From: an uncultured Bacteroidota bacterium
GTDB taxonomy: Bacteria; Bacteroidota; Bacteroidia; Chitinophagales; Chitinophagaceae
DNA length: 62,948 nucleotides
NCBI GenBank assembly: GCA_903929195.1
Contig: CAIYTT010000189.1
Span: 1 to 62,948 of the forward strand
Direction of reading: 5' to 3'
Shown: positions 1 through 62,948 of the stretch, piece by piece
Position numbering within the stretch: position 1 is the stretch's first letter
Layout: each line of letters opens with the position of its first letter
Notes under the pieces: model-generated
Database searches by the model: none
Seen by the model: only the letters and a program-made list of their open reading frames with translations
What the model was told of the DNA's origin: nothing
Program-made: the position numbers and the translations under genes

Positions 1-52
1 GTTGCCTTAATTAGCTATATATAATGAAGTTTTTTCGTTCTTTATCTTGGGT

Positions 53-979
53 ATGCAGCTTCTAGTTCTTTTCTTATTGTTTACAATCTTATTTTATGGT
101 GCAGTAGTATTAATGAGTGCATTGTTACCCTTATTATGTGGTTATAAAATAGAAGCAATACAGAATATAGACCAAAATAGTCCGGCAGGTTTAGTAAATG
201 CATCTATAATTGTACAAGGAGTATTAAGTGTGTTCATATTTTTAGTTTGTGGTTTGGTTTTTGCTTTTTTATTTTCTGCAAAGCCACTACAATATTTGGG
301 GTTGCAAATACCAAAAAATAAAATAAATATTTTATTGTCTGTAACGTTTATGCTGGGTGCAATGCCTGTATTGCAATTAATAGAAGGATTGTTTAGTACT
401 ATTAATTTCGGTACCTATTTTCAAAACATGCAGCAGTCGGGAGATGATATGCGTAATGCATTTTTGAAAATTCCTACGCTTGCCGATTTTATTAAGATAT
501 TTTTTATCATGGCAATAGTTCCCGGTCTTGGTGAAGAGGTGTTTTTTAGAGGTATTTTATTTAGAATGGCAGCAAGTAAAAGCTCCAATAAAACGGTACC
601 TATTCTTTTTTCTGCAATTGTATTTTCTATAATGCATTTTAATATATATGGTTTTGTCTCTATTTTTATTGCAGGCATATTATTGGCACTTATTTATACA
701 ATTACCGGCTCTTTGTGGTGCAGTATTTTTGCACATATAAGTTTTAACGGTTTACAGATTGTGCTTACATATATAGGCAAAGATAATGTTGCTATTAAAG
801 CTTTTCTAAACGATACATCTGTTTTACATTTATTGCCCTATTCAATAGCAGGTATTGTTTTATTTCTTGTTTCTTATTATTTCTTAATTAAATATAAAAG
901 TCCCTTGGGTATTAATTGGGGTAGGGTAAATAAAAAAGAAATTGTATTTTCATTTGACAAAGTAGAAGATAGTAACTAA
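53..979 (+). CDS. CPBP-family intramembrane metalloprotease
   Basis: A 308-residue polytopic membrane protein with about eight hydrophobic segments. The CPBP (CAAX protease and bacteriocin-processing) signature is visible: an EExxxR motif (GEEVFFRG) near residue 163, a second-motif histidine in SIMHFN, and an HxxxN motif in FAHISFNG. In this family these residues form the membrane-embedded glutamate protease site; the bacterial substrates are mostly unknown. An in-frame TTG lies six bases upstream of the ATG at 53, but the ATG is preferred. An in-frame stop at 8-10 shows that the gene is complete in the window. It is followed by about 145 AT-rich bases and then cdsA, which has its own -7 element. 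The family call is safe; the substrate is not known. Confidence 0.85.
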   Translation: MQLLVLFLLFTILFYGAVVLMSALLPLLCGYKIEAIQNIDQNSPAGLVNASIIVQGVLSVFIFLVCGLVFAFLFSAKPLQYLGLQIPKNKINILLSVTFMLGAMPVLQLIEGLFSTINFGTYFQNMQQSGDDMRNAFLKIPTLADFIKIFFIMAIVPGLGEEVFFRGILFRMAASKSSNKTVPILFSAIVFSIMHFNIYGFVSIFIAGILLALIYTITGSLWCSIFAHISFNGLQIVLTYIGKDNVAIKAFLNDTSVLHLLPYSIAGIVLFLVSYYFLIKYKSPLGINWGRVNKKEIVFSFDKVEDSN

Positions 980-1087
980 ATAAACTACTAAAAGCTATTT
1001 TTGTGAAATTTTGAAATTAATATTCATTAATTTTAAAAAAATTGTACTAAAAAAATTTATGATAAATTAATCTTGAAAAAAGCTTCT

Positions 1088-1095
1088 TAAATTTG
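1088..1095 (+). promoter_or_regulatory. Bacteroidota -7 promoter element before cdsA
   Basis: TAAATTTG fits the TAnnTTTG consensus used by the Bacteroidota housekeeping sigma factor. It lies 28 bases before the cdsA ATG. A TTG occurs at 1073-1075, but the 12-base spacing is shorter than the usual 19-21, so the -33 element is weak. Confidence 0.5.
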
Positions 1096-1123
1096 CGTTT
1101 TTTTTTGTAATTTAAAATGTTCT

Positions 1124-2002
1124 ATGCCATTAGACTTACCCACGTTTTATAAACGAGCAGGAAGTTCAGTAATATTTGTTGCAATAATGCTTACCGGTTT
1201 ATTATGGAATAAGTGGGCTTTTTTAGCTCTAATATGCCTAATACAAGTATTGTGTTTACACGAGTTTTTTAAACTTGTGCAAAAAATAGATGTAAGCTCC
1301 TATTGGCCTAAGTGGTTGCCTTATTTTATTCAATTGGTAGGTATTGGTATCATTTACCCCTATTTATTTTGGCATCACTTATTCGATATACAAAGTTCCG
1401 AGTGGACAATGTCTTTTTGGTTTTCTAAACTAATGTGGGTCTTATTGCCCATAATACCTACCATTTTATTGTTTATAAGTATAATACCCAAGAAGGAATT
1501 TTTTTTAGCAGTTCTAAAATGTGCAGGTGGTTTATTGTATATAGCATTACCCATGTTGTTATTATTGCAAATACGTATGAAAGACCCCGTATTGCCAATG
1601 GCATTATTGCTAATGATATGGACAAACGATACAATGGCATATATTTTAGGTTCTTTTGTTGGTAAAACACATTTTACTGATATATCGCCAAACAAAACAA
1701 TAGAGGGTACAATTGGCGGTATCGTTTTAACTGTAGGTGCAGCTACTTTGTTTGGCTTTTTGGCAAATAAATATAATCTATTGCCTAATAATTATCATTT
1801 AATAGACTGGATGATGCTCGCTTTATGTGCAACGATTGCCGGTACTCTGGGCGACCTCCTTGAATCTAAATTAAAAAGAATGGCAGATGTAAAAGATTCA
1901 GGTACGTTAATGCCCGGACATGGAGGGGCATTGGACCGTTTTGATTCTTTATTGTTTACTGCACCCTTTGCGTATGTTTATGTAATATATATAATGCATT
2001 AA
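1124..2002 (+). CDS. cdsA: Phosphatidate cytidylyltransferase
   Basis: CdsA makes CDP-diacylglycerol from phosphatidic acid and CTP, the branch-point precursor of bacterial phospholipids. The 292-residue protein has about eight membrane segments. Near the C-terminus it carries the complete CDP-alcohol cytidylyltransferase signature: SKLKRMADVKDSG followed by PGHGGALDRFDS, which includes the conserved K-D, H-G-G and D-R-x-D residues. The next gene, 30 bases downstream, encodes a phosphatidylserine decarboxylase-like protein. The pair therefore forms a phospholipid-head-group operon leading to phosphatidylethanolamine, although the phosphatidylserine synthase gene is not in the window. Confidence 0.95.
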   Translation: MPLDLPTFYKRAGSSVIFVAIMLTGLLWNKWAFLALICLIQVLCLHEFFKLVQKIDVSSYWPKWLPYFIQLVGIGIIYPYLFWHHLFDIQSSEWTMSFWFSKLMWVLLPIIPTILLFISIIPKKEFFLAVLKCAGGLLYIALPMLLLLQIRMKDPVLPMALLLMIWTNDTMAYILGSFVGKTHFTDISPNKTIEGTIGGIVLTVGAATLFGFLANKYNLLPNNYHLIDWMMLALCATIAGTLGDLLESKLKRMADVKDSGTLMPGHGGALDRFDSLLFTAPFAYVYVIYIMH

Positions 2003-2032
2003 AAAAAACGATTTTAAAAATAATAAGTATAA

Positions 2033-2737
2033 ATGAAGATACACCGCGAAGGATATAGATTTATTGCAATTGCGTCTGTTTTATGGTTAGGTATAGGTTT
2101 TCTTACTATAAACTATCTTACATCCGTTTTATGGTTAGTTATTATAATAAACTTAATTACAACACCATTCTGGTTTTGGGTAGTTTGGTTTTTCCGCCTT
2201 CCGGACAGGAAAATGACCATGAGTGGTAAATATGTAATAGCCCCTGCCGATGGCAAGGTGGTGGTTATTGAAGAGGTTTATGAGCCAGAATATTTTAAAG
2301 ATATGCGATTACAGGTTTCTATTTTTATGTCGCCTCTAAATGTACATATTAATCGTAGCCCTATTAATGGTACAGTAAAATTTTTGCGATACCATCCGGG
2401 TCTTTATCTTGTAGCTTGGCACCCCAAATCATCTACCGAAAACGAAAGAACAACAATTGTTTTTGGGAATAGTAAATATGATATATTAGTAAGACAAATA
2501 GCAGGTGCTGTTGCAAGGCGTATTTGCTGTTATGTACAGGCAGGAGACCCTATCATTCAAAATCAAGAATTTGGGTTTATTCGTTTTGGCTCAAGAGTAG
2601 ATGTTTATTTACCATTAGGCACAAAGACAGATGTTAAAATTGGCGATATTGTACAAGGTGGTGTTACTATTCTTGCTACCGATGTGGTTGACTTACATAA
2701 AAGAGTGGAGCCAGATTATAGAGTGTCAAAACACTAA
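2033..2737 (+). CDS. psd: Phosphatidylserine decarboxylase-like protein (short type)
   Basis: This is the short, 234-residue form of phosphatidylserine decarboxylase, which converts phosphatidylserine to phosphatidylethanolamine at the inner membrane. Two N-terminal hydrophobic segments (residues about 10-55) precede a beta-rich domain containing APADGKVV and the conserved SPLNVHINRSP segment. The FGS in IRFGSRVDVYLP near residue 187 is the expected self-cleavage site, where the serine becomes the pyruvoyl cofactor. The gene starts 30 bases after cdsA and is probably co-transcribed with it. An archaetidylserine-type decarboxylase has the same architecture, but the Bacteroidota setting favours phosphatidylserine as substrate. 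Confidence 0.9.
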   Translation: MKIHREGYRFIAIASVLWLGIGFLTINYLTSVLWLVIIINLITTPFWFWVVWFFRLPDRKMTMSGKYVIAPADGKVVVIEEVYEPEYFKDMRLQVSIFMSPLNVHINRSPINGTVKFLRYHPGLYLVAWHPKSSTENERTTIVFGNSKYDILVRQIAGAVARRICCYVQAGDPIIQNQEFGFIRFGSRVDVYLPLGTKTDVKIGDIVQGGVTILATDVVDLHKRVEPDYRVSKH

Positions 2738-2843
2738 TGTGAAATAGTTGAAATAAAATCATTTTTTAGTTAAGTTAAAATTCTTTTAATTTCTATTTTA
2801 TAATTTAAAAGAATCTTACCTTTAAATTCTAAATTATAAAAAA

Positions 2844-3020
2844 ATGAAAAAACTAACATTATTATTAGCTGTTGCTTTAATGGTAGCAGGTGGTTCTTTT
2901 GCAGAGCAAAAAGATTGTTGTAAGAAAAAAGGTGGTGATAAATCTTGCTGCAAAGACAAGAAAAATTGCGAAAAAGAAAAAACTACTACAGGAAAAGATA
3001 CAAAACCTGCAAAGAAATAA
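2844..3020 (+). CDS. Small exported Cys/Lys-rich peptide
   Basis: A 58-residue ORF with a typical signal peptide (MKK, then a hydrophobic run ending GGSFA, probable cleavage before EQKD). The mature part is about 38 residues, almost entirely charged or polar, with five cysteines arranged as CC, CC and C among many lysines (QKDCCKKK, DKSCCKDKKNCEK). No family is recognised. The Cys-pair spacing suggests metal binding or disulfide-linked oligomers in the periplasm, which is only inference. It has its own untranslated leader and is followed by a strong terminator, so it is transcribed alone. A minus-strand ORF covering the same bases has no comparable features. Confidence 0.7.
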   Translation: MKKLTLLLAVALMVAGGSFAEQKDCCKKKGGDKSCCKDKKNCEKEKTTTGKDTKPAKK

Positions 3021-3041
3021 TTCTTTTTATTAAAAAATATC

Positions 3042-3072
3042 AAAGAAACTGACTAATTAGGTCAGTTTCTTT
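3042..3072 (+). terminator. Rho-independent terminator after the Cys-rich peptide
   Basis: A perfect 12-base-pair inverted repeat (AAAGAAACTGAC / GTCAGTTTCTTT) with a seven-base loop. The descending arm runs into TTTTGTTTT. It sits 22 bases after the stop codon of the small peptide gene. Confidence 0.85.
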
Positions 3073-3136
3073 TGTTTTAGAATATTAATTAATACAAAAA
3101 ATACGCTAATTATTTTATTTAGTCTTATTTATGTCT

Positions 3137-3144
3137 TATTTTTG
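3137..3144 (+). promoter_or_regulatory. -7 promoter element before the PAS/receiver gene
   Basis: TATTTTTG fits TAnnTTTG and lies 17 bases before the ATG at 3162. No good -33 TTG is seen at the expected distance. Its position argues for the ATG at 3162 rather than the TTG at 3153. Confidence 0.45.
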
Positions 3145-3161
3145 CAATACAGTTGTTAAAT

Positions 3162-5315
3162 ATGCCATCTTTGATGATTAAAAAATTGATGCCAAATATA
3201 TTTAATGCATTAGTAAATTTTAGTGATGTAGTTTGGTGCATTGATATAGAAAAATTTGACCTTGTTTATATAAATGATTCATGCATAAATGTATGGGGTT
3301 ATACGGCATTTGAAATTATTGAAAAAAAAGATTTATTTTTTAATTCGATTTTACCGGAGGATAAAGAAATTTTTTATAAAGGAATTAGGAAAGCAATAGA
3401 TAATGGCTCATCTAAAAGTGAATTTAGAATAATAAACAAGGAAGAGAAAATAAAATATTTAAAAGCCCAATTAATTTACAATAAAGAAGACGAGCAAAAA
3501 ATTATTACATGTATTTGTTGTAATATAACAACAATAAAAACAGTAGAGGTAGAAATGAAAAAAATGGCAAAAGATAATTTGTCCATTTTAGAAAGCATTA
3601 GAGACTCATTTGTTACATTAGATAATACAGGAACAATTATTTTTGCAAATCGTGCATTCGAGAAATTTATCCGCAAAAGTAAAAACACGCTCATCGGTAA
3701 AAATATTTGGGATATTTTTCCGGAATTAAAAGGATTACTTTTTGAAAAAAATTATTATAAAACTCAAAAAGAAAAAATAAGCATTGAATTTGAAGAGTTC
3801 TTACCCACATTAAATAAATGGCTATCTGTATCTACTTATCCTACACAAGAAGGGATGTCTGTATTTATACACGATGTAACATCAAGTAAAATAAGACGAG
3901 AGCAATTAATTGAAAGCGAGAAAAAATTTCATTTAATTTCAGATAACTCACCCATGTTTATTTGGACAGTAAATGAAAATTTGGAACGCACTTTTTTTAA
4001 TAAAACATTTATTAATTTTTCGGGTTTAAGCTTCGAGGAATTAATTGAAAATGATTGGATTTCTTTAGTTCACCCCGATGATTTGCAGAAAGTAACTATT
4101 GGTATGCATAGGGGATTAATCTATAAAGCAGAGATTAATTTTGAATTCAGGATGCGAAGGCATGACGGTGAATATAGATGGATTAAAATGAATGGCATAC
4201 CTCAAATAGATATTTTGGGTATTTTTCAGGGGTTTTTAGGAAACGGAGTTGATATTACTAATTTGAAATATTATTATGCACAGTTAGAAGAGAAAAACAT
4301 AGAATTAGAAAAAGCACTGAATGAATCAAGACGACTGTCGGAAATATTAAATAAAACGAGTAATATTTTAGTGCTTACAGATGTAAACGGTTGTATTACA
4401 TGGGTAAACCAAGCATTTACAAAAATAACGGAATACACGCTTGAAGAAGCTTATGGCAAAAAGCCCGGGCCTCTTGTTTACGGACCTGAAACAAGTATAG
4501 AAACAATGGAAATATTGCATGAGGCAATAAAAACACGCGAAATAACGAGGGTAGAAATACTTAACTATAGCAAAAACGGACGTAAATTTTGGGTTGACTT
4601 AAAAATAGAGCCTATTTTTAAAAATGGCGAACCGGAAGGGTATATGGCTATTGAAATGGATATTACCAAAAGAAAAAATGATGAATTAGCAATAAAACAA
4701 AAAAATGAAAAAATAAAGCAGTTCTCATTTATCACATCACACGATTTGAGGCATGAGTTTTCGAAAATAATGTTATTATTCAATTTAGGAAAATCACCCC
4801 AAAATACAATAGATGATTTTCGTTCGTTGTTTAACCACATAGAAGCACCATTAAATAAAATTAACTATATAATTTCAGAAATTAATACGAATTTAAACAT
4901 ACAGGAAACAGGCAAAACATTAAATGATAAATTACAGGAAATAGATGAAATAAAGGAGATATGTCTTATAGATGATGACCAACTAACTAATTTAATACAT
5001 AAACAGATAATTACCATGTTTATGCCAAATACCCCTATTCGTGTTTTTGAAAGTGTAGAACCTGCTATTAATTATTTAAAAATACAACCTTATAGCAATC
5101 GTATTATCTTTTTAGACCTAAATTTCCCTACAGAAAAATCCGGTTGGGATTTCTTAGATGAATATCATTTGTCTGAATTAAATGCACCGATTATTATTTT
5201 ATCATCTTCTATTGATAATGAAGATATAGACAGAACGAAACAATACAAGAGTGTATTAGAGTATTTTAGCAAACCGTTGACTGTTGAGATATTAAATAAG
5301 TATATGAAAAAATAA
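3162..5315 (+). CDS. Multi-PAS signalling protein with H-box and receiver domain, no ATPase domain
   Basis: A soluble protein of about 717 residues. It starts with four PAS/PAC-like sensor modules (roughly residues 10-125, 135-245, 255-375 and 390-510; ends such as DVTSSKIRREQL and MDITKRKNDELAI are typical PAC ends). A histidine phosphoacceptor-like helix with SHDLRHEFSK follows near residue 526. After only about 70 more residues comes a CheY-like receiver (about 599-717) with the acidic pocket IDDDQ, phosphoacceptor Asp in FLDLNFP near 652, ILSSS and the lysine of FSKPL. The N, G1 and G2 boxes of a histidine kinase ATPase domain are absent. The protein may therefore accept phosphate from another kinase or act through its receiver. 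It is flanked by a terminator upstream and serS downstream. Confidence 0.85.
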   Translation: MPSLMIKKLMPNIFNALVNFSDVVWCIDIEKFDLVYINDSCINVWGYTAFEIIEKKDLFFNSILPEDKEIFYKGIRKAIDNGSSKSEFRIINKEEKIKYLKAQLIYNKEDEQKIITCICCNITTIKTVEVEMKKMAKDNLSILESIRDSFVTLDNTGTIIFANRAFEKFIRKSKNTLIGKNIWDIFPELKGLLFEKNYYKTQKEKISIEFEEFLPTLNKWLSVSTYPTQEGMSVFIHDVTSSKIRREQLIESEKKFHLISDNSPMFIWTVNENLERTFFNKTFINFSGLSFEELIENDWISLVHPDDLQKVTIGMHRGLIYKAEINFEFRMRRHDGEYRWIKMNGIPQIDILGIFQGFLGNGVDITNLKYYYAQLEEKNIELEKALNESRRLSEILNKTSNILVLTDVNGCITWVNQAFTKITEYTLEEAYGKKPGPLVYGPETSIETMEILHEAIKTREITRVEILNYSKNGRKFWVDLKIEPIFKNGEPEGYMAIEMDITKRKNDELAIKQKNEKIKQFSFITSHDLRHEFSKIMLLFNLGKSPQNTIDDFRSLFNHIEAPLNKINYIISEINTNLNIQETGKTLNDKLQEIDEIKEICLIDDDQLTNLIHKQIITMFMPNTPIRVFESVEPAINYLKIQPYSNRIIFLDLNFPTEKSGWDFLDEYHLSELNAPIIILSSSIDNEDIDRTKQYKSVLEYFSKPLTVEILNKYMKK

Positions 5316-5364
5316 GGTTTAGTAAGTCATAAGTAAAGACTACTGCAAATCGTTTCAATTATTC

Positions 5365-5372
5365 TATCTTTG
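5365..5372 (+). promoter_or_regulatory. -7 promoter element before serS
   Basis: TATCTTTG, an exact TAnnTTTG match, lies 20 bases upstream of the serS ATG. A recognisable -33 element is lacking. Confidence 0.5.
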
Positions 5373-5392
5373 TTCCGTAAAATATAAAATGT

Positions 5393-6664
5393 ATGTTGCC
5401 AATACAATTGTTTAGACAGAATAAAGATTTAGTTCTTGACGGTCTGAAAAAAAAGAATTTTAAAGATTTAGACCTTGTAGATAAAATTATTAATATAGAC
5501 GAACAGCGTAGAAAACTGCAAGTAGAAAACGATAGTATTTCTGCCGCAGTAAATGTTGCATCAAAAAATATTGGTAATTTAATGGCTGCCGGCAAGAAAA
5601 TGGAAGCCGAAGAATTAAAAAATGACGTAGCTAAGAATAAAGAAAAAGCAAAAGAAATTGCTAACCAATTATCTGAATTAGAAAAAGAACAATTTGATGC
5701 TATTATAGTTTTGCCAAATTTGCCGCATAGTACTGTGCCTTTCGGCAAAACCCCGGAAGAGAATGAAATAATAAAAACAGGAGGAATTATTCCCGTACTT
5801 GGTGCAGATAAACTGCCGCATTGGGAATTAGCTGCAAAATACGGACTTATAGATTTTGAATTAGGTACAAAATTAACAGGAAGTGGTTTCCCTGTATATA
5901 TGGGACAGGGTGCTAGATTACAGAGGGCTCTAATACAATTTTTTTTAGAGTATAATATTAATGCCGGTTATAAAGAATATTATCCGCCTTATATGGTAAA
6001 TGAGGCCACTGCTTATGGTACAGGGCAATTACCCGATAAAGAAGGGCAAATGTATGTAACTAAAGAAGAAGGTTTTTATTTAATACCTACCGCCGAAGTG
6101 CCGGTTACCAATATCTATAGAGATACTATTATTGCCGAACAAGACCTGCCTGTAAAAATGACTGCATACACGCCTTGTTTCCGCAGAGAAGCAGGGTCTT
6201 ACGGTAAAGATGTTAGGGGTTTAAACAGGGTGCATCAATTTGACAAAGTAGAAATTGTACAATTAACACAACCAGAAAACAGTTATAGCGTGCTTGATGG
6301 TATGGTGGCACATGTAGAAAACTTATTACAATTATTAGGTTTGCCCTATAGAATATTACGTTTATGTGGTGGTGATATGAGTTTTGCATCTGCATTAACC
6401 TACGATTTTGAAGTATATAGTGCGGCTCAAGAACGGTGGTTAGAGGTAAGCTCGGTTTCCAACTTTGAAGTGTTTCAAGCAAATAGAATGAAAATAAGAT
6501 TTAAAGAAGGAACCGGTAAAACGCAATTAGTACATACATTAAATGGCAGTTCATTGGCACTACCACGTATTATGGCTTCCTTAATGGAAAATTATCAAAC
6601 CAATGACGGAATTAATATTCCGCTTGCTTTGCAACCCTATTTTGGTAGTGAGAAAATAAAATAA
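5393..6664 (+). CDS. serS: Seryl-tRNA synthetase
   Basis: SerS charges tRNA-Ser (and selenocysteine tRNA where present). At 423 residues it has the usual length. The N-terminal third (about residues 25-110) is the antiparallel coiled-coil arm that grips the long variable arm of tRNA-Ser. The catalytic core has the class II motifs: motif 2 in TPCFRREAGSYGKDVRGLNRVHQF and motif 3 in LNGSSLALPRIMASLMENYQ near the C-terminus. It has its own promoter. A DUF4293 membrane-protein gene begins 13 bases after its stop and is probably co-transcribed. Confidence 0.97.
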   Translation: MLPIQLFRQNKDLVLDGLKKKNFKDLDLVDKIINIDEQRRKLQVENDSISAAVNVASKNIGNLMAAGKKMEAEELKNDVAKNKEKAKEIANQLSELEKEQFDAIIVLPNLPHSTVPFGKTPEENEIIKTGGIIPVLGADKLPHWELAAKYGLIDFELGTKLTGSGFPVYMGQGARLQRALIQFFLEYNINAGYKEYYPPYMVNEATAYGTGQLPDKEGQMYVTKEEGFYLIPTAEVPVTNIYRDTIIAEQDLPVKMTAYTPCFRREAGSYGKDVRGLNRVHQFDKVEIVQLTQPENSYSVLDGMVAHVENLLQLLGLPYRILRLCGGDMSFASALTYDFEVYSAAQERWLEVSSVSNFEVFQANRMKIRFKEGTGKTQLVHTLNGSSLALPRIMASLMENYQTNDGINIPLALQPYFGSEKIK

Positions 6665-6677
6665 TAATTAGTTTTAG

Positions 6678-7115
6678 ATGATACAAAGAATTCAATCGTT
6701 ATGGCTTTTTTTGGCAGGCATATTTTGTGCCGGTACTTTATACTTTGATTTGTATAAGTGGCAGTTTGATGCCACTACCTTTATAAGCCCCAAACTATTA
6801 CGTGTAAATGATAACTATATATCGCTGTTAATTGTTTTAATTTGTACTATACTACCTATAGTAGCTATCTTTATGTTTAAGAACCGTAAAAAGCAAAAAA
6901 GGATTAGTATTATTTCAATAATTATCAATTTAATTTTTATTGGTACTGTATTACTTAGGGAACAGATGGAAAAACCATTAAAACCGATGCCTATTAGTGG
7001 TACATATATGATAGGTTCTTTATTACCTGCTTTTTCAATTGTTTTTCTGTTTCTTGCTATTTCGGGTATTAATAAGGATGAAAAATTGGTGAAATCAATT
7101 GACAGATTGAGATAG
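6678..7115 (+). CDS. DUF4293-family membrane protein
   Basis: A 145-residue protein with four predicted membrane helices. It begins MIQRIQSLWLFLAG, the typical start of the Bacteroidota DUF4293 family. No catalytic residues are evident and the function is unknown. It follows serS by 13 bases. It converges on the minus-strand barrel gene downstream, with about 40 bases between them and no obvious terminator hairpin. Confidence 0.8.
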   Translation: MIQRIQSLWLFLAGIFCAGTLYFDLYKWQFDATTFISPKLLRVNDNYISLLIVLICTILPIVAIFMFKNRKKQKRISIISIIINLIFIGTVLLREQMEKPLKPMPISGTYMIGSLLPAFSIVFLFLAISGINKDEKLVKSIDRLR

Positions 7116-7156
7116 GATGTTTTCAAAATTGCTATAGGAATGGTAATTAAAAAATG

Positions 7157-7948
7157 TTATCTGCCAAGTTTATAACCTAAAATAACTTTAATAATTTTAT
7201 TTTCAGTTGCTGATGTAAATCCGATACCATAGCCTGCATTAAATTCCCATTTTGGAGACCAGTCTAAGTCTATTGCTGCAAAAAGCAAATGCTGTTGCTG
7301 TTCGTAAGAATAAAAATGAGTTAATGAACCGGCTGAGTTATAATATTCTAAGCCCAAAGCTATTTTTTCATTTATATTATAACTACCTTTTAAGCTTGGT
7401 GCAAATTCAAATTCTTTATTTTTATTGATACCGCTAAGCGATTTATCAAAAGCAGCATTGAAAGCCCAATACCATTTTTTCCACTTTTTATCAATAATTC
7501 CTCTTATTTCTAATGTTAAGTCATCGGTAGCATACGATTTATTCTGGTATCCAAATTCGCCACCTAAACTTAAACCTACAGGCAAATGCCATGCATCAGG
7601 TATTTTAACACGTGGTCTAATATGACTACCAACAAAACCCGTTCTTTTATTGTCGCCAATTGCATTAAAAAGATAAAATCCAATTTCAAACCAATCATTT
7701 ATTCCGTGTGTAATTTCAATTGTTTCTCTTTGCATTGTGTTGGTTGGCACGGTATTATTTTCAGATTTGCGAAAACCATCAAACGCCATATTGCTATGCA
7801 ACTCAAACATGGTACTTTTTTTAGAGATTGTTTCAGACGGGTAAACTTGTATTTCGTAATTATCTTGTGCTAAGGAGCTAAAATAATTAATAACGAAGAA
7901 ACACAATATAAAAAATTTTACTATTTTAGGCTTAACAGTATAATTCAT
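7157..7948 (-). CDS. Probable outer-membrane beta-barrel protein
   Basis: A 263-residue protein with a signal peptide (hydrophobic run ending FSSLAQ) and a mature part made of alternating beta-strand segments ending in an aromatic-rich terminus (VILGYKLGR). That is typical of small Bacteroidota outer-membrane barrels. Repeated short aromatic strands such as DWFEIGFYLF, KWYWAFNAAF and KWEFNAGYGIGF support the fold. The ligand is unknown. The gene is divergent from the small membrane-protein gene at 8157/8222. A -7 element for its own transcription lies at 8003-8010. Confidence 0.65.
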   Translation of the reverse strand: MNYTVKPKIVKFFILCFFVINYFSSLAQDNYEIQVYPSETISKKSTMFELHSNMAFDGFRKSENNTVPTNTMQRETIEITHGINDWFEIGFYLFNAIGDNKRTGFVGSHIRPRVKIPDAWHLPVGLSLGGEFGYQNKSYATDDLTLEIRGIIDKKWKKWYWAFNAAFDKSLSGINKNKEFEFAPSLKGSYNINEKIALGLEYYNSAGSLTHFYSYEQQQHLLFAAIDLDWSPKWEFNAGYGIGFTSATENKIIKVILGYKLGR

Positions 7949-8002
7949 TATTTTAAATATTAAAATAGTTTATGTATAGGTGTAAATTGAAAATTAAAAG
8001 TA

Positions 8003-8010
8003 CAAAGTTA
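8003..8010 (-). promoter_or_regulatory. -7 promoter element for the barrel gene
   Basis: On the minus strand the sequence reads TAACTTTG, an exact TAnnTTTG match, 55 bases before the barrel gene start. A -33 TTG at the right distance is not evident. Confidence 0.4.
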
Positions 8011-8077
8011 GCTAAATACAACGCATCTCTACTTTTTACATTAAATAATAATATTTTGGAAATAATCAAAAATTTAA

Positions 8078-8108
8078 TTTGTTTAAATAATAATATTTTT
8101 TACATTTA
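8078..8108 (+). promoter_or_regulatory. Near-consensus promoter before the small membrane-protein gene
   Basis: TTTG at 8078-8081, a 19-base spacer and TACATTTA at 8101-8108 (one mismatch to TAnnTTTG) form a Bacteroidota-type promoter. Transcription would begin about 40 bases before the ATG at 8157. This supports 8157, not the GTG at 8222, as the original start. Confidence 0.5.
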
Positions 8109-8221
8109 CAGAATATAGATGAAAACACAATTTATAAAAACTAAATACTACATAAAATGGAAACTACCAGCTCCAAAGTATAGAAACGAATGGTAAAACC
8201 GAACAGGAAATAATAAATGAG

Positions 8222-8542
8222 GTGTATGATTATGCTGTTAAACTTTTAGTAAAAGAGAAAAAGACAGAGCAAGAAGTAATAGACTCGCTAATCAATCAGG
8301 GTATTGATAGCGAAAGTGCTATAGCAGTAGTTCAAAATCTTCAAGCACAGATTAGAGAGGTGAAAAATAAACAAGCAAATAAAGATATGCTTTACGGTGC
8401 TTTATGGTGCATTGGCGGCACTGTAGTTACATTTGTTTCAATGGCTGCCGCAGAAGGCGGCGGTACTTATTACATGTTTTGGGGTGCTATAATTTTTGGT
8501 GCTGTACAGTTTATAAGAGGAGCGGCAGCATATAAAAAATAA
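8222..8542 (+). CDS. Small protein with C-terminal membrane segments, possibly frameshifted at its start
   Basis: The open frame codes for 106 residues from a GTG. The N-terminal half is a charged helical region resembling a repeat (LLVKEKKTEQEVIDSLINQG), and the C-terminal half has two hydrophobic segments (about residues 60-78 and 80-97). No family is recognised. An ATG at 8157 in another frame starts METTSSKV and then hits a stop at 8181. The GTG frame is open back to 8156 and would read IETNGKTEQEIINE just after that point. This suggests that the true start is ATG 8157 and that a one-base shift around 8175-8180 (CCAAAGT) split the frame, or that it is a sequencing error. The metallophosphoesterase gene follows 29 bases downstream. 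Confidence 0.6.
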   Translation: MYDYAVKLLVKEKKTEQEVIDSLINQGIDSESAIAVVQNLQAQIREVKNKQANKDMLYGALWCIGGTVVTFVSMAAAEGGGTYYMFWGAIIFGAVQFIRGAAAYKK

Positions 8543-8571
8543 GTATAAAATTTTGCGAATAAAAAAACAAT

Positions 8572-9480
8572 ATGTATGATATAATTGGAGATATTCATGG
8601 ACATGCCGATGCTTTAGAGATACTATTGCAAAAGATGAAATATATAAGAAAAGCTGGTGTATATTGTCATCCGGATAACAGAAAAGTAATATTTGTAGGA
8701 GACTTTATTGATAGAGGTCCAAAAATTAGAGAAACACTTCATTTAGTAAAAGATATGTGTGATGCAGGTAATGCCTTTGCTGTAATGGGAAATCATGAGT
8801 ATAATGCAATTTGTTTTCACACGCCTCATTTAGAAAAAGGTGGATTTTTCAGGGAACATTCATTGAAAGAAATTGAACAACATTTAGAAACACTAAAACA
8901 ATTTAAACAGTACTCAACTGAATGGGATTATTTTTTAAATTGGTTTAAAGAATTGCCACTTTACTACGAAAATGACGATTTTAGAGTTGTTCATGCTTGT
9001 TGGGATATATTACATATTAATTGGATAAAAAATAATTACAAAGGCATAAATAAAGATTTCTTATCACTTGCAACAGATAGAGACAATATAGGTGGAGTAT
9101 ATAATATTATTGAAGAAACTTTAAAAGGAAAAGAAGCAAAATTACCTTGTGGTAAATTTTTTACAGATAAAGATGGTACGATAAGAACGGAATGCCGGGT
9201 GAAATGGTGGAGCAATAAAAAAGAACGTGAAAAATTTGGGCAGATTTTGCTTGGATGTCCTAATGATATGATAAATGAACAAATACCAAGTGGACTTGAA
9301 TATTATTTATACGATGATAATAAATATGTATTTTTTGGTCATTATTGGCTTGGAGGCTTCCCAACAATAGACAACACAAAAGCTATCTGTTTAGATTACA
9401 GTGTTGCCAAAGGCGGTATTTTAGTAGGATGTAGAACAGAAAAGGTTATTAGTGGTTTGGATATACAATTTATATATTAA
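8572..9480 (+). CDS. Calcineurin-like metallophosphoesterase (ApaH/PrpE-like)
   Basis: A 302-residue cytoplasmic hydrolase. The di-metal phosphoesterase motifs are in order: GDIHGH at residues 6-11 (D-x-H), VGDFIDRGP near 43-51 (G-D-x-x-D-R-G), GNHEYNA near 74 (G-N-H-E), a later VVHACWD histidine and FFGHYW near 262. The arrangement resembles the PrpE/ApaH and Ser/Thr-phosphatase branch, whose members cleave diadenosine polyphosphates or phosphoproteins. The substrate cannot be chosen from sequence. It may share a transcript with the small membrane-protein gene upstream. Confidence 0.85.
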   Translation: MYDIIGDIHGHADALEILLQKMKYIRKAGVYCHPDNRKVIFVGDFIDRGPKIRETLHLVKDMCDAGNAFAVMGNHEYNAICFHTPHLEKGGFFREHSLKEIEQHLETLKQFKQYSTEWDYFLNWFKELPLYYENDDFRVVHACWDILHINWIKNNYKGINKDFLSLATDRDNIGGVYNIIEETLKGKEAKLPCGKFFTDKDGTIRTECRVKWWSNKKEREKFGQILLGCPNDMINEQIPSGLEYYLYDDNKYVFFGHYWLGGFPTIDNTKAICLDYSVAKGGILVGCRTEKVISGLDIQFIY

Positions 9481-9659
9481 AAAAATAATTTCAAACGTTT
9501 ATTTTCTCATTTTCAGAAAAAATTGTTTTATACAAAGCATATTGAATTTATAAATGCGAATTGATTTGGCTTTTTTATTGGTTAAAATGCGAATATATAG
9601 AGTGAAATTTGAAAAATTTAATTTGGAATAGTTCAATAAATATAGTAATTATCAATAAT

Positions 9660-9842
9660 ATGAATAGTAAATCACATACAAAAAAATATTTAATACTCGC
9701 AATTTTCGGCTCGCTGCTTGCAATTTTTAGTATTAAACTTTTTAAATATAATGCATTTTTAGGCGGTTTTTGTTCCGGGTTAGGTGCTGTACTTGCAGTA
9801 GGTTCTATTCTTTTAATGTTAAATAATCGCAATAAAAAATAA
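9660..9842 (+). CDS. Small two-helix membrane protein
   Basis: A 60-residue ORF starting at ATG 9660. An upstream TTG in the same frame at 9609 adds an unlikely N-terminus. Two hydrophobic segments (about residues 9-24 and 30-50, the second glycine-rich) are separated by a short KYN turn, and the end is basic (NNRNKK). No family is recognised. It stops seven bases before the convergent sbcC stop codon. Confidence 0.5.
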   Translation: MNSKSHTKKYLILAIFGSLLAIFSIKLFKYNAFLGGFCSGLGAVLAVGSILLMLNNRNKK

Positions 9843-9849
9843 AATACTA

Positions 9850-12800
9850 TTAACCTATAACTTCCATTTTGCTTTTTCCACTTAATTGTTTCGTAACTTT
9901 TATTTGGGTGTGTATGCGTTCAGTCATTTCATAAACATGAGAAATAACACCCACCTTACGACCCTGGTTATGTAATCTTTCTAATGCATCCATTGCTACG
10001 CTAAGTGTTTCACCGTCAAGCGAGCCAAAACCTTCGTCTATAAACAACGATTCTACTTTCATTTTATTAGATGATAATGAGGCTAAACCTAATGCCAATG
10101 CCAATGAGACCAAGAACGATTCGCCACCTGACAGTGAATGTACCGACCTAATTTCATCTCCCATTTCTTTATCTTTTACTTGCAATGCCAATGAATTGGG
10201 TATGCGTTCTAATTCATATCTGGCTGCCAAAAATTGTAAATGGTTATTAGCATAGCTAAGCAAAATTTCTAAGGTATATTCTTGTGCTATTTGTCTAAAT
10301 TTATCACCATCGGCAGAACCTAATAAATCATCTAATTTTTGCCAATCTTCAAAAATTGTTTTTGCAACATTTATTTTTTCTTGCAAAAATCCTACTTTAT
10401 TTTTATTGTCGGCATCTTGTCTCAGAGTATATTCATATTCGCTTTTGTGCGTAGTTATAGTATCTATTTTTGCTTTTAATTCCGTTTGGTCTATTTCTAA
10501 TTCGGCTATACTTTTATCTGTTTGTTTTTTTTCTATGTGTTTTTCTAATAGTGTTGTCCGTTCTTTAAGTATGGTTTCTGCCTTATAAAGATTCGTATTT
10601 AAGTCATTTAACCACTTCTTTTCTGCTACTAACCATTCATTTGAATAACTTAATAATTCATATAGTATTATTTCATCAATTGCTGAATTTTTATTTAAGT
10701 TATATTGAATAATAAATGCATTTATTTGTTCGTTTATATCTAATAATTCTTTTTTATTGTCTTTTATGCTATTTTCTAATTGTTTTTTTGTGCCATGGTT
10801 TCTATTTAAAATACCTCTCCATACATTTAATTGATTAGTAATGTCTATTGTGGCTTTTTTGCAATTATCAATAGCAGTATTAAATTCTGCTTCTACCTCA
10901 CTTATTGTTCTATTATTAAATAGTTCTTTTCTTTTAGCTTTATAGCTTAGTATTTCGGTTTGTATATTTTTGAAATTAGTAATGGTATCTTTTACTATTG
11001 TATTCTCAAAGTTTTCCTTTTGATATATTAAACCACTTAAAATTGTTTTGTGATTTTCTAATTTTTTATTTGTTTCATCTAATAGCAGAATTTTCCTGTG
11101 CCAATCGGTACTAAAAGAAATAACGCTATTAATAAATTTTTCCGGTTCTTTTTTCCAGTTTTCCCACCAAGCTGCTGTTGAGAAATAGATATTTAATTCT
11201 TTTTCTATTTCAGAAGCCCTCTGTTTATTAACATCCAACTCAGTATTATATCTGTTTAAATCACTATTCGTAATCTGTTTTGTATTTTCACTATTTTTTA
11301 TTTCTTGAGTAATGTTCTGTATGTCCTCTTTTACACGTATTTGCTTTTCTTTTTGTGCTTCAAATAGTTTATTTAATTGATTATATTCGTCTTGATACTT
11401 GCGATTGTTATCTAATGCTTCTTTTGTTATATAGATTTGATTTTGTAACCAATTGCTTTTTTCTGTATCAGGCAGTTGGATGCAAGCCTCATCAATTTCA
11501 AAAGCAATCCATTTGCTGCTTAATTCTTTGTTTTCTTTTGTTAGTTCTTCATTTTCAATTGTTGATGTATTTAATATATTATTTATATTTATTATTTCTG
11601 TTTCAAGAATGTTGCCCTGCTTTGTGAATTGATTATAACTTATTGTGCAATTGTCATATTCTTTTTTTAGAACTACTAAAATAGTATTTAGTTGTTTCTG
11701 TTCTGTTTTATAGGGGTGGTGGGTACTGCCACAAACAGGACATGGGTCTTGGTCAGCAAGATTTGTACGGAGACTTACCACGTCTTTTGCGGTTTCTAAT
11801 TCCGCTCTCCTATACATTTTTTCAGCATATTCTTTTTTTATTCTTGCTTTTTCCAGTTCTGCTTTTGTATTTTCTTGTTCTGTTGTTTTGCTTTCTAAAT
11901 CTTTTTTATTTGTATCTATTTTTAGTTTGCATTTGTTTAGGTCAATCGTGTTTTTATAAAATAAATCCCAACAAGCTTTAGCACTTACTAAATTAGCGAA
12001 TAGATTGGAAAAGTTACTTTCACTATGTTTTAAATCTTCAATACTATATTCAGTAAGTTTCTTTTGTTGGTCGTATAATGTAATGTTTACAACTGATAGC
12101 TTCGCTTCTTCGCTTTTTAGTTGTTGCACTAAGCGAACATACATTTTTTCGTTTTTTTCAATTAAAGCTTTTGTGTTAGTTAAATTGGTTTCAATCGTAT
12201 TTTCTTGCTGTAATAGTATAGAAGCATCGTTTAATTTTGATACAATTAATTTTGTATTTTCTGCAATAGATTTCTTCTCATTATGTGTATTAATCCAGTA
12301 ATGAATACTTTCTAATTCATTGTTTATAATATCATTCTCTTTTTGCTTATTTTCAATTTCTTTTATTTGTTCCTCTTTCTTTTTAGTTACATTTGTAACC
12401 TCCTTTTCTAAAGCATCTAACTGCACATTTTTTTCCTTAATTAGGGTGTCCTGTTCTTTTGCTTTATCAATTAGAGGCTTTGCATTTTCATAATTGGTTT
12501 CGCATTGTTTTAAATTTTCATTAGCTACCTGTAATTCTTCTTCTTTTATTTTAAGCTGTTGTTCTAAAATTTCAATTTCTGCGTTTATTTTATTCAGCTC
12601 GCGGTCATTTTTTTCAAGTATTTTGATGCTATTTTCTTTCGATTCTACTTTGCTTCTTATTTCTTGTACCTCATTTATAGTATCTATTTTCTTTATCCTG
12701 TCTGTGACATTTAGTTTTATTTCGCCTGCATTTTGCAATTCATTGTTGGCAGCATCAATACTATTTTCTATATCTACAAAAGTAGTATGCCAGCTTATTG

Positions 12801-13584
12801 CTGTTATTAATGTTTGTTCTTCGCTTTTAAGACTATTTAATTCCGTGTTTATTTCAGCAATTTTAGTGTTTAATAGTTCTATATCTTCCGGGGCAAGCAA
12901 TTGTATGCCGCCCATTTGTTTTACTAATTCATTCAGTTCTAATTTTTTCTCATTGTATTTTTCTCTAATTTTTACAGATATTTCAGAATATATATCTGTC
13001 CCGGTTAATTTTTCAAGTAAGGAAGATTTTTCTTTCTTCTCAGCTTTCAAAAAGGCTGTAAAGTCGCCTTGTGCCAATAAAACAGAACGCGTAAACTGAG
13101 TAAAATTTAACCCTACCAGTCGTTCTATTTCTTTTAAAGTATCTGTTTTTTTGCCTCCAAATTTTATAGTAGTTACTGCATTTATCAGTTCAACGGTATC
13201 TGCTTGCAGGCTGCCCTCTATTTTATTAAAAGCACGCTTCACCTTCCATATAGCAGTATATTTATTACCGTCTATACCTATAAAGGTAACCTCTGCAAAA
13301 CCATCGGCAGTCCCTTTTCTTAAAATACCTTTTATGTCGCCTATGCTCAATTTGTTTTTAAGTCCATCGGCAATTTCAATACCACTTTCTTTTGCTTGGG
13401 TATGCCTGGGGGTTTGGGCGAAAAGTGCAAGGCAAAGAGCATCTAATATAGTTGACTTACCTGCACCTGTGGCACCGGTAATTGCAAATATACCTGCTGA
13501 CACTAATGGCTCTTTTGTAAAATCTATTTCACTTATGCCCTCCAGCGATGCAAGGTTCTTGATTTTTATAGATAGAATTTTCAT
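9850..13584 (-). CDS. sbcC: Exonuclease SbcC, ATPase subunit
   Basis: SbcC is the Rad50-like subunit of the SbcCD nuclease, which opens DNA hairpins and trims blocked ends. The 1244-residue protein begins with a Walker A motif (GATGAGKSTILDAL). Very long coiled coils follow, interrupted near residue 612 by a CPVC zinc hook (DPCPVCGSTHHP), and it ends with the ABC signature (SLSGGES) and Walker B (LFIDEGFGSLD). It lies three bases downstream of sbcD on the minus strand, the standard sbcDC operon. Several long plus-strand ORFs inside it are shadows made possible by its AT-rich coiled-coil coding sequence. Confidence 0.97.
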   Translation of the reverse strand: MKILSIKIKNLASLEGISEIDFTKEPLVSAGIFAITGATGAGKSTILDALCLALFAQTPRHTQAKESGIEIADGLKNKLSIGDIKGILRKGTADGFAEVTFIGIDGNKYTAIWKVKRAFNKIEGSLQADTVELINAVTTIKFGGKKTDTLKEIERLVGLNFTQFTRSVLLAQGDFTAFLKAEKKEKSSLLEKLTGTDIYSEISVKIREKYNEKKLELNELVKQMGGIQLLAPEDIELLNTKIAEINTELNSLKSEEQTLITAISWHTTFVDIENSIDAANNELQNAGEIKLNVTDRIKKIDTINEVQEIRSKVESKENSIKILEKNDRELNKINAEIEILEQQLKIKEEELQVANENLKQCETNYENAKPLIDKAKEQDTLIKEKNVQLDALEKEVTNVTKKKEEQIKEIENKQKENDIINNELESIHYWINTHNEKKSIAENTKLIVSKLNDASILLQQENTIETNLTNTKALIEKNEKMYVRLVQQLKSEEAKLSVVNITLYDQQKKLTEYSIEDLKHSESNFSNLFANLVSAKACWDLFYKNTIDLNKCKLKIDTNKKDLESKTTEQENTKAELEKARIKKEYAEKMYRRAELETAKDVVSLRTNLADQDPCPVCGSTHHPYKTEQKQLNTILVVLKKEYDNCTISYNQFTKQGNILETEIININNILNTSTIENEELTKENKELSSKWIAFEIDEACIQLPDTEKSNWLQNQIYITKEALDNNRKYQDEYNQLNKLFEAQKEKQIRVKEDIQNITQEIKNSENTKQITNSDLNRYNTELDVNKQRASEIEKELNIYFSTAAWWENWKKEPEKFINSVISFSTDWHRKILLLDETNKKLENHKTILSGLIYQKENFENTIVKDTITNFKNIQTEILSYKAKRKELFNNRTISEVEAEFNTAIDNCKKATIDITNQLNVWRGILNRNHGTKKQLENSIKDNKKELLDINEQINAFIIQYNLNKNSAIDEIILYELLSYSNEWLVAEKKWLNDLNTNLYKAETILKERTTLLEKHIEKKQTDKSIAELEIDQTELKAKIDTITTHKSEYEYTLRQDADNKNKVGFLQEKINVAKTIFEDWQKLDDLLGSADGDKFRQIAQEYTLEILLSYANNHLQFLAARYELERIPNSLALQVKDKEMGDEIRSVHSLSGGESFLVSLALALGLASLSSNKMKVESLFIDEGFGSLDGETLSVAMDALERLHNQGRKVGVISHVYEMTERIHTQIKVTKQLSGKSKMEVIG

Positions 13585-13587
13585 AGG

Positions 13588-14823
13588 TTATTCTTCTTTT
13601 AGGTGTATTTCTTGAACAACTTCATTAAATAATTTTATAAATACTTCCGGTGTCTCTGTTTTGTATTTACCTTGATATACTTTTTTAAATACATCTAATG
13701 GATTTAAATCATTTAATTGATTTATTGTATTTGCTTCTTTTTCATCTTCATTGCTTTTAGGATACACAGTGCTTATTGTTGCTAATCTTACCTGTTTATT
13801 TTCTAATACTGTTTCAATTTCGTGCCTTAGAGCAGGTTGCGGCTCATCTATTAGCACTCTTACTTCAATATATGGCCATCGGTTTTTATCTTGAATAACC
13901 TCATTTAGCTCACTTAGTAATTTTTTTACTTCATTTAGAGGTTTATGGGTAGCAGGTATTCTTTTTAAAGAAACGGTAACCGGTATAGGTATTGCAGTAA
14001 TTTGTTTCAATTCATCCCCTTCTATTGTTACCATAACTACCTGATGCAAATAATTATGTTCTGAGAACGACATCGGAATTGGGCTACCTGAATATCTAAT
14101 ATGTTCTTTGCCACCTATTTTTTGAGGTCTGTGGATATGCCCCAATGCTGTATAAATTATATTTTCATTAAATGCAGTTGCATCTATTAATTCTGTACCA
14201 CCCAATATTAATCGTTCGCTCTTATCTTTTTCTGATACCGAAGCCCCGGAAGTGTGCAAATGACCCATTGCAATAATTGGCTGTCCGGCTTGTCTTTTAT
14301 TATTAGTGTATGTATATATTTGTTTGTATAATTCGGCAACACCTTCCGTATAGGGCGATACAGCATCCGCAACCTCCGGATAATCTCCATTTCTTAAAAA
14401 TGGAACAGCCATGCACCATGCAATAATTGTATTGTCTTTATCTTTTATGGGTATCACCAATTTTTCATAATCAATTACGCCTTCATTTTGGGTTACTACG
14501 CCAACAATATGTATATTAGAAGATGCCAATAAGGGTTTCGGTGCTTCTAAACGAGATGCAGAATCGTGGTTGCCTGCCGTAATAATAATTTGTAATTGGG
14601 GTGCAGCAACAATAACATCTTTTAAAAAAGTATAAAATAATTTTATAGAGGCTGCCGAAGGGTTAGAAACATCAAATATATCGCCACTAATTAGCAATAA
14701 ATCTATGTCATTTGTTTTTATTGCCTCAATAAGCCAAATAAGAAATTGTTCATGTTCAAAAGTCCGGTCATATTCGTGAAATGTTTGTCCTATATGCCAG
14801 TCGGCTGTGTGTAGTAGTTTCAT
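13588..14823 (-). CDS. sbcD: Exonuclease SbcD, nuclease subunit
   Basis: SbcD is the Mre11-like Mn-dependent phosphoesterase that partners SbcC. The start is taken as the ATG giving MKLLHTADWHIGQTF, the conserved N-terminus; an in-frame start six codons upstream is less likely. Motifs in order are HTADWHIG, ISGDIFD, TAGNHDSASRLE, MGHLHTSG and ALGHIHRPQ, the complete set of metal-binding residues of the family. The length (411 residues) matches the family. It is the first gene of the sbcD-sbcC operon. Confidence 0.97.
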   Translation of the reverse strand: MKLLHTADWHIGQTFHEYDRTFEHEQFLIWLIEAIKTNDIDLLLISGDIFDVSNPSAASIKLFYTFLKDVIVAAPQLQIIITAGNHDSASRLEAPKPLLASSNIHIVGVVTQNEGVIDYEKLVIPIKDKDNTIIAWCMAVPFLRNGDYPEVADAVSPYTEGVAELYKQIYTYTNNKRQAGQPIIAMGHLHTSGASVSEKDKSERLILGGTELIDATAFNENIIYTALGHIHRPQKIGGKEHIRYSGSPIPMSFSEHNYLHQVVMVTIEGDELKQITAIPIPVTVSLKRIPATHKPLNEVKKLLSELNEVIQDKNRWPYIEVRVLIDEPQPALRHEIETVLENKQVRLATISTVYPKSNEDEKEANTINQLNDLNPLDVFKKVYQGKYKTETPEVFIKLFNEVVQEIHLKEE

Positions 14824-14936
14824 AATATATCTCCCAAACAATTTACTTAGATGCTAAGTTAAATGATTTTGTTTGTTGTTTAAATATAAATAAAACAGCA
14901 ATGAGAACTATTAAGACATATATAGAAAGTCGCATA

Positions 14937-15299
14937 TTAATATTGACCTGTGCCTAATAAAACCAGCGTACAAGCTTCCATTGTTTTTATACCTTGCCTA
15001 ATAGCCATGTCTTCCAGTTCCATATTTTCTGTACCCGGATTAAAAATAATTCGTCTTGGGTTTAGCGATAAAATATAGTCGTAATATGGTTTTTGAAGAC
15101 TGGGGTTTACATATAAGGTAACGGTATCAATATCGTTAAGAGGTAGCATTGTTGTAATAATAGGCACATTAGCAACCATTCCTGCACTTTTGCCAATAGC
15201 TACAACTTCGTGCTTGTGAGCCAATAATCTATGTATAGCTTTATTACTATATCGTTCTTCATTCTCCGAGGCGCCAATTACTAATGTTTTATTTTTCAT
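14937..15299 (-). CDS. CoA-binding domain protein (YccU-like)
   Basis: A 120-residue single-domain Rossmann-type protein of the CoA_binding_2 family. The start MKNKTLVIGASENEERYSNKA contains the glycine-rich nucleotide loop, and the domain ends with IRQGIKTMEACTLVLLGTGQY, typical of the family. These proteins bind CoA in vitro; their role is unclear. The start is placed at the second possible methionine because the upstream nine residues do not resemble the family. It is a single gene with about 110 bases between it and sbcD. Confidence 0.8.
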   Translation of the reverse strand: MKNKTLVIGASENEERYSNKAIHRLLAHKHEVVAIGKSAGMVANVPIITTMLPLNDIDTVTLYVNPSLQKPYYDYILSLNPRRIIFNPGTENMELEDMAIRQGIKTMEACTLVLLGTGQY

Positions 15300-15496
15300 A
15301 AATGTTTGTGTACAAATGTGTATCAAAGTTATTTCTTTTTCGGGTTATGTGAAAAGCATTTTTCAATAGTTGTTGCTGTATTTAAGAAATAAAGAATATT
15401 TTTATAGGTTAGTTAATAAAATCTTCTAAATATCACTTCCTTGCAAAAATTATACTATTTATATCAACTAATACTTCTTTCCCATTCATTACGAAG

Positions 15497-15526
15497 TTGT
15501 TTTTGAATTTCTAATTCAGAACTTTG
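15497..15526 (+). promoter_or_regulatory. Promoter before the DUF922-like gene
   Basis: TTG at 15497-15499, a 19-base spacer and GAACTTTG at 15519-15526 (one mismatch to TAnnTTTG). An in-frame TTG at 15524 falls inside the -7 element, so the ATG at 15545 must be the real start. Confidence 0.5.
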
Positions 15527-15544
15527 CGAACTAAGAGAAAACTA

Positions 15545-16099
15545 ATGAAAATAAGCATTAATAGCATAATTATTTTAATCTTTTTTCAGCTATTTTTTGG
15601 TACAAGTGCCGTTGCACAACAAATTTTATGGCGTGCAAACTGCCATTTATCAAGTGATGATTTCAAAGGAAAGAAACCTCGCAAAAGTAAGTGGGTTGCC
15701 GTTACTGCTACTCAATTACACTATACTTTAAATAAAAACAGTAAAGATAGTACCTCTGTAAAAGTTGATTGTATATTTGACATGAAACAATCATGGAAAA
15801 AATATAAAACACTGAATCACTACATATTACAGCACGAGCAAACACATTTTGATATTGCTGAATTATACGCACGAAAACTAAGACAAGCTTTAAAAAAGTA
15901 TATAGTAAGTAAAGATAAATTGATTAATCCCGACTGGAAATTACAGTATATATTATTTATTAATAATCATGGAAGCCGGCATTATCAAAAAAAATATGAC
16001 GGACAAACAAAGCATTCAAATAGAAGAACTGCTCAAAGAGAATGGAATGCTAAAATAGCCGATGAGCTAAATGCACTAAGAGAGTATGAGGTAAAATGA
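15545..16099 (+). CDS. Secreted DUF922-like zinc metalloprotease
   Basis: A 184-residue exported protein. A signal peptide ending in AVAQQ is followed by a domain starting LWRANCHLSSDDFKGK. It contains an HExxH zinc-binding motif in LQHEQTHFDIAELYARKLRQ near residue 98, with the downstream glutamate or aspartate that DUF922-type peptidases use. A basic C-terminal region with a REWNAKIADELN segment completes the fold seen in these putative Zn-dependent proteases. Its substrate is unknown. It is transcribed from its own promoter. Confidence 0.75.
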   Translation: MKISINSIIILIFFQLFFGTSAVAQQILWRANCHLSSDDFKGKKPRKSKWVAVTATQLHYTLNKNSKDSTSVKVDCIFDMKQSWKKYKTLNHYILQHEQTHFDIAELYARKLRQALKKYIVSKDKLINPDWKLQYILFINNHGSRHYQKKYDGQTKHSNRRTAQREWNAKIADELNALREYEVK

Positions 16100-16232
16100 A
16101 ATAGTGAATAGAAGACAATTATTTAGCCTTTTCATAAATAACTAAAGAGTAAACAATAAAAGTAGGAATGCTAAAATACTTATAAACATATTCTATATTA
16201 CAATTTAAAAATCTTGATTACGAATCAGTAGA

Positions 16233-16260
16233 TTGTTTATTTTTTTATTAACTAACTTTG
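16233..16260 (+). promoter_or_regulatory. Promoter before the UbiD-type gene, possibly giving a leaderless mRNA
   Basis: TTG at 16233-16235, a 17-base spacer and TAACTTTG at 16253-16260 (exact TAnnTTTG). The start codon begins only four bases after the -7 element, so the transcript would start at or next to the ATG. Confidence 0.5.
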
Positions 16261-16264
16261 CCGC

Positions 16265-18187
16265 ATGGCATACAAATCATTGCAAGAATTTATTGATGTA
16301 TTAGATAAAGCCGGTGAACTGTTAAGAATAAAAACTTTTGTTGACCCGGTTTTAGAAATTGCTGAAATAACTGACCGTATCTCTAAAACAGCTAATAGAA
16401 ATAAAGCGCTTCTTTTTGAAAATACAGGTACACAATTTCCATTACTTATTAATTCTATGGGTAGCGAAAAGCGTATGTGTATGGCTTTGGGGGTAAATGA
16501 GCTTGATGATATAATACGTGATATGGAGAGCTTATTTAAAAAATTAGCTACTCCTAAAACCGGATTAATAGATAAGCTTGCTTTATTGCCCGAGCTTAAC
16601 AAATTCGCATCTTGGATGCCAAGAGTGGTAAAAAGAAAAGGGGAGTGCCAAGAGGTAGTAATGGATAAACCCAATTTAGATTTACTGCCTATTCTTAAGT
16701 GCTGGCCACAAGACGGTGGTCGCTTTATTACCTTGCCTGCCATACATACCAAAGACCCCATTAGCGGGTCTAGAAACATTGGTATGTACAGAATGCAAGT
16801 GTTTGCACCCGATTTAACTGCACTGCATTGGCACAAACATAAAGTGTCGGCAGGACATTTTAATGAATATAAAAAATTAGGTAAGCGTATGCCGGTAGCT
16901 GTTGCTTTGGGTGGCGACCCAATTTATACTTATGCAGCTACAGCACCTTTGCCGTCTAATGTAGATGAATATATGCTGGCGGGCTTCTTACGGAAAAAAA
17001 GAGTAGAATTGGTGCGTTGCTTAACCCAGCCCGACATTGAAGTACCTGCCGATGCCGATTTTATTATTGAAGGTTATGTAGATACTGAAGAAGAACTGAT
17101 ATGGGAAGGGCCTTTTGGCGACCATACGGGTTATTATTCTTTGCCCGATTGGTATCCCAGATTTCATGTTACAGCTATAACACATAAAAAAAACGCAATT
17201 TATCCGGCTACTATTGTAGGCATACCACCACAAGAAGATGCTTGGATAGGAAAAGCTACAGAACGCATTTTTCTTACGCCTATAAAAATGACTATGGTAC
17301 CCGAAATTACAGATATGAATATGCCCATAGAAGGTGTATTTCATAATTTGGTAATAAGCACTATTCATAAAGAATATGCAGGGCAAGGGCAAAAGGTGAT
17401 GAATGCCATGTGGGGTGCAGGGCAAATGATGTTTAATAAAATATTAGTACTTAGTGATGGTGTAAACGACAGTAAGATTAAAATAGATGACTATGCTGCA
17501 TTAGCAAAATATGTTTTCGACAATTTGAACCCTGCCAATGATGTCTATTTTAGTAATGGTCCAATGGATGTTTTAGACCATAGTTGTTCTAAAATGGGCT
17601 TTGGCGGTAAAATGTGTATTGATGGCACAAAAAAATTAGAAGAAGAATTGGTAATGCCTTTGTCTAAATTTATTCCAAACGAACTTTTTTCAGCTTCAAA
17701 AATAATTGCTCTTTATCCCGAAATTACCAGTCTTAATTATGATATTGCGAAAAATTTGGGTATTCCTGTTTTATTTATTGCAGTAAACAAATCAAGACCG
17801 AATCATGTTTTAGAACTTCATGATAAACTATGTGAATTGCCTGAAATTGTTGGCTTGAAAATGATTCTATATGTAGAACATACAGTTAATACAGAAGATA
17901 TAGCAGATGTTTTGTGGCGTTTTTGCAATAATTTAGACCCCAAAAGAGACCATTTTTATAGCGGTAAAGAAAAAAATATTTTAGGGCTTGATGGTACACG
18001 AAAAACAAAAACTTTTGATAACTTTGACCGTCCATGGCCTAATATTATTGTAGCTGATAAAGAGACAATTAAGATAGTTGACGATAAATGGAATAGCTTA
18101 AACATAGGTGAAAAAATTATTTCTCCATCTTTAAGATATTTTACCCAACTATATGGGGGGGGAGCATCTGTCTTAGATAATAATTAG
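16265..18187 (+). CDS. UbiD-family decarboxylase (menaquinone-type)
   Basis: A 640-residue member of the prenyl-FMN-dependent UbiD family, at least 100 residues longer than E. coli UbiD and of the size found in Bacteroidota menaquinone-biosynthesis decarboxylases (futalosine route). The N-terminus (MAYKSLQEFIDVLDKAGELL) is the family start. The catalytic block WEGPFGDHTGYYS lies near residue 281, with the conserved glutamate and aspartate, preceded by the RIGMYR-like segment GSRNIGMYRMQV that contacts the cofactor. The most likely job is decarboxylation in quinone synthesis. UbiD enzymes also act on aromatic acids, so a link with the aromatic pathway at 36-53 kb cannot be excluded, but the 18 kb distance and separate transcription argue against it. 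Confidence 0.85.
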   Translation: MAYKSLQEFIDVLDKAGELLRIKTFVDPVLEIAEITDRISKTANRNKALLFENTGTQFPLLINSMGSEKRMCMALGVNELDDIIRDMESLFKKLATPKTGLIDKLALLPELNKFASWMPRVVKRKGECQEVVMDKPNLDLLPILKCWPQDGGRFITLPAIHTKDPISGSRNIGMYRMQVFAPDLTALHWHKHKVSAGHFNEYKKLGKRMPVAVALGGDPIYTYAATAPLPSNVDEYMLAGFLRKKRVELVRCLTQPDIEVPADADFIIEGYVDTEEELIWEGPFGDHTGYYSLPDWYPRFHVTAITHKKNAIYPATIVGIPPQEDAWIGKATERIFLTPIKMTMVPEITDMNMPIEGVFHNLVISTIHKEYAGQGQKVMNAMWGAGQMMFNKILVLSDGVNDSKIKIDDYAALAKYVFDNLNPANDVYFSNGPMDVLDHSCSKMGFGGKMCIDGTKKLEEELVMPLSKFIPNELFSASKIIALYPEITSLNYDIAKNLGIPVLFIAVNKSRPNHVLELHDKLCELPEIVGLKMILYVEHTVNTEDIADVLWRFCNNLDPKRDHFYSGKEKNILGLDGTRKTKTFDNFDRPWPNIIVADKETIKIVDDKWNSLNIGEKIISPSLRYFTQLYGGGASVLDNN

Positions 18188-18228
18188 GTGTTTTAAAATA
18201 GTTTTCATAACTTTAAAAAAAAAATAAA

Positions 18229-18624
18229 ATGAAACGTATTATTTTAGTTTGTTGTTTACTTGCATTTACTTGTACTGCAACATTTGTTCAAAAATCTTAT
18301 GCACAAAGTACTACAACAACTGTAACTACTGCAGATTTTACTACAAAGGTGAATTTAATGGATTCTCAAATCGGTTCAGGAGATTTGACTACAGCAAGAG
18401 AAACTTGGAATCTGATACACCAAATGATGTTGAGTGTACTTGCAAAAACGAAAGTAAGTATCAATTCTTCAACTTTAGGTTCGGCTGAAAGAACAAGTTA
18501 TATTGCTCTTATAGACAACCAAAGAATTATTTATGCAGCTATTTGGCAAATGAAACCGGATTTAGCTACTAATCGTTCTGCAATACATGCAAAATTGCTT
18601 GAATTTGCAGCTACAATCTATTAA
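18229..18624 (+). CDS. Exported protein of unknown function
   Basis: A 131-residue protein with an N-terminal signal sequence (basic start MKRI, hydrophobic run, cleavage after SYAQ). A Thr-rich linker is followed by an amphipathic helical domain containing LTTARETWNLIHQMMLSVLAK. No family is recognised. It is 41 bases downstream of the UbiD-type gene. A TAACTTTA element at 18208-18215 (one mismatch) may give it separate transcription, and a hairpin terminator follows. Confidence 0.6.
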   Translation: MKRIILVCCLLAFTCTATFVQKSYAQSTTTTVTTADFTTKVNLMDSQIGSGDLTTARETWNLIHQMMLSVLAKTKVSINSSTLGSAERTSYIALIDNQRIIYAAIWQMKPDLATNRSAIHAKLLEFAATIY

Positions 18625-18650
18625 TCTTTATATTATTACATATTTATAAG

Positions 18651-18689
18651 GTATCAACATTCTACTTAGTAAGGGTGTTGATACTTTTT
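18651..18689 (+). terminator. Rho-independent terminator
   Basis: A nine-base-pair stem GTATCAACA / TGTTGATAC with a 16-base loop is followed by TTTTT. It lies between the exported protein gene and the VOC gene. Confidence 0.8.
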
Positions 18690-18717
18690 ATGTCTAAAAT
18701 AAACTCCTTTTATTTAT

Positions 18718-19140
18718 ATGCATAAGAAAGTAACAGGTATTGGCGGTGTTTTTATAAAATGTAAAAACCCTGTGGATATGCGCAATTGGTATGCTAAAAA
18801 TTTAGGGTTCAATACAGACCAATACGGTACTTCTTTTGTGTGGCGAAATATAGACGAACCTGCAAAAAAAGGATATACCGTTTGGAGTACTTTCGCTGAA
18901 AATACCAAGTATTTCGAACCTTCTACAAAAGACTTTATGATAAATCTAAGAGTAGAAAACTTAGATTGGCTATTATCGGAATTAAAGAAGGATGATATAA
19001 ACCAAATTGGAGAAACTCAAGTCTATGAATATGGAAAATTTGCCCATATTATAGACCCTGAAGGTAACAAAATTGAGCTTTGGGAAGCTAATGATACTGA
19101 ATTTGCTGGAATAATAAGCCCGGATGCAATTACAAAATAA
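18718..19140 (+). CDS. VOC-superfamily (glyoxalase/bleomycin-resistance-like) protein
   Basis: A 140-residue protein with the two beta-alpha-beta-beta-beta modules of the vicinal oxygen chelate fold. The start VTGIGGVFIKCKNPVDMRNWYAKNLGF and the end IIDPEGNKIELWEAND are typical; the glutamate of IELWE is a usual metal ligand. The substrate is unknown; the family includes lyases, dioxygenases and resistance proteins. It is a single gene between two terminators. Confidence 0.85.
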   Translation: MHKKVTGIGGVFIKCKNPVDMRNWYAKNLGFNTDQYGTSFVWRNIDEPAKKGYTVWSTFAENTKYFEPSTKDFMINLRVENLDWLLSELKKDDINQIGETQVYEYGKFAHIIDPEGNKIELWEANDTEFAGIISPDAITK

Positions 19141-19150
19141 TCCAAGATTT

Positions 19151-19200
19151 TTAAATTAAAAAGGATGTCGGAATTATTCACGACATCCTTTTTAATTTAA
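19151..19200. terminator. Bidirectional terminator between convergent genes
   Basis: A perfect 20-base-pair inverted repeat with a ten-base loop and a GGATGTCG / CGACATCC core. It is flanked by A-rich and T-rich tracts, so it works in either direction. It ends three bases from the minus-strand stop of the DUF5777 gene. Confidence 0.9.
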
Positions 19201-19203
19201 TTT

Positions 19204-20181
19204 TTATAATCTTGGTACTGACCATTTTGTATTTTCTTCTTCTTTAAAACCTTCCGGTTTAATAATTGTAAATACCCTTGAAATGTTAAAACCTAAGTGA
19301 AGACTGTTTTTAGGATAAAGAAAACCCCAAGAATCGGTATTTTGACCTATAAAACTACGTTCAGCAAGGCTTTGTGCATTAGATACTATAAATTGGAACA
19401 CATGACCCCCTGTTTCTACCTCGTAACCTAAAGAAAAAGTATTATAGGTAGTATGCCCATTTACTAATAAGTTAGTATTGTTTAATCTGTAATAATATTC
19501 AGCAGTTATTGCAGCACGTTTGGTAAGTTTCATTCTGCCGCCAATACCTAATGCAAAAGTATTGTTAGAGAATTTTGAACTATCTACATAATTATAATGC
19601 ACCATTGTAGGCATTAGTTGCAAAGACAGGCTATTATTAAACTTTCTGGCTATTAATAATTGATTTGTAAAAAACAGTCTATTCGTAAATAGCCAAGAAT
19701 CGGTAGCAACAGGCAATTGAGGGGCGGGTAAGGTTTCCATGTCTATATTACCAAAATAGGACAAGGTAAAAGGCATCCCATTGGTAGCCTGACGCAGTAT
19801 TTTTGCTTTTACAAACCCATCATTGTCTTTACTTGCACTATGCCCTATACCAACCATAAGCCAAGGAGTAATACCAAAATCTACGCCTATTTTGGTTATT
19901 GCATTATCTACACCATATAAGTTCTGTACTGCATTACCCACACTACCGCCGTCCATAGGGCCAAAACGATGTGAAATACGAAAATCTAATACTCCTGAAG
20001 CTAAATTTTCTATTGTACTGCCATCAAGTAAACGTGTAGATTTAAATGTATAAGCAGCATAATCTTTTTGTTTCGCAATTTCTTTATTCAAATCAGCAAA
20101 CATGTCCTCGTTTTGGGCAAAAGAAATACTACCGGTAAAACAAAGAGCTATTAAGATTGCTGTTTTTTTAAATGTAAGCAT
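19204..20181 (-). CDS. DUF5777-family outer-membrane beta-barrel protein
   Basis: A 325-residue exported protein. It has a signal peptide (MLTFKKTAILIALCF to ISFAQ), a short helical start (DMFADLNKEIAKQKDY) and then barrel strands with the family-typical segments STRLLDGSTIENL, LDFRISHRFG and TKIGVDFGITPWLMVGIG. The start is placed at the methionine directly before the signal peptide, 16 codons inside the longest frame. It is the last gene of a minus-strand group with YceI, a c-type cytochrome and an OB-fold protein. That context suggests a role in periplasmic electron transfer or lipid handling, as inference only. Confidence 0.8.
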   Translation of the reverse strand: MLTFKKTAILIALCFTGSISFAQNEDMFADLNKEIAKQKDYAAYTFKSTRLLDGSTIENLASGVLDFRISHRFGPMDGGSVGNAVQNLYGVDNAITKIGVDFGITPWLMVGIGHSASKDNDGFVKAKILRQATNGMPFTLSYFGNIDMETLPAPQLPVATDSWLFTNRLFFTNQLLIARKFNNSLSLQLMPTMVHYNYVDSSKFSNNTFALGIGGRMKLTKRAAITAEYYYRLNNTNLLVNGHTTYNTFSLGYEVETGGHVFQFIVSNAQSLAERSFIGQNTDSWGFLYPKNSLHLGFNISRVFTIIKPEGFKEEENTKWSVPRL

Positions 20182-20246
20182 TATTAAATTATTTATTTTT
20201 TGGTAAACGTTTTTTAGGTGCATAAACATGCACCTAAAAACGAAAT

Positions 20247-20801
20247 TTATTTTTGTGTTAATTCAGCATCTAAGCTAATAGTTGCTTCTTTGGCAATTTT
20301 ATCTGCAACTACGGTAGGAATAACAATTTTATAATCAGCTAATTTTACCGAAAACTTTGCAATTACAGTTATTTTACCACCGCTTACTTTTATTGTACCG
20401 GTAGTAGTTACCGGATTGGTAGTACCATGAATATCTAATTTGCCGGTAGCAGTAGCAGTATAAGTACCATCTTTGGTTAAATTAACATCTGCAATATTGG
20501 TAATAGTACCATCAAAACTTGCTTTCGGGAAATTTTTACTTTCCATATAATTTTCATTAAAATGGTCTTCCATTAAAGCTTTTTCAAACTTAAAATCTTT
20601 TATTTGAGCTTGAAACTGGATATGACCTGTTTTAGAGTCCATTGCACAGGCTACTTGCTTATCAATACCCGAAATCTTTTCGGGCGATGTAGGCGTAGTG
20701 GCATCAAATGTAATTTTGCCGGTACGTGTCATTGCTTTTTGTGCAAAAAGCGAGGCAGAAGTTATTGTTAATAGACTAACTGCAATCAATAATTTTTTCA
20801 T
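20247..20801 (-). CDS. YceI-family periplasmic protein
   Basis: A 184-residue exported protein: signal peptide ending SLFAQ, followed by a beta-sandwich/lipocalin-like domain typical of YceI (segments GKITFDATTP, MESKNFPKASFDGTI, ATGKLDIHGTTNPV, KFSVKLADYKI). YceI proteins bind polyisoprenoids or similar amphiphilic lipids. It lies between the cytochrome gene and the DUF5777 barrel gene on the same strand, a combination that is probably one transcription unit. Confidence 0.9.
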   Translation of the reverse strand: MKKLLIAVSLLTITSASLFAQKAMTRTGKITFDATTPTSPEKISGIDKQVACAMDSKTGHIQFQAQIKDFKFEKALMEDHFNENYMESKNFPKASFDGTITNIADVNLTKDGTYTATATGKLDIHGTTNPVTTTGTIKVSGGKITVIAKFSVKLADYKIVIPTVVADKIAKEATISLDAELTQK

Positions 20802-20826
20802 GTTTATTATATTTAGATTTTATAAA

Positions 20827-21210
20827 TTAATTGTTTTGAGCACCTAAATGTACCCATCTGGTTATTTTATTAATATTACAATCAGATAGCTTAGTACCAC
20901 CCTGCGGCATACTTTGATGTCTTGATGTAGGTGTAAAATTAATATCTGTAAGCAAAGAACCATTGTTTGCAACCGTTTGTACACCGGCACAAGTAGAGAA
21001 ATCGCCAAACCCAGCACCGCTACCACCTGTATTATGGCAATTGTTACAATAAGTGTTTATAATGGGTGCAATATCATGTGCATACGTTATGGTTGTAGTA
21101 TCGCAACTATTTGTAATTATAATAGGAGCAGGGTATAGTTTGTCGCCTTTATCATTATAGCAGCTACTAAATAAGCCTACTATACAACATATAATTAATC
21201 CTTTTTTCAT
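20827..21210 (-). CDS. Small c-type cytochrome-like lipoprotein
   Basis: A 127-residue protein with a lipoprotein signal (hydrophobic run to LFSSC, lipidated Cys near 17). A single heme c site CNNCH near residue 55 is followed by a plausible axial methionine in SRHQSMPQGGTK. The domain resembles the short cytochrome modules of Bacteroidota lipoproteins. It sits 14 bases after the OB-fold gene and 25 bases before the yceI-like gene, so it is part of the same operon. Confidence 0.8.
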   Translation of the reverse strand: MKKGLIICCIVGLFSSCYNDKGDKLYPAPIIITNSCDTTTITYAHDIAPIINTYCNNCHNTGGSGAGFGDFSTCAGVQTVANNGSLLTDINFTPTSRHQSMPQGGTKLSDCNINKITRWVHLGAQNN

Positions 21211-21224
21211 TTTATTTTTAATAT

Positions 21225-21617
21225 TTATTTTTTAATACTACATTCTGTGCAAGAAACGCCAAGCATATTACTACCGGAACAAAAACCTACAATAGTAACT
21301 TTTTGAGATTTTGTAAGTGTAACTGTACTATCTGTCATATTACATAAAACAGCAAAATTAGGGTCGCTGGTTCTTAAAATAACGTTTAAGCCATTTGTTT
21401 TATCTATCTCATCAACTTCACCGGTTATTTCTAAAGATTTCCCCAAGTATTTTTTGTTAGATAAGGTATCGTTTGCAGCGTATTCTTTTACTAAATCTAC
21501 TGCTGTAATTTTTATTCCGTCTTTAGGTGTAGCTCTGGGTTTGTTCCACATATAATAGATAGTGCCGCCACCTATTATTACTACAATGCCAAGTAAAATT
21601 AAAATTTTTTTCACCAT
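21225..21617 (-). CDS. OB-fold (tRNA_anti-like) membrane-anchored protein
   Basis: A 130-residue protein with an N-terminal membrane anchor (MVKKILILLGIVVIIGG) and an OB-fold domain of the tRNA_anti-like type (LVKEYAANDTLSNKKYLGKSLEITGEV, then TVTLTKSQKVTIVGFCSG and a Cys-rich end VSCTECSIKK). Members are exported proteins of unknown role. The longer frame starts at a TTG that lies inside the -7 element, so the methionine at 21617 is chosen. It is the first gene of the minus-strand exported-protein operon. Confidence 0.75.
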   Translation of the reverse strand: MVKKILILLGIVVIIGGGTIYYMWNKPRATPKDGIKITAVDLVKEYAANDTLSNKKYLGKSLEITGEVDEIDKTNGLNVILRTSDPNFAVLCNMTDSTVTLTKSQKVTIVGFCSGSNMLGVSCTECSIKK

Positions 21618-21632
21618 AGTAAACCATTTTTG

Positions 21633-21640
21633 CAAAAGTA
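21633..21640 (-). promoter_or_regulatory. -7 promoter element for the OB-fold/cytochrome/YceI/DUF5777 operon
   Basis: On the minus strand this reads TACTTTTG, an exact TAnnTTTG match, 15 bases before the ATG at 21617. Because its final TTG is the first base triplet of the longest frame, it rules out that start. Confidence 0.5.
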
Positions 21641-21939
21641 GAAAAGTATTTTAAATAAAATGCATAAAAATTTCAAGCCTTAAAAATCAAAGTAGTATGC
21701 TTATTATTTTTTATTTATGTATTTATATTTTGTACGCTTATAATAACTTCCAAGCAAATTTTATGCCAATAATTGAGTATTCAAATACAACAAATTATGT
21801 AATAATATAATAATATGGCAATAAATTACCGAAAAATAGTAATTTATAAAATACCGAATAGAACTCTTGCAAGAAAAATCGGAATCTTTTAACTATAAAC
21901 ATTAGATTAGGGTACTACTATTTTTTATGCAAATTTACC

Positions 21940-21947
21940 TATCTTTG
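21940..21947 (+). promoter_or_regulatory. -7 promoter element before gyrB
   Basis: TATCTTTG (exact TAnnTTTG) lies about 116 bases before the gyrB ATG, implying a long leader of roughly 110 bases. The rest of the 21641-22063 gap shows no gene. Confidence 0.45.
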
Positions 21948-22015
21948 TAAAGTTATTTTTTGAATAAAAACGGTATTACAAAATACATCCGCAATGTTGT
22001 ATTGTACATGTTTAA

Positions 22016-24046
<2,031 letters not shown>

Positions 24047-24121
24047 AAACATACGCCCTAATAGTGATAATAGGTGTAACTACTGAGGTATGCAAAATAA
24101 AAAGTAAATTTTCCTTTTCAA

Positions 24122-24164
24122 AATCCCGATAGATGATATTTAAATAATTTCATTTATCGGGATT
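24122..24164 (+). terminator. Hairpin terminator after gyrB
   Basis: AATCCCGATA at 24122-24131 pairs with TATCGGGATT at 24155-24164. Pairing continues inward through a G-T pair to about 15 base pairs. A weak T-tract (CATTTTATGG) follows. It lies about 75 bases after the stop codon. Confidence 0.65.
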
Positions 24165-24268
24165 CATTTTATGGAGTTGTCAAATTTAAATAATTAGTTT
24201 TTGCATTATTTTACTAAAAGATTTTTATACTCTTAATTCTGAAAGAAGCGTAACCAAACAATCCGTAT

Positions 24269-24276
24269 TATCTTTG
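24269..24276 (+). promoter_or_regulatory. -7 promoter element before the bi-domain oxidoreductase gene
   Basis: TATCTTTG, an exact TAnnTTTG match, lies 67 bases before the probable TTG start codon at 24343. Confidence 0.45.
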
Positions 24277-24342
24277 CTATTTTATATGTGGAAACTATTT
24301 TTCATTTATTTTTAAAAATTATATCCTAAATTAAATTTAGCA

Positions 24343-26451
24343 TTGAAACAAATTATACAATCTTTTAAAACCGGTGAAACACTATTGGAAGATGTGCCTG
24401 CCCCCATAGTAAAACGCGGTTGTGTATTAATAAAAACGACTCGTAGTTTGGTTTCAGCCGGTACAGAACGGATGCTTGTAGAATTTGGTAAAGCAAATTT
24501 GTTACAAAAAGCAAAATCGCAACCCGATAGGGTAAAGCAAGTATTGCAAAAAATAAAAACCGATGGTTTAAAGCCTACATTGAGTGCGGTTTTTAATAAA
24601 TTAGGGCAGCCTTTGCCATTAGGTTATTGCAATGTAGGTAAGGTTATTGCAATAGGTGCCGATGTAAATGAATTTAAAATAGGCGACAGAGTTGCATCAA
24701 ACGGGCAACATGCTGAATATGTATGTGTACCTAAAAATCTTGTTGCCACCATACCCGATAATGTAAGCGATGAGGATGCTGCTTTTACTGTTATTGCTTC
24801 AATTGGGTTACAAGGTTTGCGTTTATGCAATCCTCAATTTGGCGAAACGATTGTTGTTGTAGGTTTAGGCTTAATAGGTTTAATAACGGCAGAACTATTA
24901 ATTGCCAACGGTTGTAGGGTAATTGGGATAGATTTAGACCAACAAAAAGTAAATTTGGCAATTGAAAAAGGGGTTATAGCCTTCAATCCTGCCAATGGTA
25001 TAGACCCTGTAAAATATGTTTTTGAAAACACCCAAAATAGTGGTGCAGACGGTGTTATCATAACGGCATCGGCAAAAACAAATGATATTATTGCACAGGC
25101 TGCACAAATGAGCCGTAAGAGAGGTCGTATTATTTTAGTGGGTGTAATTGGTCTTCAAATTAGCAGAGCCGATTTCTATGAAAAGGAATTGTCTTTTCAG
25201 GTATCATGTTCTTACGGGCCTGGAAGATATGATGATAACTACGAAAAAGCAGGTAATGATTATCCGCTGCCTTATGTAAGATGGACAGAGAAACGAAATT
25301 TTGAAGCCGTTTTGCAAGCTATTGCTACCGGTAAACTGAATGTTTCTTCCCTTATTTCAGAAAGAATACCTTTAGCCGAGTTCAGTAGAATCTATAATAA
25401 TATTAGCAATAAAGAATCTATTGCTTCTATTTTAGAATACCCTACAAATAGCGAGAACACAAATACCATACATGTTGCCACCGGTAAGTTCAACATTTCT
25501 AGTGGTGGTATCGGAATAATTGGTGCAGGTAATTTTACTGCTATGACTATGTTGCCCATTTTAGCAGAAATAGGTACGCCTCTAATGTCTATTGCCAGTG
25601 CCAGTGGATTAACAGGCACATCGCTAGCTAAAAAATACAATATAGCACAGTCAACATCCGATTATAATACTATTCTAAGCAATCCGGCAATAGATTTAGT
25701 TATGATAACTACCCGGCATAATCTACATGCTGCTATGACGGTGGAGTGTCTTAATGCCGGTAAACATGTATTTGTAGAAAAACCATTGGCAATTGATAAA
25801 GAAGGCTTAGAAACAATTTTGCAAGCGTATAATGGCACAAAAACGATAACTGTTGGTTTTAACCGGCGTTTTTCGCCACATATACAGAAGGCAAAACAAT
25901 TATTGGGTAATTCACAAATGAATGTAATTGCTACTATGAATGCCGGTGCTATACCTGCAAATGTATGGGTACACGATATAACAACCGGTGGTGGTAGAAT
26001 TATTGGTGAAGCTTGTCATTATATGGATTTAATTACTTTCCTTACAGGCAGTAAAATAAAGGCTGTTTGTATGAATGCTTTAGGTACTAATCCACAATCA
26101 AATACAGATAATGCTTCTATTCTTTTGCAGTATGAGAACGGAAGTACTGGAGTGATTAATTATTTTGCAAACGGCTCAAAAGAATATTCCAAAGAAAGAA
26201 TAGAAATTTACTCACAAGAAAAAACATTAATAATAGATAATTTCTGCTCCACAACAGGTTATGGATTCAGAAATTTTTCTAAATTGAAAACAAAAACAGA
26301 CAAAGGACATACAGAACAATTTAAACAATTGGTATTAAAATTAAAACAAGGCGGACAAGAACTTATTCCGTTTGATGAGATTGTAAATACGACATTAGCT
26401 AGTTTTGCAGCAATAGAAAGTTTAAGTACAAGAGCTTGGGTTAATGTGTAA
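24343..26451 (+). CDS. Bi-domain oxidoreductase (zinc-dehydrogenase-like plus GFO/IDH/MocA)
   Basis: A 702-residue natural fusion. The first half (about 1-365) is a medium-chain dehydrogenase-like domain (GHROES-like fold, Rossmann loop VVGLGLIGLITAELL). The second half (about 385-702) is a Gfo/Idh/MocA oxidoreductase (Rossmann GIIGAGNFTAMTMLP, catalytic-site EKPLAIDK and the substrate segment HDITTGGGRIIGEACHYMD). Such proteins occur in surface-polysaccharide clusters beside heparinase II/III proteins and probably modify a sugar nucleotide or lipid-linked sugar. The start is a TTG; no ATG or GTG lies between the upstream in-frame stop at 24313 and this codon. wecB follows 40 bases later and a heparinase-family gene lies further downstream, which fits the usual setting. 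Confidence 0.85.
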   Translation: MKQIIQSFKTGETLLEDVPAPIVKRGCVLIKTTRSLVSAGTERMLVEFGKANLLQKAKSQPDRVKQVLQKIKTDGLKPTLSAVFNKLGQPLPLGYCNVGKVIAIGADVNEFKIGDRVASNGQHAEYVCVPKNLVATIPDNVSDEDAAFTVIASIGLQGLRLCNPQFGETIVVVGLGLIGLITAELLIANGCRVIGIDLDQQKVNLAIEKGVIAFNPANGIDPVKYVFENTQNSGADGVIITASAKTNDIIAQAAQMSRKRGRIILVGVIGLQISRADFYEKELSFQVSCSYGPGRYDDNYEKAGNDYPLPYVRWTEKRNFEAVLQAIATGKLNVSSLISERIPLAEFSRIYNNISNKESIASILEYPTNSENTNTIHVATGKFNISSGGIGIIGAGNFTAMTMLPILAEIGTPLMSIASASGLTGTSLAKKYNIAQSTSDYNTILSNPAIDLVMITTRHNLHAAMTVECLNAGKHVFVEKPLAIDKEGLETILQAYNGTKTITVGFNRRFSPHIQKAKQLLGNSQMNVIATMNAGAIPANVWVHDITTGGGRIIGEACHYMDLITFLTGSKIKAVCMNALGTNPQSNTDNASILLQYENGSTGVINYFANGSKEYSKERIEIYSQEKTLIIDNFCSTTGYGFRNFSKLKTKTDKGHTEQFKQLVLKLKQGGQELIPFDEIVNTTLASFAAIESLSTRAWVNV

Positions 26452-26490
26452 TTTTTGGAATCAATTTAAAAATTAAAATAATATAAATAT

Positions 26491-27588
26491 ATGTTAATAG
26501 ATATTATTGCAGGTGCAAGACCCAACTTTATAAAAATAGCACCAATTGTTGAGGCTATTTCTAACAAACAAAAGGTAGGTAAAAATATTCAGTATCGTTT
26601 AGTACATACAGGGCAGCATTATGATAAAAAAATGAGTGGCGATTTTTTTGAACAGTTGAATATTCCCATGCCACATCATAATTTAGAATCCGGTTCGGGT
26701 ACACAAGCAGAGCAAACAGCTAAAATTATGGTTGGGTACGAGAAATTGCTTATGGAGCAGCCCTGCGACTTATGTATTGTTGTGGGCGATGTTACATCTA
26801 CTATGGCTTGCTCTATAACTGCCAAAAAAATGAAAAATATAAAAGTAGCACATGTAGAAGGCGGCATTCGTAGTGGAGACTGGACAATGCCCGAGGAGAT
26901 AAACAGGCTAGTAACAGATGCTATTACAGATTATTTTTTTACTACATCGGAAGTAGCAAACAGTAATTTATTAAAATCGGGTGTGGAAGAGAGTAGAATC
27001 TTTTTTGTGGGTAACACTATGATAGATACATTATATAAACAAATGCCTCGTTTTAGTAAGCCTGAAATTTGGGATAAATGTAATTTAACTACCGGTGGTT
27101 ATATTGTAATGACATTACACCGCCCAAATAATGTTGACAATAAAGAACAATTAGGCGAGTTGATTCAAAAAATTATAACTGCATCAAATGGCTTTCCGCT
27201 TATTTTTCCGGTACACCCGCGTACTGCAAAAATGATGGAGGATTTAAATGCGATTCCTGAAAATTTGCATATTATTGAACCTTTAGGCTATTTAGAATTT
27301 AATTATTTAGTTAAAAATGCGAAAGCCGTAATAACAGATTCCGGGGGTATTACAGAAGAAACCACTGTTATGGGCATACCATGTATTACATTGCGAGATA
27401 ATACCGAAAGACCCGAAACATGTACTGTTGGCACGAATGAGCTATTAGGGGCTAACCCAAGTACTTTAGTACCTGCCTTTGAAAAACTGTTTGCAGGGAA
27501 CTGGAAAAAAGGAGCTATACCCAAATTATGGGATGGCAAAACAGCAGAAAGAATTGTAGATAATATTATTAATGTGTTTGCAGTATAA
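26491..27588 (+). CDS. wecB: UDP-N-acetylglucosamine 2-epimerase (non-hydrolysing)
   Basis: WecB interconverts UDP-GlcNAc and UDP-ManNAc, a precursor for enterobacterial-common-antigen-like and capsular polymers. At 365 residues it has the family length. Typical segments are GARPNFIKIAPIV at the start, VHTGQHYDKKMS, HVEGGIRSGDWTMPEEINR near residue 125, LTLHRPNN-like MTLHRPNNVD, and TDSGGITEETTVMGIPCITLRDNTERPET near 285-315. These carry the catalytic Asp, Glu and His residues. It is co-directional with the bi-domain oxidoreductase gene and forms part of the polysaccharide group. Confidence 0.95.
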   Translation: MLIDIIAGARPNFIKIAPIVEAISNKQKVGKNIQYRLVHTGQHYDKKMSGDFFEQLNIPMPHHNLESGSGTQAEQTAKIMVGYEKLLMEQPCDLCIVVGDVTSTMACSITAKKMKNIKVAHVEGGIRSGDWTMPEEINRLVTDAITDYFFTTSEVANSNLLKSGVEESRIFFVGNTMIDTLYKQMPRFSKPEIWDKCNLTTGGYIVMTLHRPNNVDNKEQLGELIQKIITASNGFPLIFPVHPRTAKMMEDLNAIPENLHIIEPLGYLEFNYLVKNAKAVITDSGGITEETTVMGIPCITLRDNTERPETCTVGTNELLGANPSTLVPAFEKLFAGNWKKGAIPKLWDGKTAERIVDNIINVFAV

Positions 27589-27774
27589 ATTTTGTAATTT
27601 TACGTTTAAATTACAAAAGTCTTTATTTTTTTGTTATGAAATTAAGTGTTTTCTAACACTTCAACAGAATATAAATAGAGTTATTTGCAATATGGAATTT
27701 TATAAAAATTTATAAATATTTATAAATATTCCGATTTATATATACTATAAATAGAAACGTAAGAAATATAATTA

Positions 27775-30700
27775 ATGATAAATGATAGCCCCGAAATATT
27801 GGATACGATAGTTAATACCCTTTTGCAAGTTGGCGAAAGAGTTGCTGAAGTATCCAAAGATTGCTTAATAACAAAAATGTGGGATAGAAATGGTACAAAT
27901 TTAAATTTTAAGCAAGAAGAATATTTAGGTAAAAAAGTATCTGATTTTTTTGGAAATGCTGTTTTTTTGCAATGCGAAAATAAGATAATCGAAACTTTTT
28001 CGACAGGTAAAAATACTTATATTGAATATGTTACATTATATAATGAGAAACCAAGAAGTTATGGTCTTAAATTCCTAAACTGCCATCCCGATAAAAACTA
28101 CTTACTTGTATTAATAGAAATATTAAATAAACAAACAGAAATAAAATTAGTTGAAGATAAATGGAAATTAGCTCTTGATGCCGCTGGCGACGGCATGTGG
28201 GATTTAGATTTAGAAACAGACAAAATATCATTTTCAGATAAATGGTGGGAAATATTTGGATATGAACAAGATGAAATTAAAACATACAAACAATGGATTG
28301 CTAATGTTCATCCTGAAGATTCAAATAATATTTATGTAAAAAAAATTGAAAAACATTTATATAGTGATAAACATGTTTATAGTAACGAGTATCGATATAA
28401 GTGCAAAGACGGCACTTACAAATGGATACTTAGTCGCGGTGTTGTTATTTTAAAATCTATAGACGGTAAGCCACTTAGGCTTATAGGCATACATACCGAT
28501 ATTACCCAACTTAAAAACGCAGAAGAAAAGCATAAAACAACTGAAGAGTTTCTATTTAATTTACTAAATAACATACAAGACGGCATTTTAGTTACAGACG
28601 AGAATCAAAATATTATTTTTACTAATATAAATTTTTCTAAAAAATATCCGGATGATATTGAAACTAATTTATTAGGAAAAAGTATGTGGGAAAGGTTGGA
28701 ATTCAGTAAAACGCATCATAAAGACCCTGAAGGATTTATAAAAAGAGTTGTAGAGATATTAGATAAAAAAGAAAAAGTTTTAGATGAAGAACTTTATTTA
28801 AATGACGGCAGAATACAAAAAAGAGATTTTTTACCTCTTTTTATAAATAATAAATTTAAGGGTGAAATTTGGCAGTTCAGAGATATTACTGAATTTAAAA
28901 ATACAGAAAAAAGGTTTGAAGAGCAACGATACTTTTATGAGCAAATATTAGATAGTTTAGAAGTAGATATAGCAGTTTTTGATGCAGATTTTCGATACTT
29001 ATTTTTGAATAAAAAAGCCATAAACGACGATAATTTAAGGAAATGGATGATAGGTAAGGATGATGATGAATATATTACCTATAGAAATAAACCTATAGAA
29101 ATAGCAATTAAGAGAAAAGAAAATCTTAAAAAAGCTGTTGAAGAAAAGAGAATCATAGAGTTTGAGGAGAAAATTCCTTTCCAAAATGGAGAGAATATTT
29201 ATTTTTTAAGGCGCATTTACCCTGTTTTTAATAAAAACGGGAAAATGGAATTTATTTTAGGCTATGGAATTAAAATTACTGACCTTGTAATAGCTCGCGA
29301 AGAACTAAAAACAAGTATGAATACCTTTAGCAGTGCATTCGAAAACTCCGGCATAGGTATGGCTTTAGTGGGCATTGCAGGCAATTGGTTAAATGTAAAT
29401 AAAGAGGTTTGTAAGATTACAGGTTACTCTAAGGAAGAATTATTACTACTAACTTTTCAGGATATTACCCACCCTGACGACTTAGACGCTGATATAAACT
29501 TAGTTGGACAAATGCTAAGAAAAGAAATACATTCTTACCATTTGGAAAAAAGGTATATAACTAAAAATAAAAATATAGTTTGGGTTTTGCTTACCGTATC
29601 ACTTGTATGGAAAAGTGAGGCGGAGCCTAATTTCTTTATAGCCCAAATTATGGATATTACAAAGAAAAAACAACTGGAAAAAGAAATTGAAGAACAAAGA
29701 TATTTTTATGAAAGTACATTAAATAATCTACCCGCTGATATAGCCGTATTTGCACCCGACCATCGCTACCTTTTTGTAAATAAAAATGCATTTAAAAATG
29801 AAGAGCTTAGAAAATGGATGATTGGTAAAACAGATATTGATTATGCTAAATATAGCAACAGACCGGATTCTTTTGTTAAAGATAGATTTGCACTATACGA
29901 AAAAGCAGAAAAAGAGCGTAAAGAAACAAGAATGATTGAACGATTAGTTGATAAACAGGGTACTGTTTCTCATCATCTAAGATTATTAAGACCCATCTTT
30001 AACGATGATGGAGCATTTGAATTTATTGTAGCTTATGGCATAAATGTAACAGAACTTATTGAGGCACAAGAGGCATTGAAAACAAGCATGGAAACGTTCA
30101 CAAATGCGTTTTCTAATTCGGGTGTAGGCATGGCTTTGATAAGCCCTGAAGGTAACTGGTTAGATGTAAATAAGGTGCTTTGCGATATTTCAGGTTATAC
30201 AAAAGAAGAATTGCAACAGATTACCTACAAAGACATGTCGTATTATGAAGATGTTGATATTGATGCAGAGTTGATTAATCAATTATTTGAAAGAAAAATT
30301 GAATCTTATTCAATAGAAAAAAGATATGTTACTAAGGATAAGAAAATTCTGATGATTTATCTTACGGTCTCCTCTGTTTGGAATACCGACGGCACACCTA
30401 AATTTTTTATAGCGCAAATTATAGATATTACTGCTAAAAAAGAGTTGGAAAACAATCTTGCTATTCAAAATAAAACACTGGAAGCTATTCGGGTAAGTTT
30501 GGTAAATAAAGTAACACAATTAGAAGAACTAAATAGAATAATAGCTCACAATTTAAGAGGACCTGCAAATAATATTAAAATGCTTGCCGGTGTACTTAAA
30601 GCTAAAAATAACATGGGCGGTGATGCCGAACAAACAGCTATGAGTGAAGCTTTTTCGATGAAGGAAGCCATAGAATTTATTGATGAAAGCAGCAATTCTT

Positions 30701-31203
30701 TAAATAATAGTTTATCTACTTTAATGGAAATTGCACAAATACAGCTTAATAAAGAAATTCCGCTTGATAATTGTGATATTGCCACTATAATAAATGACAT
30801 TACAAAACAACTGCAAGGGTCTATTTTTGAGAAAAAAGCAGTTATAATTAAAAATTTTGAAATAGATAAGATACAATATCCAAAAATATACTTAGAAAGT
30901 ATTTGCTATAATTTTATAAGTAATGCACTAAAATATTCAAGAAAAGATGTTACACCCGAAATTGTTATTTCTACTAAATTAATAAATAATAAAATTAAGA
31001 TTATTTTTAAAGATAATGGCTTGGGAATAAATATGGCAAAATATGGCAATAAAGTATTTAAACTAAATCAGGTTTTCCATACCGGCTACGATAGCAAAGG
31101 GGTGGGTTTGTATATTACAAAAACACAAGTAGAATCTATGGGTGGCACAATAGAAGTGAAAAGTAAAGTAAATGAAGGGAGCGAATTTATAGTTACCTTG
31201 TAA
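27775..31203 (+). CDS. Large multi-PAS sensor histidine kinase with an internal tandem duplication
   Basis: A 1142-residue protein without membrane segments. About seven PAS/PAC modules occupy residues 1-890, followed by a HisKA-type H-box (RIIAHNLRGPANN, His near 925) and a HATPase domain to the end (NFISNALKYS, KDNGLGINM, GVGLYITKTQVESMGG). Residues about 381-637 and 638-890 are an approximate tandem copy. Each begins EEQRYFYE, contains LRKWMIGK, continues with LKTSM.TF..AF.NSG and ends in an IxDIT PAC end. The HNLRGP form of the H-box is common in Bacteroidota. It lies between wecB and a heparinase-family gene, so it may sense a cue for surface polysaccharide, as inference. No receiver domain is attached. 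Confidence 0.9.
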   Translation: MINDSPEILDTIVNTLLQVGERVAEVSKDCLITKMWDRNGTNLNFKQEEYLGKKVSDFFGNAVFLQCENKIIETFSTGKNTYIEYVTLYNEKPRSYGLKFLNCHPDKNYLLVLIEILNKQTEIKLVEDKWKLALDAAGDGMWDLDLETDKISFSDKWWEIFGYEQDEIKTYKQWIANVHPEDSNNIYVKKIEKHLYSDKHVYSNEYRYKCKDGTYKWILSRGVVILKSIDGKPLRLIGIHTDITQLKNAEEKHKTTEEFLFNLLNNIQDGILVTDENQNIIFTNINFSKKYPDDIETNLLGKSMWERLEFSKTHHKDPEGFIKRVVEILDKKEKVLDEELYLNDGRIQKRDFLPLFINNKFKGEIWQFRDITEFKNTEKRFEEQRYFYEQILDSLEVDIAVFDADFRYLFLNKKAINDDNLRKWMIGKDDDEYITYRNKPIEIAIKRKENLKKAVEEKRIIEFEEKIPFQNGENIYFLRRIYPVFNKNGKMEFILGYGIKITDLVIAREELKTSMNTFSSAFENSGIGMALVGIAGNWLNVNKEVCKITGYSKEELLLLTFQDITHPDDLDADINLVGQMLRKEIHSYHLEKRYITKNKNIVWVLLTVSLVWKSEAEPNFFIAQIMDITKKKQLEKEIEEQRYFYESTLNNLPADIAVFAPDHRYLFVNKNAFKNEELRKWMIGKTDIDYAKYSNRPDSFVKDRFALYEKAEKERKETRMIERLVDKQGTVSHHLRLLRPIFNDDGAFEFIVAYGINVTELIEAQEALKTSMETFTNAFSNSGVGMALISPEGNWLDVNKVLCDISGYTKEELQQITYKDMSYYEDVDIDAELINQLFERKIESYSIEKRYVTKDKKILMIYLTVSSVWNTDGTPKFFIAQIIDITAKKELENNLAIQNKTLEAIRVSLVNKVTQLEELNRIIAHNLRGPANNIKMLAGVLKAKNNMGGDAEQTAMSEAFSMKEAIEFIDESSNSLNNSLSTLMEIAQIQLNKEIPLDNCDIATIINDITKQLQGSIFEKKAVIIKNFEIDKIQYPKIYLESICYNFISNALKYSRKDVTPEIVISTKLINNKIKIIFKDNGLGINMAKYGNKVFKLNQVFHTGYDSKGVGLYITKTQVESMGGTIEVKSKVNEGSEFIVTL

Positions 31204-31226
31204 AAAAATTTTGGTATTTGTGTTTT

Positions 31227-31470
31227 AATAATATCAATCCCGAAGTGATGGTATTATTGTAATAAAATTAATCTAAAATGATAGAAACCCCGATGGAGTG
31301 GTATTATTATAGAAAATATTAATTTCAATAACCCAAAAACCCTAAAAGGGTGGTATTATTTTATAATGTATGGGCAAATAATATCACCCTTCCAGGGTTT
31401 GTAACATTACTTATTGTATTCTGCAATAATAATATCATCCCTTGGGGATTAGTATTATAGAGATATTAAT
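31227..31470. repeat. Cluster of short intergenic inverted repeats
   Basis: Five degenerate copies of a small palindromic element lie between the histidine kinase and the heparinase-family gene. The forward form is a CCC...GGG core followed by TGGTATTATT (copies near 31227-31258, 31284-31310 and 31331-31362). The fourth is inverted (AATAATATCACCCTTCCAGGG, near 31376-31400). The fifth is nearly symmetrical (AATAATATCATCCC ... GGATTAGTATTAT, 31428-31458). Copies are separated by 20-35 unlike bases. No ORF with coding character is present. It resembles the abundant small repeats between genes in many Bacteroidota genomes; the function is unknown. Confidence 0.75.
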
Positions 31471-31509
31471 AGTTTCACGTTATTTACATACACGCATTAA
31501 ACACAAAAA

Positions 31510-33396
31510 ATGTTTAGAAAAATAAAAAATACCATTAACCTTATTAATAATATGGGCTGGCGATATGTTGGTTTCCGTATTAAACATTTAATATTAGGTA
31601 AAACAGGTATTTTGAAAAAGAAATATCCCCAAGCACCACCTTTAATACAATACATTCGTTTAGAAGAATGGAAAGAACAGAAGACTGTTTTCTTTTTTAA
31701 AGACAAAGAATCATTATCAATAACGAGAAATGAAAATGAAATATTAAAACAACAATTTGAAAATATAAGGCAGGGCATCTTTCTTTTATTTAATAGTTTG
31801 CCAACAGACTTAGGACAAGACTACGATTGGGTTACGAACCCTGATACTGCTTATAAATATGACATCAACAAGCATTGGACAGAAATTGCAGATATGTCTA
31901 AAGAAGCCGGTGATATTAAATATGTATGGGAAAAATCAAGATTTTCTTATATCTATGAAATTATAAGGTACGACTACCATTATAATACAAATTGCTCTAA
32001 AATGGTTTTTGATGATATGGAATCTTGGATAGATAGCAATCCGGTAAACTGCGGGCCTAATTATCGCTGTAGCCAAGAAATGTCTATTAGAGTATTAAAT
32101 TGGGTATTTGCTTTACATTATTATCGCAATTCCAAACACCTTACTGACGCATTTTTTAGTAAAGTGCAATATGCCATTTATTGGCAAATGAAGCATGTTT
32201 ACGATAATATTGATTTTTCTAGAATTGCAGTTCGTAATAATCATGCCATTACTGAAACACTAACTTTGTATCTTATAGGTATCTATTTTCCTACATTTCC
32301 AAATGTAGCAATATGGAAACAGAAGGGGAAACAATGGTTTGAGGAAGAAGTAACTTATCAAGTTTATAATGATGGTACTTTCTTACAATTTGCAATGAAT
32401 TATCATAGGGTTGTGGTACAATTATTAACATGGGCAATTGTATTATCCGAGAAAAACTGTGAAAGATTTGCAGATGTTGTTTATGACAGAGCAAAAAAGT
32501 CAGTTGTCTTTTTACGCACTTGCATGATTGATGAGAGTGGCTTGCTACCCAATTACGGACATAATGACGGTGCATTGTTTTTTAAATTAAATAATAATGA
32601 ATATCGCGATTACAGACCTCAATTAGATGCACTTGCCGCAGTATTAAATTTGGATATAAGCCTAAATAGTTGTGAAGACAGTGAATGGTATGGCATTAAA
32701 AACAAAAAGAATACAGCATTAGATATAAATTTTGCTTTGCATCTATTTCCTGCCGGTGGTTATTATATAATAAGAGAAAAAGATACACTTACTTTTATTA
32801 GGTGTGGTAGCCATAAAGACAGACCGCATCAGGCAGATAATCTGCATGTGGATATATGGTATAAAGGAGAAAATGTACTAGTGGATGCCGGTAGCTATAA
32901 ATACAATACCGATGATGAAACGCTACGGTATTTTAATGGTACACAGGCACATAACACAGTTATGATAGGCAATAATGACCAAATGCTAAAAGGAGGCAGG
33001 TTTATATGGTATTATTGGTCGCAATGTAAGCAGGCAAGCCTTACAGAAACGAATGATGATTATGTATTTGAAGGTGTTATCAATGCATTTATTTACTTAA
33101 ATAAAAACATTTTACACAAACGCACCCTTGTAAAGCAGAAAAATAAGCTTCACTGGCAAATAAAAGACGAAATAGTAAATATGCCTATAGGCAGTAAAAT
33201 GCTTCAATTATGGCATACACCACTTCAATTAAATTGTAACCTAAGTATTAATGCTATCTGCAAACAAAACACGATACTGAAACCCAATATTAAAGAAGGG
33301 TGGTCTTCCTCCTTATACGGGCAAAAAGAAACGACTAAAGAACTCATTTTTGAAACAAGCGAAGCGGAAATAAGTACAGATATAGCTATTTATTAA
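31510..33396 (+). CDS. Heparinase II/III-family protein
   Basis: A 628-residue protein. An alpha-helical toroid-like N-terminal half has the substrate-groove pattern RVLNWVFALHYY and NNHAITETLTLYLIGIYFP. The C-terminal beta-sandwich half (from about residue 410) carries the heparinase II/III signature: RPHQADNLHVDIWYKGENVLVDAG and YFNGTQAHNTVMI, with the conserved histidine and aspartate. Members beside bi-domain oxidoreductases and sugar epimerases are thought to act in capsule synthesis or remodelling rather than scavenging. No clear signal peptide is seen. Its last four bases overlap the end of the convergent hemerythrin gene. Confidence 0.88.
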   Translation: MFRKIKNTINLINNMGWRYVGFRIKHLILGKTGILKKKYPQAPPLIQYIRLEEWKEQKTVFFFKDKESLSITRNENEILKQQFENIRQGIFLLFNSLPTDLGQDYDWVTNPDTAYKYDINKHWTEIADMSKEAGDIKYVWEKSRFSYIYEIIRYDYHYNTNCSKMVFDDMESWIDSNPVNCGPNYRCSQEMSIRVLNWVFALHYYRNSKHLTDAFFSKVQYAIYWQMKHVYDNIDFSRIAVRNNHAITETLTLYLIGIYFPTFPNVAIWKQKGKQWFEEEVTYQVYNDGTFLQFAMNYHRVVVQLLTWAIVLSEKNCERFADVVYDRAKKSVVFLRTCMIDESGLLPNYGHNDGALFFKLNNNEYRDYRPQLDALAAVLNLDISLNSCEDSEWYGIKNKKNTALDINFALHLFPAGGYYIIREKDTLTFIRCGSHKDRPHQADNLHVDIWYKGENVLVDAGSYKYNTDDETLRYFNGTQAHNTVMIGNNDQMLKGGRFIWYYWSQCKQASLTETNDDYVFEGVINAFIYLNKNILHKRTLVKQKNKLHWQIKDEIVNMPIGSKMLQLWHTPLQLNCNLSINAICKQNTILKPNIKEGWSSSLYGQKETTKELIFETSEAEISTDIAIY

Positions 33397-33923
33397 ACAT
33401 TAATAGTAAGCGTTTCAAGTAAATCGGTAAAGTCTTTTTTCTTTGTTTCACCTAAATCACGGTCTAAATCCATGAAGCGGTAATAAATATTTTCCAATTC
33501 ATCATCGGTAAATAAGGTATAGGCACTTTGGAAAAGTTCTTCGTTTTCAACGGCAATATGGTCTAATAAAGCTTCGGCATATTCATCAATTTTTTGTGAA
33601 GCTTCTTGGTATTTTTGTTCTTCAAAATCGGCTTCAATGGCTCTTAGTATTTCTCTGAAATATTCATGATTTTCAAACATTTCTTTAAGAATACCATCCG
33701 CTAATAGTTCATTTTTCTTAGCCATCTCCGGAAACAGAATTTCTTCTTCTTTATGGTGGTGGTATTGGTCGGAATAGACCCTGAAAAAACGAATCAATTC
33801 GCTTATTATCAGTTCGTACTCTTCATTGTTTTTGTCAATAAGATTTTTTGCATTTTTTGCAATTTCTAATGCATTTTGTATAATGGTATGTTCATCATAC
33901 AGTGTTTTAAGCGAATTATTCAT
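33393..33923 (-). CDS. Hemerythrin/HHE-domain protein
   Basis: A 176-residue all-helical protein with the hemerythrin metal-ligand pattern: H-x-x-x near the start (DEHTII), the cluster YHHHKEEEILFPEMAKK (histidines and glutamate near 55-65), ENHEYFREIL and DHIAVENEELF. These positions bind a di-iron centre that handles O2 or NO. It lies 17 bases downstream of the SDR gene and is the last gene of a four-gene minus-strand unit (MocA-like, XdhC-like, SDR, this). An oxygen or NO scavenging role would suit the oxygen-sensitive Fe-S enzymes of the adjacent operon, but that link is inference. Confidence 0.85.
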   Translation of the reverse strand: MNNSLKTLYDEHTIIQNALEIAKNAKNLIDKNNEEYELIISELIRFFRVYSDQYHHHKEEEILFPEMAKKNELLADGILKEMFENHEYFREILRAIEADFEEQKYQEASQKIDEYAEALLDHIAVENEELFQSAYTLFTDDELENIYYRFMDLDRDLGETKKKDFTDLLETLTINV

Positions 33924-33940
33924 ATTTTCAATTTAGTTTT

Positions 33941-34681
33941 TTACATATTAGCCCCAATACTTTTACCGCCATCTACATAAATGGTTTGTCCGGTAATAAA
34001 TTGTGTGTCTGCTTTTGCCAAAAAAGCTACTGCATTTGCCACATCGTTGGGTGTACCCATCGTTTTAGACGGCTGTGCATCTATCAGTTTTTGCAATACT
34101 TCTGTAGTTAGTTTTTGGGTAAGAGGAGTATCTATTAAACCGGGAGCAATAGCATTAACGCTCACATTATATTTGCCTAATTCTAAAGCAAGTACTCTGG
34201 TAAGAGCTACTACGCCTGCTTTTGAAGCAGAGTAATTACTTTGTCCTCTATTGCCCAGCCACGCCCTTGACGCAATGTTAACGATTCTGCCGCTTTTTTG
34301 TTCTTTCATTAGTATAGCAGCTTCGCGACACATGAGCCAAGTACCTTTTAAATTTACATTTATAACTGCATCAAAATCATCTACACTCATGTTCCATATT
34401 AAATTATCTTTAATGATTCCGGCATTATTTACAAGAGCATCAATAGTAGTATGAGTTGTTTTTATAGTTGCAAACAGTTCTTTTACTTGGTCTTCTTTGC
34501 AAATGTTTATTAGTTTATACTCTATATTACTTACACCGAATTCAGCAATTAAATCAGTTTCGGCATTTGCATCAATATCAACTGCAACTACATAAAATCC
34601 ATCAGCTATCATTTTTTTGCAGATAGCTCTACCAATTCCTTTAGCTGCGCCGGTTACTATGGCAAGTGGTTTTGTATTCAT
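33941..34681 (-). CDS. Short-chain dehydrogenase/reductase (FabG-like)
   Basis: A 246-residue classical SDR. Cofactor motif TGAAKGIGR at residues 11-19, NNAG near 86-89, catalytic serine in NIASRAWLG and YSASKAG near 152-158 (Tyr and Lys of the active site), with the C-terminal dimer segment ending VDGGKSIGANM. The closest functional class is 3-oxoacyl-ACP or 3-hydroxyacyl-CoA dehydrogenase. Its start codon overlaps the stop of the XdhC-like gene by four bases, so the two are translationally coupled. It could serve the aromatic pathway as an acyl-CoA dehydrogenase; the substrate is not shown by sequence. Confidence 0.85.
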   Translation of the reverse strand: MNTKPLAIVTGAAKGIGRAICKKMIADGFYVVAVDIDANAETDLIAEFGVSNIEYKLINICKEDQVKELFATIKTTHTTIDALVNNAGIIKDNLIWNMSVDDFDAVINVNLKGTWLMCREAAILMKEQKSGRIVNIASRAWLGNRGQSNYSASKAGVVALTRVLALELGKYNVSVNAIAPGLIDTPLTQKLTTEVLQKLIDAQPSKTMGTPNDVANAVAFLAKADTQFITGQTIYVDGGKSIGANM

Positions 34682-35448
34682 TTTATATTTACTTTATTTT
34701 TTACAGATATTAATTTAGCCAATATGCTAATAGCTATTTCTTCGGGTCCTTCAGCCCCAATGTCTATACCCATGGGCATATCCACTTTTTCCATTTCTTC
34801 CTCTGTGGCAATGTCTTCTTCTAAAAACAATCGTATGGTTACCTCAATTTTTCGCATACTACCTATCATTCCTAAATAACAATGTGGTTGTTTAAGACAA
34901 TAAGATAGTATAATCCTATCTATGGGGTGGCTATAGGTCATTATAGTAATGTAGGTATTTTCATCAAAAAGTAATTGGGGTAAAATTGTTTTAAAATCGC
35001 TATAAATCTTTTTTACACCTTCAATGGTAACTTCATCTATATAATCTTGCCTATCGTCAATAATGGTAATATCAAAATTAAAATCTTTGGCTCTGTTAGC
35101 AAGAGCAATGCCGGTATGGCCTGCACCAAAAATATACAGTTTATTTTTTTTCAATACCGGTTCTATATAAATATCTATACTACCGCCGCAGCACATATCT
35201 AATTGTTTTAGTAAGTCGTAATGTATGTGTATAGGTTCTTTAGTTTGGAGTACCAATAAAGCATCTTCAATAATTTTTTTTTCAACCCTACCACCACCAA
35301 TTGTTCCAAATATTTTACCATTGGGATACACTAACATTTTTGCCCCTTTGGCACGCGGCACAGAGCCTTTAGTATTTGTAATGATACAAAGGGCAAAATC
35401 AAGATTATTATTCTTGTCTTCCGTAATTTTTTCAAAAACATCTATCAC
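34678..35448 (-). CDS. XdhC-family molybdenum-hydroxylase maturation factor
   Basis: XdhC/PaoD-like proteins bind the sulfurated molybdenum cofactor and load it into enzymes of the xanthine dehydrogenase family. The 256-residue protein has the N-terminal XdhC domain (TNTKGSVPRAKGAKMLV, FGTIGGGRVE, DMCCGGSIDIYIEP with the conserved Cys pair). The C-terminal Rossmann domain carries IFGAGHTGIALANRAKDF and the final MGIDIGAEGPEEIAISILAKL. It overlaps the MocA-like gene by four bases on one side and the SDR gene on the other. No molybdenum hydroxylase structural genes are in this window. Confidence 0.9.
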   Translation of the reverse strand: MIDVFEKITEDKNNNLDFALCIITNTKGSVPRAKGAKMLVYPNGKIFGTIGGGRVEKKIIEDALLVLQTKEPIHIHYDLLKQLDMCCGGSIDIYIEPVLKKNKLYIFGAGHTGIALANRAKDFNFDITIIDDRQDYIDEVTIEGVKKIYSDFKTILPQLLFDENTYITIMTYSHPIDRIILSYCLKQPHCYLGMIGSMRKIEVTIRLFLEEDIATEEEMEKVDMPMGIDIGAEGPEEIAISILAKLISVKNKVNIK

Positions 35449-36065
35449 AAATAATCTTTTATTTTATTGTTTTTTAGTATATATTTTTCGTAATCTCCGG
35501 GAGTATTTATATTCATTAAGCAGTTATCATCATTTGTTGTAAGCCTGTATCTAGTATAAGGTTTTAGTACGTTTTGCAGTGTGTGGTCGTATTCAGTTAC
35601 GGTGAGCAAGTTATCTATTATCGTTTTAGAAATAAGAACAGGATGTCCGCCTTTTTCATTGTATTGGGGTGTTATATATTCAGCGTTATCTTTTGCCAGC
35701 CATAAATCATTTAATAGTTCAGCAGTAATAAAAGGGTTATCTATATTTTGTATATAACAAAATGCAGCATCGGGGTAGGGTTTTAAGCCTAATTGTATAG
35801 AATACAATCTACCTCTTTCCGGGAAATAATTGTTTATGATTTGTGCATTTGTTTCATAAAAAATCTTTTCATTTATTTCAATATTAATATTTTTTACAAC
35901 AATAATTTTTGCAATACAAGCTTTTTTATATACATTTATTAAGTGTTGTAAAAAGGTAATATCTTCATTAAACTTCAATAAAGCTTTCGGCGAATTCATT
36001 CTTACAGACATACCACCTGAAAGCATTATACAAATAGCATTTTTACTTTGCTGCACAGTATCCAT
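35445..36065 (-). CDS. MocA-like molybdenum cofactor cytidylyltransferase
   Basis: A 206-residue nucleotidyltransferase of the MobA/MocA type. MocA makes the molybdopterin cytosine dinucleotide cofactor used by molybdenum hydroxylases. The nucleotide-binding loop is slightly divergent (LSGGMSVRMNSPKALLKF), followed by IQNIDNPFIT for the metal-binding Asp, GGHPVLIS and a C-terminal NINTPGDYEKY typical of the family. The start is the ATG that places this loop 13 residues from the N-terminus; the longest frame has a 33-residue extension unlike the family. It is the first gene of the minus-strand unit divergent from the benzoyl-CoA operon. Confidence 0.8.
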   Translation of the reverse strand: MDTVQQSKNAICIMLSGGMSVRMNSPKALLKFNEDITFLQHLINVYKKACIAKIIVVKNINIEINEKIFYETNAQIINNYFPERGRLYSIQLGLKPYPDAAFCYIQNIDNPFITAELLNDLWLAKDNAEYITPQYNEKGGHPVLISKTIIDNLLTVTEYDHTLQNVLKPYTRYRLTTNDDNCLMNINTPGDYEKYILKNNKIKDYL

Positions 36066-36172
36066 ACTAAATAAAAATGATGAAAAAGTATTTAAAAAAC
36101 CAAGAACTCTATAAAATAATTTATATGCAATAATAGAACGGATACGATTTTTTGTTGCTGACAAAAATCATT

Positions 36173-36202
36173 CAAATCTATGATAGTAATCATAATACAA
36201 AA
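36173..36202 (-). promoter_or_regulatory. Promoter for the mocA-xdhC-SDR-hemerythrin unit
   Basis: On the minus strand TTTTG is followed after 17 bases by TAGATTTG, an exact -7 consensus, about 108 bases before the MocA-like start. The spacer is two bases shorter than usual. Confidence 0.45.
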
Positions 36203-36227
36203 GATAAACTATTCTGAAATTGCACTA

Positions 36228-36267
36228 TTATTTCACCCCGAAGAAAATGTTGGATTTTCTGAAATAA
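36228..36267 (+). promoter_or_regulatory. Nested inverted repeat in the bcr operon leader
   Basis: An inner hairpin AGAAAAT / ATTTTCT with a five-base loop (36242-36260) is continued by an outer pair TTATTTC (36228-36234) and GAAATAA (36261-36267). A seven-base bulge ACCCCGA lies on the left side only. Altogether 14 base pairs end 11 bases before the bcrC start codon. It could be an operator or an mRNA structure covering the ribosome-binding region. No clear TAnnTTTG element was found for the operon in this 100-base stretch. Confidence 0.4.
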
Positions 36268-36278
36268 AAACAACTTAA

Positions 36279-37457
36279 ATGATGAAACAAGCCCCCGAAC
36301 GCTTGACCGCATTGTTAGATGAATGTAAAACACTCGCATTCGATCTTAATTTTACTTATGCAAAACAATGGAAGTCAAAATCTAAATACAGACTATTAGT
36401 TGGCTATTTGCCAATATATGTGCCAAGAGAAATAATACATGCTGCCAATGGTATGCCGGTAGGCATAATTGGGGTGGGCGACCGTAAGCAAATTATTAAA
36501 GGCGATGCGTATTATCAGTCTTATATATGCCACCTGCCTCGTGGTATAATAGAAATGGTTTTAGATACCAATTTAGATACTTTCGATGGCTTTTTATTCC
36601 CTTCTATTTGCGATTGTGTACGCAATTTAAGCGGTATGTTTAAACTGGCTAAGAAAGGTAAATTCTCCAGATATTTCGACTACCCGCAGAATTTCGAGAA
36701 ACATATAGGTGGTACATTTTACAGGGAATTAATTGAAACGGTTATACACGACATGTTTTTAATTAACGACATGAAGATTACTACACAGCATTTAAATGAC
36801 TCTATAGCATTATATAACCGTAATAGGGAATTGATAGAAATGATATATAATATTCGACAAGAATTTCCTTGGAGGCTTTCTGCTGTTGATACCTATCATA
36901 TAATTAGGGCAGGTATGGTTATTAATGTTGAAAAACATAACGAAATACTTGAAGAAATAGTAGCCTTGATAGACAATGATTTTGGTGAACCAATGGATAA
37001 TATTAGAGTGGTAATATCGGGTTCTTTCTGCGAACAACCACCTATAGGAATGATAAAATCTATTGAAATGGCCGGTTGTTATATTGTAGATGACGACTTT
37101 ATGCTGGGCTCAAGATGGATAAACGGTGGAATAAATAATACTAGTGCCGACCCATTAAACGAAATAGTAAATTCTTTTTTAACACAAAGTGCACCCTCAT
37201 CTGCTATTTACGATGTAGGCAACCCGAAAAGTGCAAGGTTAGTAAGCCAAGTAAGAAACAGAAAGGCTGACGGCGTTATATTTTGTGCGGCAAGCTTCTG
37301 CGACCCGGCATTGTTAGACAGACCGGACTTGCAGAAAGGTTGCGATGATGCAGGTATAGCACATATTAATTTCCAGTTTCACGAAAACACAGGTCAATTC
37401 AAAGTAATAAAAGAACAAGCGGGTACCTTCTCCGATTCCATAAAACTTTGGGTATAA
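36279..37457 (+). CDS. bcrC: Benzoyl-CoA reductase subunit C
   Basis: BcrC and BcrB form the catalytic half of class I benzoyl-CoA reductase, which dearomatises benzoyl-CoA to cyclohexa-1,5-diene-1-carbonyl-CoA, driven by ATP hydrolysis in BcrA and BcrD. The 392-residue protein belongs to the HgdB/2-hydroxyacyl-CoA dehydratase D superfamily and has the BcrC length. Candidate Fe-S cysteines are C84 (SYICHLPRG) and C111/C113 (FPSICDCVRNLSG). Other family segments are VISGSFCEQPP near 250, MLGSRWINGG and FCAASFCDPALLDRPDLQKGCDDAGI. It is the first gene of the plus-strand operon, with bcrB 49 bases on. The order C-B-A-D is that of Thauera. The neighbours dch, had and oah make the benzoyl-CoA assignment much stronger than a generic dehydratase call. 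Confidence 0.9.
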   Translation: MMKQAPERLTALLDECKTLAFDLNFTYAKQWKSKSKYRLLVGYLPIYVPREIIHAANGMPVGIIGVGDRKQIIKGDAYYQSYICHLPRGIIEMVLDTNLDTFDGFLFPSICDCVRNLSGMFKLAKKGKFSRYFDYPQNFEKHIGGTFYRELIETVIHDMFLINDMKITTQHLNDSIALYNRNRELIEMIYNIRQEFPWRLSAVDTYHIIRAGMVINVEKHNEILEEIVALIDNDFGEPMDNIRVVISGSFCEQPPIGMIKSIEMAGCYIVDDDFMLGSRWINGGINNTSADPLNEIVNSFLTQSAPSSAIYDVGNPKSARLVSQVRNRKADGVIFCAASFCDPALLDRPDLQKGCDDAGIAHINFQFHENTGQFKVIKEQAGTFSDSIKLWV

Positions 37458-37506
37458 TACGCTAATAGTATAAAAATATTTTTAACATTATTTAATATAA
37501 ATAAAG

Positions 37507-38808
37507 ATGAGCAATCCTAAAGAAGCAATTAAGGAAAAAAGCATGGTGATTCAAAAAGAGATGCTTGCAAATCTCTTTACAGAATTGAGCAATGCCAAAG
37601 AAAATGGTAAGAAAGTGGTTTACACCTTTGTACCCGGCAACCTCACAGAGTTAATACTCGCCATGGACATGCTTCCGGTTTACCCTGAAATTAATGCCTT
37701 ACAATCGGGTATGCGTAAAAAATCGGGTTCTTATATAAAAGATGCCGAGAAAATGGGCTTTTCAGAAGATGTATGTACTTACGTAAAATGTGATATTGGC
37801 ATGATGCTTAATGGTAACATTGGCCCAACAGGTGAAAAACTACCCGACCCCGATTTACTTTTATTAAGTTATACCGGTTGTTTTACCTTCTTGAAATGGT
37901 TCGAGAATTTGGAACGATTATATCCCGGGGTTGAAATTGCAATGTTACATACCCCTTACCAAGAAGATGGGGTAATAACAGAAGAGCAAATTACATATAT
38001 GGTAAAACAGCTTAAAGAAGATGTAATACCTAAAATGGAAAAAGTAGCGGGTAAAAAATTAGATTACGACCGCTTAGGCAAAATGCTTGATAATGCTGCT
38101 AAGGCAGAAGATTTATGGGTTAAAGTATTAGATACAGCTAAAAACAGACCCTCGCCCATAGATTCTTATTTTGCCGGTGTTTACTATATGGGCCCTTTGA
38201 ATACAGCATTTAGAGGTACCGAAGAAGCTGTAAGCTACTACGAAGAATTATTGAAAGAAGTTACCGACCGCATGAATTTAGGCTTATGCCCGGTAACACC
38301 TGAGGGAGAAATGAAAGAAGAGAAATTTAGATTAGTAGTAGAAGGTCCGCCAAACTGGACCAACTTCCGTGAATTCTGGAAAATATTTTATGATATGGGT
38401 GCGGTAATTGTAGCTTCTACCTATACCAAAGTAGGCGGGTTATACGACCAAGGCTTTAGGCACGAATCGGGCAAGCCATTAGAAAGTTTGGCAAAATATT
38501 GCATGGGTTGCTATACTAATTTGAATTTACCACAAAGAGTAGATTTAATAGAACACTATATAAAAGAATTTAAAGCAGATGGTTTCTTAATTAATTCCAT
38601 AAAAAGCTGCAATTCTTTTTCTGCCGGTCAATTATTAATGATGCGCGAAGTAGAACAAAGATGCGGTATTCCGGTTGGCTTTATTGAAAGTGATTTAGTG
38701 GACCCTCGTTATTTTTCGTATGCAAATATTAAAAACCGATTAGAGTCTTATTTCCAAATGTTAGGACAGCGTAAAACAATTTTGGAGCAGGAAGAAGTAA
38801 ATGCTTAA
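37507..38808 (+). CDS. bcrB: Benzoyl-CoA reductase subunit B
   Basis: The second catalytic subunit of class I benzoyl-CoA reductase, 433 residues, again of the HgdB-type fold. Candidate Fe-S ligands are C90 and C95 (SEDVCTYVKCDIG) and C125 (SYTGCFTFLKWFE). Further family blocks are VEGPPNWTNFREFWKIF, CMGCYTNLNLPQRV and SIKSCNSFSAGQLLMMREVEQRCGIP. With BcrC it would bind benzoyl-CoA and two [4Fe-4S] clusters that receive electrons from the BcrAD activator. It has 22 bases to bcrA. In isolation it might be mistaken for a 2-hydroxyacyl-CoA dehydratase subunit; the operon makes BcrB the best reading. Confidence 0.9.
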   Translation: MSNPKEAIKEKSMVIQKEMLANLFTELSNAKENGKKVVYTFVPGNLTELILAMDMLPVYPEINALQSGMRKKSGSYIKDAEKMGFSEDVCTYVKCDIGMMLNGNIGPTGEKLPDPDLLLLSYTGCFTFLKWFENLERLYPGVEIAMLHTPYQEDGVITEEQITYMVKQLKEDVIPKMEKVAGKKLDYDRLGKMLDNAAKAEDLWVKVLDTAKNRPSPIDSYFAGVYYMGPLNTAFRGTEEAVSYYEELLKEVTDRMNLGLCPVTPEGEMKEEKFRLVVEGPPNWTNFREFWKIFYDMGAVIVASTYTKVGGLYDQGFRHESGKPLESLAKYCMGCYTNLNLPQRVDLIEHYIKEFKADGFLINSIKSCNSFSAGQLLMMREVEQRCGIPVGFIESDLVDPRYFSYANIKNRLESYFQMLGQRKTILEQEEVNA

Positions 38809-38830
38809 TTAAAAAATAAAATTTTTTAAA

Positions 38831-40252
38831 ATGAATAAATACTATTTAGGAATAGACCTAGGGTCAACTACATCGAAGGCAGTAATTATTAATGAGCAAG
38901 ATGAAATAATAGGAAGAGGTATTACCAATACTCGCGCCAATTATTCGGTAGCGGCAGATATAGCCCGTATGGAAGCTATCTATAATGCTCGCTTTTCTAT
39001 ATTAAAAAAGAATTTGGCTAAAGAAATTGAGTCTAAGCCACAGTATAAAAAATATTTATCAGATTTGGAAAATGTGTTCCAATATGAGCAGTTTAAAGTA
39101 CGTATAGACAAATTAGGCGATGAGTTGCTTAAAACCTGCTATAATTATTTCGAGGGCGAAAGACGCTTAATGATGATAGACCATCTAAGAATAATTCGTA
39201 AAGCAATAAAACCAAAAATAAAACACCAATATATCTACCAAAATTTGGGAGATAAAAATCAGTTTTTTAGAGACATCGTTTCTGAAAAATACAATGAAGA
39301 AGTAAATAAATTCGACATTTCCCTGTTTGAACCTTTAATGACCATTTGGGACAAAAGTATAACTGCTGCAGAAAATGAGATTGTAAATTTCGATTTCCAA
39401 TCTTTAATTACACAGGCAATGGATTTGCTGAAAGAAAAATATGATACGTTACCTGACCAATCAGAAAATATACCTATTGAATCGGATGCGAAGTTTGATG
39501 CAGAGATGTATTTGCTGAAAGGAGATTTTAAAAATGTTTCTGAGTCCTTACGCGACCGTATTGATGAAGTTGCAAACCTTGATTTTAATATTGAGAACAT
39601 GACCGGAACAGGATACGGTAGAGCCTTATTACCTTTTCCACAGGAGTGTATCCGGTCTGAAATTTTATGTCATGCCTTTGGTGCTCATGCTGTTTTCCCA
39701 AATACTAGAACGGTATTAGATATTGGCGGACAAGATACAAAAGCAATACAAGTAGATAAATACGGATTGGTAACCAGTTTCCAAATGAACGACCGTTGTG
39801 CGGCAGGCTGTGGTAGATATTTGGGTTATATAGCTGATGAGATGAGTATTTCTCTTAATGAATTAGGCCCATTAGCAATGCAGGCTGAAAAAGAAGTTAC
39901 AATTTGTTCTACTTGTACGGTATTTGCAGGTGCTGAATTACGCGAACTAACAAATGTAGGCGAAAAAAGAGCTGATATATTAGGTGGCTTGCATAAGGCA
40001 ATTATCATGAGAGCTATGTCTTTAATAGCACGTTCGGGTGGGGTATTTAATGAATTTACATTTACCGGTGGTGTAGCAAGAAATCAGGCGGTAATAAAAT
40101 ACTTAACCCAATTGGTTAAAGAAAATTATGGAGACAATATAAAAATAAATATACATACTGATTCCATATTTATGGGTGCATTAGGTGGTGCCATGTTTGC
40201 ACGCAGAAATATTAAAGCTGATTTACCGAGTGCCGCAAAAGTTAAAAGTTAG
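38831..40252 (+). CDS. bcrA: Benzoyl-CoA reductase subunit A (ATPase/activator)
   Basis: An ASKHA-fold ATPase with a [4Fe-4S] cluster bridging to BcrD; it couples ATP hydrolysis to low-potential electron transfer. The 473-residue protein has phosphate loop 1 (YLGIDLGSTTSKAVI) and phosphate loop 2 with the nearby first cluster cysteine (VLDIGGQDTKAI, then NDRCAAGCGRYLG). A second Cys region (ICSTCTVFAGAELREL) and the adenosine loop (FTGGVARNQAVI) follow. About 200 residues of charged helical sequence (about 45-255) are inserted after the first loop. A large insertion is typical of the Thauera/Rhodopseudomonas (Bcr/Bad) subclass, whereas the Azoarcus BzdP form is near 290 residues. Here it is even longer than the about 440 residues of Thauera BcrA. 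Confidence 0.92.
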   Translation: MNKYYLGIDLGSTTSKAVIINEQDEIIGRGITNTRANYSVAADIARMEAIYNARFSILKKNLAKEIESKPQYKKYLSDLENVFQYEQFKVRIDKLGDELLKTCYNYFEGERRLMMIDHLRIIRKAIKPKIKHQYIYQNLGDKNQFFRDIVSEKYNEEVNKFDISLFEPLMTIWDKSITAAENEIVNFDFQSLITQAMDLLKEKYDTLPDQSENIPIESDAKFDAEMYLLKGDFKNVSESLRDRIDEVANLDFNIENMTGTGYGRALLPFPQECIRSEILCHAFGAHAVFPNTRTVLDIGGQDTKAIQVDKYGLVTSFQMNDRCAAGCGRYLGYIADEMSISLNELGPLAMQAEKEVTICSTCTVFAGAELRELTNVGEKRADILGGLHKAIIMRAMSLIARSGGVFNEFTFTGGVARNQAVIKYLTQLVKENYGDNIKINIHTDSIFMGALGGAMFARRNIKADLPSAAKVKS

Positions 40253-40303
40253 TAATAAAATATTTTATAAAAACGTATAAGTGTAACAAAAAAAAACAAT
40301 ATT

Positions 40304-41149
40304 ATGTCAGAGGTAGTATATACAATGGGGATTGACGTAGGGAGTAATTTCATAAAATTAGTTTTAATGGAATATTCCGACAATCCGAAATTAATAGATA
40401 AACATACCGAAAAAATACGTAAGCGTAATCCTACACAAGTTGCAGATGAAATGGTGCAAATAATGCTAGATAAAAATAAGCTTAATTATGAAGATGTTGT
40501 TTATCTGGCATCAACCGGAGAAGGTGATTTAGTGAAACGCAAAAGAGGGCATTTTTACGGAATGACTACACATTCTCGCGGTGCTCACTTTTTCTATCCC
40601 GAAGCACGTACCGTAGTAGATTTAGGAGCATTGTATGTGCGTTGTATCCGTATAAATGAAGGTGCAAGAGTTGAAGACTATAAAATGACCGGACAATGTG
40701 CATCGGGTTCCGGACAGTTTTTAGAAAATATATCTCGTTATTTGGGTTTAAGTATCGAGGAGGTCGGTGAGGTGTCTTTACAGGCTACAAATCCCGAAAT
40801 ATCATCGGGTATATGTGCCGTACTAGCCGAAACAGATGTAATAAACATGGTATCGAGAGGTATAAGAACTCCCGATATTATTAAAGGTATTCACTTATCT
40901 ATAGCATCACGCGTAATAAAATTATTAGGTTCTTTAAAAGCAGAGTCGCCAATAATACTTACAGGTGGTATGGCTTTAAATAAAGGCATGATACAAGCAA
41001 TTGATGAAACCTTAAAAGAAGGCAATAAGAAATTTGTTATACATGCACATCCCGATTCTATTTATGCCGGTGCAATAGGTGCTGCAATATGGGGTGGGTA
41101 TCGTCATTTTAGATTATTAGAAAAAGAAAAACAAGCAGTAGTAGCATAA
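40304..41149 (+). CDS. bcrD: Benzoyl-CoA reductase subunit D (ATPase/activator)
   Basis: The partner ATPase of BcrA, 281 residues, the usual BcrD length. Phosphate loop 1 is TMGIDVGSNFIKLVLM and loop 2 is TVVDLGALYVRCI. Cluster cysteines lie in TGQCASGSGQFLENI and SGICAVLAETDVINM, and the adenosine motif is ILTGGMALNKGMI. Both Fe-S cysteine positions are intact. The two ATPases plus BcrB and BcrC complete an ATP-dependent class I reductase. It precedes the ADP-forming acyl-CoA synthetase gene by 10 bases. Confidence 0.92.
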   Translation: MSEVVYTMGIDVGSNFIKLVLMEYSDNPKLIDKHTEKIRKRNPTQVADEMVQIMLDKNKLNYEDVVYLASTGEGDLVKRKRGHFYGMTTHSRGAHFFYPEARTVVDLGALYVRCIRINEGARVEDYKMTGQCASGSGQFLENISRYLGLSIEEVGEVSLQATNPEISSGICAVLAETDVINMVSRGIRTPDIIKGIHLSIASRVIKLLGSLKAESPIILTGGMALNKGMIQAIDETLKEGNKKFVIHAHPDSIYAGAIGAAIWGGYRHFRLLEKEKQAVVA

Positions 41150-41159
41150 AAAATATAAA

Positions 41160-43289
41160 ATGGAATCAGCAGTCCTTCAACCGGTGAAACAATCGGTAAA
41201 TGAACTTGATTTTTTATTCAAGCCCAAGTCTATTGCAATTATTGGTGCATCGCAAAAAGAATTGTCGATTGGAAATGTAATAATTAAAAATTTGGTTAGT
41301 TATGGTTATACGGGTTCTATCTATCCCATTAACCCTAAAATGAATGAAATAAGAGGCATACAAGCTTACCCTACCATATTTGATGTTCCTTATGATATTG
41401 ATTTAGCCCATGTTATAGTGCCGGCAAAAGCAGTACCGCAAATTATTGATGAATGTGGACAAAAAGGCATTAAAGCTGTTATTATTAATTCTGCCGGTTT
41501 TAGCGAAATGGGTGATGAAGGAATAGCCTTACAGAAAGATTTTTTAAGGATAGCAAAGAATTACGGTATCCGTATTTTTGGGCCTAACTGCCAAGGTATT
41601 ATCAATACAGACGCTGAATATAAAGCGTATTGCGATTTTACGTTTACATTTCCAAAACCCGGTAATATTTCCATTGTTGCATTAAGTGGTGGTGTTGGTG
41701 CATTTATAATGCAGAGTTTGTTCGATTTGGATTTCGGTATGAGATTGTATGCATCAAATGGTAATGCTTGTGATGTTTCCATATCTGATGTAATTAAGTA
41801 TTATGGCGATGATGAACAAACAAAAGTAATACTACTCTATACCGAGGGGCTTTCTAATCCTTTAGAGTTTATGGAAGTGGCAAAAGAGGTTACCAAAAAG
41901 AAACCGATACTTGCCATGAAAGCCGGTAGAACCGAAGAAGGAGCAAAAGCTGCTGCTTCGCATACAGGAGCATTGGCAGGTGTAGATATTTCTACAGAAC
42001 TTATTTTTGAAAAAACAGGTATTCTTGCCTTTAATAATGAAGAGGAATTATGCCAGGTAGCAATGGCATTTACTACACAGCCAATACCTAAAGGCAATAG
42101 AGTAGGCATTATTACCAACACCGGAGGGCCGGCAGTAATAGCCACCGATGAATTGGTTAGTGCAGGGCTTAGATTACCGGCATTGTCAGATAGAGCAAAA
42201 GCTATATTACAAGCTACACAACTACCCGAAGCAACAATAGGTAATCCAATAGATGTAGTAGCTACCGGTGGCGGTGTGCATTTTAGAAGTGCATTAGATG
42301 TGTTAATGGATGAAGAAGATATTGACTCTATATATATAAATTTTGTAACAGCCCCCTTCACCGATACCGATGAAGTGGCAAGAAATATTGTGGAAGTAAG
42401 TAAATTGAAACGGAAGCCGATTATTTGCAATTTCATGACAAATATGAGTTTGGAACGGTTTCAGGTAACTGCTGCAATATTAAAAGAAGGTGGTGTGCCT
42501 TGTTATAGTTTCCCAACTACTGCGGCAAAAGCTTTGGGTGCATTGTATCGTTACAGCAAAGTAAGAGATAGAAACATTGGTGAAGCAAAGGAATACCCAG
42601 TCATAAATAAAGAGTTCGTAGCTTCTATTCTACAAAAAGCACACCAAGAAAATAAAGAATACTTACCTGCCGATGCGGTATATCAGATTTTAGATGCTTA
42701 CGGAATCCCTACTGCACCTTGGCAATTAACTGAAAGTATTGTTGATGCCGAAAATGCAGCCGAAAAAATAGGTTATCCGGTGGTTGTAAAAGCAGAATCC
42801 GAAACGATTATTCATAAAAGTGATATGGGTGGGGTAGCAATCAATTTAAAAAATGCTACTGAAGTTAGTGCGGCATTACAAAAAATGCATGAAAATTTAG
42901 GCTCTCATAATTTAAAATTCTTAGTTCAAAAATTTCTACCGGGTGGTAAAGAATTAATTGCAGGTGTAAGCATAAAACAAGGATTAGGGCATTTAATCAT
43001 GTTTGGATTGGGTGGCATATATGTAGAAGTCTTAAAAGATGTAGTTTTTAAAATAGCTCCTGTTACACCATTAGAAACAACTGAAATGCTTGCTTCTATA
43101 AAGGCATCTAAATTATTAGATGGCGTAAGAGGCGAAAAAGGAATTAATAAGGAATTAGTTAAAGAGATAATACAAAGAGTGTCGCAATTGGTAACCGATT
43201 TCCCGATGATACAAGAAATGGATATGAACCCGATTATAGCATTAAACAATAAAGTGTTTGTGGTAGATGCAAGAATGAAAATTAAATAA
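41160..43289 (+). CDS. ADP-forming acyl-CoA synthetase, fused alpha and beta parts
   Basis: A 709-residue NDP-forming acyl-CoA synthetase. The N-terminal CoA-binding domain (FLFKPKSIAIIGASQKELSIGN) is followed by the CoA-ligase domain with the likely phosphorylated histidine near 267 (AAASHTGALAG) and the C-terminal ATP-grasp domain (about 485-709; YPVVVKAESETIIHKSDMGGVAI, VQKFLPGGKELIAGV, FPMIQEMDMNPI). These enzymes reversibly couple acyl-CoA hydrolysis to ATP formation, or activate acids with release of ADP. Inside this operon it could activate benzoate or harvest ATP from glutaryl-CoA or acetyl-CoA. No AMP-forming benzoate-CoA ligase is in the window. The substrate is not evident from sequence. 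Confidence 0.9.
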   Translation: MESAVLQPVKQSVNELDFLFKPKSIAIIGASQKELSIGNVIIKNLVSYGYTGSIYPINPKMNEIRGIQAYPTIFDVPYDIDLAHVIVPAKAVPQIIDECGQKGIKAVIINSAGFSEMGDEGIALQKDFLRIAKNYGIRIFGPNCQGIINTDAEYKAYCDFTFTFPKPGNISIVALSGGVGAFIMQSLFDLDFGMRLYASNGNACDVSISDVIKYYGDDEQTKVILLYTEGLSNPLEFMEVAKEVTKKKPILAMKAGRTEEGAKAAASHTGALAGVDISTELIFEKTGILAFNNEEELCQVAMAFTTQPIPKGNRVGIITNTGGPAVIATDELVSAGLRLPALSDRAKAILQATQLPEATIGNPIDVVATGGGVHFRSALDVLMDEEDIDSIYINFVTAPFTDTDEVARNIVEVSKLKRKPIICNFMTNMSLERFQVTAAILKEGGVPCYSFPTTAAKALGALYRYSKVRDRNIGEAKEYPVINKEFVASILQKAHQENKEYLPADAVYQILDAYGIPTAPWQLTESIVDAENAAEKIGYPVVVKAESETIIHKSDMGGVAINLKNATEVSAALQKMHENLGSHNLKFLVQKFLPGGKELIAGVSIKQGLGHLIMFGLGGIYVEVLKDVVFKIAPVTPLETTEMLASIKASKLLDGVRGEKGINKELVKEIIQRVSQLVTDFPMIQEMDMNPIIALNNKVFVVDARMKIK

Positions 43290-43295
43290 TAAAAA

Positions 43296-44516
43296 ATGAT
43301 GTACAAAATAGAATCTGCAAAAGTATTAAAGGAAATAATGGCTAATTATTTTCTTGGCATGAAAAGTACAGAAAAAAAATATGCTTGGTGTACAAGTGTT
43401 GGACCTGCCGAACTATTAAGGTCATTTGGTTTTGAAGTACATTTTCCTGAAAATCACGGTGCTTTATTAGGCACATCCAGAACAGCAGGCGATTATATAC
43501 CGGAGTCGTCTAAATTGGGTTATTCTAATGATATTTGTTCTTATATGACTGCCGATATTGGGTCGTTTTTGAAGAAAGAAACTCCACTCACTAAACATTA
43601 TCAGCTCGACGGCCCACCTAAACCATCTATTATTGTTTATAACACCAATCAATGCCGGGAGGTACAAGATTGGTTTAATTTTTTCGGTAAAGAATTAGGT
43701 TGTCCTGTTTTTGGCATTACACCACCCAGACATTTAGATGAAGTAAAGCAAGAAGAAATAGATGATGTAGCCACACAGTTTAGAAATTTAATACCTCTTT
43801 GCGAGCAAGTTAGCGGTATAAAGTTTGATATTGACAGGTTTAGAGAAACCTTAAAACTAAGCAAAGAGGCTACTGATTTATGGAAACAAGTATTATGGAC
43901 AGCAACCGCATCGCCGGCACCCATCAGCTTTTTTGATGCAACCATACACATGGGGCCAATAGTAGTATTGAGAGGCACGCAGATAGCAAAAGATTATTAT
44001 AAAGTATTATTAGAAGAGTTGCAAGGCAATGTAAATAAAGGAATTGGATTTTTAGAAAAAGAAAAAAGTCGTATTTATTGGGACGGAATGCCTATTTGGG
44101 GGAAATTAAGACCCTTATCAGAATTATTTATTCAGAATAATGCAGCTATTGTGGCTTCTACTTATTGCAATAGTTGGGTTTTTGATGCCTTTGATGAAAG
44201 ACACCCCTTTGAATCGTCTGCAAAAGCTTATACCGAAATTTTTATAAATAGAAGCGAAAGTGCAAAAGAGAAAATTTTATCGGGCTTAGTGCATGACTTT
44301 CATATTGACGGCATTATTTTTCATGATGCAAAAACATGTGCAAATAATTCTAATTCCCGTTTCGGAATGCCACAAAGATTAAGAGAAACATTAGGAATAC
44401 CTACATTGGTTATAGAAGGCGATTTGTGCGACCTCCGGTTTTACTCTGAAGGGCAGAGTATTACTAAAATGGAAACATTTATAGAACAAATTGAAAGTTC
44501 AAAAGTGCTTATTTAA
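43296..44516 (+). CDS. HgdB/FldB-like 2-hydroxyacyl-CoA dehydratase-type subunit
   Basis: A 406-residue third member of the BcrB/BcrC/HgdB superfamily in this operon. Unlike BcrB and BcrC it retains the dehydratase-like first cysteine block YAWCTSVGPAELLRSFGFEV (C32). Further cysteines are C81 (NDICSYMTADIGS) and C120 (YNTNQCREVQDWF), a three-Cys pattern that could hold a [4Fe-4S] cluster. Later blocks are VASTYCNSWVF, HDAKTCANNSNSRFGMPQRLRETLGIP and VIEGDLCDLRFYS. Dehydratases normally need two such subunits plus an ATPase activator. Only one is found here, together with the ATPase domain at the end of the gene at 45065. It starts six bases after the acyl-CoA synthetase gene. A dehydratase, a second ring reductase or a helper of BcrBC are all possible. 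Confidence 0.8.
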   Translation: MMYKIESAKVLKEIMANYFLGMKSTEKKYAWCTSVGPAELLRSFGFEVHFPENHGALLGTSRTAGDYIPESSKLGYSNDICSYMTADIGSFLKKETPLTKHYQLDGPPKPSIIVYNTNQCREVQDWFNFFGKELGCPVFGITPPRHLDEVKQEEIDDVATQFRNLIPLCEQVSGIKFDIDRFRETLKLSKEATDLWKQVLWTATASPAPISFFDATIHMGPIVVLRGTQIAKDYYKVLLEELQGNVNKGIGFLEKEKSRIYWDGMPIWGKLRPLSELFIQNNAAIVASTYCNSWVFDAFDERHPFESSAKAYTEIFINRSESAKEKILSGLVHDFHIDGIIFHDAKTCANNSNSRFGMPQRLRETLGIPTLVIEGDLCDLRFYSEGQSITKMETFIEQIESSKVLI

Positions 44517-44540
44517 AAAAATATATAAAACAAATATTTT

Positions 44541-45023
44541 ATGGGTACATTTAAATCAATTGAACAAAAAGTGGCTACATTACCCAATGGTACTATTGTA
44601 GATACTGAACAACTAATAAAAGACATAAAGAAAACATGTCATTATGTTCAATATGTTACCATAGGGGCAAAAGACGATACAGATGTTTTTGCTGTTATCT
44701 TCCCGAGTAGAAAGCTATTTTCTGCTCCCGACTATGAGAAATCGCCTGAAGAAGGTTGCTTTTGCCCAAGGCACTTAAATGAATTAGGTAAATGTTTATC
44801 GGGTTGCATGCAAACCATAAATAATAGTCTGCAAACAGGGTATGCAAAAATTAATTCGGCTGTTATTATTAATTCCGAATTGTCTATGCACGATGGTTTG
44901 TTGACGCCGGAGTTGGAAATTATTCCTGATAATGCATTTAAAAAATTTAATACTCATTTAAATAATTTGTTTGGCGATAATAAGTATGTAGATGAAGAGG
45001 TATTTAATATGAAATTGGTGTAG
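44541..45023 (+). CDS. Stand-alone C-terminal domain of an AMP-forming acyl-CoA ligase, with four-Cys motif
   Basis: A 160-residue protein that looks like only the C-terminal swivel domain of a long-chain-type AMP-forming acyl-CoA synthetase. Residues 14-55 (LPNGTIVDTEQLIKDIKK, then VTIGAKDDTDVFAVIFP) match the stretch after the hinge. Residues 94-146 (NNSLQTGYAKI, then ELSMHDGLLTPELEI, FKKFNTHLNNLFGD) match the C-terminal end, where ligases usually read GLLTPTLK followed by basic residues. The N-terminal adenylation domain is missing. Between the two parts sits C73-x-C75-x9-C85-x3-C89, which could bind zinc or an Fe-S cluster. The catalytic lysine of the LTPTLK motif is replaced by glutamate (LTPELE). 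It is probably not a ligase by itself. Residue matching was done by eye. Confidence 0.65.
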   Translation: MGTFKSIEQKVATLPNGTIVDTEQLIKDIKKTCHYVQYVTIGAKDDTDVFAVIFPSRKLFSAPDYEKSPEEGCFCPRHLNELGKCLSGCMQTINNSLQTGYAKINSAVIINSELSMHDGLLTPELEIIPDNAFKKFNTHLNNLFGDNKYVDEEVFNMKLV

Positions 45024-45064
45024 AAGGTAAGGATTAACCAAACATAATACAATATAAATATTAT

Positions 45065-46924
45065 ATGGAGAAGAACGAGCGGGAGAAAATAAAAGTAGGA
45101 TTGATAGGCGTAGGGCCTGTAGGAATGATATTAGCTGTAAAGCTTGTAGAGGCAGGATGCGAAGTAGCAATATGCGATAAAGATGAGTTTAAATTAAAAA
45201 AAATAAGAGAAGAAGGTATTGTACTTGAAAATGTTTTTCAATCGGTAACCCATTTTGATAAAGTATATGATTCGGTATCTCAAATGAATCATTTGGACCT
45301 TGATTATCTTGTCTTTTCTTTAAAGTCTTACCAAACACCGGGTGCAGTAAGAGAAGCAGAAGTATTAAAATCTGAAAAACTTACGGTAATAGCAGCCCAA
45401 AACGGCATAGATGTAGAAGAACTTTTATTCCCGGGTTTTGGTGAATCGAAGACCATGCGTATGATTATTAATTATGCAGGGAATATGATTACCCCCAATA
45501 CAGTAAGGGTGTCCTTTTTTACACCACCCAATTACGTAGGACCGGTTGATGATAAGCGAATGCCACAATCTAAATTATTTGCTGACCTGCTGAATAGTGT
45601 TGATTTTAAAACAGAGAGCTTAGATTCTTTTGAAATAGTAAAACGTGCTTGGGAAAAAACAATTCTAAATGCATCACTTAGTGCTTTGTGCGGTGTGGGT
45701 AGAATGACAATGGCAGAGGCAATTGCCGATAACGATACCAGAGAATTGGTAGAAGAAATAATAAGTGAGGGCTTAGAAGTAGCAGAAAAAGAAAAAATAC
45801 GATTCCCCGATGATTTTGTGCGTAAATGTATCCGTTATCTTAAAAACGGTGGCGACCACTTCCCTTCATTAGCCATAGACATTATTAATAACAGACAAAC
45901 GGAGATTGATTATTTTAATGGGAAAATAGTAGAATACGGTAAAAAACACTATGTAAAAACCTCCTTAAATCTTGCATTTACCAATATGGTAAAAGCAATG
46001 ACTAATAAAAGTATTCTATCCAGAATGCCCGGAATTACCGGCGAAGTAAACAAAAAAGTGATTACGAAGGGCTTGGTTGATAAAGAAAAATCTTCCTTGT
46101 TTTATAAAGAAACAAATTGCTTTTTGGGTATAGACCTTGGTTCTGCCTATACTAAATTTACGGTTATAGACGAAAACGGTACACCATTGTTCCGCTATAT
46201 TTTGCAAACACTAAATAAAGACAGGCAAGCTATGAAAGTAGTTATGCAGGCAATAAACGGCTTTTTTAATATAAAATACAGTTGTGCTACCGGTTATGGC
46301 AGAAAACATTTTACGGATACCGATATAGTAAAAACAGAGATTAATTGTGCCGCTGCCGGTGTTGCAGAATATTATAACGGTGCAAAAAACATTATAGACA
46401 TAGGCGGCGAAGATATTAAAGTGATACAAAGTGATATAGAAAACCATGTTGCTAACTTTTATATGAACGATAAATGTGCTGCCGGTACAGGTGCATTTTT
46501 ATCTGAAATAGCAGAACGTGCAGGTATAAATGATACAGACATGAGTAATCTGGCAGCAAATTCTGATTACGATAAAGAACTAAATAGCTTCTGCACTGTA
46601 TTTGCAAAAACTGAAATTATGAATTGGGTTTTTGATGGTATGCCTGTAAGAGATATAGCACGCGGTATTTATATATCTATTGCTAATAAAGTAGCAAAAA
46701 TGAAGATGGCTCCCGTATTGCCTATTTACTTAATAGGTGGTGTAATTGCTTATCATCCTTATTTATGTAAAATATTATCAGAGAAGTTCGGTAGAGAAAT
46801 AAAAACAGTAGAACAACCACAATATATTGTTTCTTATGGCGCAGCCACAATAGCCAAGCAAAACTGGTTATTACAACCCACAGAGCAACAAGTAGAATTA
46901 GTAAGCAGTAATAAACGCAGTTAA
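45065..46924 (+). CDS. Fusion of PanE-like 2-oxoacid reductase and BcrD/HgdC-like Fe-S ATPase
   Basis: A 619-residue two-domain protein. Residues 1-about 315 form a complete ketopantoate-reductase-type fold: NAD(P) loop GVGPVG (15-20), AAQNGIDVEELL, the catalytic-lysine helix KRAWEKTILNASLSAL (Lys near 197) and a C-terminal FPSLAIDIINNRQTEIDYFNGKI. After a short linker, residues 353-605 are an ASKHA ATPase of the BcrD/HgdC/FldI type: FLGIDLGSAYTKFTV, IIDIGGEDIKVI, Fe-S cysteines near 470 (NDKCAAGTGAF) and 510 (SFCTVFAKTEIM) and YLIGGVIAYHP. Both domains keep their key residues. PanE relatives reduce 2-oxo acids to D-2-hydroxy acids, the step before CoA activation and dehydration. A single protein carrying reductase and dehydratase activator would therefore make sense, as inference. 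It is the eighth gene of the operon. Confidence 0.9.
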   Translation: MEKNEREKIKVGLIGVGPVGMILAVKLVEAGCEVAICDKDEFKLKKIREEGIVLENVFQSVTHFDKVYDSVSQMNHLDLDYLVFSLKSYQTPGAVREAEVLKSEKLTVIAAQNGIDVEELLFPGFGESKTMRMIINYAGNMITPNTVRVSFFTPPNYVGPVDDKRMPQSKLFADLLNSVDFKTESLDSFEIVKRAWEKTILNASLSALCGVGRMTMAEAIADNDTRELVEEIISEGLEVAEKEKIRFPDDFVRKCIRYLKNGGDHFPSLAIDIINNRQTEIDYFNGKIVEYGKKHYVKTSLNLAFTNMVKAMTNKSILSRMPGITGEVNKKVITKGLVDKEKSSLFYKETNCFLGIDLGSAYTKFTVIDENGTPLFRYILQTLNKDRQAMKVVMQAINGFFNIKYSCATGYGRKHFTDTDIVKTEINCAAAGVAEYYNGAKNIIDIGGEDIKVIQSDIENHVANFYMNDKCAAGTGAFLSEIAERAGINDTDMSNLAANSDYDKELNSFCTVFAKTEIMNWVFDGMPVRDIARGIYISIANKVAKMKMAPVLPIYLIGGVIAYHPYLCKILSEKFGREIKTVEQPQYIVSYGAATIAKQNWLLQPTEQQVELVSSNKRS

Positions 46925-46934
46925 AAATTTATTT

Positions 46935-48194
46935 ATGAAGTCTTTTCACAGTAAGGAAAAAGGATTTGGAATAATTTATGATGACATTTTTTTACTAAAT
47001 GGCGCCAGAACACCATTTGGAAAATTATGTGGTACACTTGGCAGTATATCGCCAACAGATTTAGGTATTTTTGCTTGTAGGGCAGCAATAGACAAATCGG
47101 GTATATCGCCCAATGATATAGACCAGATAATGATGGCAAACATAGGGCAAAGCTCTTATGATGCCTATTTTTTACCTCGCCACGTAGGTTTATATGCAGG
47201 AGTACCCCAAACGATTCCTGCTGTTTTATTACAGCGTATTTGCGGGTCGGGGTTTGAGACAATGACTGCCGGAGCAGACCAAATTACATTAGGTAAGGCA
47301 GATGTAGCACTTTGCGGTGGTACCGAAAATATGACCTTAGCACCAACTGTAAGCTTTGGCAATAGAAACGGTTATGCATTAGGTAGGGTAGAATTTAAAG
47401 ATTTTCTTTGGGAAGCATTAAATGATACTGCTGCTGTACCAATGGGCTGCACAGCAGAAAATATTGCAAAACAATATGGAATTACCAGATTGGAAACAGA
47501 TGAATATGGTATGCTATCGGTTGATAGAGCTATTGCTGCTACCCAACGAGGCTTCTTAAAAGAGGAAATAGTACCATTGAATTCTATAATATTTGAGGCA
47601 GAGGGCTTAAAACCAAGAAAAGTTTCCTTACCTAAAAAGGTAACAGATTTTGTTACAGACGAAAATATCCGTTCTTCTTCTTTGGATATTATGTCTAAGT
47701 TGCCAACAACTTTTGAAAAAGACGGAGTACAAACAGCCGCAAATTCAAGCGGTATTGTTGACGGTGCAGCTTCTGCTGTTATCGCAGGGAAAAATTTTAT
47801 TTCTGCACGCAACTTAAACCCACTTACAAGGGTTGTGGCTTCGGCTACAAGTGCATTAGACCCAAAAGTTATGGGCTTAGGTCCTGTACCGGCTATTAGA
47901 TTGCTATTGGAAATGACCGGATTGACAATTGGTGAAATTGGTTTGATAGAAATAAATGAGGCTTTTGCAGCACAGTTTATCGGTTGCGAAAGAGAATTAG
48001 GATTAGATAGAAACATCTGTAATGTTAATGGTGGTGCTATTGCATACGGTCATCCGCTTGCTGCAAGCGGTTTAAGACTGTCGTTGACCCTAAGTAGAGA
48101 AATGAATATAAGAAAAGTAAAATATGGAATAGCCTCTGCTTGTATTGGCGGTGGACAAGGGAATGCAATGTTATTTGAAAATATAAATCTTTAA
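46935..48194 (+). CDS. Thiolase (3-oxoacyl-CoA thiolase)
   Basis: A 419-residue thiolase with all catalytic residues: nucleophilic cysteine C103 (QRICGSGFETM), GLIEINEAFAAQF, His near 372 (NGGAIAYGHPLAASG) and the second cysteine near 402 (ASACIGGGQGNAM). In the benzoyl-CoA pathway the expected reaction is cleavage of 3-oxopimeloyl-CoA with CoA to glutaryl-CoA and acetyl-CoA. It starts 10 bases after the fusion gene and ends four bases before had. Confidence 0.92.
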   Translation: MKSFHSKEKGFGIIYDDIFLLNGARTPFGKLCGTLGSISPTDLGIFACRAAIDKSGISPNDIDQIMMANIGQSSYDAYFLPRHVGLYAGVPQTIPAVLLQRICGSGFETMTAGADQITLGKADVALCGGTENMTLAPTVSFGNRNGYALGRVEFKDFLWEALNDTAAVPMGCTAENIAKQYGITRLETDEYGMLSVDRAIAATQRGFLKEEIVPLNSIIFEAEGLKPRKVSLPKKVTDFVTDENIRSSSLDIMSKLPTTFEKDGVQTAANSSGIVDGAASAVIAGKNFISARNLNPLTRVVASATSALDPKVMGLGPVPAIRLLLEMTGLTIGEIGLIEINEAFAAQFIGCERELGLDRNICNVNGGAIAYGHPLAASGLRLSLTLSREMNIRKVKYGIASACIGGGQGNAMLFENINL

Positions 48195-48198
48195 AATA

Positions 48199-49266
48199 AT
48201 GAGTAATCAAAAAATATATAAGTGGCAAATGACTGCCCTTAATACAGAATTTACACTTGTAGAAGAGGCAGTGCCGGAATTAAAAGCCGGAGAAGCTTTA
48301 ATAAAAGTTGCAGGTTGTGGCGTATGCCATACCGATATTAGTTTTTGGCATGCAGGTGTGCAAACCAAGCACCCGTTACCACTTACTTTAGGACACGAAA
48401 TTAGCGGTACAGTAGTTGCAGGACCAGCGGAATGGTTAAATAAAAATGTAATTATTCCGGCAGTATTGCCTTGTGGCGAATGCGAATTATGCAAAAAAGG
48501 TCGCAGCAATATTTGTCGCAATCAATTAATGCCGGGTAATGATTTTGACGGTGGTTTTGCATCACATATTAAAGTGCCGTATAAATATTTGTGTCCTGTA
48601 CCCGACGCTGTATTGCAAAAATACACATTACAGCAGTTATCCATTATAGCCGATGCGGTTTCTACACCTTATCAGGTAATGAAAAAAGCGGAAATAGAAC
48701 CGGGTGATTTGGCTATTGTAATAGGCGTGGGTGGTGTAGGAATTTATGGAGCACAAATTGCAAAAATATTTGGTGCAAAAGTGATTGCTCTTGATGTAAA
48801 TGATGAGAAATTGGCGATTGCTAAACAAAATGGCATAGATGCAACCTTGAATATTAGAGGATTGGATATAAAAGAAATAAAAGACAAAGTAAAAGCTATC
48901 GTTAAAGAATTGAAGGCTTCACCGTTTTGCTGGAAGATATTTGAAATGTCGGGTACTAAAGCAGGGCAAGAAACCGCTTTTAACCTCATAACGTTTGCTT
49001 CTACGCTGTCGGTTGTTGGTTTTACAATGGATAAAGTGGAAGTACGTTTAAGTAATTTAATGGCTTTTGATGCTAAACTGATAGGTACTTGGGGTTGTAA
49101 ACCGGAATTGTACCCGGAAGTTGTGGCACTCGTAGCCGATGATAAATTACATATTGATGAGTTTGTACAAACATTCCCTATGTCGCAAATAAATGATGTA
49201 TTTAAGAATACATTAGAGCATAAGTATGTAAAACGTTCTGTTTTAGTTCCTGATTTTAATAATTAA
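48199..49266 (+). CDS. had: 6-Hydroxycyclohex-1-ene-1-carbonyl-CoA dehydrogenase
   Basis: A 355-residue zinc-dependent medium-chain dehydrogenase. It oxidises 6-hydroxycyclohex-1-ene-1-carbonyl-CoA to the 6-oxo compound with NAD. Zinc ligands are in GCGVCHTD (C40, with C43 beside it) and GHEI (H66, E67). The structural Zn cysteines are in CGECELCKKGRSNIC. The cofactor loop is VIGVGGVGIYGAQIA. Had-specific segments are present: FCWKIFEMSGTKAGQE and LMAFDAKLIGTWGCKPELYPEV, which closely resemble the Thauera enzyme from memory. It lies next to oah (13 bases). Confidence 0.93.
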   Translation: MSNQKIYKWQMTALNTEFTLVEEAVPELKAGEALIKVAGCGVCHTDISFWHAGVQTKHPLPLTLGHEISGTVVAGPAEWLNKNVIIPAVLPCGECELCKKGRSNICRNQLMPGNDFDGGFASHIKVPYKYLCPVPDAVLQKYTLQQLSIIADAVSTPYQVMKKAEIEPGDLAIVIGVGGVGIYGAQIAKIFGAKVIALDVNDEKLAIAKQNGIDATLNIRGLDIKEIKDKVKAIVKELKASPFCWKIFEMSGTKAGQETAFNLITFASTLSVVGFTMDKVEVRLSNLMAFDAKLIGTWGCKPELYPEVVALVADDKLHIDEFVQTFPMSQINDVFKNTLEHKYVKRSVLVPDFNN

Positions 49267-49279
49267 AAACATATATTTT

Positions 49280-50380
49280 ATGAAGCAATTGAAAAACCAT
49301 GATATTGTTACAATAGATTTCAAAGAAATCTTATTTGAAAAGCGTCCTTGTTTAGACAGAGACGGTAGTGCAAAAGAAGGATTGTATAATGCATGGATTA
49401 TATTAAATAATCCTAAACAGTATAATTCTTATACTACAGCTGCTATTAAAGAGATGATACTTGCATTTAGAACGGCATCGAACGACCGTAGTGTTGTTGC
49501 CGTGGTTTTAACTGCTGTAGGCGATAAAGCATTTTGTACCGGTGGCAATACCAAAGAGTATGCAGAATATTATTCAGGCAACCCACAGGAATATTCGCAA
49601 TACATGCGTTTGTTTAACGACATGGTATCTGCAATATTAATGTGCGAAAAACCTGTTATATGCCGTATAAATGGCATGAGAGTAGGTGGCGGACAAGAAA
49701 TAGGTATGGCGTGCGATTTCAGTATTGCCAGCGATATGGCACGCTTGGGTCAAGCAGGACCTAAACACGGCAGTGCCCCAATTGGTGGTGCAACAGACTT
49801 TTTACCTTTGTTTGTAGGGGTAGAAAGAGCAATGTTTTCACTAACCTTATGCGAGCCTTGGACGGCACATCAAGCTTATTACTATGGCGTGCTTACAGAT
49901 ATTGCCCCTGTTTTAAAGCTTGACGGTAAATTTATTGCCAACCCAATGGTAGTTACAGAAAAAGTAGTTGACGAATATGGAAGAATAATATTTGGAGCAA
50001 TGAAAACAGGTGATGAATTAGCTAAAGCTAAGGAAATTGTTGCAAAAGCAGAGGTTGACTTAACAATGCTTGATAAAACAGTAAATACACTTATAGCTAA
50101 AATATTGCACACCTTCCCTAATTGTATGAATAAAACAATTAGTGAAGTACGTAAATTTAAATTAGAACATTGGGATAAAAACAAAGAAGGCAGTAGAGAG
50201 TGGTTGGCATTAAATATGATGACAGAAGCAAAAGCAGGTTTCTGTGCATTTAATGACGGCCCTAAAGAAAACCGTGAAGTTGATTTTGTTTTGTTACGTC
50301 AGTTATTGGCAGAAGGACATGCTTGGAACGATGAACTACATGAAACGATTTCTCCTCAATTTCAAAAACAAAGTGTTTAA
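49280..50380 (+). CDS. oah: 6-Oxocyclohex-1-ene-1-carbonyl-CoA hydrolase (ring opening)
   Basis: A 366-residue crotonase-superfamily enzyme of the length specific to Oah (crotonases are usually near 260). It adds two waters to 6-oxocyclohex-1-ene-1-carbonyl-CoA and opens the ring to 3-hydroxypimelyl-CoA. The oxyanion region (FCTGGNTKEYAEYYSGNPQEY), the loop ICRINGMRVGGGQEIGMACDFSIA and the GPKHGSAPIGGATDFLPLFVG segment are characteristic. The extended C-terminal region (EVRKFKLEHWDKNKEGSREWLALNMMTEAKAGF) is also typical. Oah is the accepted functional marker gene for anaerobic aromatic degradation (bamA family). It lies between had and dch. Confidence 0.95.
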   Translation: MKQLKNHDIVTIDFKEILFEKRPCLDRDGSAKEGLYNAWIILNNPKQYNSYTTAAIKEMILAFRTASNDRSVVAVVLTAVGDKAFCTGGNTKEYAEYYSGNPQEYSQYMRLFNDMVSAILMCEKPVICRINGMRVGGGQEIGMACDFSIASDMARLGQAGPKHGSAPIGGATDFLPLFVGVERAMFSLTLCEPWTAHQAYYYGVLTDIAPVLKLDGKFIANPMVVTEKVVDEYGRIIFGAMKTGDELAKAKEIVAKAEVDLTMLDKTVNTLIAKILHTFPNCMNKTISEVRKFKLEHWDKNKEGSREWLALNMMTEAKAGFCAFNDGPKENREVDFVLLRQLLAEGHAWNDELHETISPQFQKQSV

Positions 50381-50388
50381 TTTCTATT

Positions 50389-51162
50389 ATGAAAAAAGTA
50401 AGGGTTAATTATTTATTTGAAGGCGCAGTAGCACAAATAATTTTAGATGATGGTAAAGGAAATGTACTTGACCACATCATGATGGAAGACTTAATGGGAT
50501 TATTTGAAGAATTTAAAAGCCGTAATGATTTAAAGCTGATTACTTTTGAAGGAGCCGGGAAACACTTTTCTTTTGGTGCAAGTGTTGAAGAACATCAAAA
50601 GGACATGGCAGGTAATATGATACACTCTTTTCATGCAATGTTTTTGGCAATAAGAGATTTAGCGATACCTACATTAGCAAAAATAACTGGACAGTGCTTA
50701 GGCGGTGGTATGGAATTAGCTATTATGTGTAATTTTTTATATGCCGACAAAACAGCAAAAATGGGGCAGCCTGAGATTATTTTAGGTGTTTTCCCACCAC
50801 CGGCATCTGTAATATTGCCTGAAAAAATAGGACTTGCAAAAGCTGAAGAAATCATAATTACAGGTCGCACTTTACTTGCCGATGAATGCAAAACAATTGG
50901 CTTGCTGAACGAATTATATAATGACAAAACAGAATTGGAAGCTGGAGTAAATCAGTTTATAGAGCAGCATATTCTACCCAAAAGTGCTGTTTCATTAAGG
51001 TATGCAGTAAAATCAGTAAGAGTAAAATTCAATCATATATTAGGTAACTTTTTGCCTATATTAGAACAGATGTATGTAAATGAATTAATGAATACAAAGG
51101 ATGCTAATGAGGGTATTAATTCCTTTTTGGAAAAAAGAAAACCGAATTGGAGTAATAATTAA
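50389..51162 (+). CDS. dch: Cyclohexa-1,5-diene-1-carbonyl-CoA hydratase
   Basis: A 257-residue crotonase-type hydratase. It adds water to the dienoyl-CoA product of benzoyl-CoA reductase, giving 6-hydroxycyclohex-1-ene-1-carbonyl-CoA. Dch-type motifs are seen: HFSFGASVEEH, GQCLGGGMELAIMCNFLYA, KMGQPEIILGVFPPPAS, the C-terminal SLRYAVKS and the final INSFLEKRKPNW. This last pattern agrees closely with the Thauera enzyme as recalled. It starts eight bases after oah. A perfect palindrome follows the gene. Confidence 0.95.
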   Translation: MKKVRVNYLFEGAVAQIILDDGKGNVLDHIMMEDLMGLFEEFKSRNDLKLITFEGAGKHFSFGASVEEHQKDMAGNMIHSFHAMFLAIRDLAIPTLAKITGQCLGGGMELAIMCNFLYADKTAKMGQPEIILGVFPPPASVILPEKIGLAKAEEIIITGRTLLADECKTIGLLNELYNDKTELEAGVNQFIEQHILPKSAVSLRYAVKSVRVKFNHILGNFLPILEQMYVNELMNTKDANEGINSFLEKRKPNWSNN

Positions 51163-51176
51163 TTTAATGTAAATAT

Positions 51177-51202
51177 AAAGCCAATCTATATAGATTGGCT
51201 TT
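51177..51202. terminator. Perfect 26-base palindrome between dch and the HAD/ECH fusion gene
   Basis: AAAGCCAATCTA TA TAGATTGGCTTT is fully self-complementary and lies in the only long gap (75 bases) inside the operon. A poly-T tract is not present beyond the CTTT arm, so it may be a partial terminator, a processing site or an operator lowering expression of the last gene. Confidence 0.5.
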
Positions 51203-51237
51203 ATGTATTAATAATAATTCTGTAAAAGTTTAATTAT

Positions 51238-53235
51238 ATGAAATCTATTAAAACAGTTGGTGTAGTAGGAGCCGGAACAATGGGTGCTGCTATTACACAA
51301 AAATTTGCACAAGAAAATTTTAAAGTAATGCTTGCAGACAGAGAAGAAACGTATGTGCAACGCGGTATTGGTAATATTACTAAAATGCTTACCGAAGGGA
51401 TTGAACGTAAAGTATTTACCAAAGAGCAGGTAGATGGCTATTTGTCTAATATTACCGGTACACATAATTTGGAGGATTTAAAAAAGTGCGATTTAATTGT
51501 TGAAGCCATTTTTGAAGATTTTAATGCTAAAACAGATTTATTTAAAACATTAAGTTCTATTGTGAATGCAGATACTATATTAGCAACCAATACCTCTTCC
51601 TACTCGGTTACCGAATTAGCAGAATCTGTAAAGAATCCGGAGCGTTTTATTGGGTTACATTATTTTTATCATGCAGCGAAAAACAGGTTGGTAGAAATAA
51701 TACCGGGTGCCAAAACAGCACAGAATGTTATAGATGCTGCAAAATCGTTTTCGATGCTTTCGGGCAAAGATGCTATTATATGTAAAGATTCGTATGGTTT
51801 TGTGGTTAACCGTTTTTTTGTTCCTTGGCTTAATGAATCTGTAAGATTATTGCATGAAAAGGTAGCTAATATAGCTACAATAGATGCTGTATGTATGGAT
51901 GTTTTTGGCATAGGTATGGGACCATTTGCGCTTATGAATGCAACTGGAGTGCCGGTAGCCTACCATGCACAAAAAACACTTGAAAGATTAGGAAGCCTTT
52001 ATTCGGTAGCTCCTAAACTGAAAGAACAAGCACTAAGTGGTGTTCAATGGAGTTTAGAAGGCGATATTGATACAAGTGAAGAAGTAAAAAAGAACATTAG
52101 CGATAGAATGTTAGGTGTAGTATTTTTTGTTTGTTCGCAATTACTTGATGAAAAAGTGTGTAATGCAGTAGATATTAACAGAGGTGCAAAAATAGGATTG
52201 AAATGGAAACGTGGCCCTATTGAACTAATGCAGTATTATAAAGAAGAAAATGTGTGGGCTGCAATTCATAAAATTGCAGGTTTATATCAAATGCACGTGC
52301 CTGTATCCATCGGTATGCAATATTGGAATATGCAATTTGTTGATTTAGAAACGAAAGGTTCCACTGCCATTATTACCATGAACAGACCCGAAGATTTAAA
52401 TGCATTAAATGAAGAAGTAATGCAACAATTGGATAAGCAATTTACATTAGCCAATAATAATGCATCTATTGACACAATCTTTATAACAGGTGCAGGTAAA
52501 GCTTTTGTTGCCGGTGCCGATATTAAGTTTTTTATAAAAAACATTAAGGCAAACAAAATAAAAGACATTGAAACCTTTACAGCTTATGGGCAAGAGGTGT
52601 TTAGGAAAATAGATGAGTCGCCTAAAAAAGTAGTTGCCGTAATAAATGGCTTAGCATTAGGTGGTGGTTTAGAACTTGCCTTATGTGCCGATGTACTATT
52701 TGCCATGCCTAAAGCACAAATGGCGTTCCCCGAAACAGGTATCGGAATCTATCCCGGTTTAGGAGGCACACAACGCAGTGCCACTAAAATAGGCAAACCA
52801 ATGGCTAAATACCTTATTCTTAGTGGTAAAATGTTGAGTGCCAAAGATGCAGCAGAAATAGGTTTGATAGATAAAGTAATAATGCCGGAAGACTTATATG
52901 AATTAATAGCCGGCAATATGCCACTGCCTACTAACGGTACTACAAAATTAAACACCAAATGGCAACTTATAGAGCAATTTTTCAAGAATAACACCACAAC
53001 TTCTATAATAGAAAACAAGTATAACAAAGGAGAAATGGCGAGTGAAGATGCTGAAAAAATTGTAAAAACATTGAAACGTAAAGCTCCGGTTGCATTAGAA
53101 ATAGCCACCAAGTTAATAGAAGAAGCAAAGGGCTGTGAAACTGAATTACAACACTTGCAAACAATTTTCACTACATCAGATGCTTTATTAGGTTTAAGCT
53201 CTATTGGTAAGCAAGTAGAATATACGGGCAAATAG
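51238..53235 (+). CDS. 3-Hydroxyacyl-CoA dehydrogenase / enoyl-CoA hydratase fusion
   Basis: A 665-residue bifunctional protein. Residues 1-about 290 are the NAD-dependent 3-hydroxyacyl-CoA dehydrogenase (Rossmann loop VGVVGAGTMGAAIT, LIVEAIFEDF, ATNTSSYSVTELA, IGLHYFYHAAKNRLVEIIPG with the catalytic His). Residues about 365-560 are an enoyl-CoA hydratase (GAGKAFVAGADIKFF, INGLALGGGLELALCADV, FPETGIGIYPGLGGTQR). The order is dehydrogenase first, the reverse of FadB and like the archaeal and FadN-type fusions. It would oxidise 3-hydroxypimelyl-CoA to 3-oxopimelyl-CoA; the hydratase half fits 2-enoyl-pimelyl-CoA or general acyl-CoA chemistry. It ends the operon; no clear terminator is seen after it. 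Confidence 0.9.
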   Translation: MKSIKTVGVVGAGTMGAAITQKFAQENFKVMLADREETYVQRGIGNITKMLTEGIERKVFTKEQVDGYLSNITGTHNLEDLKKCDLIVEAIFEDFNAKTDLFKTLSSIVNADTILATNTSSYSVTELAESVKNPERFIGLHYFYHAAKNRLVEIIPGAKTAQNVIDAAKSFSMLSGKDAIICKDSYGFVVNRFFVPWLNESVRLLHEKVANIATIDAVCMDVFGIGMGPFALMNATGVPVAYHAQKTLERLGSLYSVAPKLKEQALSGVQWSLEGDIDTSEEVKKNISDRMLGVVFFVCSQLLDEKVCNAVDINRGAKIGLKWKRGPIELMQYYKEENVWAAIHKIAGLYQMHVPVSIGMQYWNMQFVDLETKGSTAIITMNRPEDLNALNEEVMQQLDKQFTLANNNASIDTIFITGAGKAFVAGADIKFFIKNIKANKIKDIETFTAYGQEVFRKIDESPKKVVAVINGLALGGGLELALCADVLFAMPKAQMAFPETGIGIYPGLGGTQRSATKIGKPMAKYLILSGKMLSAKDAAEIGLIDKVIMPEDLYELIAGNMPLPTNGTTKLNTKWQLIEQFFKNNTTTSIIENKYNKGEMASEDAEKIVKTLKRKAPVALEIATKLIEEAKGCETELQHLQTIFTTSDALLGLSSIGKQVEYTGK

Positions 53236-53334
53236 TTGTTGAATAAAAGCAGCATATTTTGCATAAGTGCTACAAAAGATAAATAGACACAATAGAAATA
53301 TTTTGTTTAATTTTAGTTCCTAATTTCTGATGCT

Positions 53335-54870
53335 GTGTTTAAGCGAACAATTATTCTTTCGGCTCTAATTGTAATTACACTATTCTTTATTGTAAGCTCT
53401 TGTGTGCATAGTCCGCAAGTTGCAGTAATACCGGCAGACGGTGAATACCCTAAAGAAGTAGGTACTATCTTATTAAATAAATGTGCTATTTCGGGTTGCC
53501 ATAATCAAGCCAGTTATGTATATGCAGGTGGTTTATTATTAGATTCATGGTCGCATTTATTAAACGGTAGTGCTTCGGGTGCTGCAATAGTTGCATATAG
53601 TCCTCAATACAGTCCATTACTTTATCATACCAATACCGATTCTACATTAGGTACTGTTGACTTACCTACTATGCCTTATAGTACAACCGGCAGACCTATG
53701 ACACCACTTAGTAAAACAGAATACCAAACTTTATATAACTGGATAGCAAAAGGAGCACCTGATAAAAACGGGAATATTCCGTTTGCCAGTGACCCTGCAA
53801 CCCGACAAAAAATATACTTAACCCAATCAGGCTGCGATTTAGTTGCTGTAATTGATGCCCAAACCCGGGTTGTAATGCGTTATATACCGGTTGGCTTAAA
53901 CCCCGGGCAGATTGAAAATATGCACGATATAGAAGTTTCGCCAGACGGTATGTATGCCTATATTGTTTTTTTAGCAGGCAACTATATACAAAAAATAGAT
54001 ACCAGAACCGATACAGTAGTTGCCAGTTTAAATTTAGGAACAATTAATAGTTTTAGTTACGGGTGGAGTATTTTACTTATATCGCCAACCGGTAATGATT
54101 TGGTAACATCCGATTTTTTATCCTCTTCACCGGGCTTTGTAACACCTGTATCTACAGCAGGTAATATGCAATTAGGCTCTTGGAATTTAGGTGCTTCTTT
54201 TACTTATCCGCATGGTATTGGCTCTTGCCCGTCTTTTGATACCTTTTTTGTTACTTCTCAATTTGGTAATATTGTATATAAATTTAGCACAAACAGAGTA
54301 GCCGGAAAAAATCCTTTATTTAAACAAATACCAATAAAAGGAGCTGCATTTATTATTGATTCCAACCAATCCGTCGACCCTCACCAAATACAGATGTCGC
54401 CCGATAATTCTAAGTATTTTGTTACCTGCCAACGGTCTAACGAAGTAAGGGTAATGGATGCCTATACCGATAAATTGCTTGATAGCATAAGTGTAGGTGT
54501 CAAACCGCAAGAAATGGCTTTGTCTGAGTCGCACCATTATTTGTTTGTTGCTTGCGAAGAAGATAGCAATGCTGTTGGCAGAAAAGGGTCTATTTATGTG
54601 TTGGACTATACCCAAACACCCTTAAAAATTGTGAAGGTTTTATATGGCAATTTTTATCAGCCACACGATATTACAGTTGATGAAAAAGACGGTTTAATAT
54701 TTATACCCAGTTTAAATGCCAATCCTAACGGGCCTGCCCCACACCACGCTACATCTTGTGGCGGACGGGCAGGTTGGTATTCGGTTTATAATTTAAATAC
54801 CTTAGAACCGGCAGATACCAAACAATATGAGGTATTGGTGTATCCTTATGCCATTGCAACCCGTTTTTAA
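53335..54870 (+). CDS. Exported lipoprotein with CX4CH motif and beta-propeller
   Basis: A 511-residue protein beginning at a GTG. It has a lipoprotein signal (VITLFFIVSSC, lipid Cys near 23). A cytochrome-like segment follows with NKCAISGCHNQAS (a CX4CH heme motif rather than CXXCH) and a potential axial methionine in RPMTPLS. A YVTN-type seven-bladed propeller runs from about residue 155 (VAVIDAQTRVVMRYIPVG, IEVSPDGMYAYI, VRVMDAYTDKLLDSISVG). The family is common in Bacteroidota and is located at the outer membrane or periplasm. It lies 100 bases after the benzoyl-CoA operon on the same strand; a functional link is unproven. The CX4CH spacing is known in some multiheme cytochromes, so heme binding is likely but not certain. 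Confidence 0.75.
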   Translation: MFKRTIILSALIVITLFFIVSSCVHSPQVAVIPADGEYPKEVGTILLNKCAISGCHNQASYVYAGGLLLDSWSHLLNGSASGAAIVAYSPQYSPLLYHTNTDSTLGTVDLPTMPYSTTGRPMTPLSKTEYQTLYNWIAKGAPDKNGNIPFASDPATRQKIYLTQSGCDLVAVIDAQTRVVMRYIPVGLNPGQIENMHDIEVSPDGMYAYIVFLAGNYIQKIDTRTDTVVASLNLGTINSFSYGWSILLISPTGNDLVTSDFLSSSPGFVTPVSTAGNMQLGSWNLGASFTYPHGIGSCPSFDTFFVTSQFGNIVYKFSTNRVAGKNPLFKQIPIKGAAFIIDSNQSVDPHQIQMSPDNSKYFVTCQRSNEVRVMDAYTDKLLDSISVGVKPQEMALSESHHYLFVACEEDSNAVGRKGSIYVLDYTQTPLKIVKVLYGNFYQPHDITVDEKDGLIFIPSLNANPNGPAPHHATSCGGRAGWYSVYNLNTLEPADTKQYEVLVYPYAIATRF

Positions 54871-54990
54871 TAATGAATTGTAGTATTTTTGTAACTATCA
54901 GATTCACAAAACTAATTTATGTTTGATTTGAAAATTCAAACTCTATAACTCAATTGAACTTATTTATTAGTAAAATATTAATTGAATTAG

Positions 54991-54998
54991 TAACTTTG
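54991..54998 (+). promoter_or_regulatory. -7 promoter element before def
   Basis: TAACTTTG (exact TAnnTTTG) lies 25 bases before the def ATG. No TTG is seen at the expected -33 position. Confidence 0.5.
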
Positions 54999-55023
54999 AC
55001 CTTTTTTATATTTTTAGTTATAG

Positions 55024-55602
55024 ATGATTTTACCAGTTGTAGCTTACGGAAGCCCCATTTTGCGAAAAGTTTGTGATATAATTACCCCCGAATATGCAGG
55101 ACTGCAAAAGTTGATTGCAGATATGTGGGAAACAATGTATAATAGTAATGGAGTAGGTTTGGCGGCTCCGCAAATCAATAAACCTATACGTATGTTTTTG
55201 GTTGATACCATACAAGTAGTAGATGGGTTTGAAGAAGAGGACAAACGTAAATATCCTAATGAAAAACCAATAAAACAGGTATTTATTAATGCCGAAAAAA
55301 TAGATGAAACCGGAGATACTTGGGCTTATAATGAAGGTTGTTTAAGCATACCAAAGGTAAGAGAAGACATTAGCAGAACCAGAAAAATAAAGCTAAAATA
55401 TCTTGACGAAAATTTTGTAGAACATATAGATGAATTCGAAGGGATTGCTGCACGGGTTATTCAACACGAATATGACCATATTATAGGTAAATTGTTTATT
55501 GATTATCTTTCTCCGTTAAAGAAAAGACTTATTGCAAACAAACTGAAAGATATTACATCCGGTAAAGTAAAAACAGACTATCGTATGTTATTTCCAAAAT
55601 AG
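55024..55602 (+). CDS. def: Peptide deformylase
   Basis: Removes the formyl group from nascent proteins. The 192-residue protein has the three deformylase motifs: GVGLAAPQI near residue 40, EGCLSIP near 108, and HEYDHIIGKLF near 150 (HExxH), with the metal ligands C and two histidines. The length fits type 1. It is transcribed from its own promoter and is convergent with the glycosyltransferase gene, with a 19-base gap. Confidence 0.97.
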   Translation: MILPVVAYGSPILRKVCDIITPEYAGLQKLIADMWETMYNSNGVGLAAPQINKPIRMFLVDTIQVVDGFEEEDKRKYPNEKPIKQVFINAEKIDETGDTWAYNEGCLSIPKVREDISRTRKIKLKYLDENFVEHIDEFEGIAARVIQHEYDHIIGKLFIDYLSPLKKRLIANKLKDITSGKVKTDYRMLFPK

Positions 55603-55621
55603 TAGCACGCTTTGGTAAGGT

Positions 55622-56506
55622 TTATCTTATTCTGTATTTAAATAATTTATAGACCGTAACTTTTATATAATACCGCAACATTTCTTTTGCCGTTAATATA
55701 AAGCTAAATAGGTAATAATATAAAGATTTGCCCTTACGATATTCCATAATATCTAATTCTAAGGCTAAGAATTTTTTTAATAATTGCAATTGTTTTGCAG
55801 GTGCAGTACTTGCATTATTTATATGTATTACAGTTGTACCGGCATAATAATAACTCTTATATCCTAATTCACTAAACTGATAACACCAAAGCTGGTCTTC
55901 ACCATACATAAAAAAACGTTCATCAAGCTTTTGCTCCGGTAATTTATTTAAGATGCTTTTAGAAAACATCATAAATGCACCACTTACCCAATCGCAATAG
56001 GTGTCATAGTCGCATTTAAAATATTGGTTTAGCATTAGTGATACTCGTTTCTTATAAGGCATTAGCATTAAAAAAGGTCTCAATAAGTCTAATAGCTCAT
56101 TTTTCACACTTCTGAATTTGCGGGCTGTATGCTGTAATTTACCATCAGGATATACTAAACGAACCGTAATAGCTGCTACATCATTATGTTTTTGCAATTC
56201 AGCAGCAGCCATGCTTATACTGTCTTCTGTAAGCACTGTGTCCGAGTTCAATAATAAAATTACAGTACCTTTTGCTGCTTTTATTCCCAAATTATTCCCT
56301 TTAGCAAAACCACCGTTTTCTTTACTTTTTATTAAATGTATGGTAGGAAATTTCAATAAAAAATCATCCGGATTGTCATTAGGCGAAGCATTGTCAACTA
56401 ATACAATCTCAAAAGCTACTTTTCGGGTACATTTAATTACACTTTCAATGCAATCGCATGTTATTTTAAATGTATTATAATTAACTATTATAATGGATAC
56501 TAACAT
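55622..56506 (-). CDS. Family 2 glycosyltransferase
   Basis: A 294-residue GT-A glycosyltransferase. The start SIIIVNYNTFKITCDCIESV, the DNASPND nucleotide-binding segment, the LLLNSDTVL motif (a DxD-like metal site), and the WVSGAFMMFSKSIL and DERFFMYGEDQLWCYQ blocks are typical of rhamnosyltransferase-like GT2 enzymes. Two short hydrophobic C-terminal segments may anchor it. It probably adds a sugar to a surface polysaccharide; donor and acceptor are unknown. It is divergent from the DUF4254 gene. Confidence 0.88.
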   Translation of the reverse strand: MLVSIIIVNYNTFKITCDCIESVIKCTRKVAFEIVLVDNASPNDNPDDFLLKFPTIHLIKSKENGGFAKGNNLGIKAAKGTVILLLNSDTVLTEDSISMAAAELQKHNDVAAITVRLVYPDGKLQHTARKFRSVKNELLDLLRPFLMLMPYKKRVSLMLNQYFKCDYDTYCDWVSGAFMMFSKSILNKLPEQKLDERFFMYGEDQLWCYQFSELGYKSYYYAGTTVIHINNASTAPAKQLQLLKKFLALELDIMEYRKGKSLYYYLFSFILTAKEMLRYYIKVTVYKLFKYRIR

Positions 56507-56640
56507 TTGTTTTGTATATATAATAAAATGTATTTAATATTCGGAATCAAAACAAAAGTAAATAGATTTACGCTAAAAGTTTTGTATTGATTATTTTGAA
56601 CTATTTATTCGGCTATCAAAAATCATTTAGAATTATTACC

Positions 56641-56672
56641 TTTTGAAATGAACCCTATTATTTATAGATTTG
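56641..56672 (+). promoter_or_regulatory. Consensus promoter before the DUF4254/methyltransferase operon
   Basis: TTTTG at 56641-56645, a 19-base spacer and TAGATTTG at 56665-56672 match both elements of the Bacteroidota promoter. The first in-frame TTG of the downstream frame (56670) lies inside the -7 element, so translation must start at ATG 56706. Confidence 0.7.
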
Positions 56673-56705
56673 CAATTTATACTTGTACAAAACTATACAT
56701 CTACA

Positions 56706-57146
56706 ATGGCAGAAACGCTTGGTATGTTATGTGATAAACTCACTATTATTAAATTAAAACAATATCACTCGGAAGACCCGGCTCGGTTGGAAAGCCTTGA
56801 GAAACAAGAGAAAGTAATGCAACAAGAAATAGACGAATTTGTTGCTTCCGCAATAAGTGGTGCTATACCAATAGAAAAGTTATCTTTTGCTGCTAATAAA
56901 GTTTTTAAAAAAGAAGGTAATACCGTAAAAGATGTAATAGGTACTATTGGAATTGTTTTTGCTCAATTAGCAGATGTAAATTGCAAGCTATGGCACGAAC
57001 AAGAAAAAGTATACGATTTTGAACTAGTGCCGGATAATGAGAAGAATAATGTAGTAAAACAATTAGCTCTTCTAAATTTGGAAAGGAATAAATGTATTGA
57101 TGAAATAGATAGACAATTTGCACTATCAATAAAAACAAAATCTTAA
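56706..57146 (+). CDS. DUF4254-family protein
   Basis: A protein of about 146 residues, mostly helical, beginning MAETLGMLCDKLTIIKLKQY. The family is found next to glycosyltransferase and heptosyltransferase genes in Bacteroidota. It has no recognisable catalytic motif. It shares the promoter above and is followed directly by the methyltransferase gene, with one base between. Some role in cell-surface sugar assembly is suggested by neighbours only. Confidence 0.75.
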   Translation: MAETLGMLCDKLTIIKLKQYHSEDPARLESLEKQEKVMQQEIDEFVASAISGAIPIEKLSFAANKVFKKEGNTVKDVIGTIGIVFAQLADVNCKLWHEQEKVYDFELVPDNEKNNVVKQLALLNLERNKCIDEIDRQFALSIKTKS

Positions 57147-57147
57147 T

Positions 57148-58410
57148 ATGCATATCAGAAAAAGAACAACCTGTAGAGTATGCGGCTCATCATCTTTAAC
57201 CAAAGTAATAGACTTGGGAGAACAATATTTGCAAGGTTCATTTATAAAACCCGGCAAAGAACAACCTTCAACCAGAAAAATACCTTGTACTTTATACCGT
57301 TGTAATCCACAAACTGATGAAAATGCTTGTGGCTTGCTGCAAATGGAACATTCTGTACCTCCAGAAATTTTATATGCCGCTTATTGGTATCGGTCTGGCA
57401 CTAATGCAACTATGCGTGGTCATTTAAAAGATATAGTAGATTCCGTTGTGCCTCTATTGCAAAATGCAAATGCTAATGTGTTGGATATTGGTTGTAATGA
57501 TGGTACACTACTTAATAATTACCCTAAAACATATACCAGATACGGTGTTGACCCATCGGATGTGGCTATGGGTATAGAGGACAAATCTATTATTGTTGTA
57601 AAAGATATTTTTCCTTCAGGTGAATTATTTGAAAAATTAGGCACTCAAAAATTAGATATTATAACTTCTATTGCTATGTTCTACGATTTAGAACAACCGG
57701 TAGAATTTGTTAAAGGTATAAAAAACATATTGTCTAATAACGGTATATGGATATTCGAGATGTCTTATATGCCCTTAATGTTACAATTAGATTCTTATGA
57801 TACAATATGCCACGAACATTTGGAATATTACAGCTTAGCTGTTATTGAAACTATTTTGAAACGTGGTGGAATGAAAGTATTTAAAATATCTTTTAATGAT
57901 ATAAATGGAGGCAGTATTCGTTGCTATGCAACACATAATACAAATTCAGCATTCGACTTACCCGAAAACTTTAAATTGATTGATGAAATAAGACAAAAAG
58001 AATTCGATTTAGAATTAGATACCGACAAACCTTATTTCGCATTTCAAGAACGCATAAATAAGTTAAAAACAGAATTATATGACGCTTTGAAAAAATTAAA
58101 GTTTCAAGGCAAGCGCATACATATCTATGGTGCATCTACCAAAGGGAATACCATACTGCAATGGTGTGGTATAGACAAAGAATTAATAGACTTTGCCGCA
58201 GAAAGAAACCCGGATAAATACGGTGCCAGAACTTTAGGTACAGATATACCCATAATAAGCGAAGCCGAATCTAGAGCTATGAAACCGGATTATTATTTGG
58301 TATTACCTTGGCATTTTAAAGCAGAGTTTTTAGAAAGAGAAAAAGAATCTATAGAAAACGGAACAGGCTTTATTTTTCCTTTACCTATAATGGAAATTGT
58401 AACAAAATAA
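57148..58410 (+). CDS. SAM-dependent C-methyltransferase (TylC3/NovU-like)
   Basis: A 420-residue three-domain sugar methyltransferase. It has an N-terminal zinc-binding domain (CRVCGSSSL and later Cys residues, CNPQTDENACGLLQME), a central SAM-binding Rossmann domain (VLDIGCNDGTLLNNYP near residue 111) and a C-terminal Methyltransf_14 domain (IHIYGASTKGNTILQWCGI, YYLVLPWHFKAEFLERE). Members methylate the C3 of dTDP-linked or GDP-linked sugars. With DUF4254 and GT2 nearby it suits synthesis of a branched surface sugar. Confidence 0.85.
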   Translation: MHIRKRTTCRVCGSSSLTKVIDLGEQYLQGSFIKPGKEQPSTRKIPCTLYRCNPQTDENACGLLQMEHSVPPEILYAAYWYRSGTNATMRGHLKDIVDSVVPLLQNANANVLDIGCNDGTLLNNYPKTYTRYGVDPSDVAMGIEDKSIIVVKDIFPSGELFEKLGTQKLDIITSIAMFYDLEQPVEFVKGIKNILSNNGIWIFEMSYMPLMLQLDSYDTICHEHLEYYSLAVIETILKRGGMKVFKISFNDINGGSIRCYATHNTNSAFDLPENFKLIDEIRQKEFDLELDTDKPYFAFQERINKLKTELYDALKKLKFQGKRIHIYGASTKGNTILQWCGIDKELIDFAAERNPDKYGARTLGTDIPIISEAESRAMKPDYYLVLPWHFKAEFLEREKESIENGTGFIFPLPIMEIVTK

Positions 58411-58565
58411 AAGTGTATATTGGTAAATTATTCAGCTACATTAGATTATTTGAAATTTTTTATAAATTTTCACCTATTCTAATTGGTAATGTTATAGAAT
58501 AAAAAACTTTTTTGAAAATAACAGATTATTTTAAAAAATATACAAAATAACCTTATAAAAAACCA

Positions 58566-58916
58566 TTATTTGCTTGTAGCAATAATTGAATTTATTAGCC
58601 CTGTAATATCAGGAGAAATAAATATGTCTTTAAGACAAGTTTTAAAATCTTCAATTTTTTCGCATGTACACTCTTTTTTAACCCAATAATTAGAAAAAAT
58701 CTTTAAAGGTAGCTCATTCCCAATTGTTTGCTCGACACAAAAAAGAGTAAACCTTTTATAATCTAAAAGTGGTGCAAGAATATCAAAACAATATGTAACT
58801 GTTGGTCTGTCTATAAATCCATTTGTTGTATCGTCAATATTTAAATTAGTAACAACCCTGGCTTCAACAACATTATTCGTTATTTTACCAAGATATGATG
58901 CTTGTAGCTGCATCAA
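58566..58916 (-). CDS. Hypothetical protein
   Basis: An ORF of 116 codons from ATG 58916 (a longer frame runs to 58964 but overlaps the transposase-like remnant on the other strand). The product is soluble, mixed alpha/beta in appearance, with four cysteines in the second half (FCVEQTIG, KKECTCEKIEDFKTC). No family is recognised. The surrounding 58411-59187 stretch is AT-rich and carries a broken transposase tail, so the gene could itself be a fragment. Confidence 0.4.
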   Translation of the reverse strand: MMQLQASYLGKITNNVVEARVVTNLNIDDTTNGFIDRPTVTYCFDILAPLLDYKRFTLFCVEQTIGNELPLKIFSNYWVKKECTCEKIEDFKTCLKDIFISPDITGLINSIIATSK

Positions 58917-58931
58917 TACCTTAATTTCTGA

Positions 58932-59090
58932 AACATTAAAGTCAAACAAAAAACTTCCGGACAATTTAAATCAACGAAAGGTGCTGATCGCTATGCAACA
59001 ATAATTTTAGAAAATGACAAATCAATAAAAGCAGGGGGTAAAAAAGTTTTTAGTTCTTTAAGATTTATCGTTTACTACGGGGCTGAATAG
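58932..59090 (+). pseudogene. Transposase C-terminal remnant (possibly IS66-type)
   Basis: An open frame without any start codon. It reads SGQFKSTKGADRYATIILEN, DKSIKAGGKKVF and SSLRFIVYYGAE before a stop. It resembles the tail at the right end of the window (SKEGADDFAIIRSIIDTAIK, SGKEVYNEL), including the shared GAD.(Y/F)A.I and K.V(F/Y) positions. Such an ending is seen in IS66-like transposases. It is too short to be functional. The family assignment is by eye and weak. Confidence 0.35.
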
Positions 59091-59187
59091 TTGTGATTTA
59101 TGTATAAAACTATTTTTTAGCATTACGATACAATACTTATTTTTATATTGCAGCCATTATTTACTATTTACAAATATCAATACGTAT

Positions 59188-59889
59188 ATGAAAAAAAATA
59201 TTTACTTATTATTTGCGGGTTTAATGTTAGCAGTGCCTTTGTATGCGCAAACAAATAAAATTGAAATGATTACCGATTCAGGGAGAATTGTAATGATGCT
59301 TTATGATAATACACCATTGAATACAAACAATATGGTAAAAAATGCAAGAGAACATGTATATGACAGCACACTTTTTCATAGAGTAATACCCAATTTTATG
59401 ATACAAGGTGGCGACCCCACTTCAAAACATGCAGCACCTGGACAAGCTTTAGGTAGCGGTGGCTTGCAATTTACGATACCTGCCGAAATTAATGATTCTA
59501 ATATACATAAACGTGGTGCTTTGGCAGTAGCTAGAGATGGCAATCCGGCAAAAGCAGGTTCTGCTTGTCAGTTTTATATTGTAGTTGGCAAAAAAGCTAC
59601 AGACCAAGAATTAGATAATTTATCGGCAAGAGCTGGCAGAAAATACACACCTCAACAAAAGGAAATTTACAAAACAATAGGAGGCACACCATTTTTAGAT
59701 GGCAATTATACCGTTTTTGGTGAAGTACTGGAAGGTATGGATGTTGTTGATAAAATTATTTCGGCTGCTAGAGATGGTAGAGACAGACCCAATAATGATA
59801 TTCGGATACAATCATTACATGTATTAGGTGATAAGGAAGCTAAAAAGAAAAGAAAAGGGTTCTTTAGTTTTCTAAGAAGAAAGAGATAG
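59188..59889 (+). CDS. Exported cyclophilin-type peptidyl-prolyl isomerase
   Basis: A 233-residue protein with a signal peptide (to VPLYAQ) and a cyclophilin domain: VIPNFMIQGGDP with the catalytic-site FHRVIP arginine, GSACQFYIVVGKKA and FTIPAEINDSN, then DGNYTVFGEVLEGMDVVDKI. The C-terminus is strongly basic (KKKRKGFFSFLRRKR). It catalyses prolyl cis/trans isomerisation in the periplasm and helps protein folding. It is a single gene. Confidence 0.92.
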   Translation: MKKNIYLLFAGLMLAVPLYAQTNKIEMITDSGRIVMMLYDNTPLNTNNMVKNAREHVYDSTLFHRVIPNFMIQGGDPTSKHAAPGQALGSGGLQFTIPAEINDSNIHKRGALAVARDGNPAKAGSACQFYIVVGKKATDQELDNLSARAGRKYTPQQKEIYKTIGGTPFLDGNYTVFGEVLEGMDVVDKIISAARDGRDRPNNDIRIQSLHVLGDKEAKKKRKGFFSFLRRKR

Positions 59890-60003
59890 ATGTTACAGAA
59901 ATTCAATAAGTATTTTATGTAATGCTATGAAATGATTAAATAGTGGTTGCAATAGCCTTGTCCATAAATATAGAAATTTGAACAATAGCTATAAATGATA
60001 ACT

Positions 60004-60444
60004 TTATCTTAGTTTTAAAAAGAAATCTTTCATTAGCTGTGCACATTCAGCAGCAAGAATACCTGATATTATTTCTGTTTTAGGATGATAATGATTGTTT
60101 AATCCTGTTGTTTTTTTATATCCATTTTTTATATCATCTGCACCATATACTATTTTTTTTACTTTAGCCCAATATAAAGCGCCACTACACATTAAGCAGG
60201 GTTCTAAGGTTACATATAAAACAGCTTCGGGTAGATATTTACTGCCTGTGTAATTAAATGCGGCAGTAAGGGCTATCATTTCTGCGTGTGCAGTACTGTC
60301 ATTCAGCATTTCTACTTGATTATAACCTCTGGCAATAATTTTGTTATCCCAAACCACAATAGCACCAACAGGCACCTCATTAGCATCAAATGCCATCTGG
60401 GCTTGTTTCAATGCCTCTCTCATAAAATATTCGTCTGTAAACAT
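60004..60444 (-). CDS. tadA: tRNA-specific adenosine deaminase
   Basis: A protein of about 146 residues. It deaminates adenosine 34 to inosine in tRNA-Arg. Zinc ligands and the catalytic Glu are present in STAHAEMIAL (HAE) and LEPCLMCSGALYWAK (PCxxC). The start is taken at MFTDEYFMREALKQA, the usual family N-terminus; eight residues upstream are extra. A guanine-deaminase-like protein is an alternative, but the length and the KDFFLKLR ending favour TadA. Confidence 0.85.
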   Translation of the reverse strand: MFTDEYFMREALKQAQMAFDANEVPVGAIVVWDNKIIARGYNQVEMLNDSTAHAEMIALTAAFNYTGSKYLPEAVLYVTLEPCLMCSGALYWAKVKKIVYGADDIKNGYKKTTGLNNHYHPKTEIISGILAAECAQLMKDFFLKLR

Positions 60445-60502
60445 TACCAAAAATAGTGTAATTTGCATAATTATAGCAACTGAAAATAAATTTGAAAATT
60501 TA

Positions 60503-60535
60503 TTTTGATAACTTCAAAAAATAACTCTAACTTTG
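60503..60535 (+). promoter_or_regulatory. Consensus promoter of rpmH
   Basis: TTTTG (60503-60507), a 20-base spacer and TAACTTTG (60528-60535). This is the best match to the Bacteroidota consensus in the window. It is followed by AAGGAGAAAAAAG, a purine-rich ribosome-binding region, 9-20 bases before the rpmH ATG. Confidence 0.75.
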
Positions 60536-60569
60536 CACTCCTTTTAAAAAGGAGAAAAAAGAACATAAA

Positions 60570-60725
60570 ATGAAACGTACATATCAACCACACCGCCGCA
60601 GTCGTAAAACAGTTCATGGATTTCGTAAGCGTATGGAATCGGCTAATGGCCGTAGAGTATTGGCTGCCCGTCGTAGAAAAGGTCGTTATAAATTAACCGT
60701 ATCTGACGAAAGCCGTTTGAAATAA
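60570..60725 (+). CDS. rpmH: Ribosomal protein L34
   Basis: A 51-residue, very basic protein, the L34 of the large ribosomal subunit. The start [22 protein letters not shown] is the family hallmark, and it ends [19 protein letters not shown]. It is followed by rnpA and yidD, the conserved order beside the chromosome origin region in many bacteria. Confidence 0.97.
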
Positions 60726-60746
60726 ACAATAAAACTAACACTAGCC

Positions 60747-61142
60747 ATTCGTAATACTTTTAAGTTATATGAGCGGCTCAAACGTGAGCGGCATATTCAT
60801 ACGCTTTTCCTGAAGGGGAAAGCGTTTTCTGTTTTTCCGCTAAGGTTCATTTATGTTTTTCCGCCACGTTTGGTGCTAAAAGATTCTCCGGTACTTACCG
60901 GTTTTTCTGTTCCTAAAAAGAAATTTCCGAGTTCTGTACACCGGCATAGAGTGCGTAGGCTTATGGTTGAAGCTTGGCGATTAAATAAACATGCTCTCTG
61001 TGCAGCAGTGCCAAATACAGAACAATTGCATTTATTTGTTGTATATACAGATAAAGCAATGCCGGATATTGCAACTGTAACAGATGCAATGCAAAAAGGT
61101 ATAAATAAACTTACTACAATTGTGCTACCTAAAAATGAGTAA
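60747..61142 (+). CDS. rnpA: Ribonuclease P protein component, apparently with a non-standard start codon
   Basis: RnpA is the protein part of RNase P, which trims the 5' ends of tRNA precursors. The frame is in phase with rpmH and open from its stop codon. The RNase P signature is in FPSSVHRHRVRRLMVEAW. The first ATG, GTG or TTG in frame is the TTG at 60870, but the homologous N-terminal region lies upstream: TFKLYERLKRERHIHTLF and KGKAFSVFPLRFIYVF. No ATG, GTG or TTG precedes it in the frame. ATT at 60747 (product about 131 residues, usual for the family) or ATA at 60729 are candidate starts; a frameshift is the alternative. yidD follows 61 bases downstream. Confidence 0.8.
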   Translation: MRNTFKLYERLKRERHIHTLFLKGKAFSVFPLRFIYVFPPRLVLKDSPVLTGFSVPKKKFPSSVHRHRVRRLMVEAWRLNKHALCAAVPNTEQLHLFVVYTDKAMPDIATVTDAMQKGINKLTTIVLPKNE

Positions 61143-61203
61143 GCTATAATAATAGTTTTATTATATAATAAAATAATTCCAGTTTACGTTTGTTTTTAAT
61201 ACT

Positions 61204-61425
61204 ATGCGTACATTTTTTTCCTTTTTGCTTATTGGTATTATACGATTTTATCAAGGTGCCATATCACCGTTTTTTGGTGCAAAATGTAGATATACGCCTA
61301 CTTGTAGCCAATATGGTTTAGAGGCTATACGTAAATATGGTCCTTTTAAAGGAGGGTTGTTAACTATAAAAAGATTTTTTTCATGTCATCCGTGGGGCAA
61401 AAGCGGTTATGACCCTGTTCCTTAA
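61204..61425 (+). CDS. yidD: Membrane protein insertion efficiency factor YidD
   Basis: A 73-residue protein that helps insertase YidC. The family pattern is complete: [39 protein letters not shown], then [18 protein letters not shown] with the conserved cysteines. It is in the canonical order after rpmH-rnpA. Confidence 0.95.
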
Positions 61426-61445
61426 TATTTTAAAATTTTTATGTA

Positions 61446-62045
61446 ATGTTTTATTCATTTAAAGGTTTTATTCCTGTTGTTCATCCAAGTGCATATATAC
61501 ATCCGCAGGCAGTTGTTACCGGTAATGTGATTATAGGGAAAGATGTATATGTGGGGCCATTTGCAGTTATACGAGGCGATTGGGGTGGTATTGTAATAGA
61601 AGATGGCTGTAATGTACAGGAAAGTTGTACTGTACACATGTTTCCGGGTATTGTAGTTACTTTAAAAGCAGGTGCTCATATTGGGCACGGTGCTATTGTG
61701 CATGGTGCAAGCATTGGCAGAAATGTATTAATAGGTATGAATTCTGTAATTATGGATGAGGCAGAAATAGGCGATGAGTCTATAATTGGTGCAATGACAT
61801 TTATACAGGCAAAAACAATTATACCGCCAAGAAGCTTAGTTGTTGGCAACCCGGGTAAAATAATTAAACAAGTAAGCGATGAAATGCTTGCATGGAAAAC
61901 AAAAGGTACAGAATTATATCAAACATTACCGGCTGATTGCCATAGTAGTATGTTGCCTTGCCTTCCTTTAAATGAGCTACCGGAAAACAGACCCCTACAG
62001 GAAAGCCTATATACTACTTGGGTAGCAATAAAGGCGAAAAATTGA
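61446..62045 (+). CDS. Hexapeptide-repeat protein (PaaY/gamma-carbonic-anhydrase-like)
   Basis: A 199-residue left-handed beta-helix protein. Hexapeptide repeats run from about residues 15-130 (VVHPSAYIHPQAVVTGNVIIGKDVYVGPFAVIRGDWGGIVIEDG; VHMFPGIVVTL; IGHGAIVHGASIGRNVLIGMNS). The pattern includes the histidines that bind metal in gamma-type carbonic anhydrases. The longer C-terminal helix (EMLAWKTKGTELYQ, then LYTTWVAIKAK) resembles PaaY, a thioesterase accessory of phenylacetate degradation. Either role is possible; the gene is remote from the aromatic operon. Confidence 0.8.
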   Translation: MFYSFKGFIPVVHPSAYIHPQAVVTGNVIIGKDVYVGPFAVIRGDWGGIVIEDGCNVQESCTVHMFPGIVVTLKAGAHIGHGAIVHGASIGRNVLIGMNSVIMDEAEIGDESIIGAMTFIQAKTIIPPRSLVVGNPGKIIKQVSDEMLAWKTKGTELYQTLPADCHSSMLPCLPLNELPENRPLQESLYTTWVAIKAKN

Positions 62046-62109
62046 AGATTAATGGAGATATTCAATTGGTAGGTTCATTATATTCCTATTTTTTTTTTGA
62101 GTTATTTCT

Positions 62110-62466
62110 TTAAAATGATATTATGATTTTCATGCACACATTTCTTCCCATATTGTAAATTCCATAATGCGTATTTGGTGATTGTGTATAATATTCAAAG
62201 TATTGTAATCTACTTAAATGAGATTGGAAAGCGGTATCAAATATGTTATTTACCTGCATTTGTAACTGTATAATTTGCTTTTTGTAATAATAGAAATTTG
62301 TATGTGCAGATAAATTAAATACAACATAGGAAGCAGTTGCAGTTTCTGTATTGTATAAACCTAAATAACGGTTTTGTGCCAAGTTAAAATCACTTTCCGT
62401 TTTTACGGTAAATGATTGTATTCTCTTCCAATTTTTAATAATAGAGTAATTAATAGTACATAACCA
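62110..62466 (-). pseudogene. TonB-dependent receptor C-terminal fragment
   Basis: About 119 codons of the last barrel strands of a TonB-dependent outer-membrane receptor. The segments are KNWKRIQSF, FNLAQNRYLGLYNTETATAS, QVNNIFDTAFQSHLSRLQYF and the terminal MGRNVCMKIIISF with its closing aromatic residue. The plug and most of the barrel are missing. The frame is lost at about 62466, where it abuts a regulator fragment on the other strand. Confidence 0.75.
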
Positions 62467-62812
62467 CCGTGGTGGCGGTGTAAAAGGTGAAAAAGGAACT
62501 ATAGAAGCGGGTCTAATTATTCGGAAACATCGACTTACAGAAATGTATTTAGCAGAAAAAATGGGCTTTGGCTGGGAAGAAGTTCACGAAATCGCAGAAC
62601 AGATTGAGCATATCCAATCCAATATTTTTTTTGATAAAATGGACGAATTGCTTGGCTATCCTAAAATAGACCCTCATGGTTCACCAATTCCCGATAAAAA
62701 TGGAAAAATGGAATGGATTACTTACAATAAACTATCAGAATGTTTGGTGGGTGATGTTGTAAAACTATCGGCAGTAATTAATACTTCTCCCGATTTCTTA
62801 AAATTCCTGTAA
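62450..62812 (+). pseudogene. DtxR/MntR-family regulator fragment
   Basis: From about 62480 the plus strand reads the dimerisation part of a DtxR-type metal-dependent repressor: GLIIRKHRLTEMYLAEKMGF, GWEEVHEIAEQIEHIQSNIF, LLGYPKIDPHGSPIPDKNG and the start of an FeoA-like domain (LVGDVVKLSAVINTSPDFLKFL). The N-terminal helix-turn-helix is missing, and the frame stops after the beginning of the third domain. No good start codon precedes the conserved part (the first ATG, 62543, is internal). Full members are over 210 residues. Confidence 0.7.
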
Positions 62813-62826
62813 ACATACAGGTCATT

Positions 62827-62948
62827 CTAACCCGGTGCTAAGGTAGCAATTAATGTCAGTTCATTATAGACCTCCTTGCCTGATTTGATGGCTGTATCTA
62901 TAATTGAGCGGATTATGGCAAAATCATCCGCACCTTCCTTTGATTTGA
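62827..62948 (-). pseudogene. Transposase-like C-terminal end, running off the right edge
   Basis: The last 39 codons of a frame that enters from beyond the window. It reads KSKEGADDFAIIRSIIDTAI, KSGKEVYNELTLIATLAPG and stop. The segment resembles the tail of IS66-type transposases, and its partner remnant lies at 58932. Whether the element is intact outside the window cannot be seen, so it could be a functional transposase rather than a pseudogene. Confidence 0.4.

Follow-up and report, generated by a model that had tools for sequence, protein, structure and literature searches.

The 62,948-nucleotide contig analyzed here (CAIYTT010000189.1, hereafter the window), from an uncultured member of the Chitinophagaceae, very probably carries a complete Bcr-type (class I, ATP-dependent) benzoyl-CoA operon and a linked, ATP-activated auxiliary module; this confidence, drawn from sequence comparison, does not extend to the substrate of the module. 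The ORF list of the window places 13 plus-strand open reading frames (ORFs) at positions 36279 to 53235, with intergenic gaps of 4 to 75 bases (Table 1). The class I operon claimed in the original prediction is confirmed, with BcrB, BcrC, BcrD, Had, and Oah all scoring above their cut-offs, and the nine genes it named (BcrC-B-A-D, Dch, Had, Oah, a dehydrogenase, and a thiolase) were correctly identified. Its total of 13 genes was also right, but the four at 41160 to 46924 had been left unexplained: acs, hgdB2, orf160, and the KPR-activase fusion fall outside the known benzoyl-CoA route.

Table 1. Features of the operon and its left flank, with positions in the window and profile scores in bits.
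Feature	Position	Strand	Evidence
Hemerythrin-domain protein	33393..33923	-	PF01814
Short-chain dehydrogenase (FabG-like)	33941..34681	-	TIGR01830 250.6, below cut-off 297.75
xdhC-like molybdenum hydroxylase maturation factor	34678..35448	-	NF045664 210.7, below cut-off 350
mocA-like molybdenum cofactor nucleotidyltransferase, divergent from operon	35445..36164	-	NF045665 101.2, TIGR03310 93.6, both below cut-off
TGAT-N4-ATCA palindrome upstream of bcrC	36181..36192		FNR/CRP-family-like (presumed)
bcrC, benzoyl-CoA reductase subunit C	36279..37457	+	TIGR02263 440.8, above cut-off 421.15
bcrB, benzoyl-CoA reductase subunit B	37507..38808	+	TIGR02260 679.9, above cut-off 486.55
bcrA, ATPase subunit A	38831..40252	+	Best match TIGR02259 441.6, below cut-off 578
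bcrD, ATPase subunit D	40304..41149	+	TIGR02261 318.6, above cut-off 312.85
acs, ADP-forming acyl-CoA synthetase	41160..43289	+	Pfam CoA_binding_2, Succ_CoA_lig, ATP-grasp_5
hgdB2, single HGD-D subunit, 2-hydroxyacyl-CoA dehydratase alpha-like	43296..44516	+	PF06050
orf160, stand-alone lid (C-terminal) domain of adenylate-forming ligase	44541..45023	+	Structure match
KPR-activase fusion	45065..46924	+	TIGR00745 151.4 (cut-off 141.35), TIGR00241 161.3 (cut-off 125.4)
Thiolase (3-oxopimeloyl-CoA and/or 3-oxo-3-arylpropanoyl-CoA)	46935..48194	+	TIGR01930 380.6, above cut-off 240.55
had, 6-hydroxycyclohex-1-ene-1-carbonyl-CoA dehydrogenase	48199..49266	+	TIGR03201 453.8, above cut-off 338.65
oah	49280..50380	+	TIGR03200 591.8, above cut-off 464.45
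dch, cyclohexa-1,5-dienecarbonyl-CoA hydratase	50389..51162	+	Best match TIGR03189 205.5, below cut-off 292.5
3-Hydroxyacyl-CoA dehydrogenase + crotonase fusion	51238..53235	+	Pfam 3HCDH_N, 3HCDH, ECH_1

The case for the benzoyl-CoA pathway is strong. One operon encodes all four reductase subunits, B and C of the HGD-D type and A and D of the ATPase type, and their cysteines are conserved: five in all 85 alignment rows of BcrB, five in 79/79 rows of BcrA, two in 68/68 rows of BcrD, and six in 72 to 74 of the 74 rows of BcrC. Scores for the Bzd type in a profile search of the window stayed below their cut-offs (BzdN, 84.3 against 453.8 bits; BzdO, 93.8 against 448.6; BzdQ, at most 139.6 against 380.2). 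A pairwise comparison with G002, another metagenome-assembled genome (MAG) of the genus, shows purifying selection on every one of the 13 genes (dN/dS, 0.006 to 0.062).

We predict that BcrCBAD carries out ATP- and ferredoxin-dependent benzoyl-CoA reduction. A 2-oxoacid oxidoreductase would supply reduced ferredoxin to BcrA/D, and ATP hydrolysis would power a two-electron reduction of the ring on BcrB/C; the ring would then be opened and cleaved to glutaryl-CoA and acetyl-CoA. Elsewhere, the host MAG, which is 99% complete, encodes a glutaryl-CoA dehydrogenase (GCDH; 440.6 bits to 3d6b), a 2-oxoacid:ferredoxin (acceptor) oxidoreductase (645.6 bits, above cut-off), and an enzyme that we call only Hcr-like with respect to 4-hydroxybenzoyl-CoA reductase, its best models (TIGR03194/03195) giving about 791 to 792 of 994.55 and 213 of 404.55 bits, short of the cut-offs. 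With these, the predicted pathway is complete on paper; in G045, a search for a 2-oxoacid oxidoreductase above the cut-off found none. The set of BcrC, B, A, and D with Dch, Had, and Oah is that of the Thauera/Magnetospirillum Bcr pathway. Here, however, the host belongs to the Bacteroidota, BcrA and Dch fall below their cut-offs, four genes are added, and the operon has no ferredoxin or korAB gene, the oxidoreductase being encoded elsewhere; in Thauera, we take both to be placed with the bcr operon.

Among the extra genes, acs probably encodes an aryl or aryl-hydroxyacyl CoA ligase, to judge from its sequence, and according to our neighborhood tables an AMP-forming ligase replaces it in the equivalent part of the operon in many relatives. 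HgdB2 aligns C81, C120, and C348, kept in 55/55 rows, with C84, C117, and C346 of HadB, residues that we take to be cluster ligands. The genome encodes only three HGD-D proteins (BcrB, BcrC, and hgdB2), and no separate beta HGD-D subunit was found in it. Known 2-hydroxyacyl-CoA dehydratases are, to our knowledge, heterodimers; since such a partner is missing from the genome, hgdB2 must be a homodimer or share a BCR subunit. Orf160, which has no Pfam or NCBIfam matches, yields a predicted model (pLDDT, 87.9) that matches, with an E value of 1.2e-6, the A domain of carboxylic acid reductase. It is the lid only, without the N-terminal adenylation domain of a full adenylate-forming ligase; stand-alone copies lack the lid lysine, orf160 itself having a glutamate at that position, and five near-invariant cysteines are kept in 53 to 55 of 55 rows. 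The fourth protein joins a ketopantoate-reductase-family (KPR) dehydrogenase (residues ~1 to 315; ApbA and ApbA_C) to a BcrA/D-type activase (~350 to 600; BcrAD_BadFG). K198, N202, E280, N285, C471, and C510 are kept in all 37 fused-length rows, the first three presumably being the catalytic residues of the KPR domain. The best solved relatives of that domain (2ew2, 8wl1/8wl3/8wl4, and 3wfi) are all deposited as 2-dehydropantoate 2-reductase, although we take 3wfi to be a D-mandelate dehydrogenase. An apparent three-way hgdB2-KPR-activase fusion of 1021 aa in L099 proved to be an overlapping open frame, with hgdB2 as a separate gene. Our literature search found no description of this four-gene module.

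The extra genes probably feed aromatic acids into the ring-reduction pathway. The order of steps that we favor, put forward tentatively and with somewhat less than even confidence, runs from arylpyruvate to benzoyl-CoA. The KPR domain would convert arylpyruvate, derived from phenylalanine or tyrosine, to (R)-aryllactate, and the ligase (acs or AMP-forming) would activate this to the CoA thioester. Dehydration by hgdB2, which the activase would recharge, would then give cinnamoyl- or coumaroyl-CoA, which the crotonase/dehydrogenase and thiolase of the operon would shorten to (4-hydroxy)benzoyl-CoA, to be passed to the Hcr-like enzyme and the BCR. The module resembles the (R)-2-hydroxyacyl-CoA dehydratases (HadBC with HadI and FldABC with FldI), with which it shares an alpha-type HGD-D subunit with three cysteines, a BadF-type activase, a 2-hydroxyacid-dehydrogenase-like domain, and CoA activation. 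In contrast to those systems, the module has a single HGD-D subunit, an activase fused to a KPR-family dehydrogenase, and a BCR alongside, and it has a ligase where they use a CoA transferase. A hypothetical route from phenylpyruvate to benzoyl-CoA, for benzene-derived phenylpyruvate, has been drawn for the sulfate-reducing benzene degrader BzS1 and follows the same reaction series, with a phenyllactyl-CoA dehydratase and cinnamoyl-CoA; the portion of that report available to us describes no KPR-activase fusion (PMC13416013). It is possible, if doubtful, that the Bacteroidota have an anaerobic aromatic amino acid route of their own, in which a single-subunit radical dehydratase and an activase fused to a 2-hydroxyacid dehydrogenase are coupled to class I ring reduction, with the five-cysteine, lid-derived domain as an iron-sulfur or metal partner. 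Several points weigh against this scheme. HgdB2 has no beta partner, the operon ligase may serve benzoate itself, and hgdB2 is missing from only 4 of the genomes behind the best 80 of the 281 BcrB matches among GTDB genomes, the set in which we counted loci and scored presence by tblastn; losses of a purely peripheral phenylalanine route should be more frequent.

Alternatively, hgdB2 could act with the activase on substituted benzoyl-CoAs, either as a second reductase or as a reductive dehydroxylase, or could assist the BCR as an accessory, with the KPR domain separate or regulatory. We consider this unlikely. A BCR does accompany hgdB2 in every genome where hgdB2 was found, BCRs use the HGD-D fold too, and Hcr-like genes lie adjacent to or inside the locus in relatives. 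Yet hgdB2 has the TSVxPxEL motif of HadB, and its best model is HadB (NF052455; 200.8 bits, below the cut-off of 750) rather than BcrB (161.9 bits). In our tree it forms its own clade apart from BcrB, although long branches make the deeper placement weak, and a KPR domain of the NAD(P) type is difficult to fit.

An operon devoted to benzoate also seems improbable. In this reading, acs or the AMP-forming ligase would be a benzoate-CoA ligase, and hgdB2, orf160, and KPR-activase would make up a 2-hydroxyacid pathway that is unrelated to it and merely inherited along with it. None of 19 genomes searched has a benzoate-CoA ligase above the cut-off elsewhere, so benzoate may be all that the ligase of the operon activates. 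Moreover, three Bacteroidota-labeled genomes among the best 80 of 281 (L087, L089, and L096) have BcrB without hgdB2. In G214, whose reductase is of the Bzd type only, acs adjoins the Bzd operon, and hgdB2 and KPR are on other contigs. However, when 394 Bacteroidota genomes were drawn evenly, the four with hgdB2 all had a reductase as well, of the Bcr type in three and of the Bzd type in G214, and G214 has kept the scattered module genes, with acs (60%), KPR (46%, two copies), and activase (48%), besides an Hcr-like gene. Likewise, hgdB2 and BcrB co-occur in 76 of the best 80 of 281 genomes, L036 and L099 among them, and the module genes recur in order between bcrD and thl/had across relatives. 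The KPR domain is present in 74 of these best 80.

Even less probable is a module that converts glutaconyl-CoA, from glutaryl-CoA, through 2-hydroxyglutaryl-CoA and 2-hydroxyglutarate to 2-oxoglutarate, yielding ATP through acs and ferredoxin for the BCR through the 2-oxoacid oxidoreductase. HgdB2 belongs to the 2-hydroxyglutaryl-CoA dehydratase D-component family, an ADP-forming acs could work in the ATP-making direction, and the oxidoreductase is present and in G113 adjoins hcr-like and bcr genes. But in 30 loci among the best 80 of 281 the ligase is AMP-forming and acs is absent from the locus, which favors thioester formation, and G000 encodes a GCDH closely similar to the decarboxylating enzymes, making a glutaconyl-CoA bypass unnecessary.

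A contig chimera or binning artifact is hardly credible and already largely refuted: the assemblies of the window's genome and of several relatives consist of hundreds of contigs, but the left junction is the same in G002, the single-contig Bacteroidota genomes G113 and G345 have the operon (with insertions), and the GC content of the operon (0.34 to 0.38) lies inside the window range of 0.29 to 0.39, though slightly higher than in most of the left flank (0.29 to 0.33). Integration of the operon, as originally proposed, is supported, and so is the Bacteroidota host, by the kinship groups of genomes; gyrB and serS are both present. The operon is nearly identical in G002 and occurs in all five genomes that exceed the BcrB cut-off among 59 (the window's own included), being split across two contigs in G002, G003, and G045. 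G003 has an intact thiolase (80% identical), G045 a different 688-residue protein where the last operon gene would stand, and the G113 piece an HGD-D protein at the place of bcrC. The best 80 of 281 BcrB matches come almost exclusively from uncultured Bacteroidota. The operon is a recurrent trait across these organisms, resident in a Bacteroidota lineage, and the evidence does not support its being an isolated oddity. A Proteobacterial link through L049, labeled "Competibacteraceae", was rejected: its genome groups with the window's phylum and a T9SS sorting domain is encoded by an ORF on that contig, so we discount the label as evidence of transfer. Proteobacterial Bcr proteins sought in plasmids gave nine records at only 22 to 26% identity.

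Proteobacteria, together with a small number of strict anaerobes, are usually regarded as the organisms of anaerobic dearomatization. The single mention of a class I reductase in Bacteroidota that we found concerns the Vicingaceae MAG KA17, in one sentence and a table entry; it is of the Bzd and not the Bcr type, and the accessible part of the report describes no operon or module (PMC8470020). G214 resembles KA17 in its Bzd-type reductase and adds hgdB2, KPR, activase, and acs. In another phylum of the FCB superphylum, Krumholzibacteriota MAGs have class I bcr and the pathway to 3-hydroxypimeloyl-CoA; the part of that report available to us describes no such module, and its survey of 37 representative FCB genomes lists no bcr or bam genes (PMC10936416). 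A complete class I pathway under selection across many uncultured Bacteroidota would revise views of who mineralizes aromatics at oxic-anoxic boundaries, and the module offers a testable link from protein degradation (phenylalanine and tyrosine) to ring reduction. Two of its proteins would be novel: the dehydrogenase that is joined to an ATP-driven activase, and the lid domain that has been retained with its cysteines where its ligase has been replaced.

Upstream of bcrC, the mocA-like gene adjoins the operon in relatives as well, according to our neighborhood tables; its true start is probably within the called ORF, because the G002 copy has 206 aa. The FabG-like gene is divergent from the operon in 40 loci, and the hemerythrin-domain gene present in 22, of the best 80 of 281. 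Promoter and terminator scans of the window gave no signal above shuffles, and the window has no tRNA or Rfam matches. The palindrome before bcrC, which we take to be an FNR/CRP-family-like site, occurs in 27 of 76 bcrC upstream regions, from related rows, against 0.8 in base shuffles. Counted against other genes of the same loci, it precedes bcrC in 21/73 upstream regions and the others in 31/294, which is suggestive only of a candidate FNR-like site.

Thirteen ORFs with intergenic gaps of 4 to 75 bases make up the operon, as the original prediction of thirteen tightly spaced plus-strand genes had it. BcrC, BcrB, BcrD, Had, and Oah exceed the curated NCBIfam cutoffs; for BcrA (441.6 of 578 bits) and Dch (205.5 of 292.5 bits), the right model is the best match, at a score under its cutoff. 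Four further genes, namely, acs, hgdB2, orf160, and the KPR-activase gene, lie among the core members and are referred to here as the module. A palindrome upstream of bcrC recurs before this gene in relatives at variable distances, with modest enrichment compared with the upstream regions of other genes.

Features of the window and of two related loci
Feature	Coordinates	Strand	Description	Family evidence
Operon	window 36279-53235	plus	thirteen ORFs	
Thiolase; dehydrogenase/crotonase fusion			remaining core members of the operon	NCBIfam/Pfam
acs			ADP-forming acyl-CoA synthetase; operon member	Pfam
hgdB2			third HGD-D protein beside BcrB and BcrC; operon member	
orf160			160 residues; operon member	no family match
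KPR-activase			ketopantoate-reductase-family dehydrogenase (KPR) fused to a BcrA/D-type activase; operon member	
mocA-, xdhC-, short-chain-dehydrogenase-, and hemerythrin-like genes			left of the operon, divergent	
TGAT-N4-ATCA palindrome	window 36181-36192		upstream of bcrC	
UbiD-family decarboxylase	window 16265-18187		menaquinone type	TIGR03701, over cutoff
Extra gene of order member G045	L021:5038-6462		between thl and had	B12-binding/radical SAM-like protein
Two reductase sets on a Bacteroidota contig	L075:3919-12907		Bcr-type bcrCBAD and a divergent second, Bzd-like set	

The window is one of the 244 contigs of a 4.19-Mb metagenome-assembled genome (MAG), G000 (99.2% complete, 0.59% contaminated). 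The GC content of the operon (0.34 to 0.38) falls inside the window range of 0.29 to 0.39 and is slightly above that of most of the left flank. BcrB exceeds the cutoff in 5 of 59 genomes: G000 itself, two of its three congeners, one member of its family, and one of its order. The congener G002 has the whole operon, split over two contigs, with all 13 proteins 94 to 100% identical to those of the window, and repeats the left flank (a 628-residue gene, hemerythrin, SDR, xdhC, and mocA). Across the 13 genes, dN/dS against G002 ranges from 0.006 to 0.062; dS against genome G022 is mostly saturated. All 13 operon genes are also present in G022 and in the congener G003. In the order member G045, acs and orf160 give way to an AMP ligase whose end resembles orf160, and another 688-residue protein (29% identity) replaces the last gene. 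In the third congener, G001 (92% complete), the searches found no benzoyl-CoA reductase (BCR), HGD-D protein, Hcr-like (4-hydroxybenzoyl-CoA-reductase-like) gene, or KPR relative. Of 394 evenly drawn Bacteroidota genomes, the window's own included, three have BcrB over the cutoff: G000, G113, and G345. The last two are single-contig genomes with the same operon order, apart from insertions of a saccharopine-dehydrogenase-family gene in G113 and Hcr-like genes in G345. Together with the flank repeated in G002, these genomes bear out the view of an integrated, nonchimeric operon.

The view of this operon as an oddity within Bacteroidota is not supported. Searching GTDB r220 contigs with a five-sequence BcrB alignment yielded 281 relatives, of which we kept the 80 best (72 to 100% identity). 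Nearly all of these 80 are titled as Bacteroidota (or its families), Ignavibacteria, or Chlorobiota. The exceptions among these 80 are one each from Armatimonadetes, KSB1, and "Competibacteraceae." The last of these (L049, titled Candidatus Competibacteraceae) is probably a mislabeled Bacteroidota MAG, since a genome draw around it gave the same BcrB places as the window's draw and its contig carries an ORF with a T9SS sorting domain. The literature also already records a class I-type reductase for the phylum: one sentence and a table of PMC8470020 assign all four Bzd-type reductase subunits to a MAG with narG and nosZ from the Vicingaceae, a family of Bacteroidota. PMC10936416 describes bcr for Krumholzibacteriota, and the 37 FCB genomes that it uses as representatives are reported to have none. 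In PMC7946887, benzoyl-CoA reductase features of the gut are attributed to Firmicutes, Proteobacteria, and Actinobacteria; the relevant section names none for Bacteroidetes. Our literature search, which covered a minority of subscription titles, returned no paper joining ketopantoate reductase with BCR; given this coverage, the Bcr-type operon or the module may already be in print.

The BcrB phylogeny, built from 85 rows and rooted at the midpoint, contains two deep, supported clades. One of them, with 58 rows and the Armatimonadetes row branching first, includes the window, and the other includes its order-mate G045; thus, on this tree, the history of BcrB is not purely vertical. The bcrCBAD genes of the Armatimonadetes-titled locus (L048, genome G449) are 71 to 80% identical to those of the window. 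Given this likeness in a genome without hgdB2 or KPR, a transfer of bcr is possible.

The module genes accompany BCR in most of these genomes. Among the best 80 of the 281 BcrB matches, a tblastn search located hgdB2 in 56 loci; for two more (L022 and L032), it was found in the genomes G002 and G003, and 18 further genomes carry it outside the locus (in G808, in two pieces), giving 76 of 80. It was not found for L048, L087, L089, and L096. The KPR domain is present in 74 of the same 80 (51 loci, G002 and G003, and 21 elsewhere); L029 and L070 have the activase half only, and no match was found for L026, L038, L048, and L096. Outside the 80, a search at 1e-40 matched no KPR protein in G001, G004, or G005. 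Fusion of KPR with the activase is not obligatory, since some loci (L083, L066, and L108) carry the two as distinct genes. HGD-D proteins occur in 25 of the 394 Bacteroidota genomes, 21 of which belong to one other family (two genera) with two to five such proteins each. None of the proteins from these 21 genomes matched the BcrB model at 0.001, and by these searches they form a separate set of dehydratase-like systems. The other four genomes are G000, G113, G345, and G214. The last has no Bcr-type BcrB; it carries instead a Bzd-like set of four subunits, with a flavin/Fe-S oxidoreductase-like protein and an acs 60% identical to that of the window. Its other relevant genes lie elsewhere: hgdB2 (66%), two for KPR proteins (46%), one for an activase (48%), and one that is Hcr-like. 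In this single genome, the module is thus retained next to a different type of reductase.

Three cysteines of HgdB2 align with C84, C117, and C346 of HadB and are conserved in 55 of 55 rows; HgdB2 also carries the HadB motif TSVxPxEL. It scores higher with the HadB model than with the BcrB model, far below the HadB cutoff, and forms its own clade in a tree where HadB and MbdO are long branches and deeper placement is weak. In the KPR-activase, K198, N202, E280, and N285 of the KPR domain and C471 and C510 of the activase are kept in all 37 fused-length rows; the best solved relatives of the KPR domain are 2ew2, 8wl1, 8wl3, 8wl4, and 3wfi.

The orf160 product, modeled with a pLDDT of 87.9, matches the adenylation domains of carboxylic acid reductases (E value of 1.2e-6; TM score of 0.59). 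In 30 of the best 80 of 281 loci, an AMP-forming ligase of 558 to 614 residues occurs without acs, and the end of this ligase matches orf160; that of L035 has the Pfam domains AMP-binding and AMP-binding_C_3. Five cysteines of orf160 are conserved in 55, 55, 53, 55, and 55 of 55 rows, two of which (L013 and L031) come from one genome. Of 34 full-length ligases, 33 carry the lid lysine; L040, the one that does not, is truncated and adjoins an acs. Excluding L021 (at a contig edge) and L013 (a duplicate), only 1 of 19 stand-alone copies (L028) has lysine at this position, and in several, the segment is wholly missing. It seems from these alignments that acs replaced the ligase in the window's lineage while the cysteine-bearing lid was retained, for which a metal or Fe-S role may be predicted. 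Twelve Bacteroidales-like acs loci lack orf160 (with a doubtful match in L101); the domain is therefore dispensable in places.

The core enzymes would act in the known order of steps from benzoyl-CoA to glutaryl-CoA dehydrogenase: ferredoxin, BcrA/D with ATP, BcrB/C, Dch, Had, Oah, the dehydrogenase, thiolase, and glutaryl-CoA dehydrogenase. For the module, we favor a putative route of aryllactyl-CoA dehydration, since it would give every enzyme gene present a use. Moreover, 3wfi-type KPR enzymes make (R)-2-hydroxyacids, 2-hydroxyacyl-CoA dehydratases require (R)-2-hydroxyacyl-CoA, and AMP-forming ligases favor thioester synthesis, all of which argues for this route. Against it stands the missing second dehydratase subunit; no fourth HGD-D protein was found in the G000 genome. 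An identical series of reactions appears as a proposal, made with a different aim, in PMC13416013. A saccharopine-dehydrogenase-family gene lies inside 9 of 89 fetched loci (Pfam check made for four of these), a hint that amino acid catabolism converges on glutaryl-CoA. These loci are L036, L040, L047, L049, L067, L074, L098, L099, and L107, several with the gene between bcrA and bcrD.

Elsewhere, G000 encodes a glutaryl-CoA dehydrogenase (440.6 bits to 3d6b) and a 2-oxoacid:acceptor oxidoreductase over the cutoff (645.6 bits); the latter exceeds it in 10 of 12 genomes, not in G045 and G004. No benzoate-CoA ligase scored over the cutoff in 19 genomes. Hcr-like matches of 787 to 970 bits occur in 17 of 19 genomes; of the other two, G449 reaches 619 bits and G001 has no match. 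The large Hcr-like gene lies inside 24 of the 89 fetched loci, some of them sharing a genome. The Hcr-like molybdenum hydroxylase of G000, scoring under the Hcr cutoffs, has its gamma-like and alpha-like parts fused, with a beta-like gene adjoining. Because a cytochrome c oxidase subunit I-like gene (593.9 bits, under the cutoff of 670.75) is present on contig C71 (L141), we infer a facultative lifestyle for G000. On this contig, the Hcr-like genes lie one gene downstream of the oxidase gene, not beside bcr.
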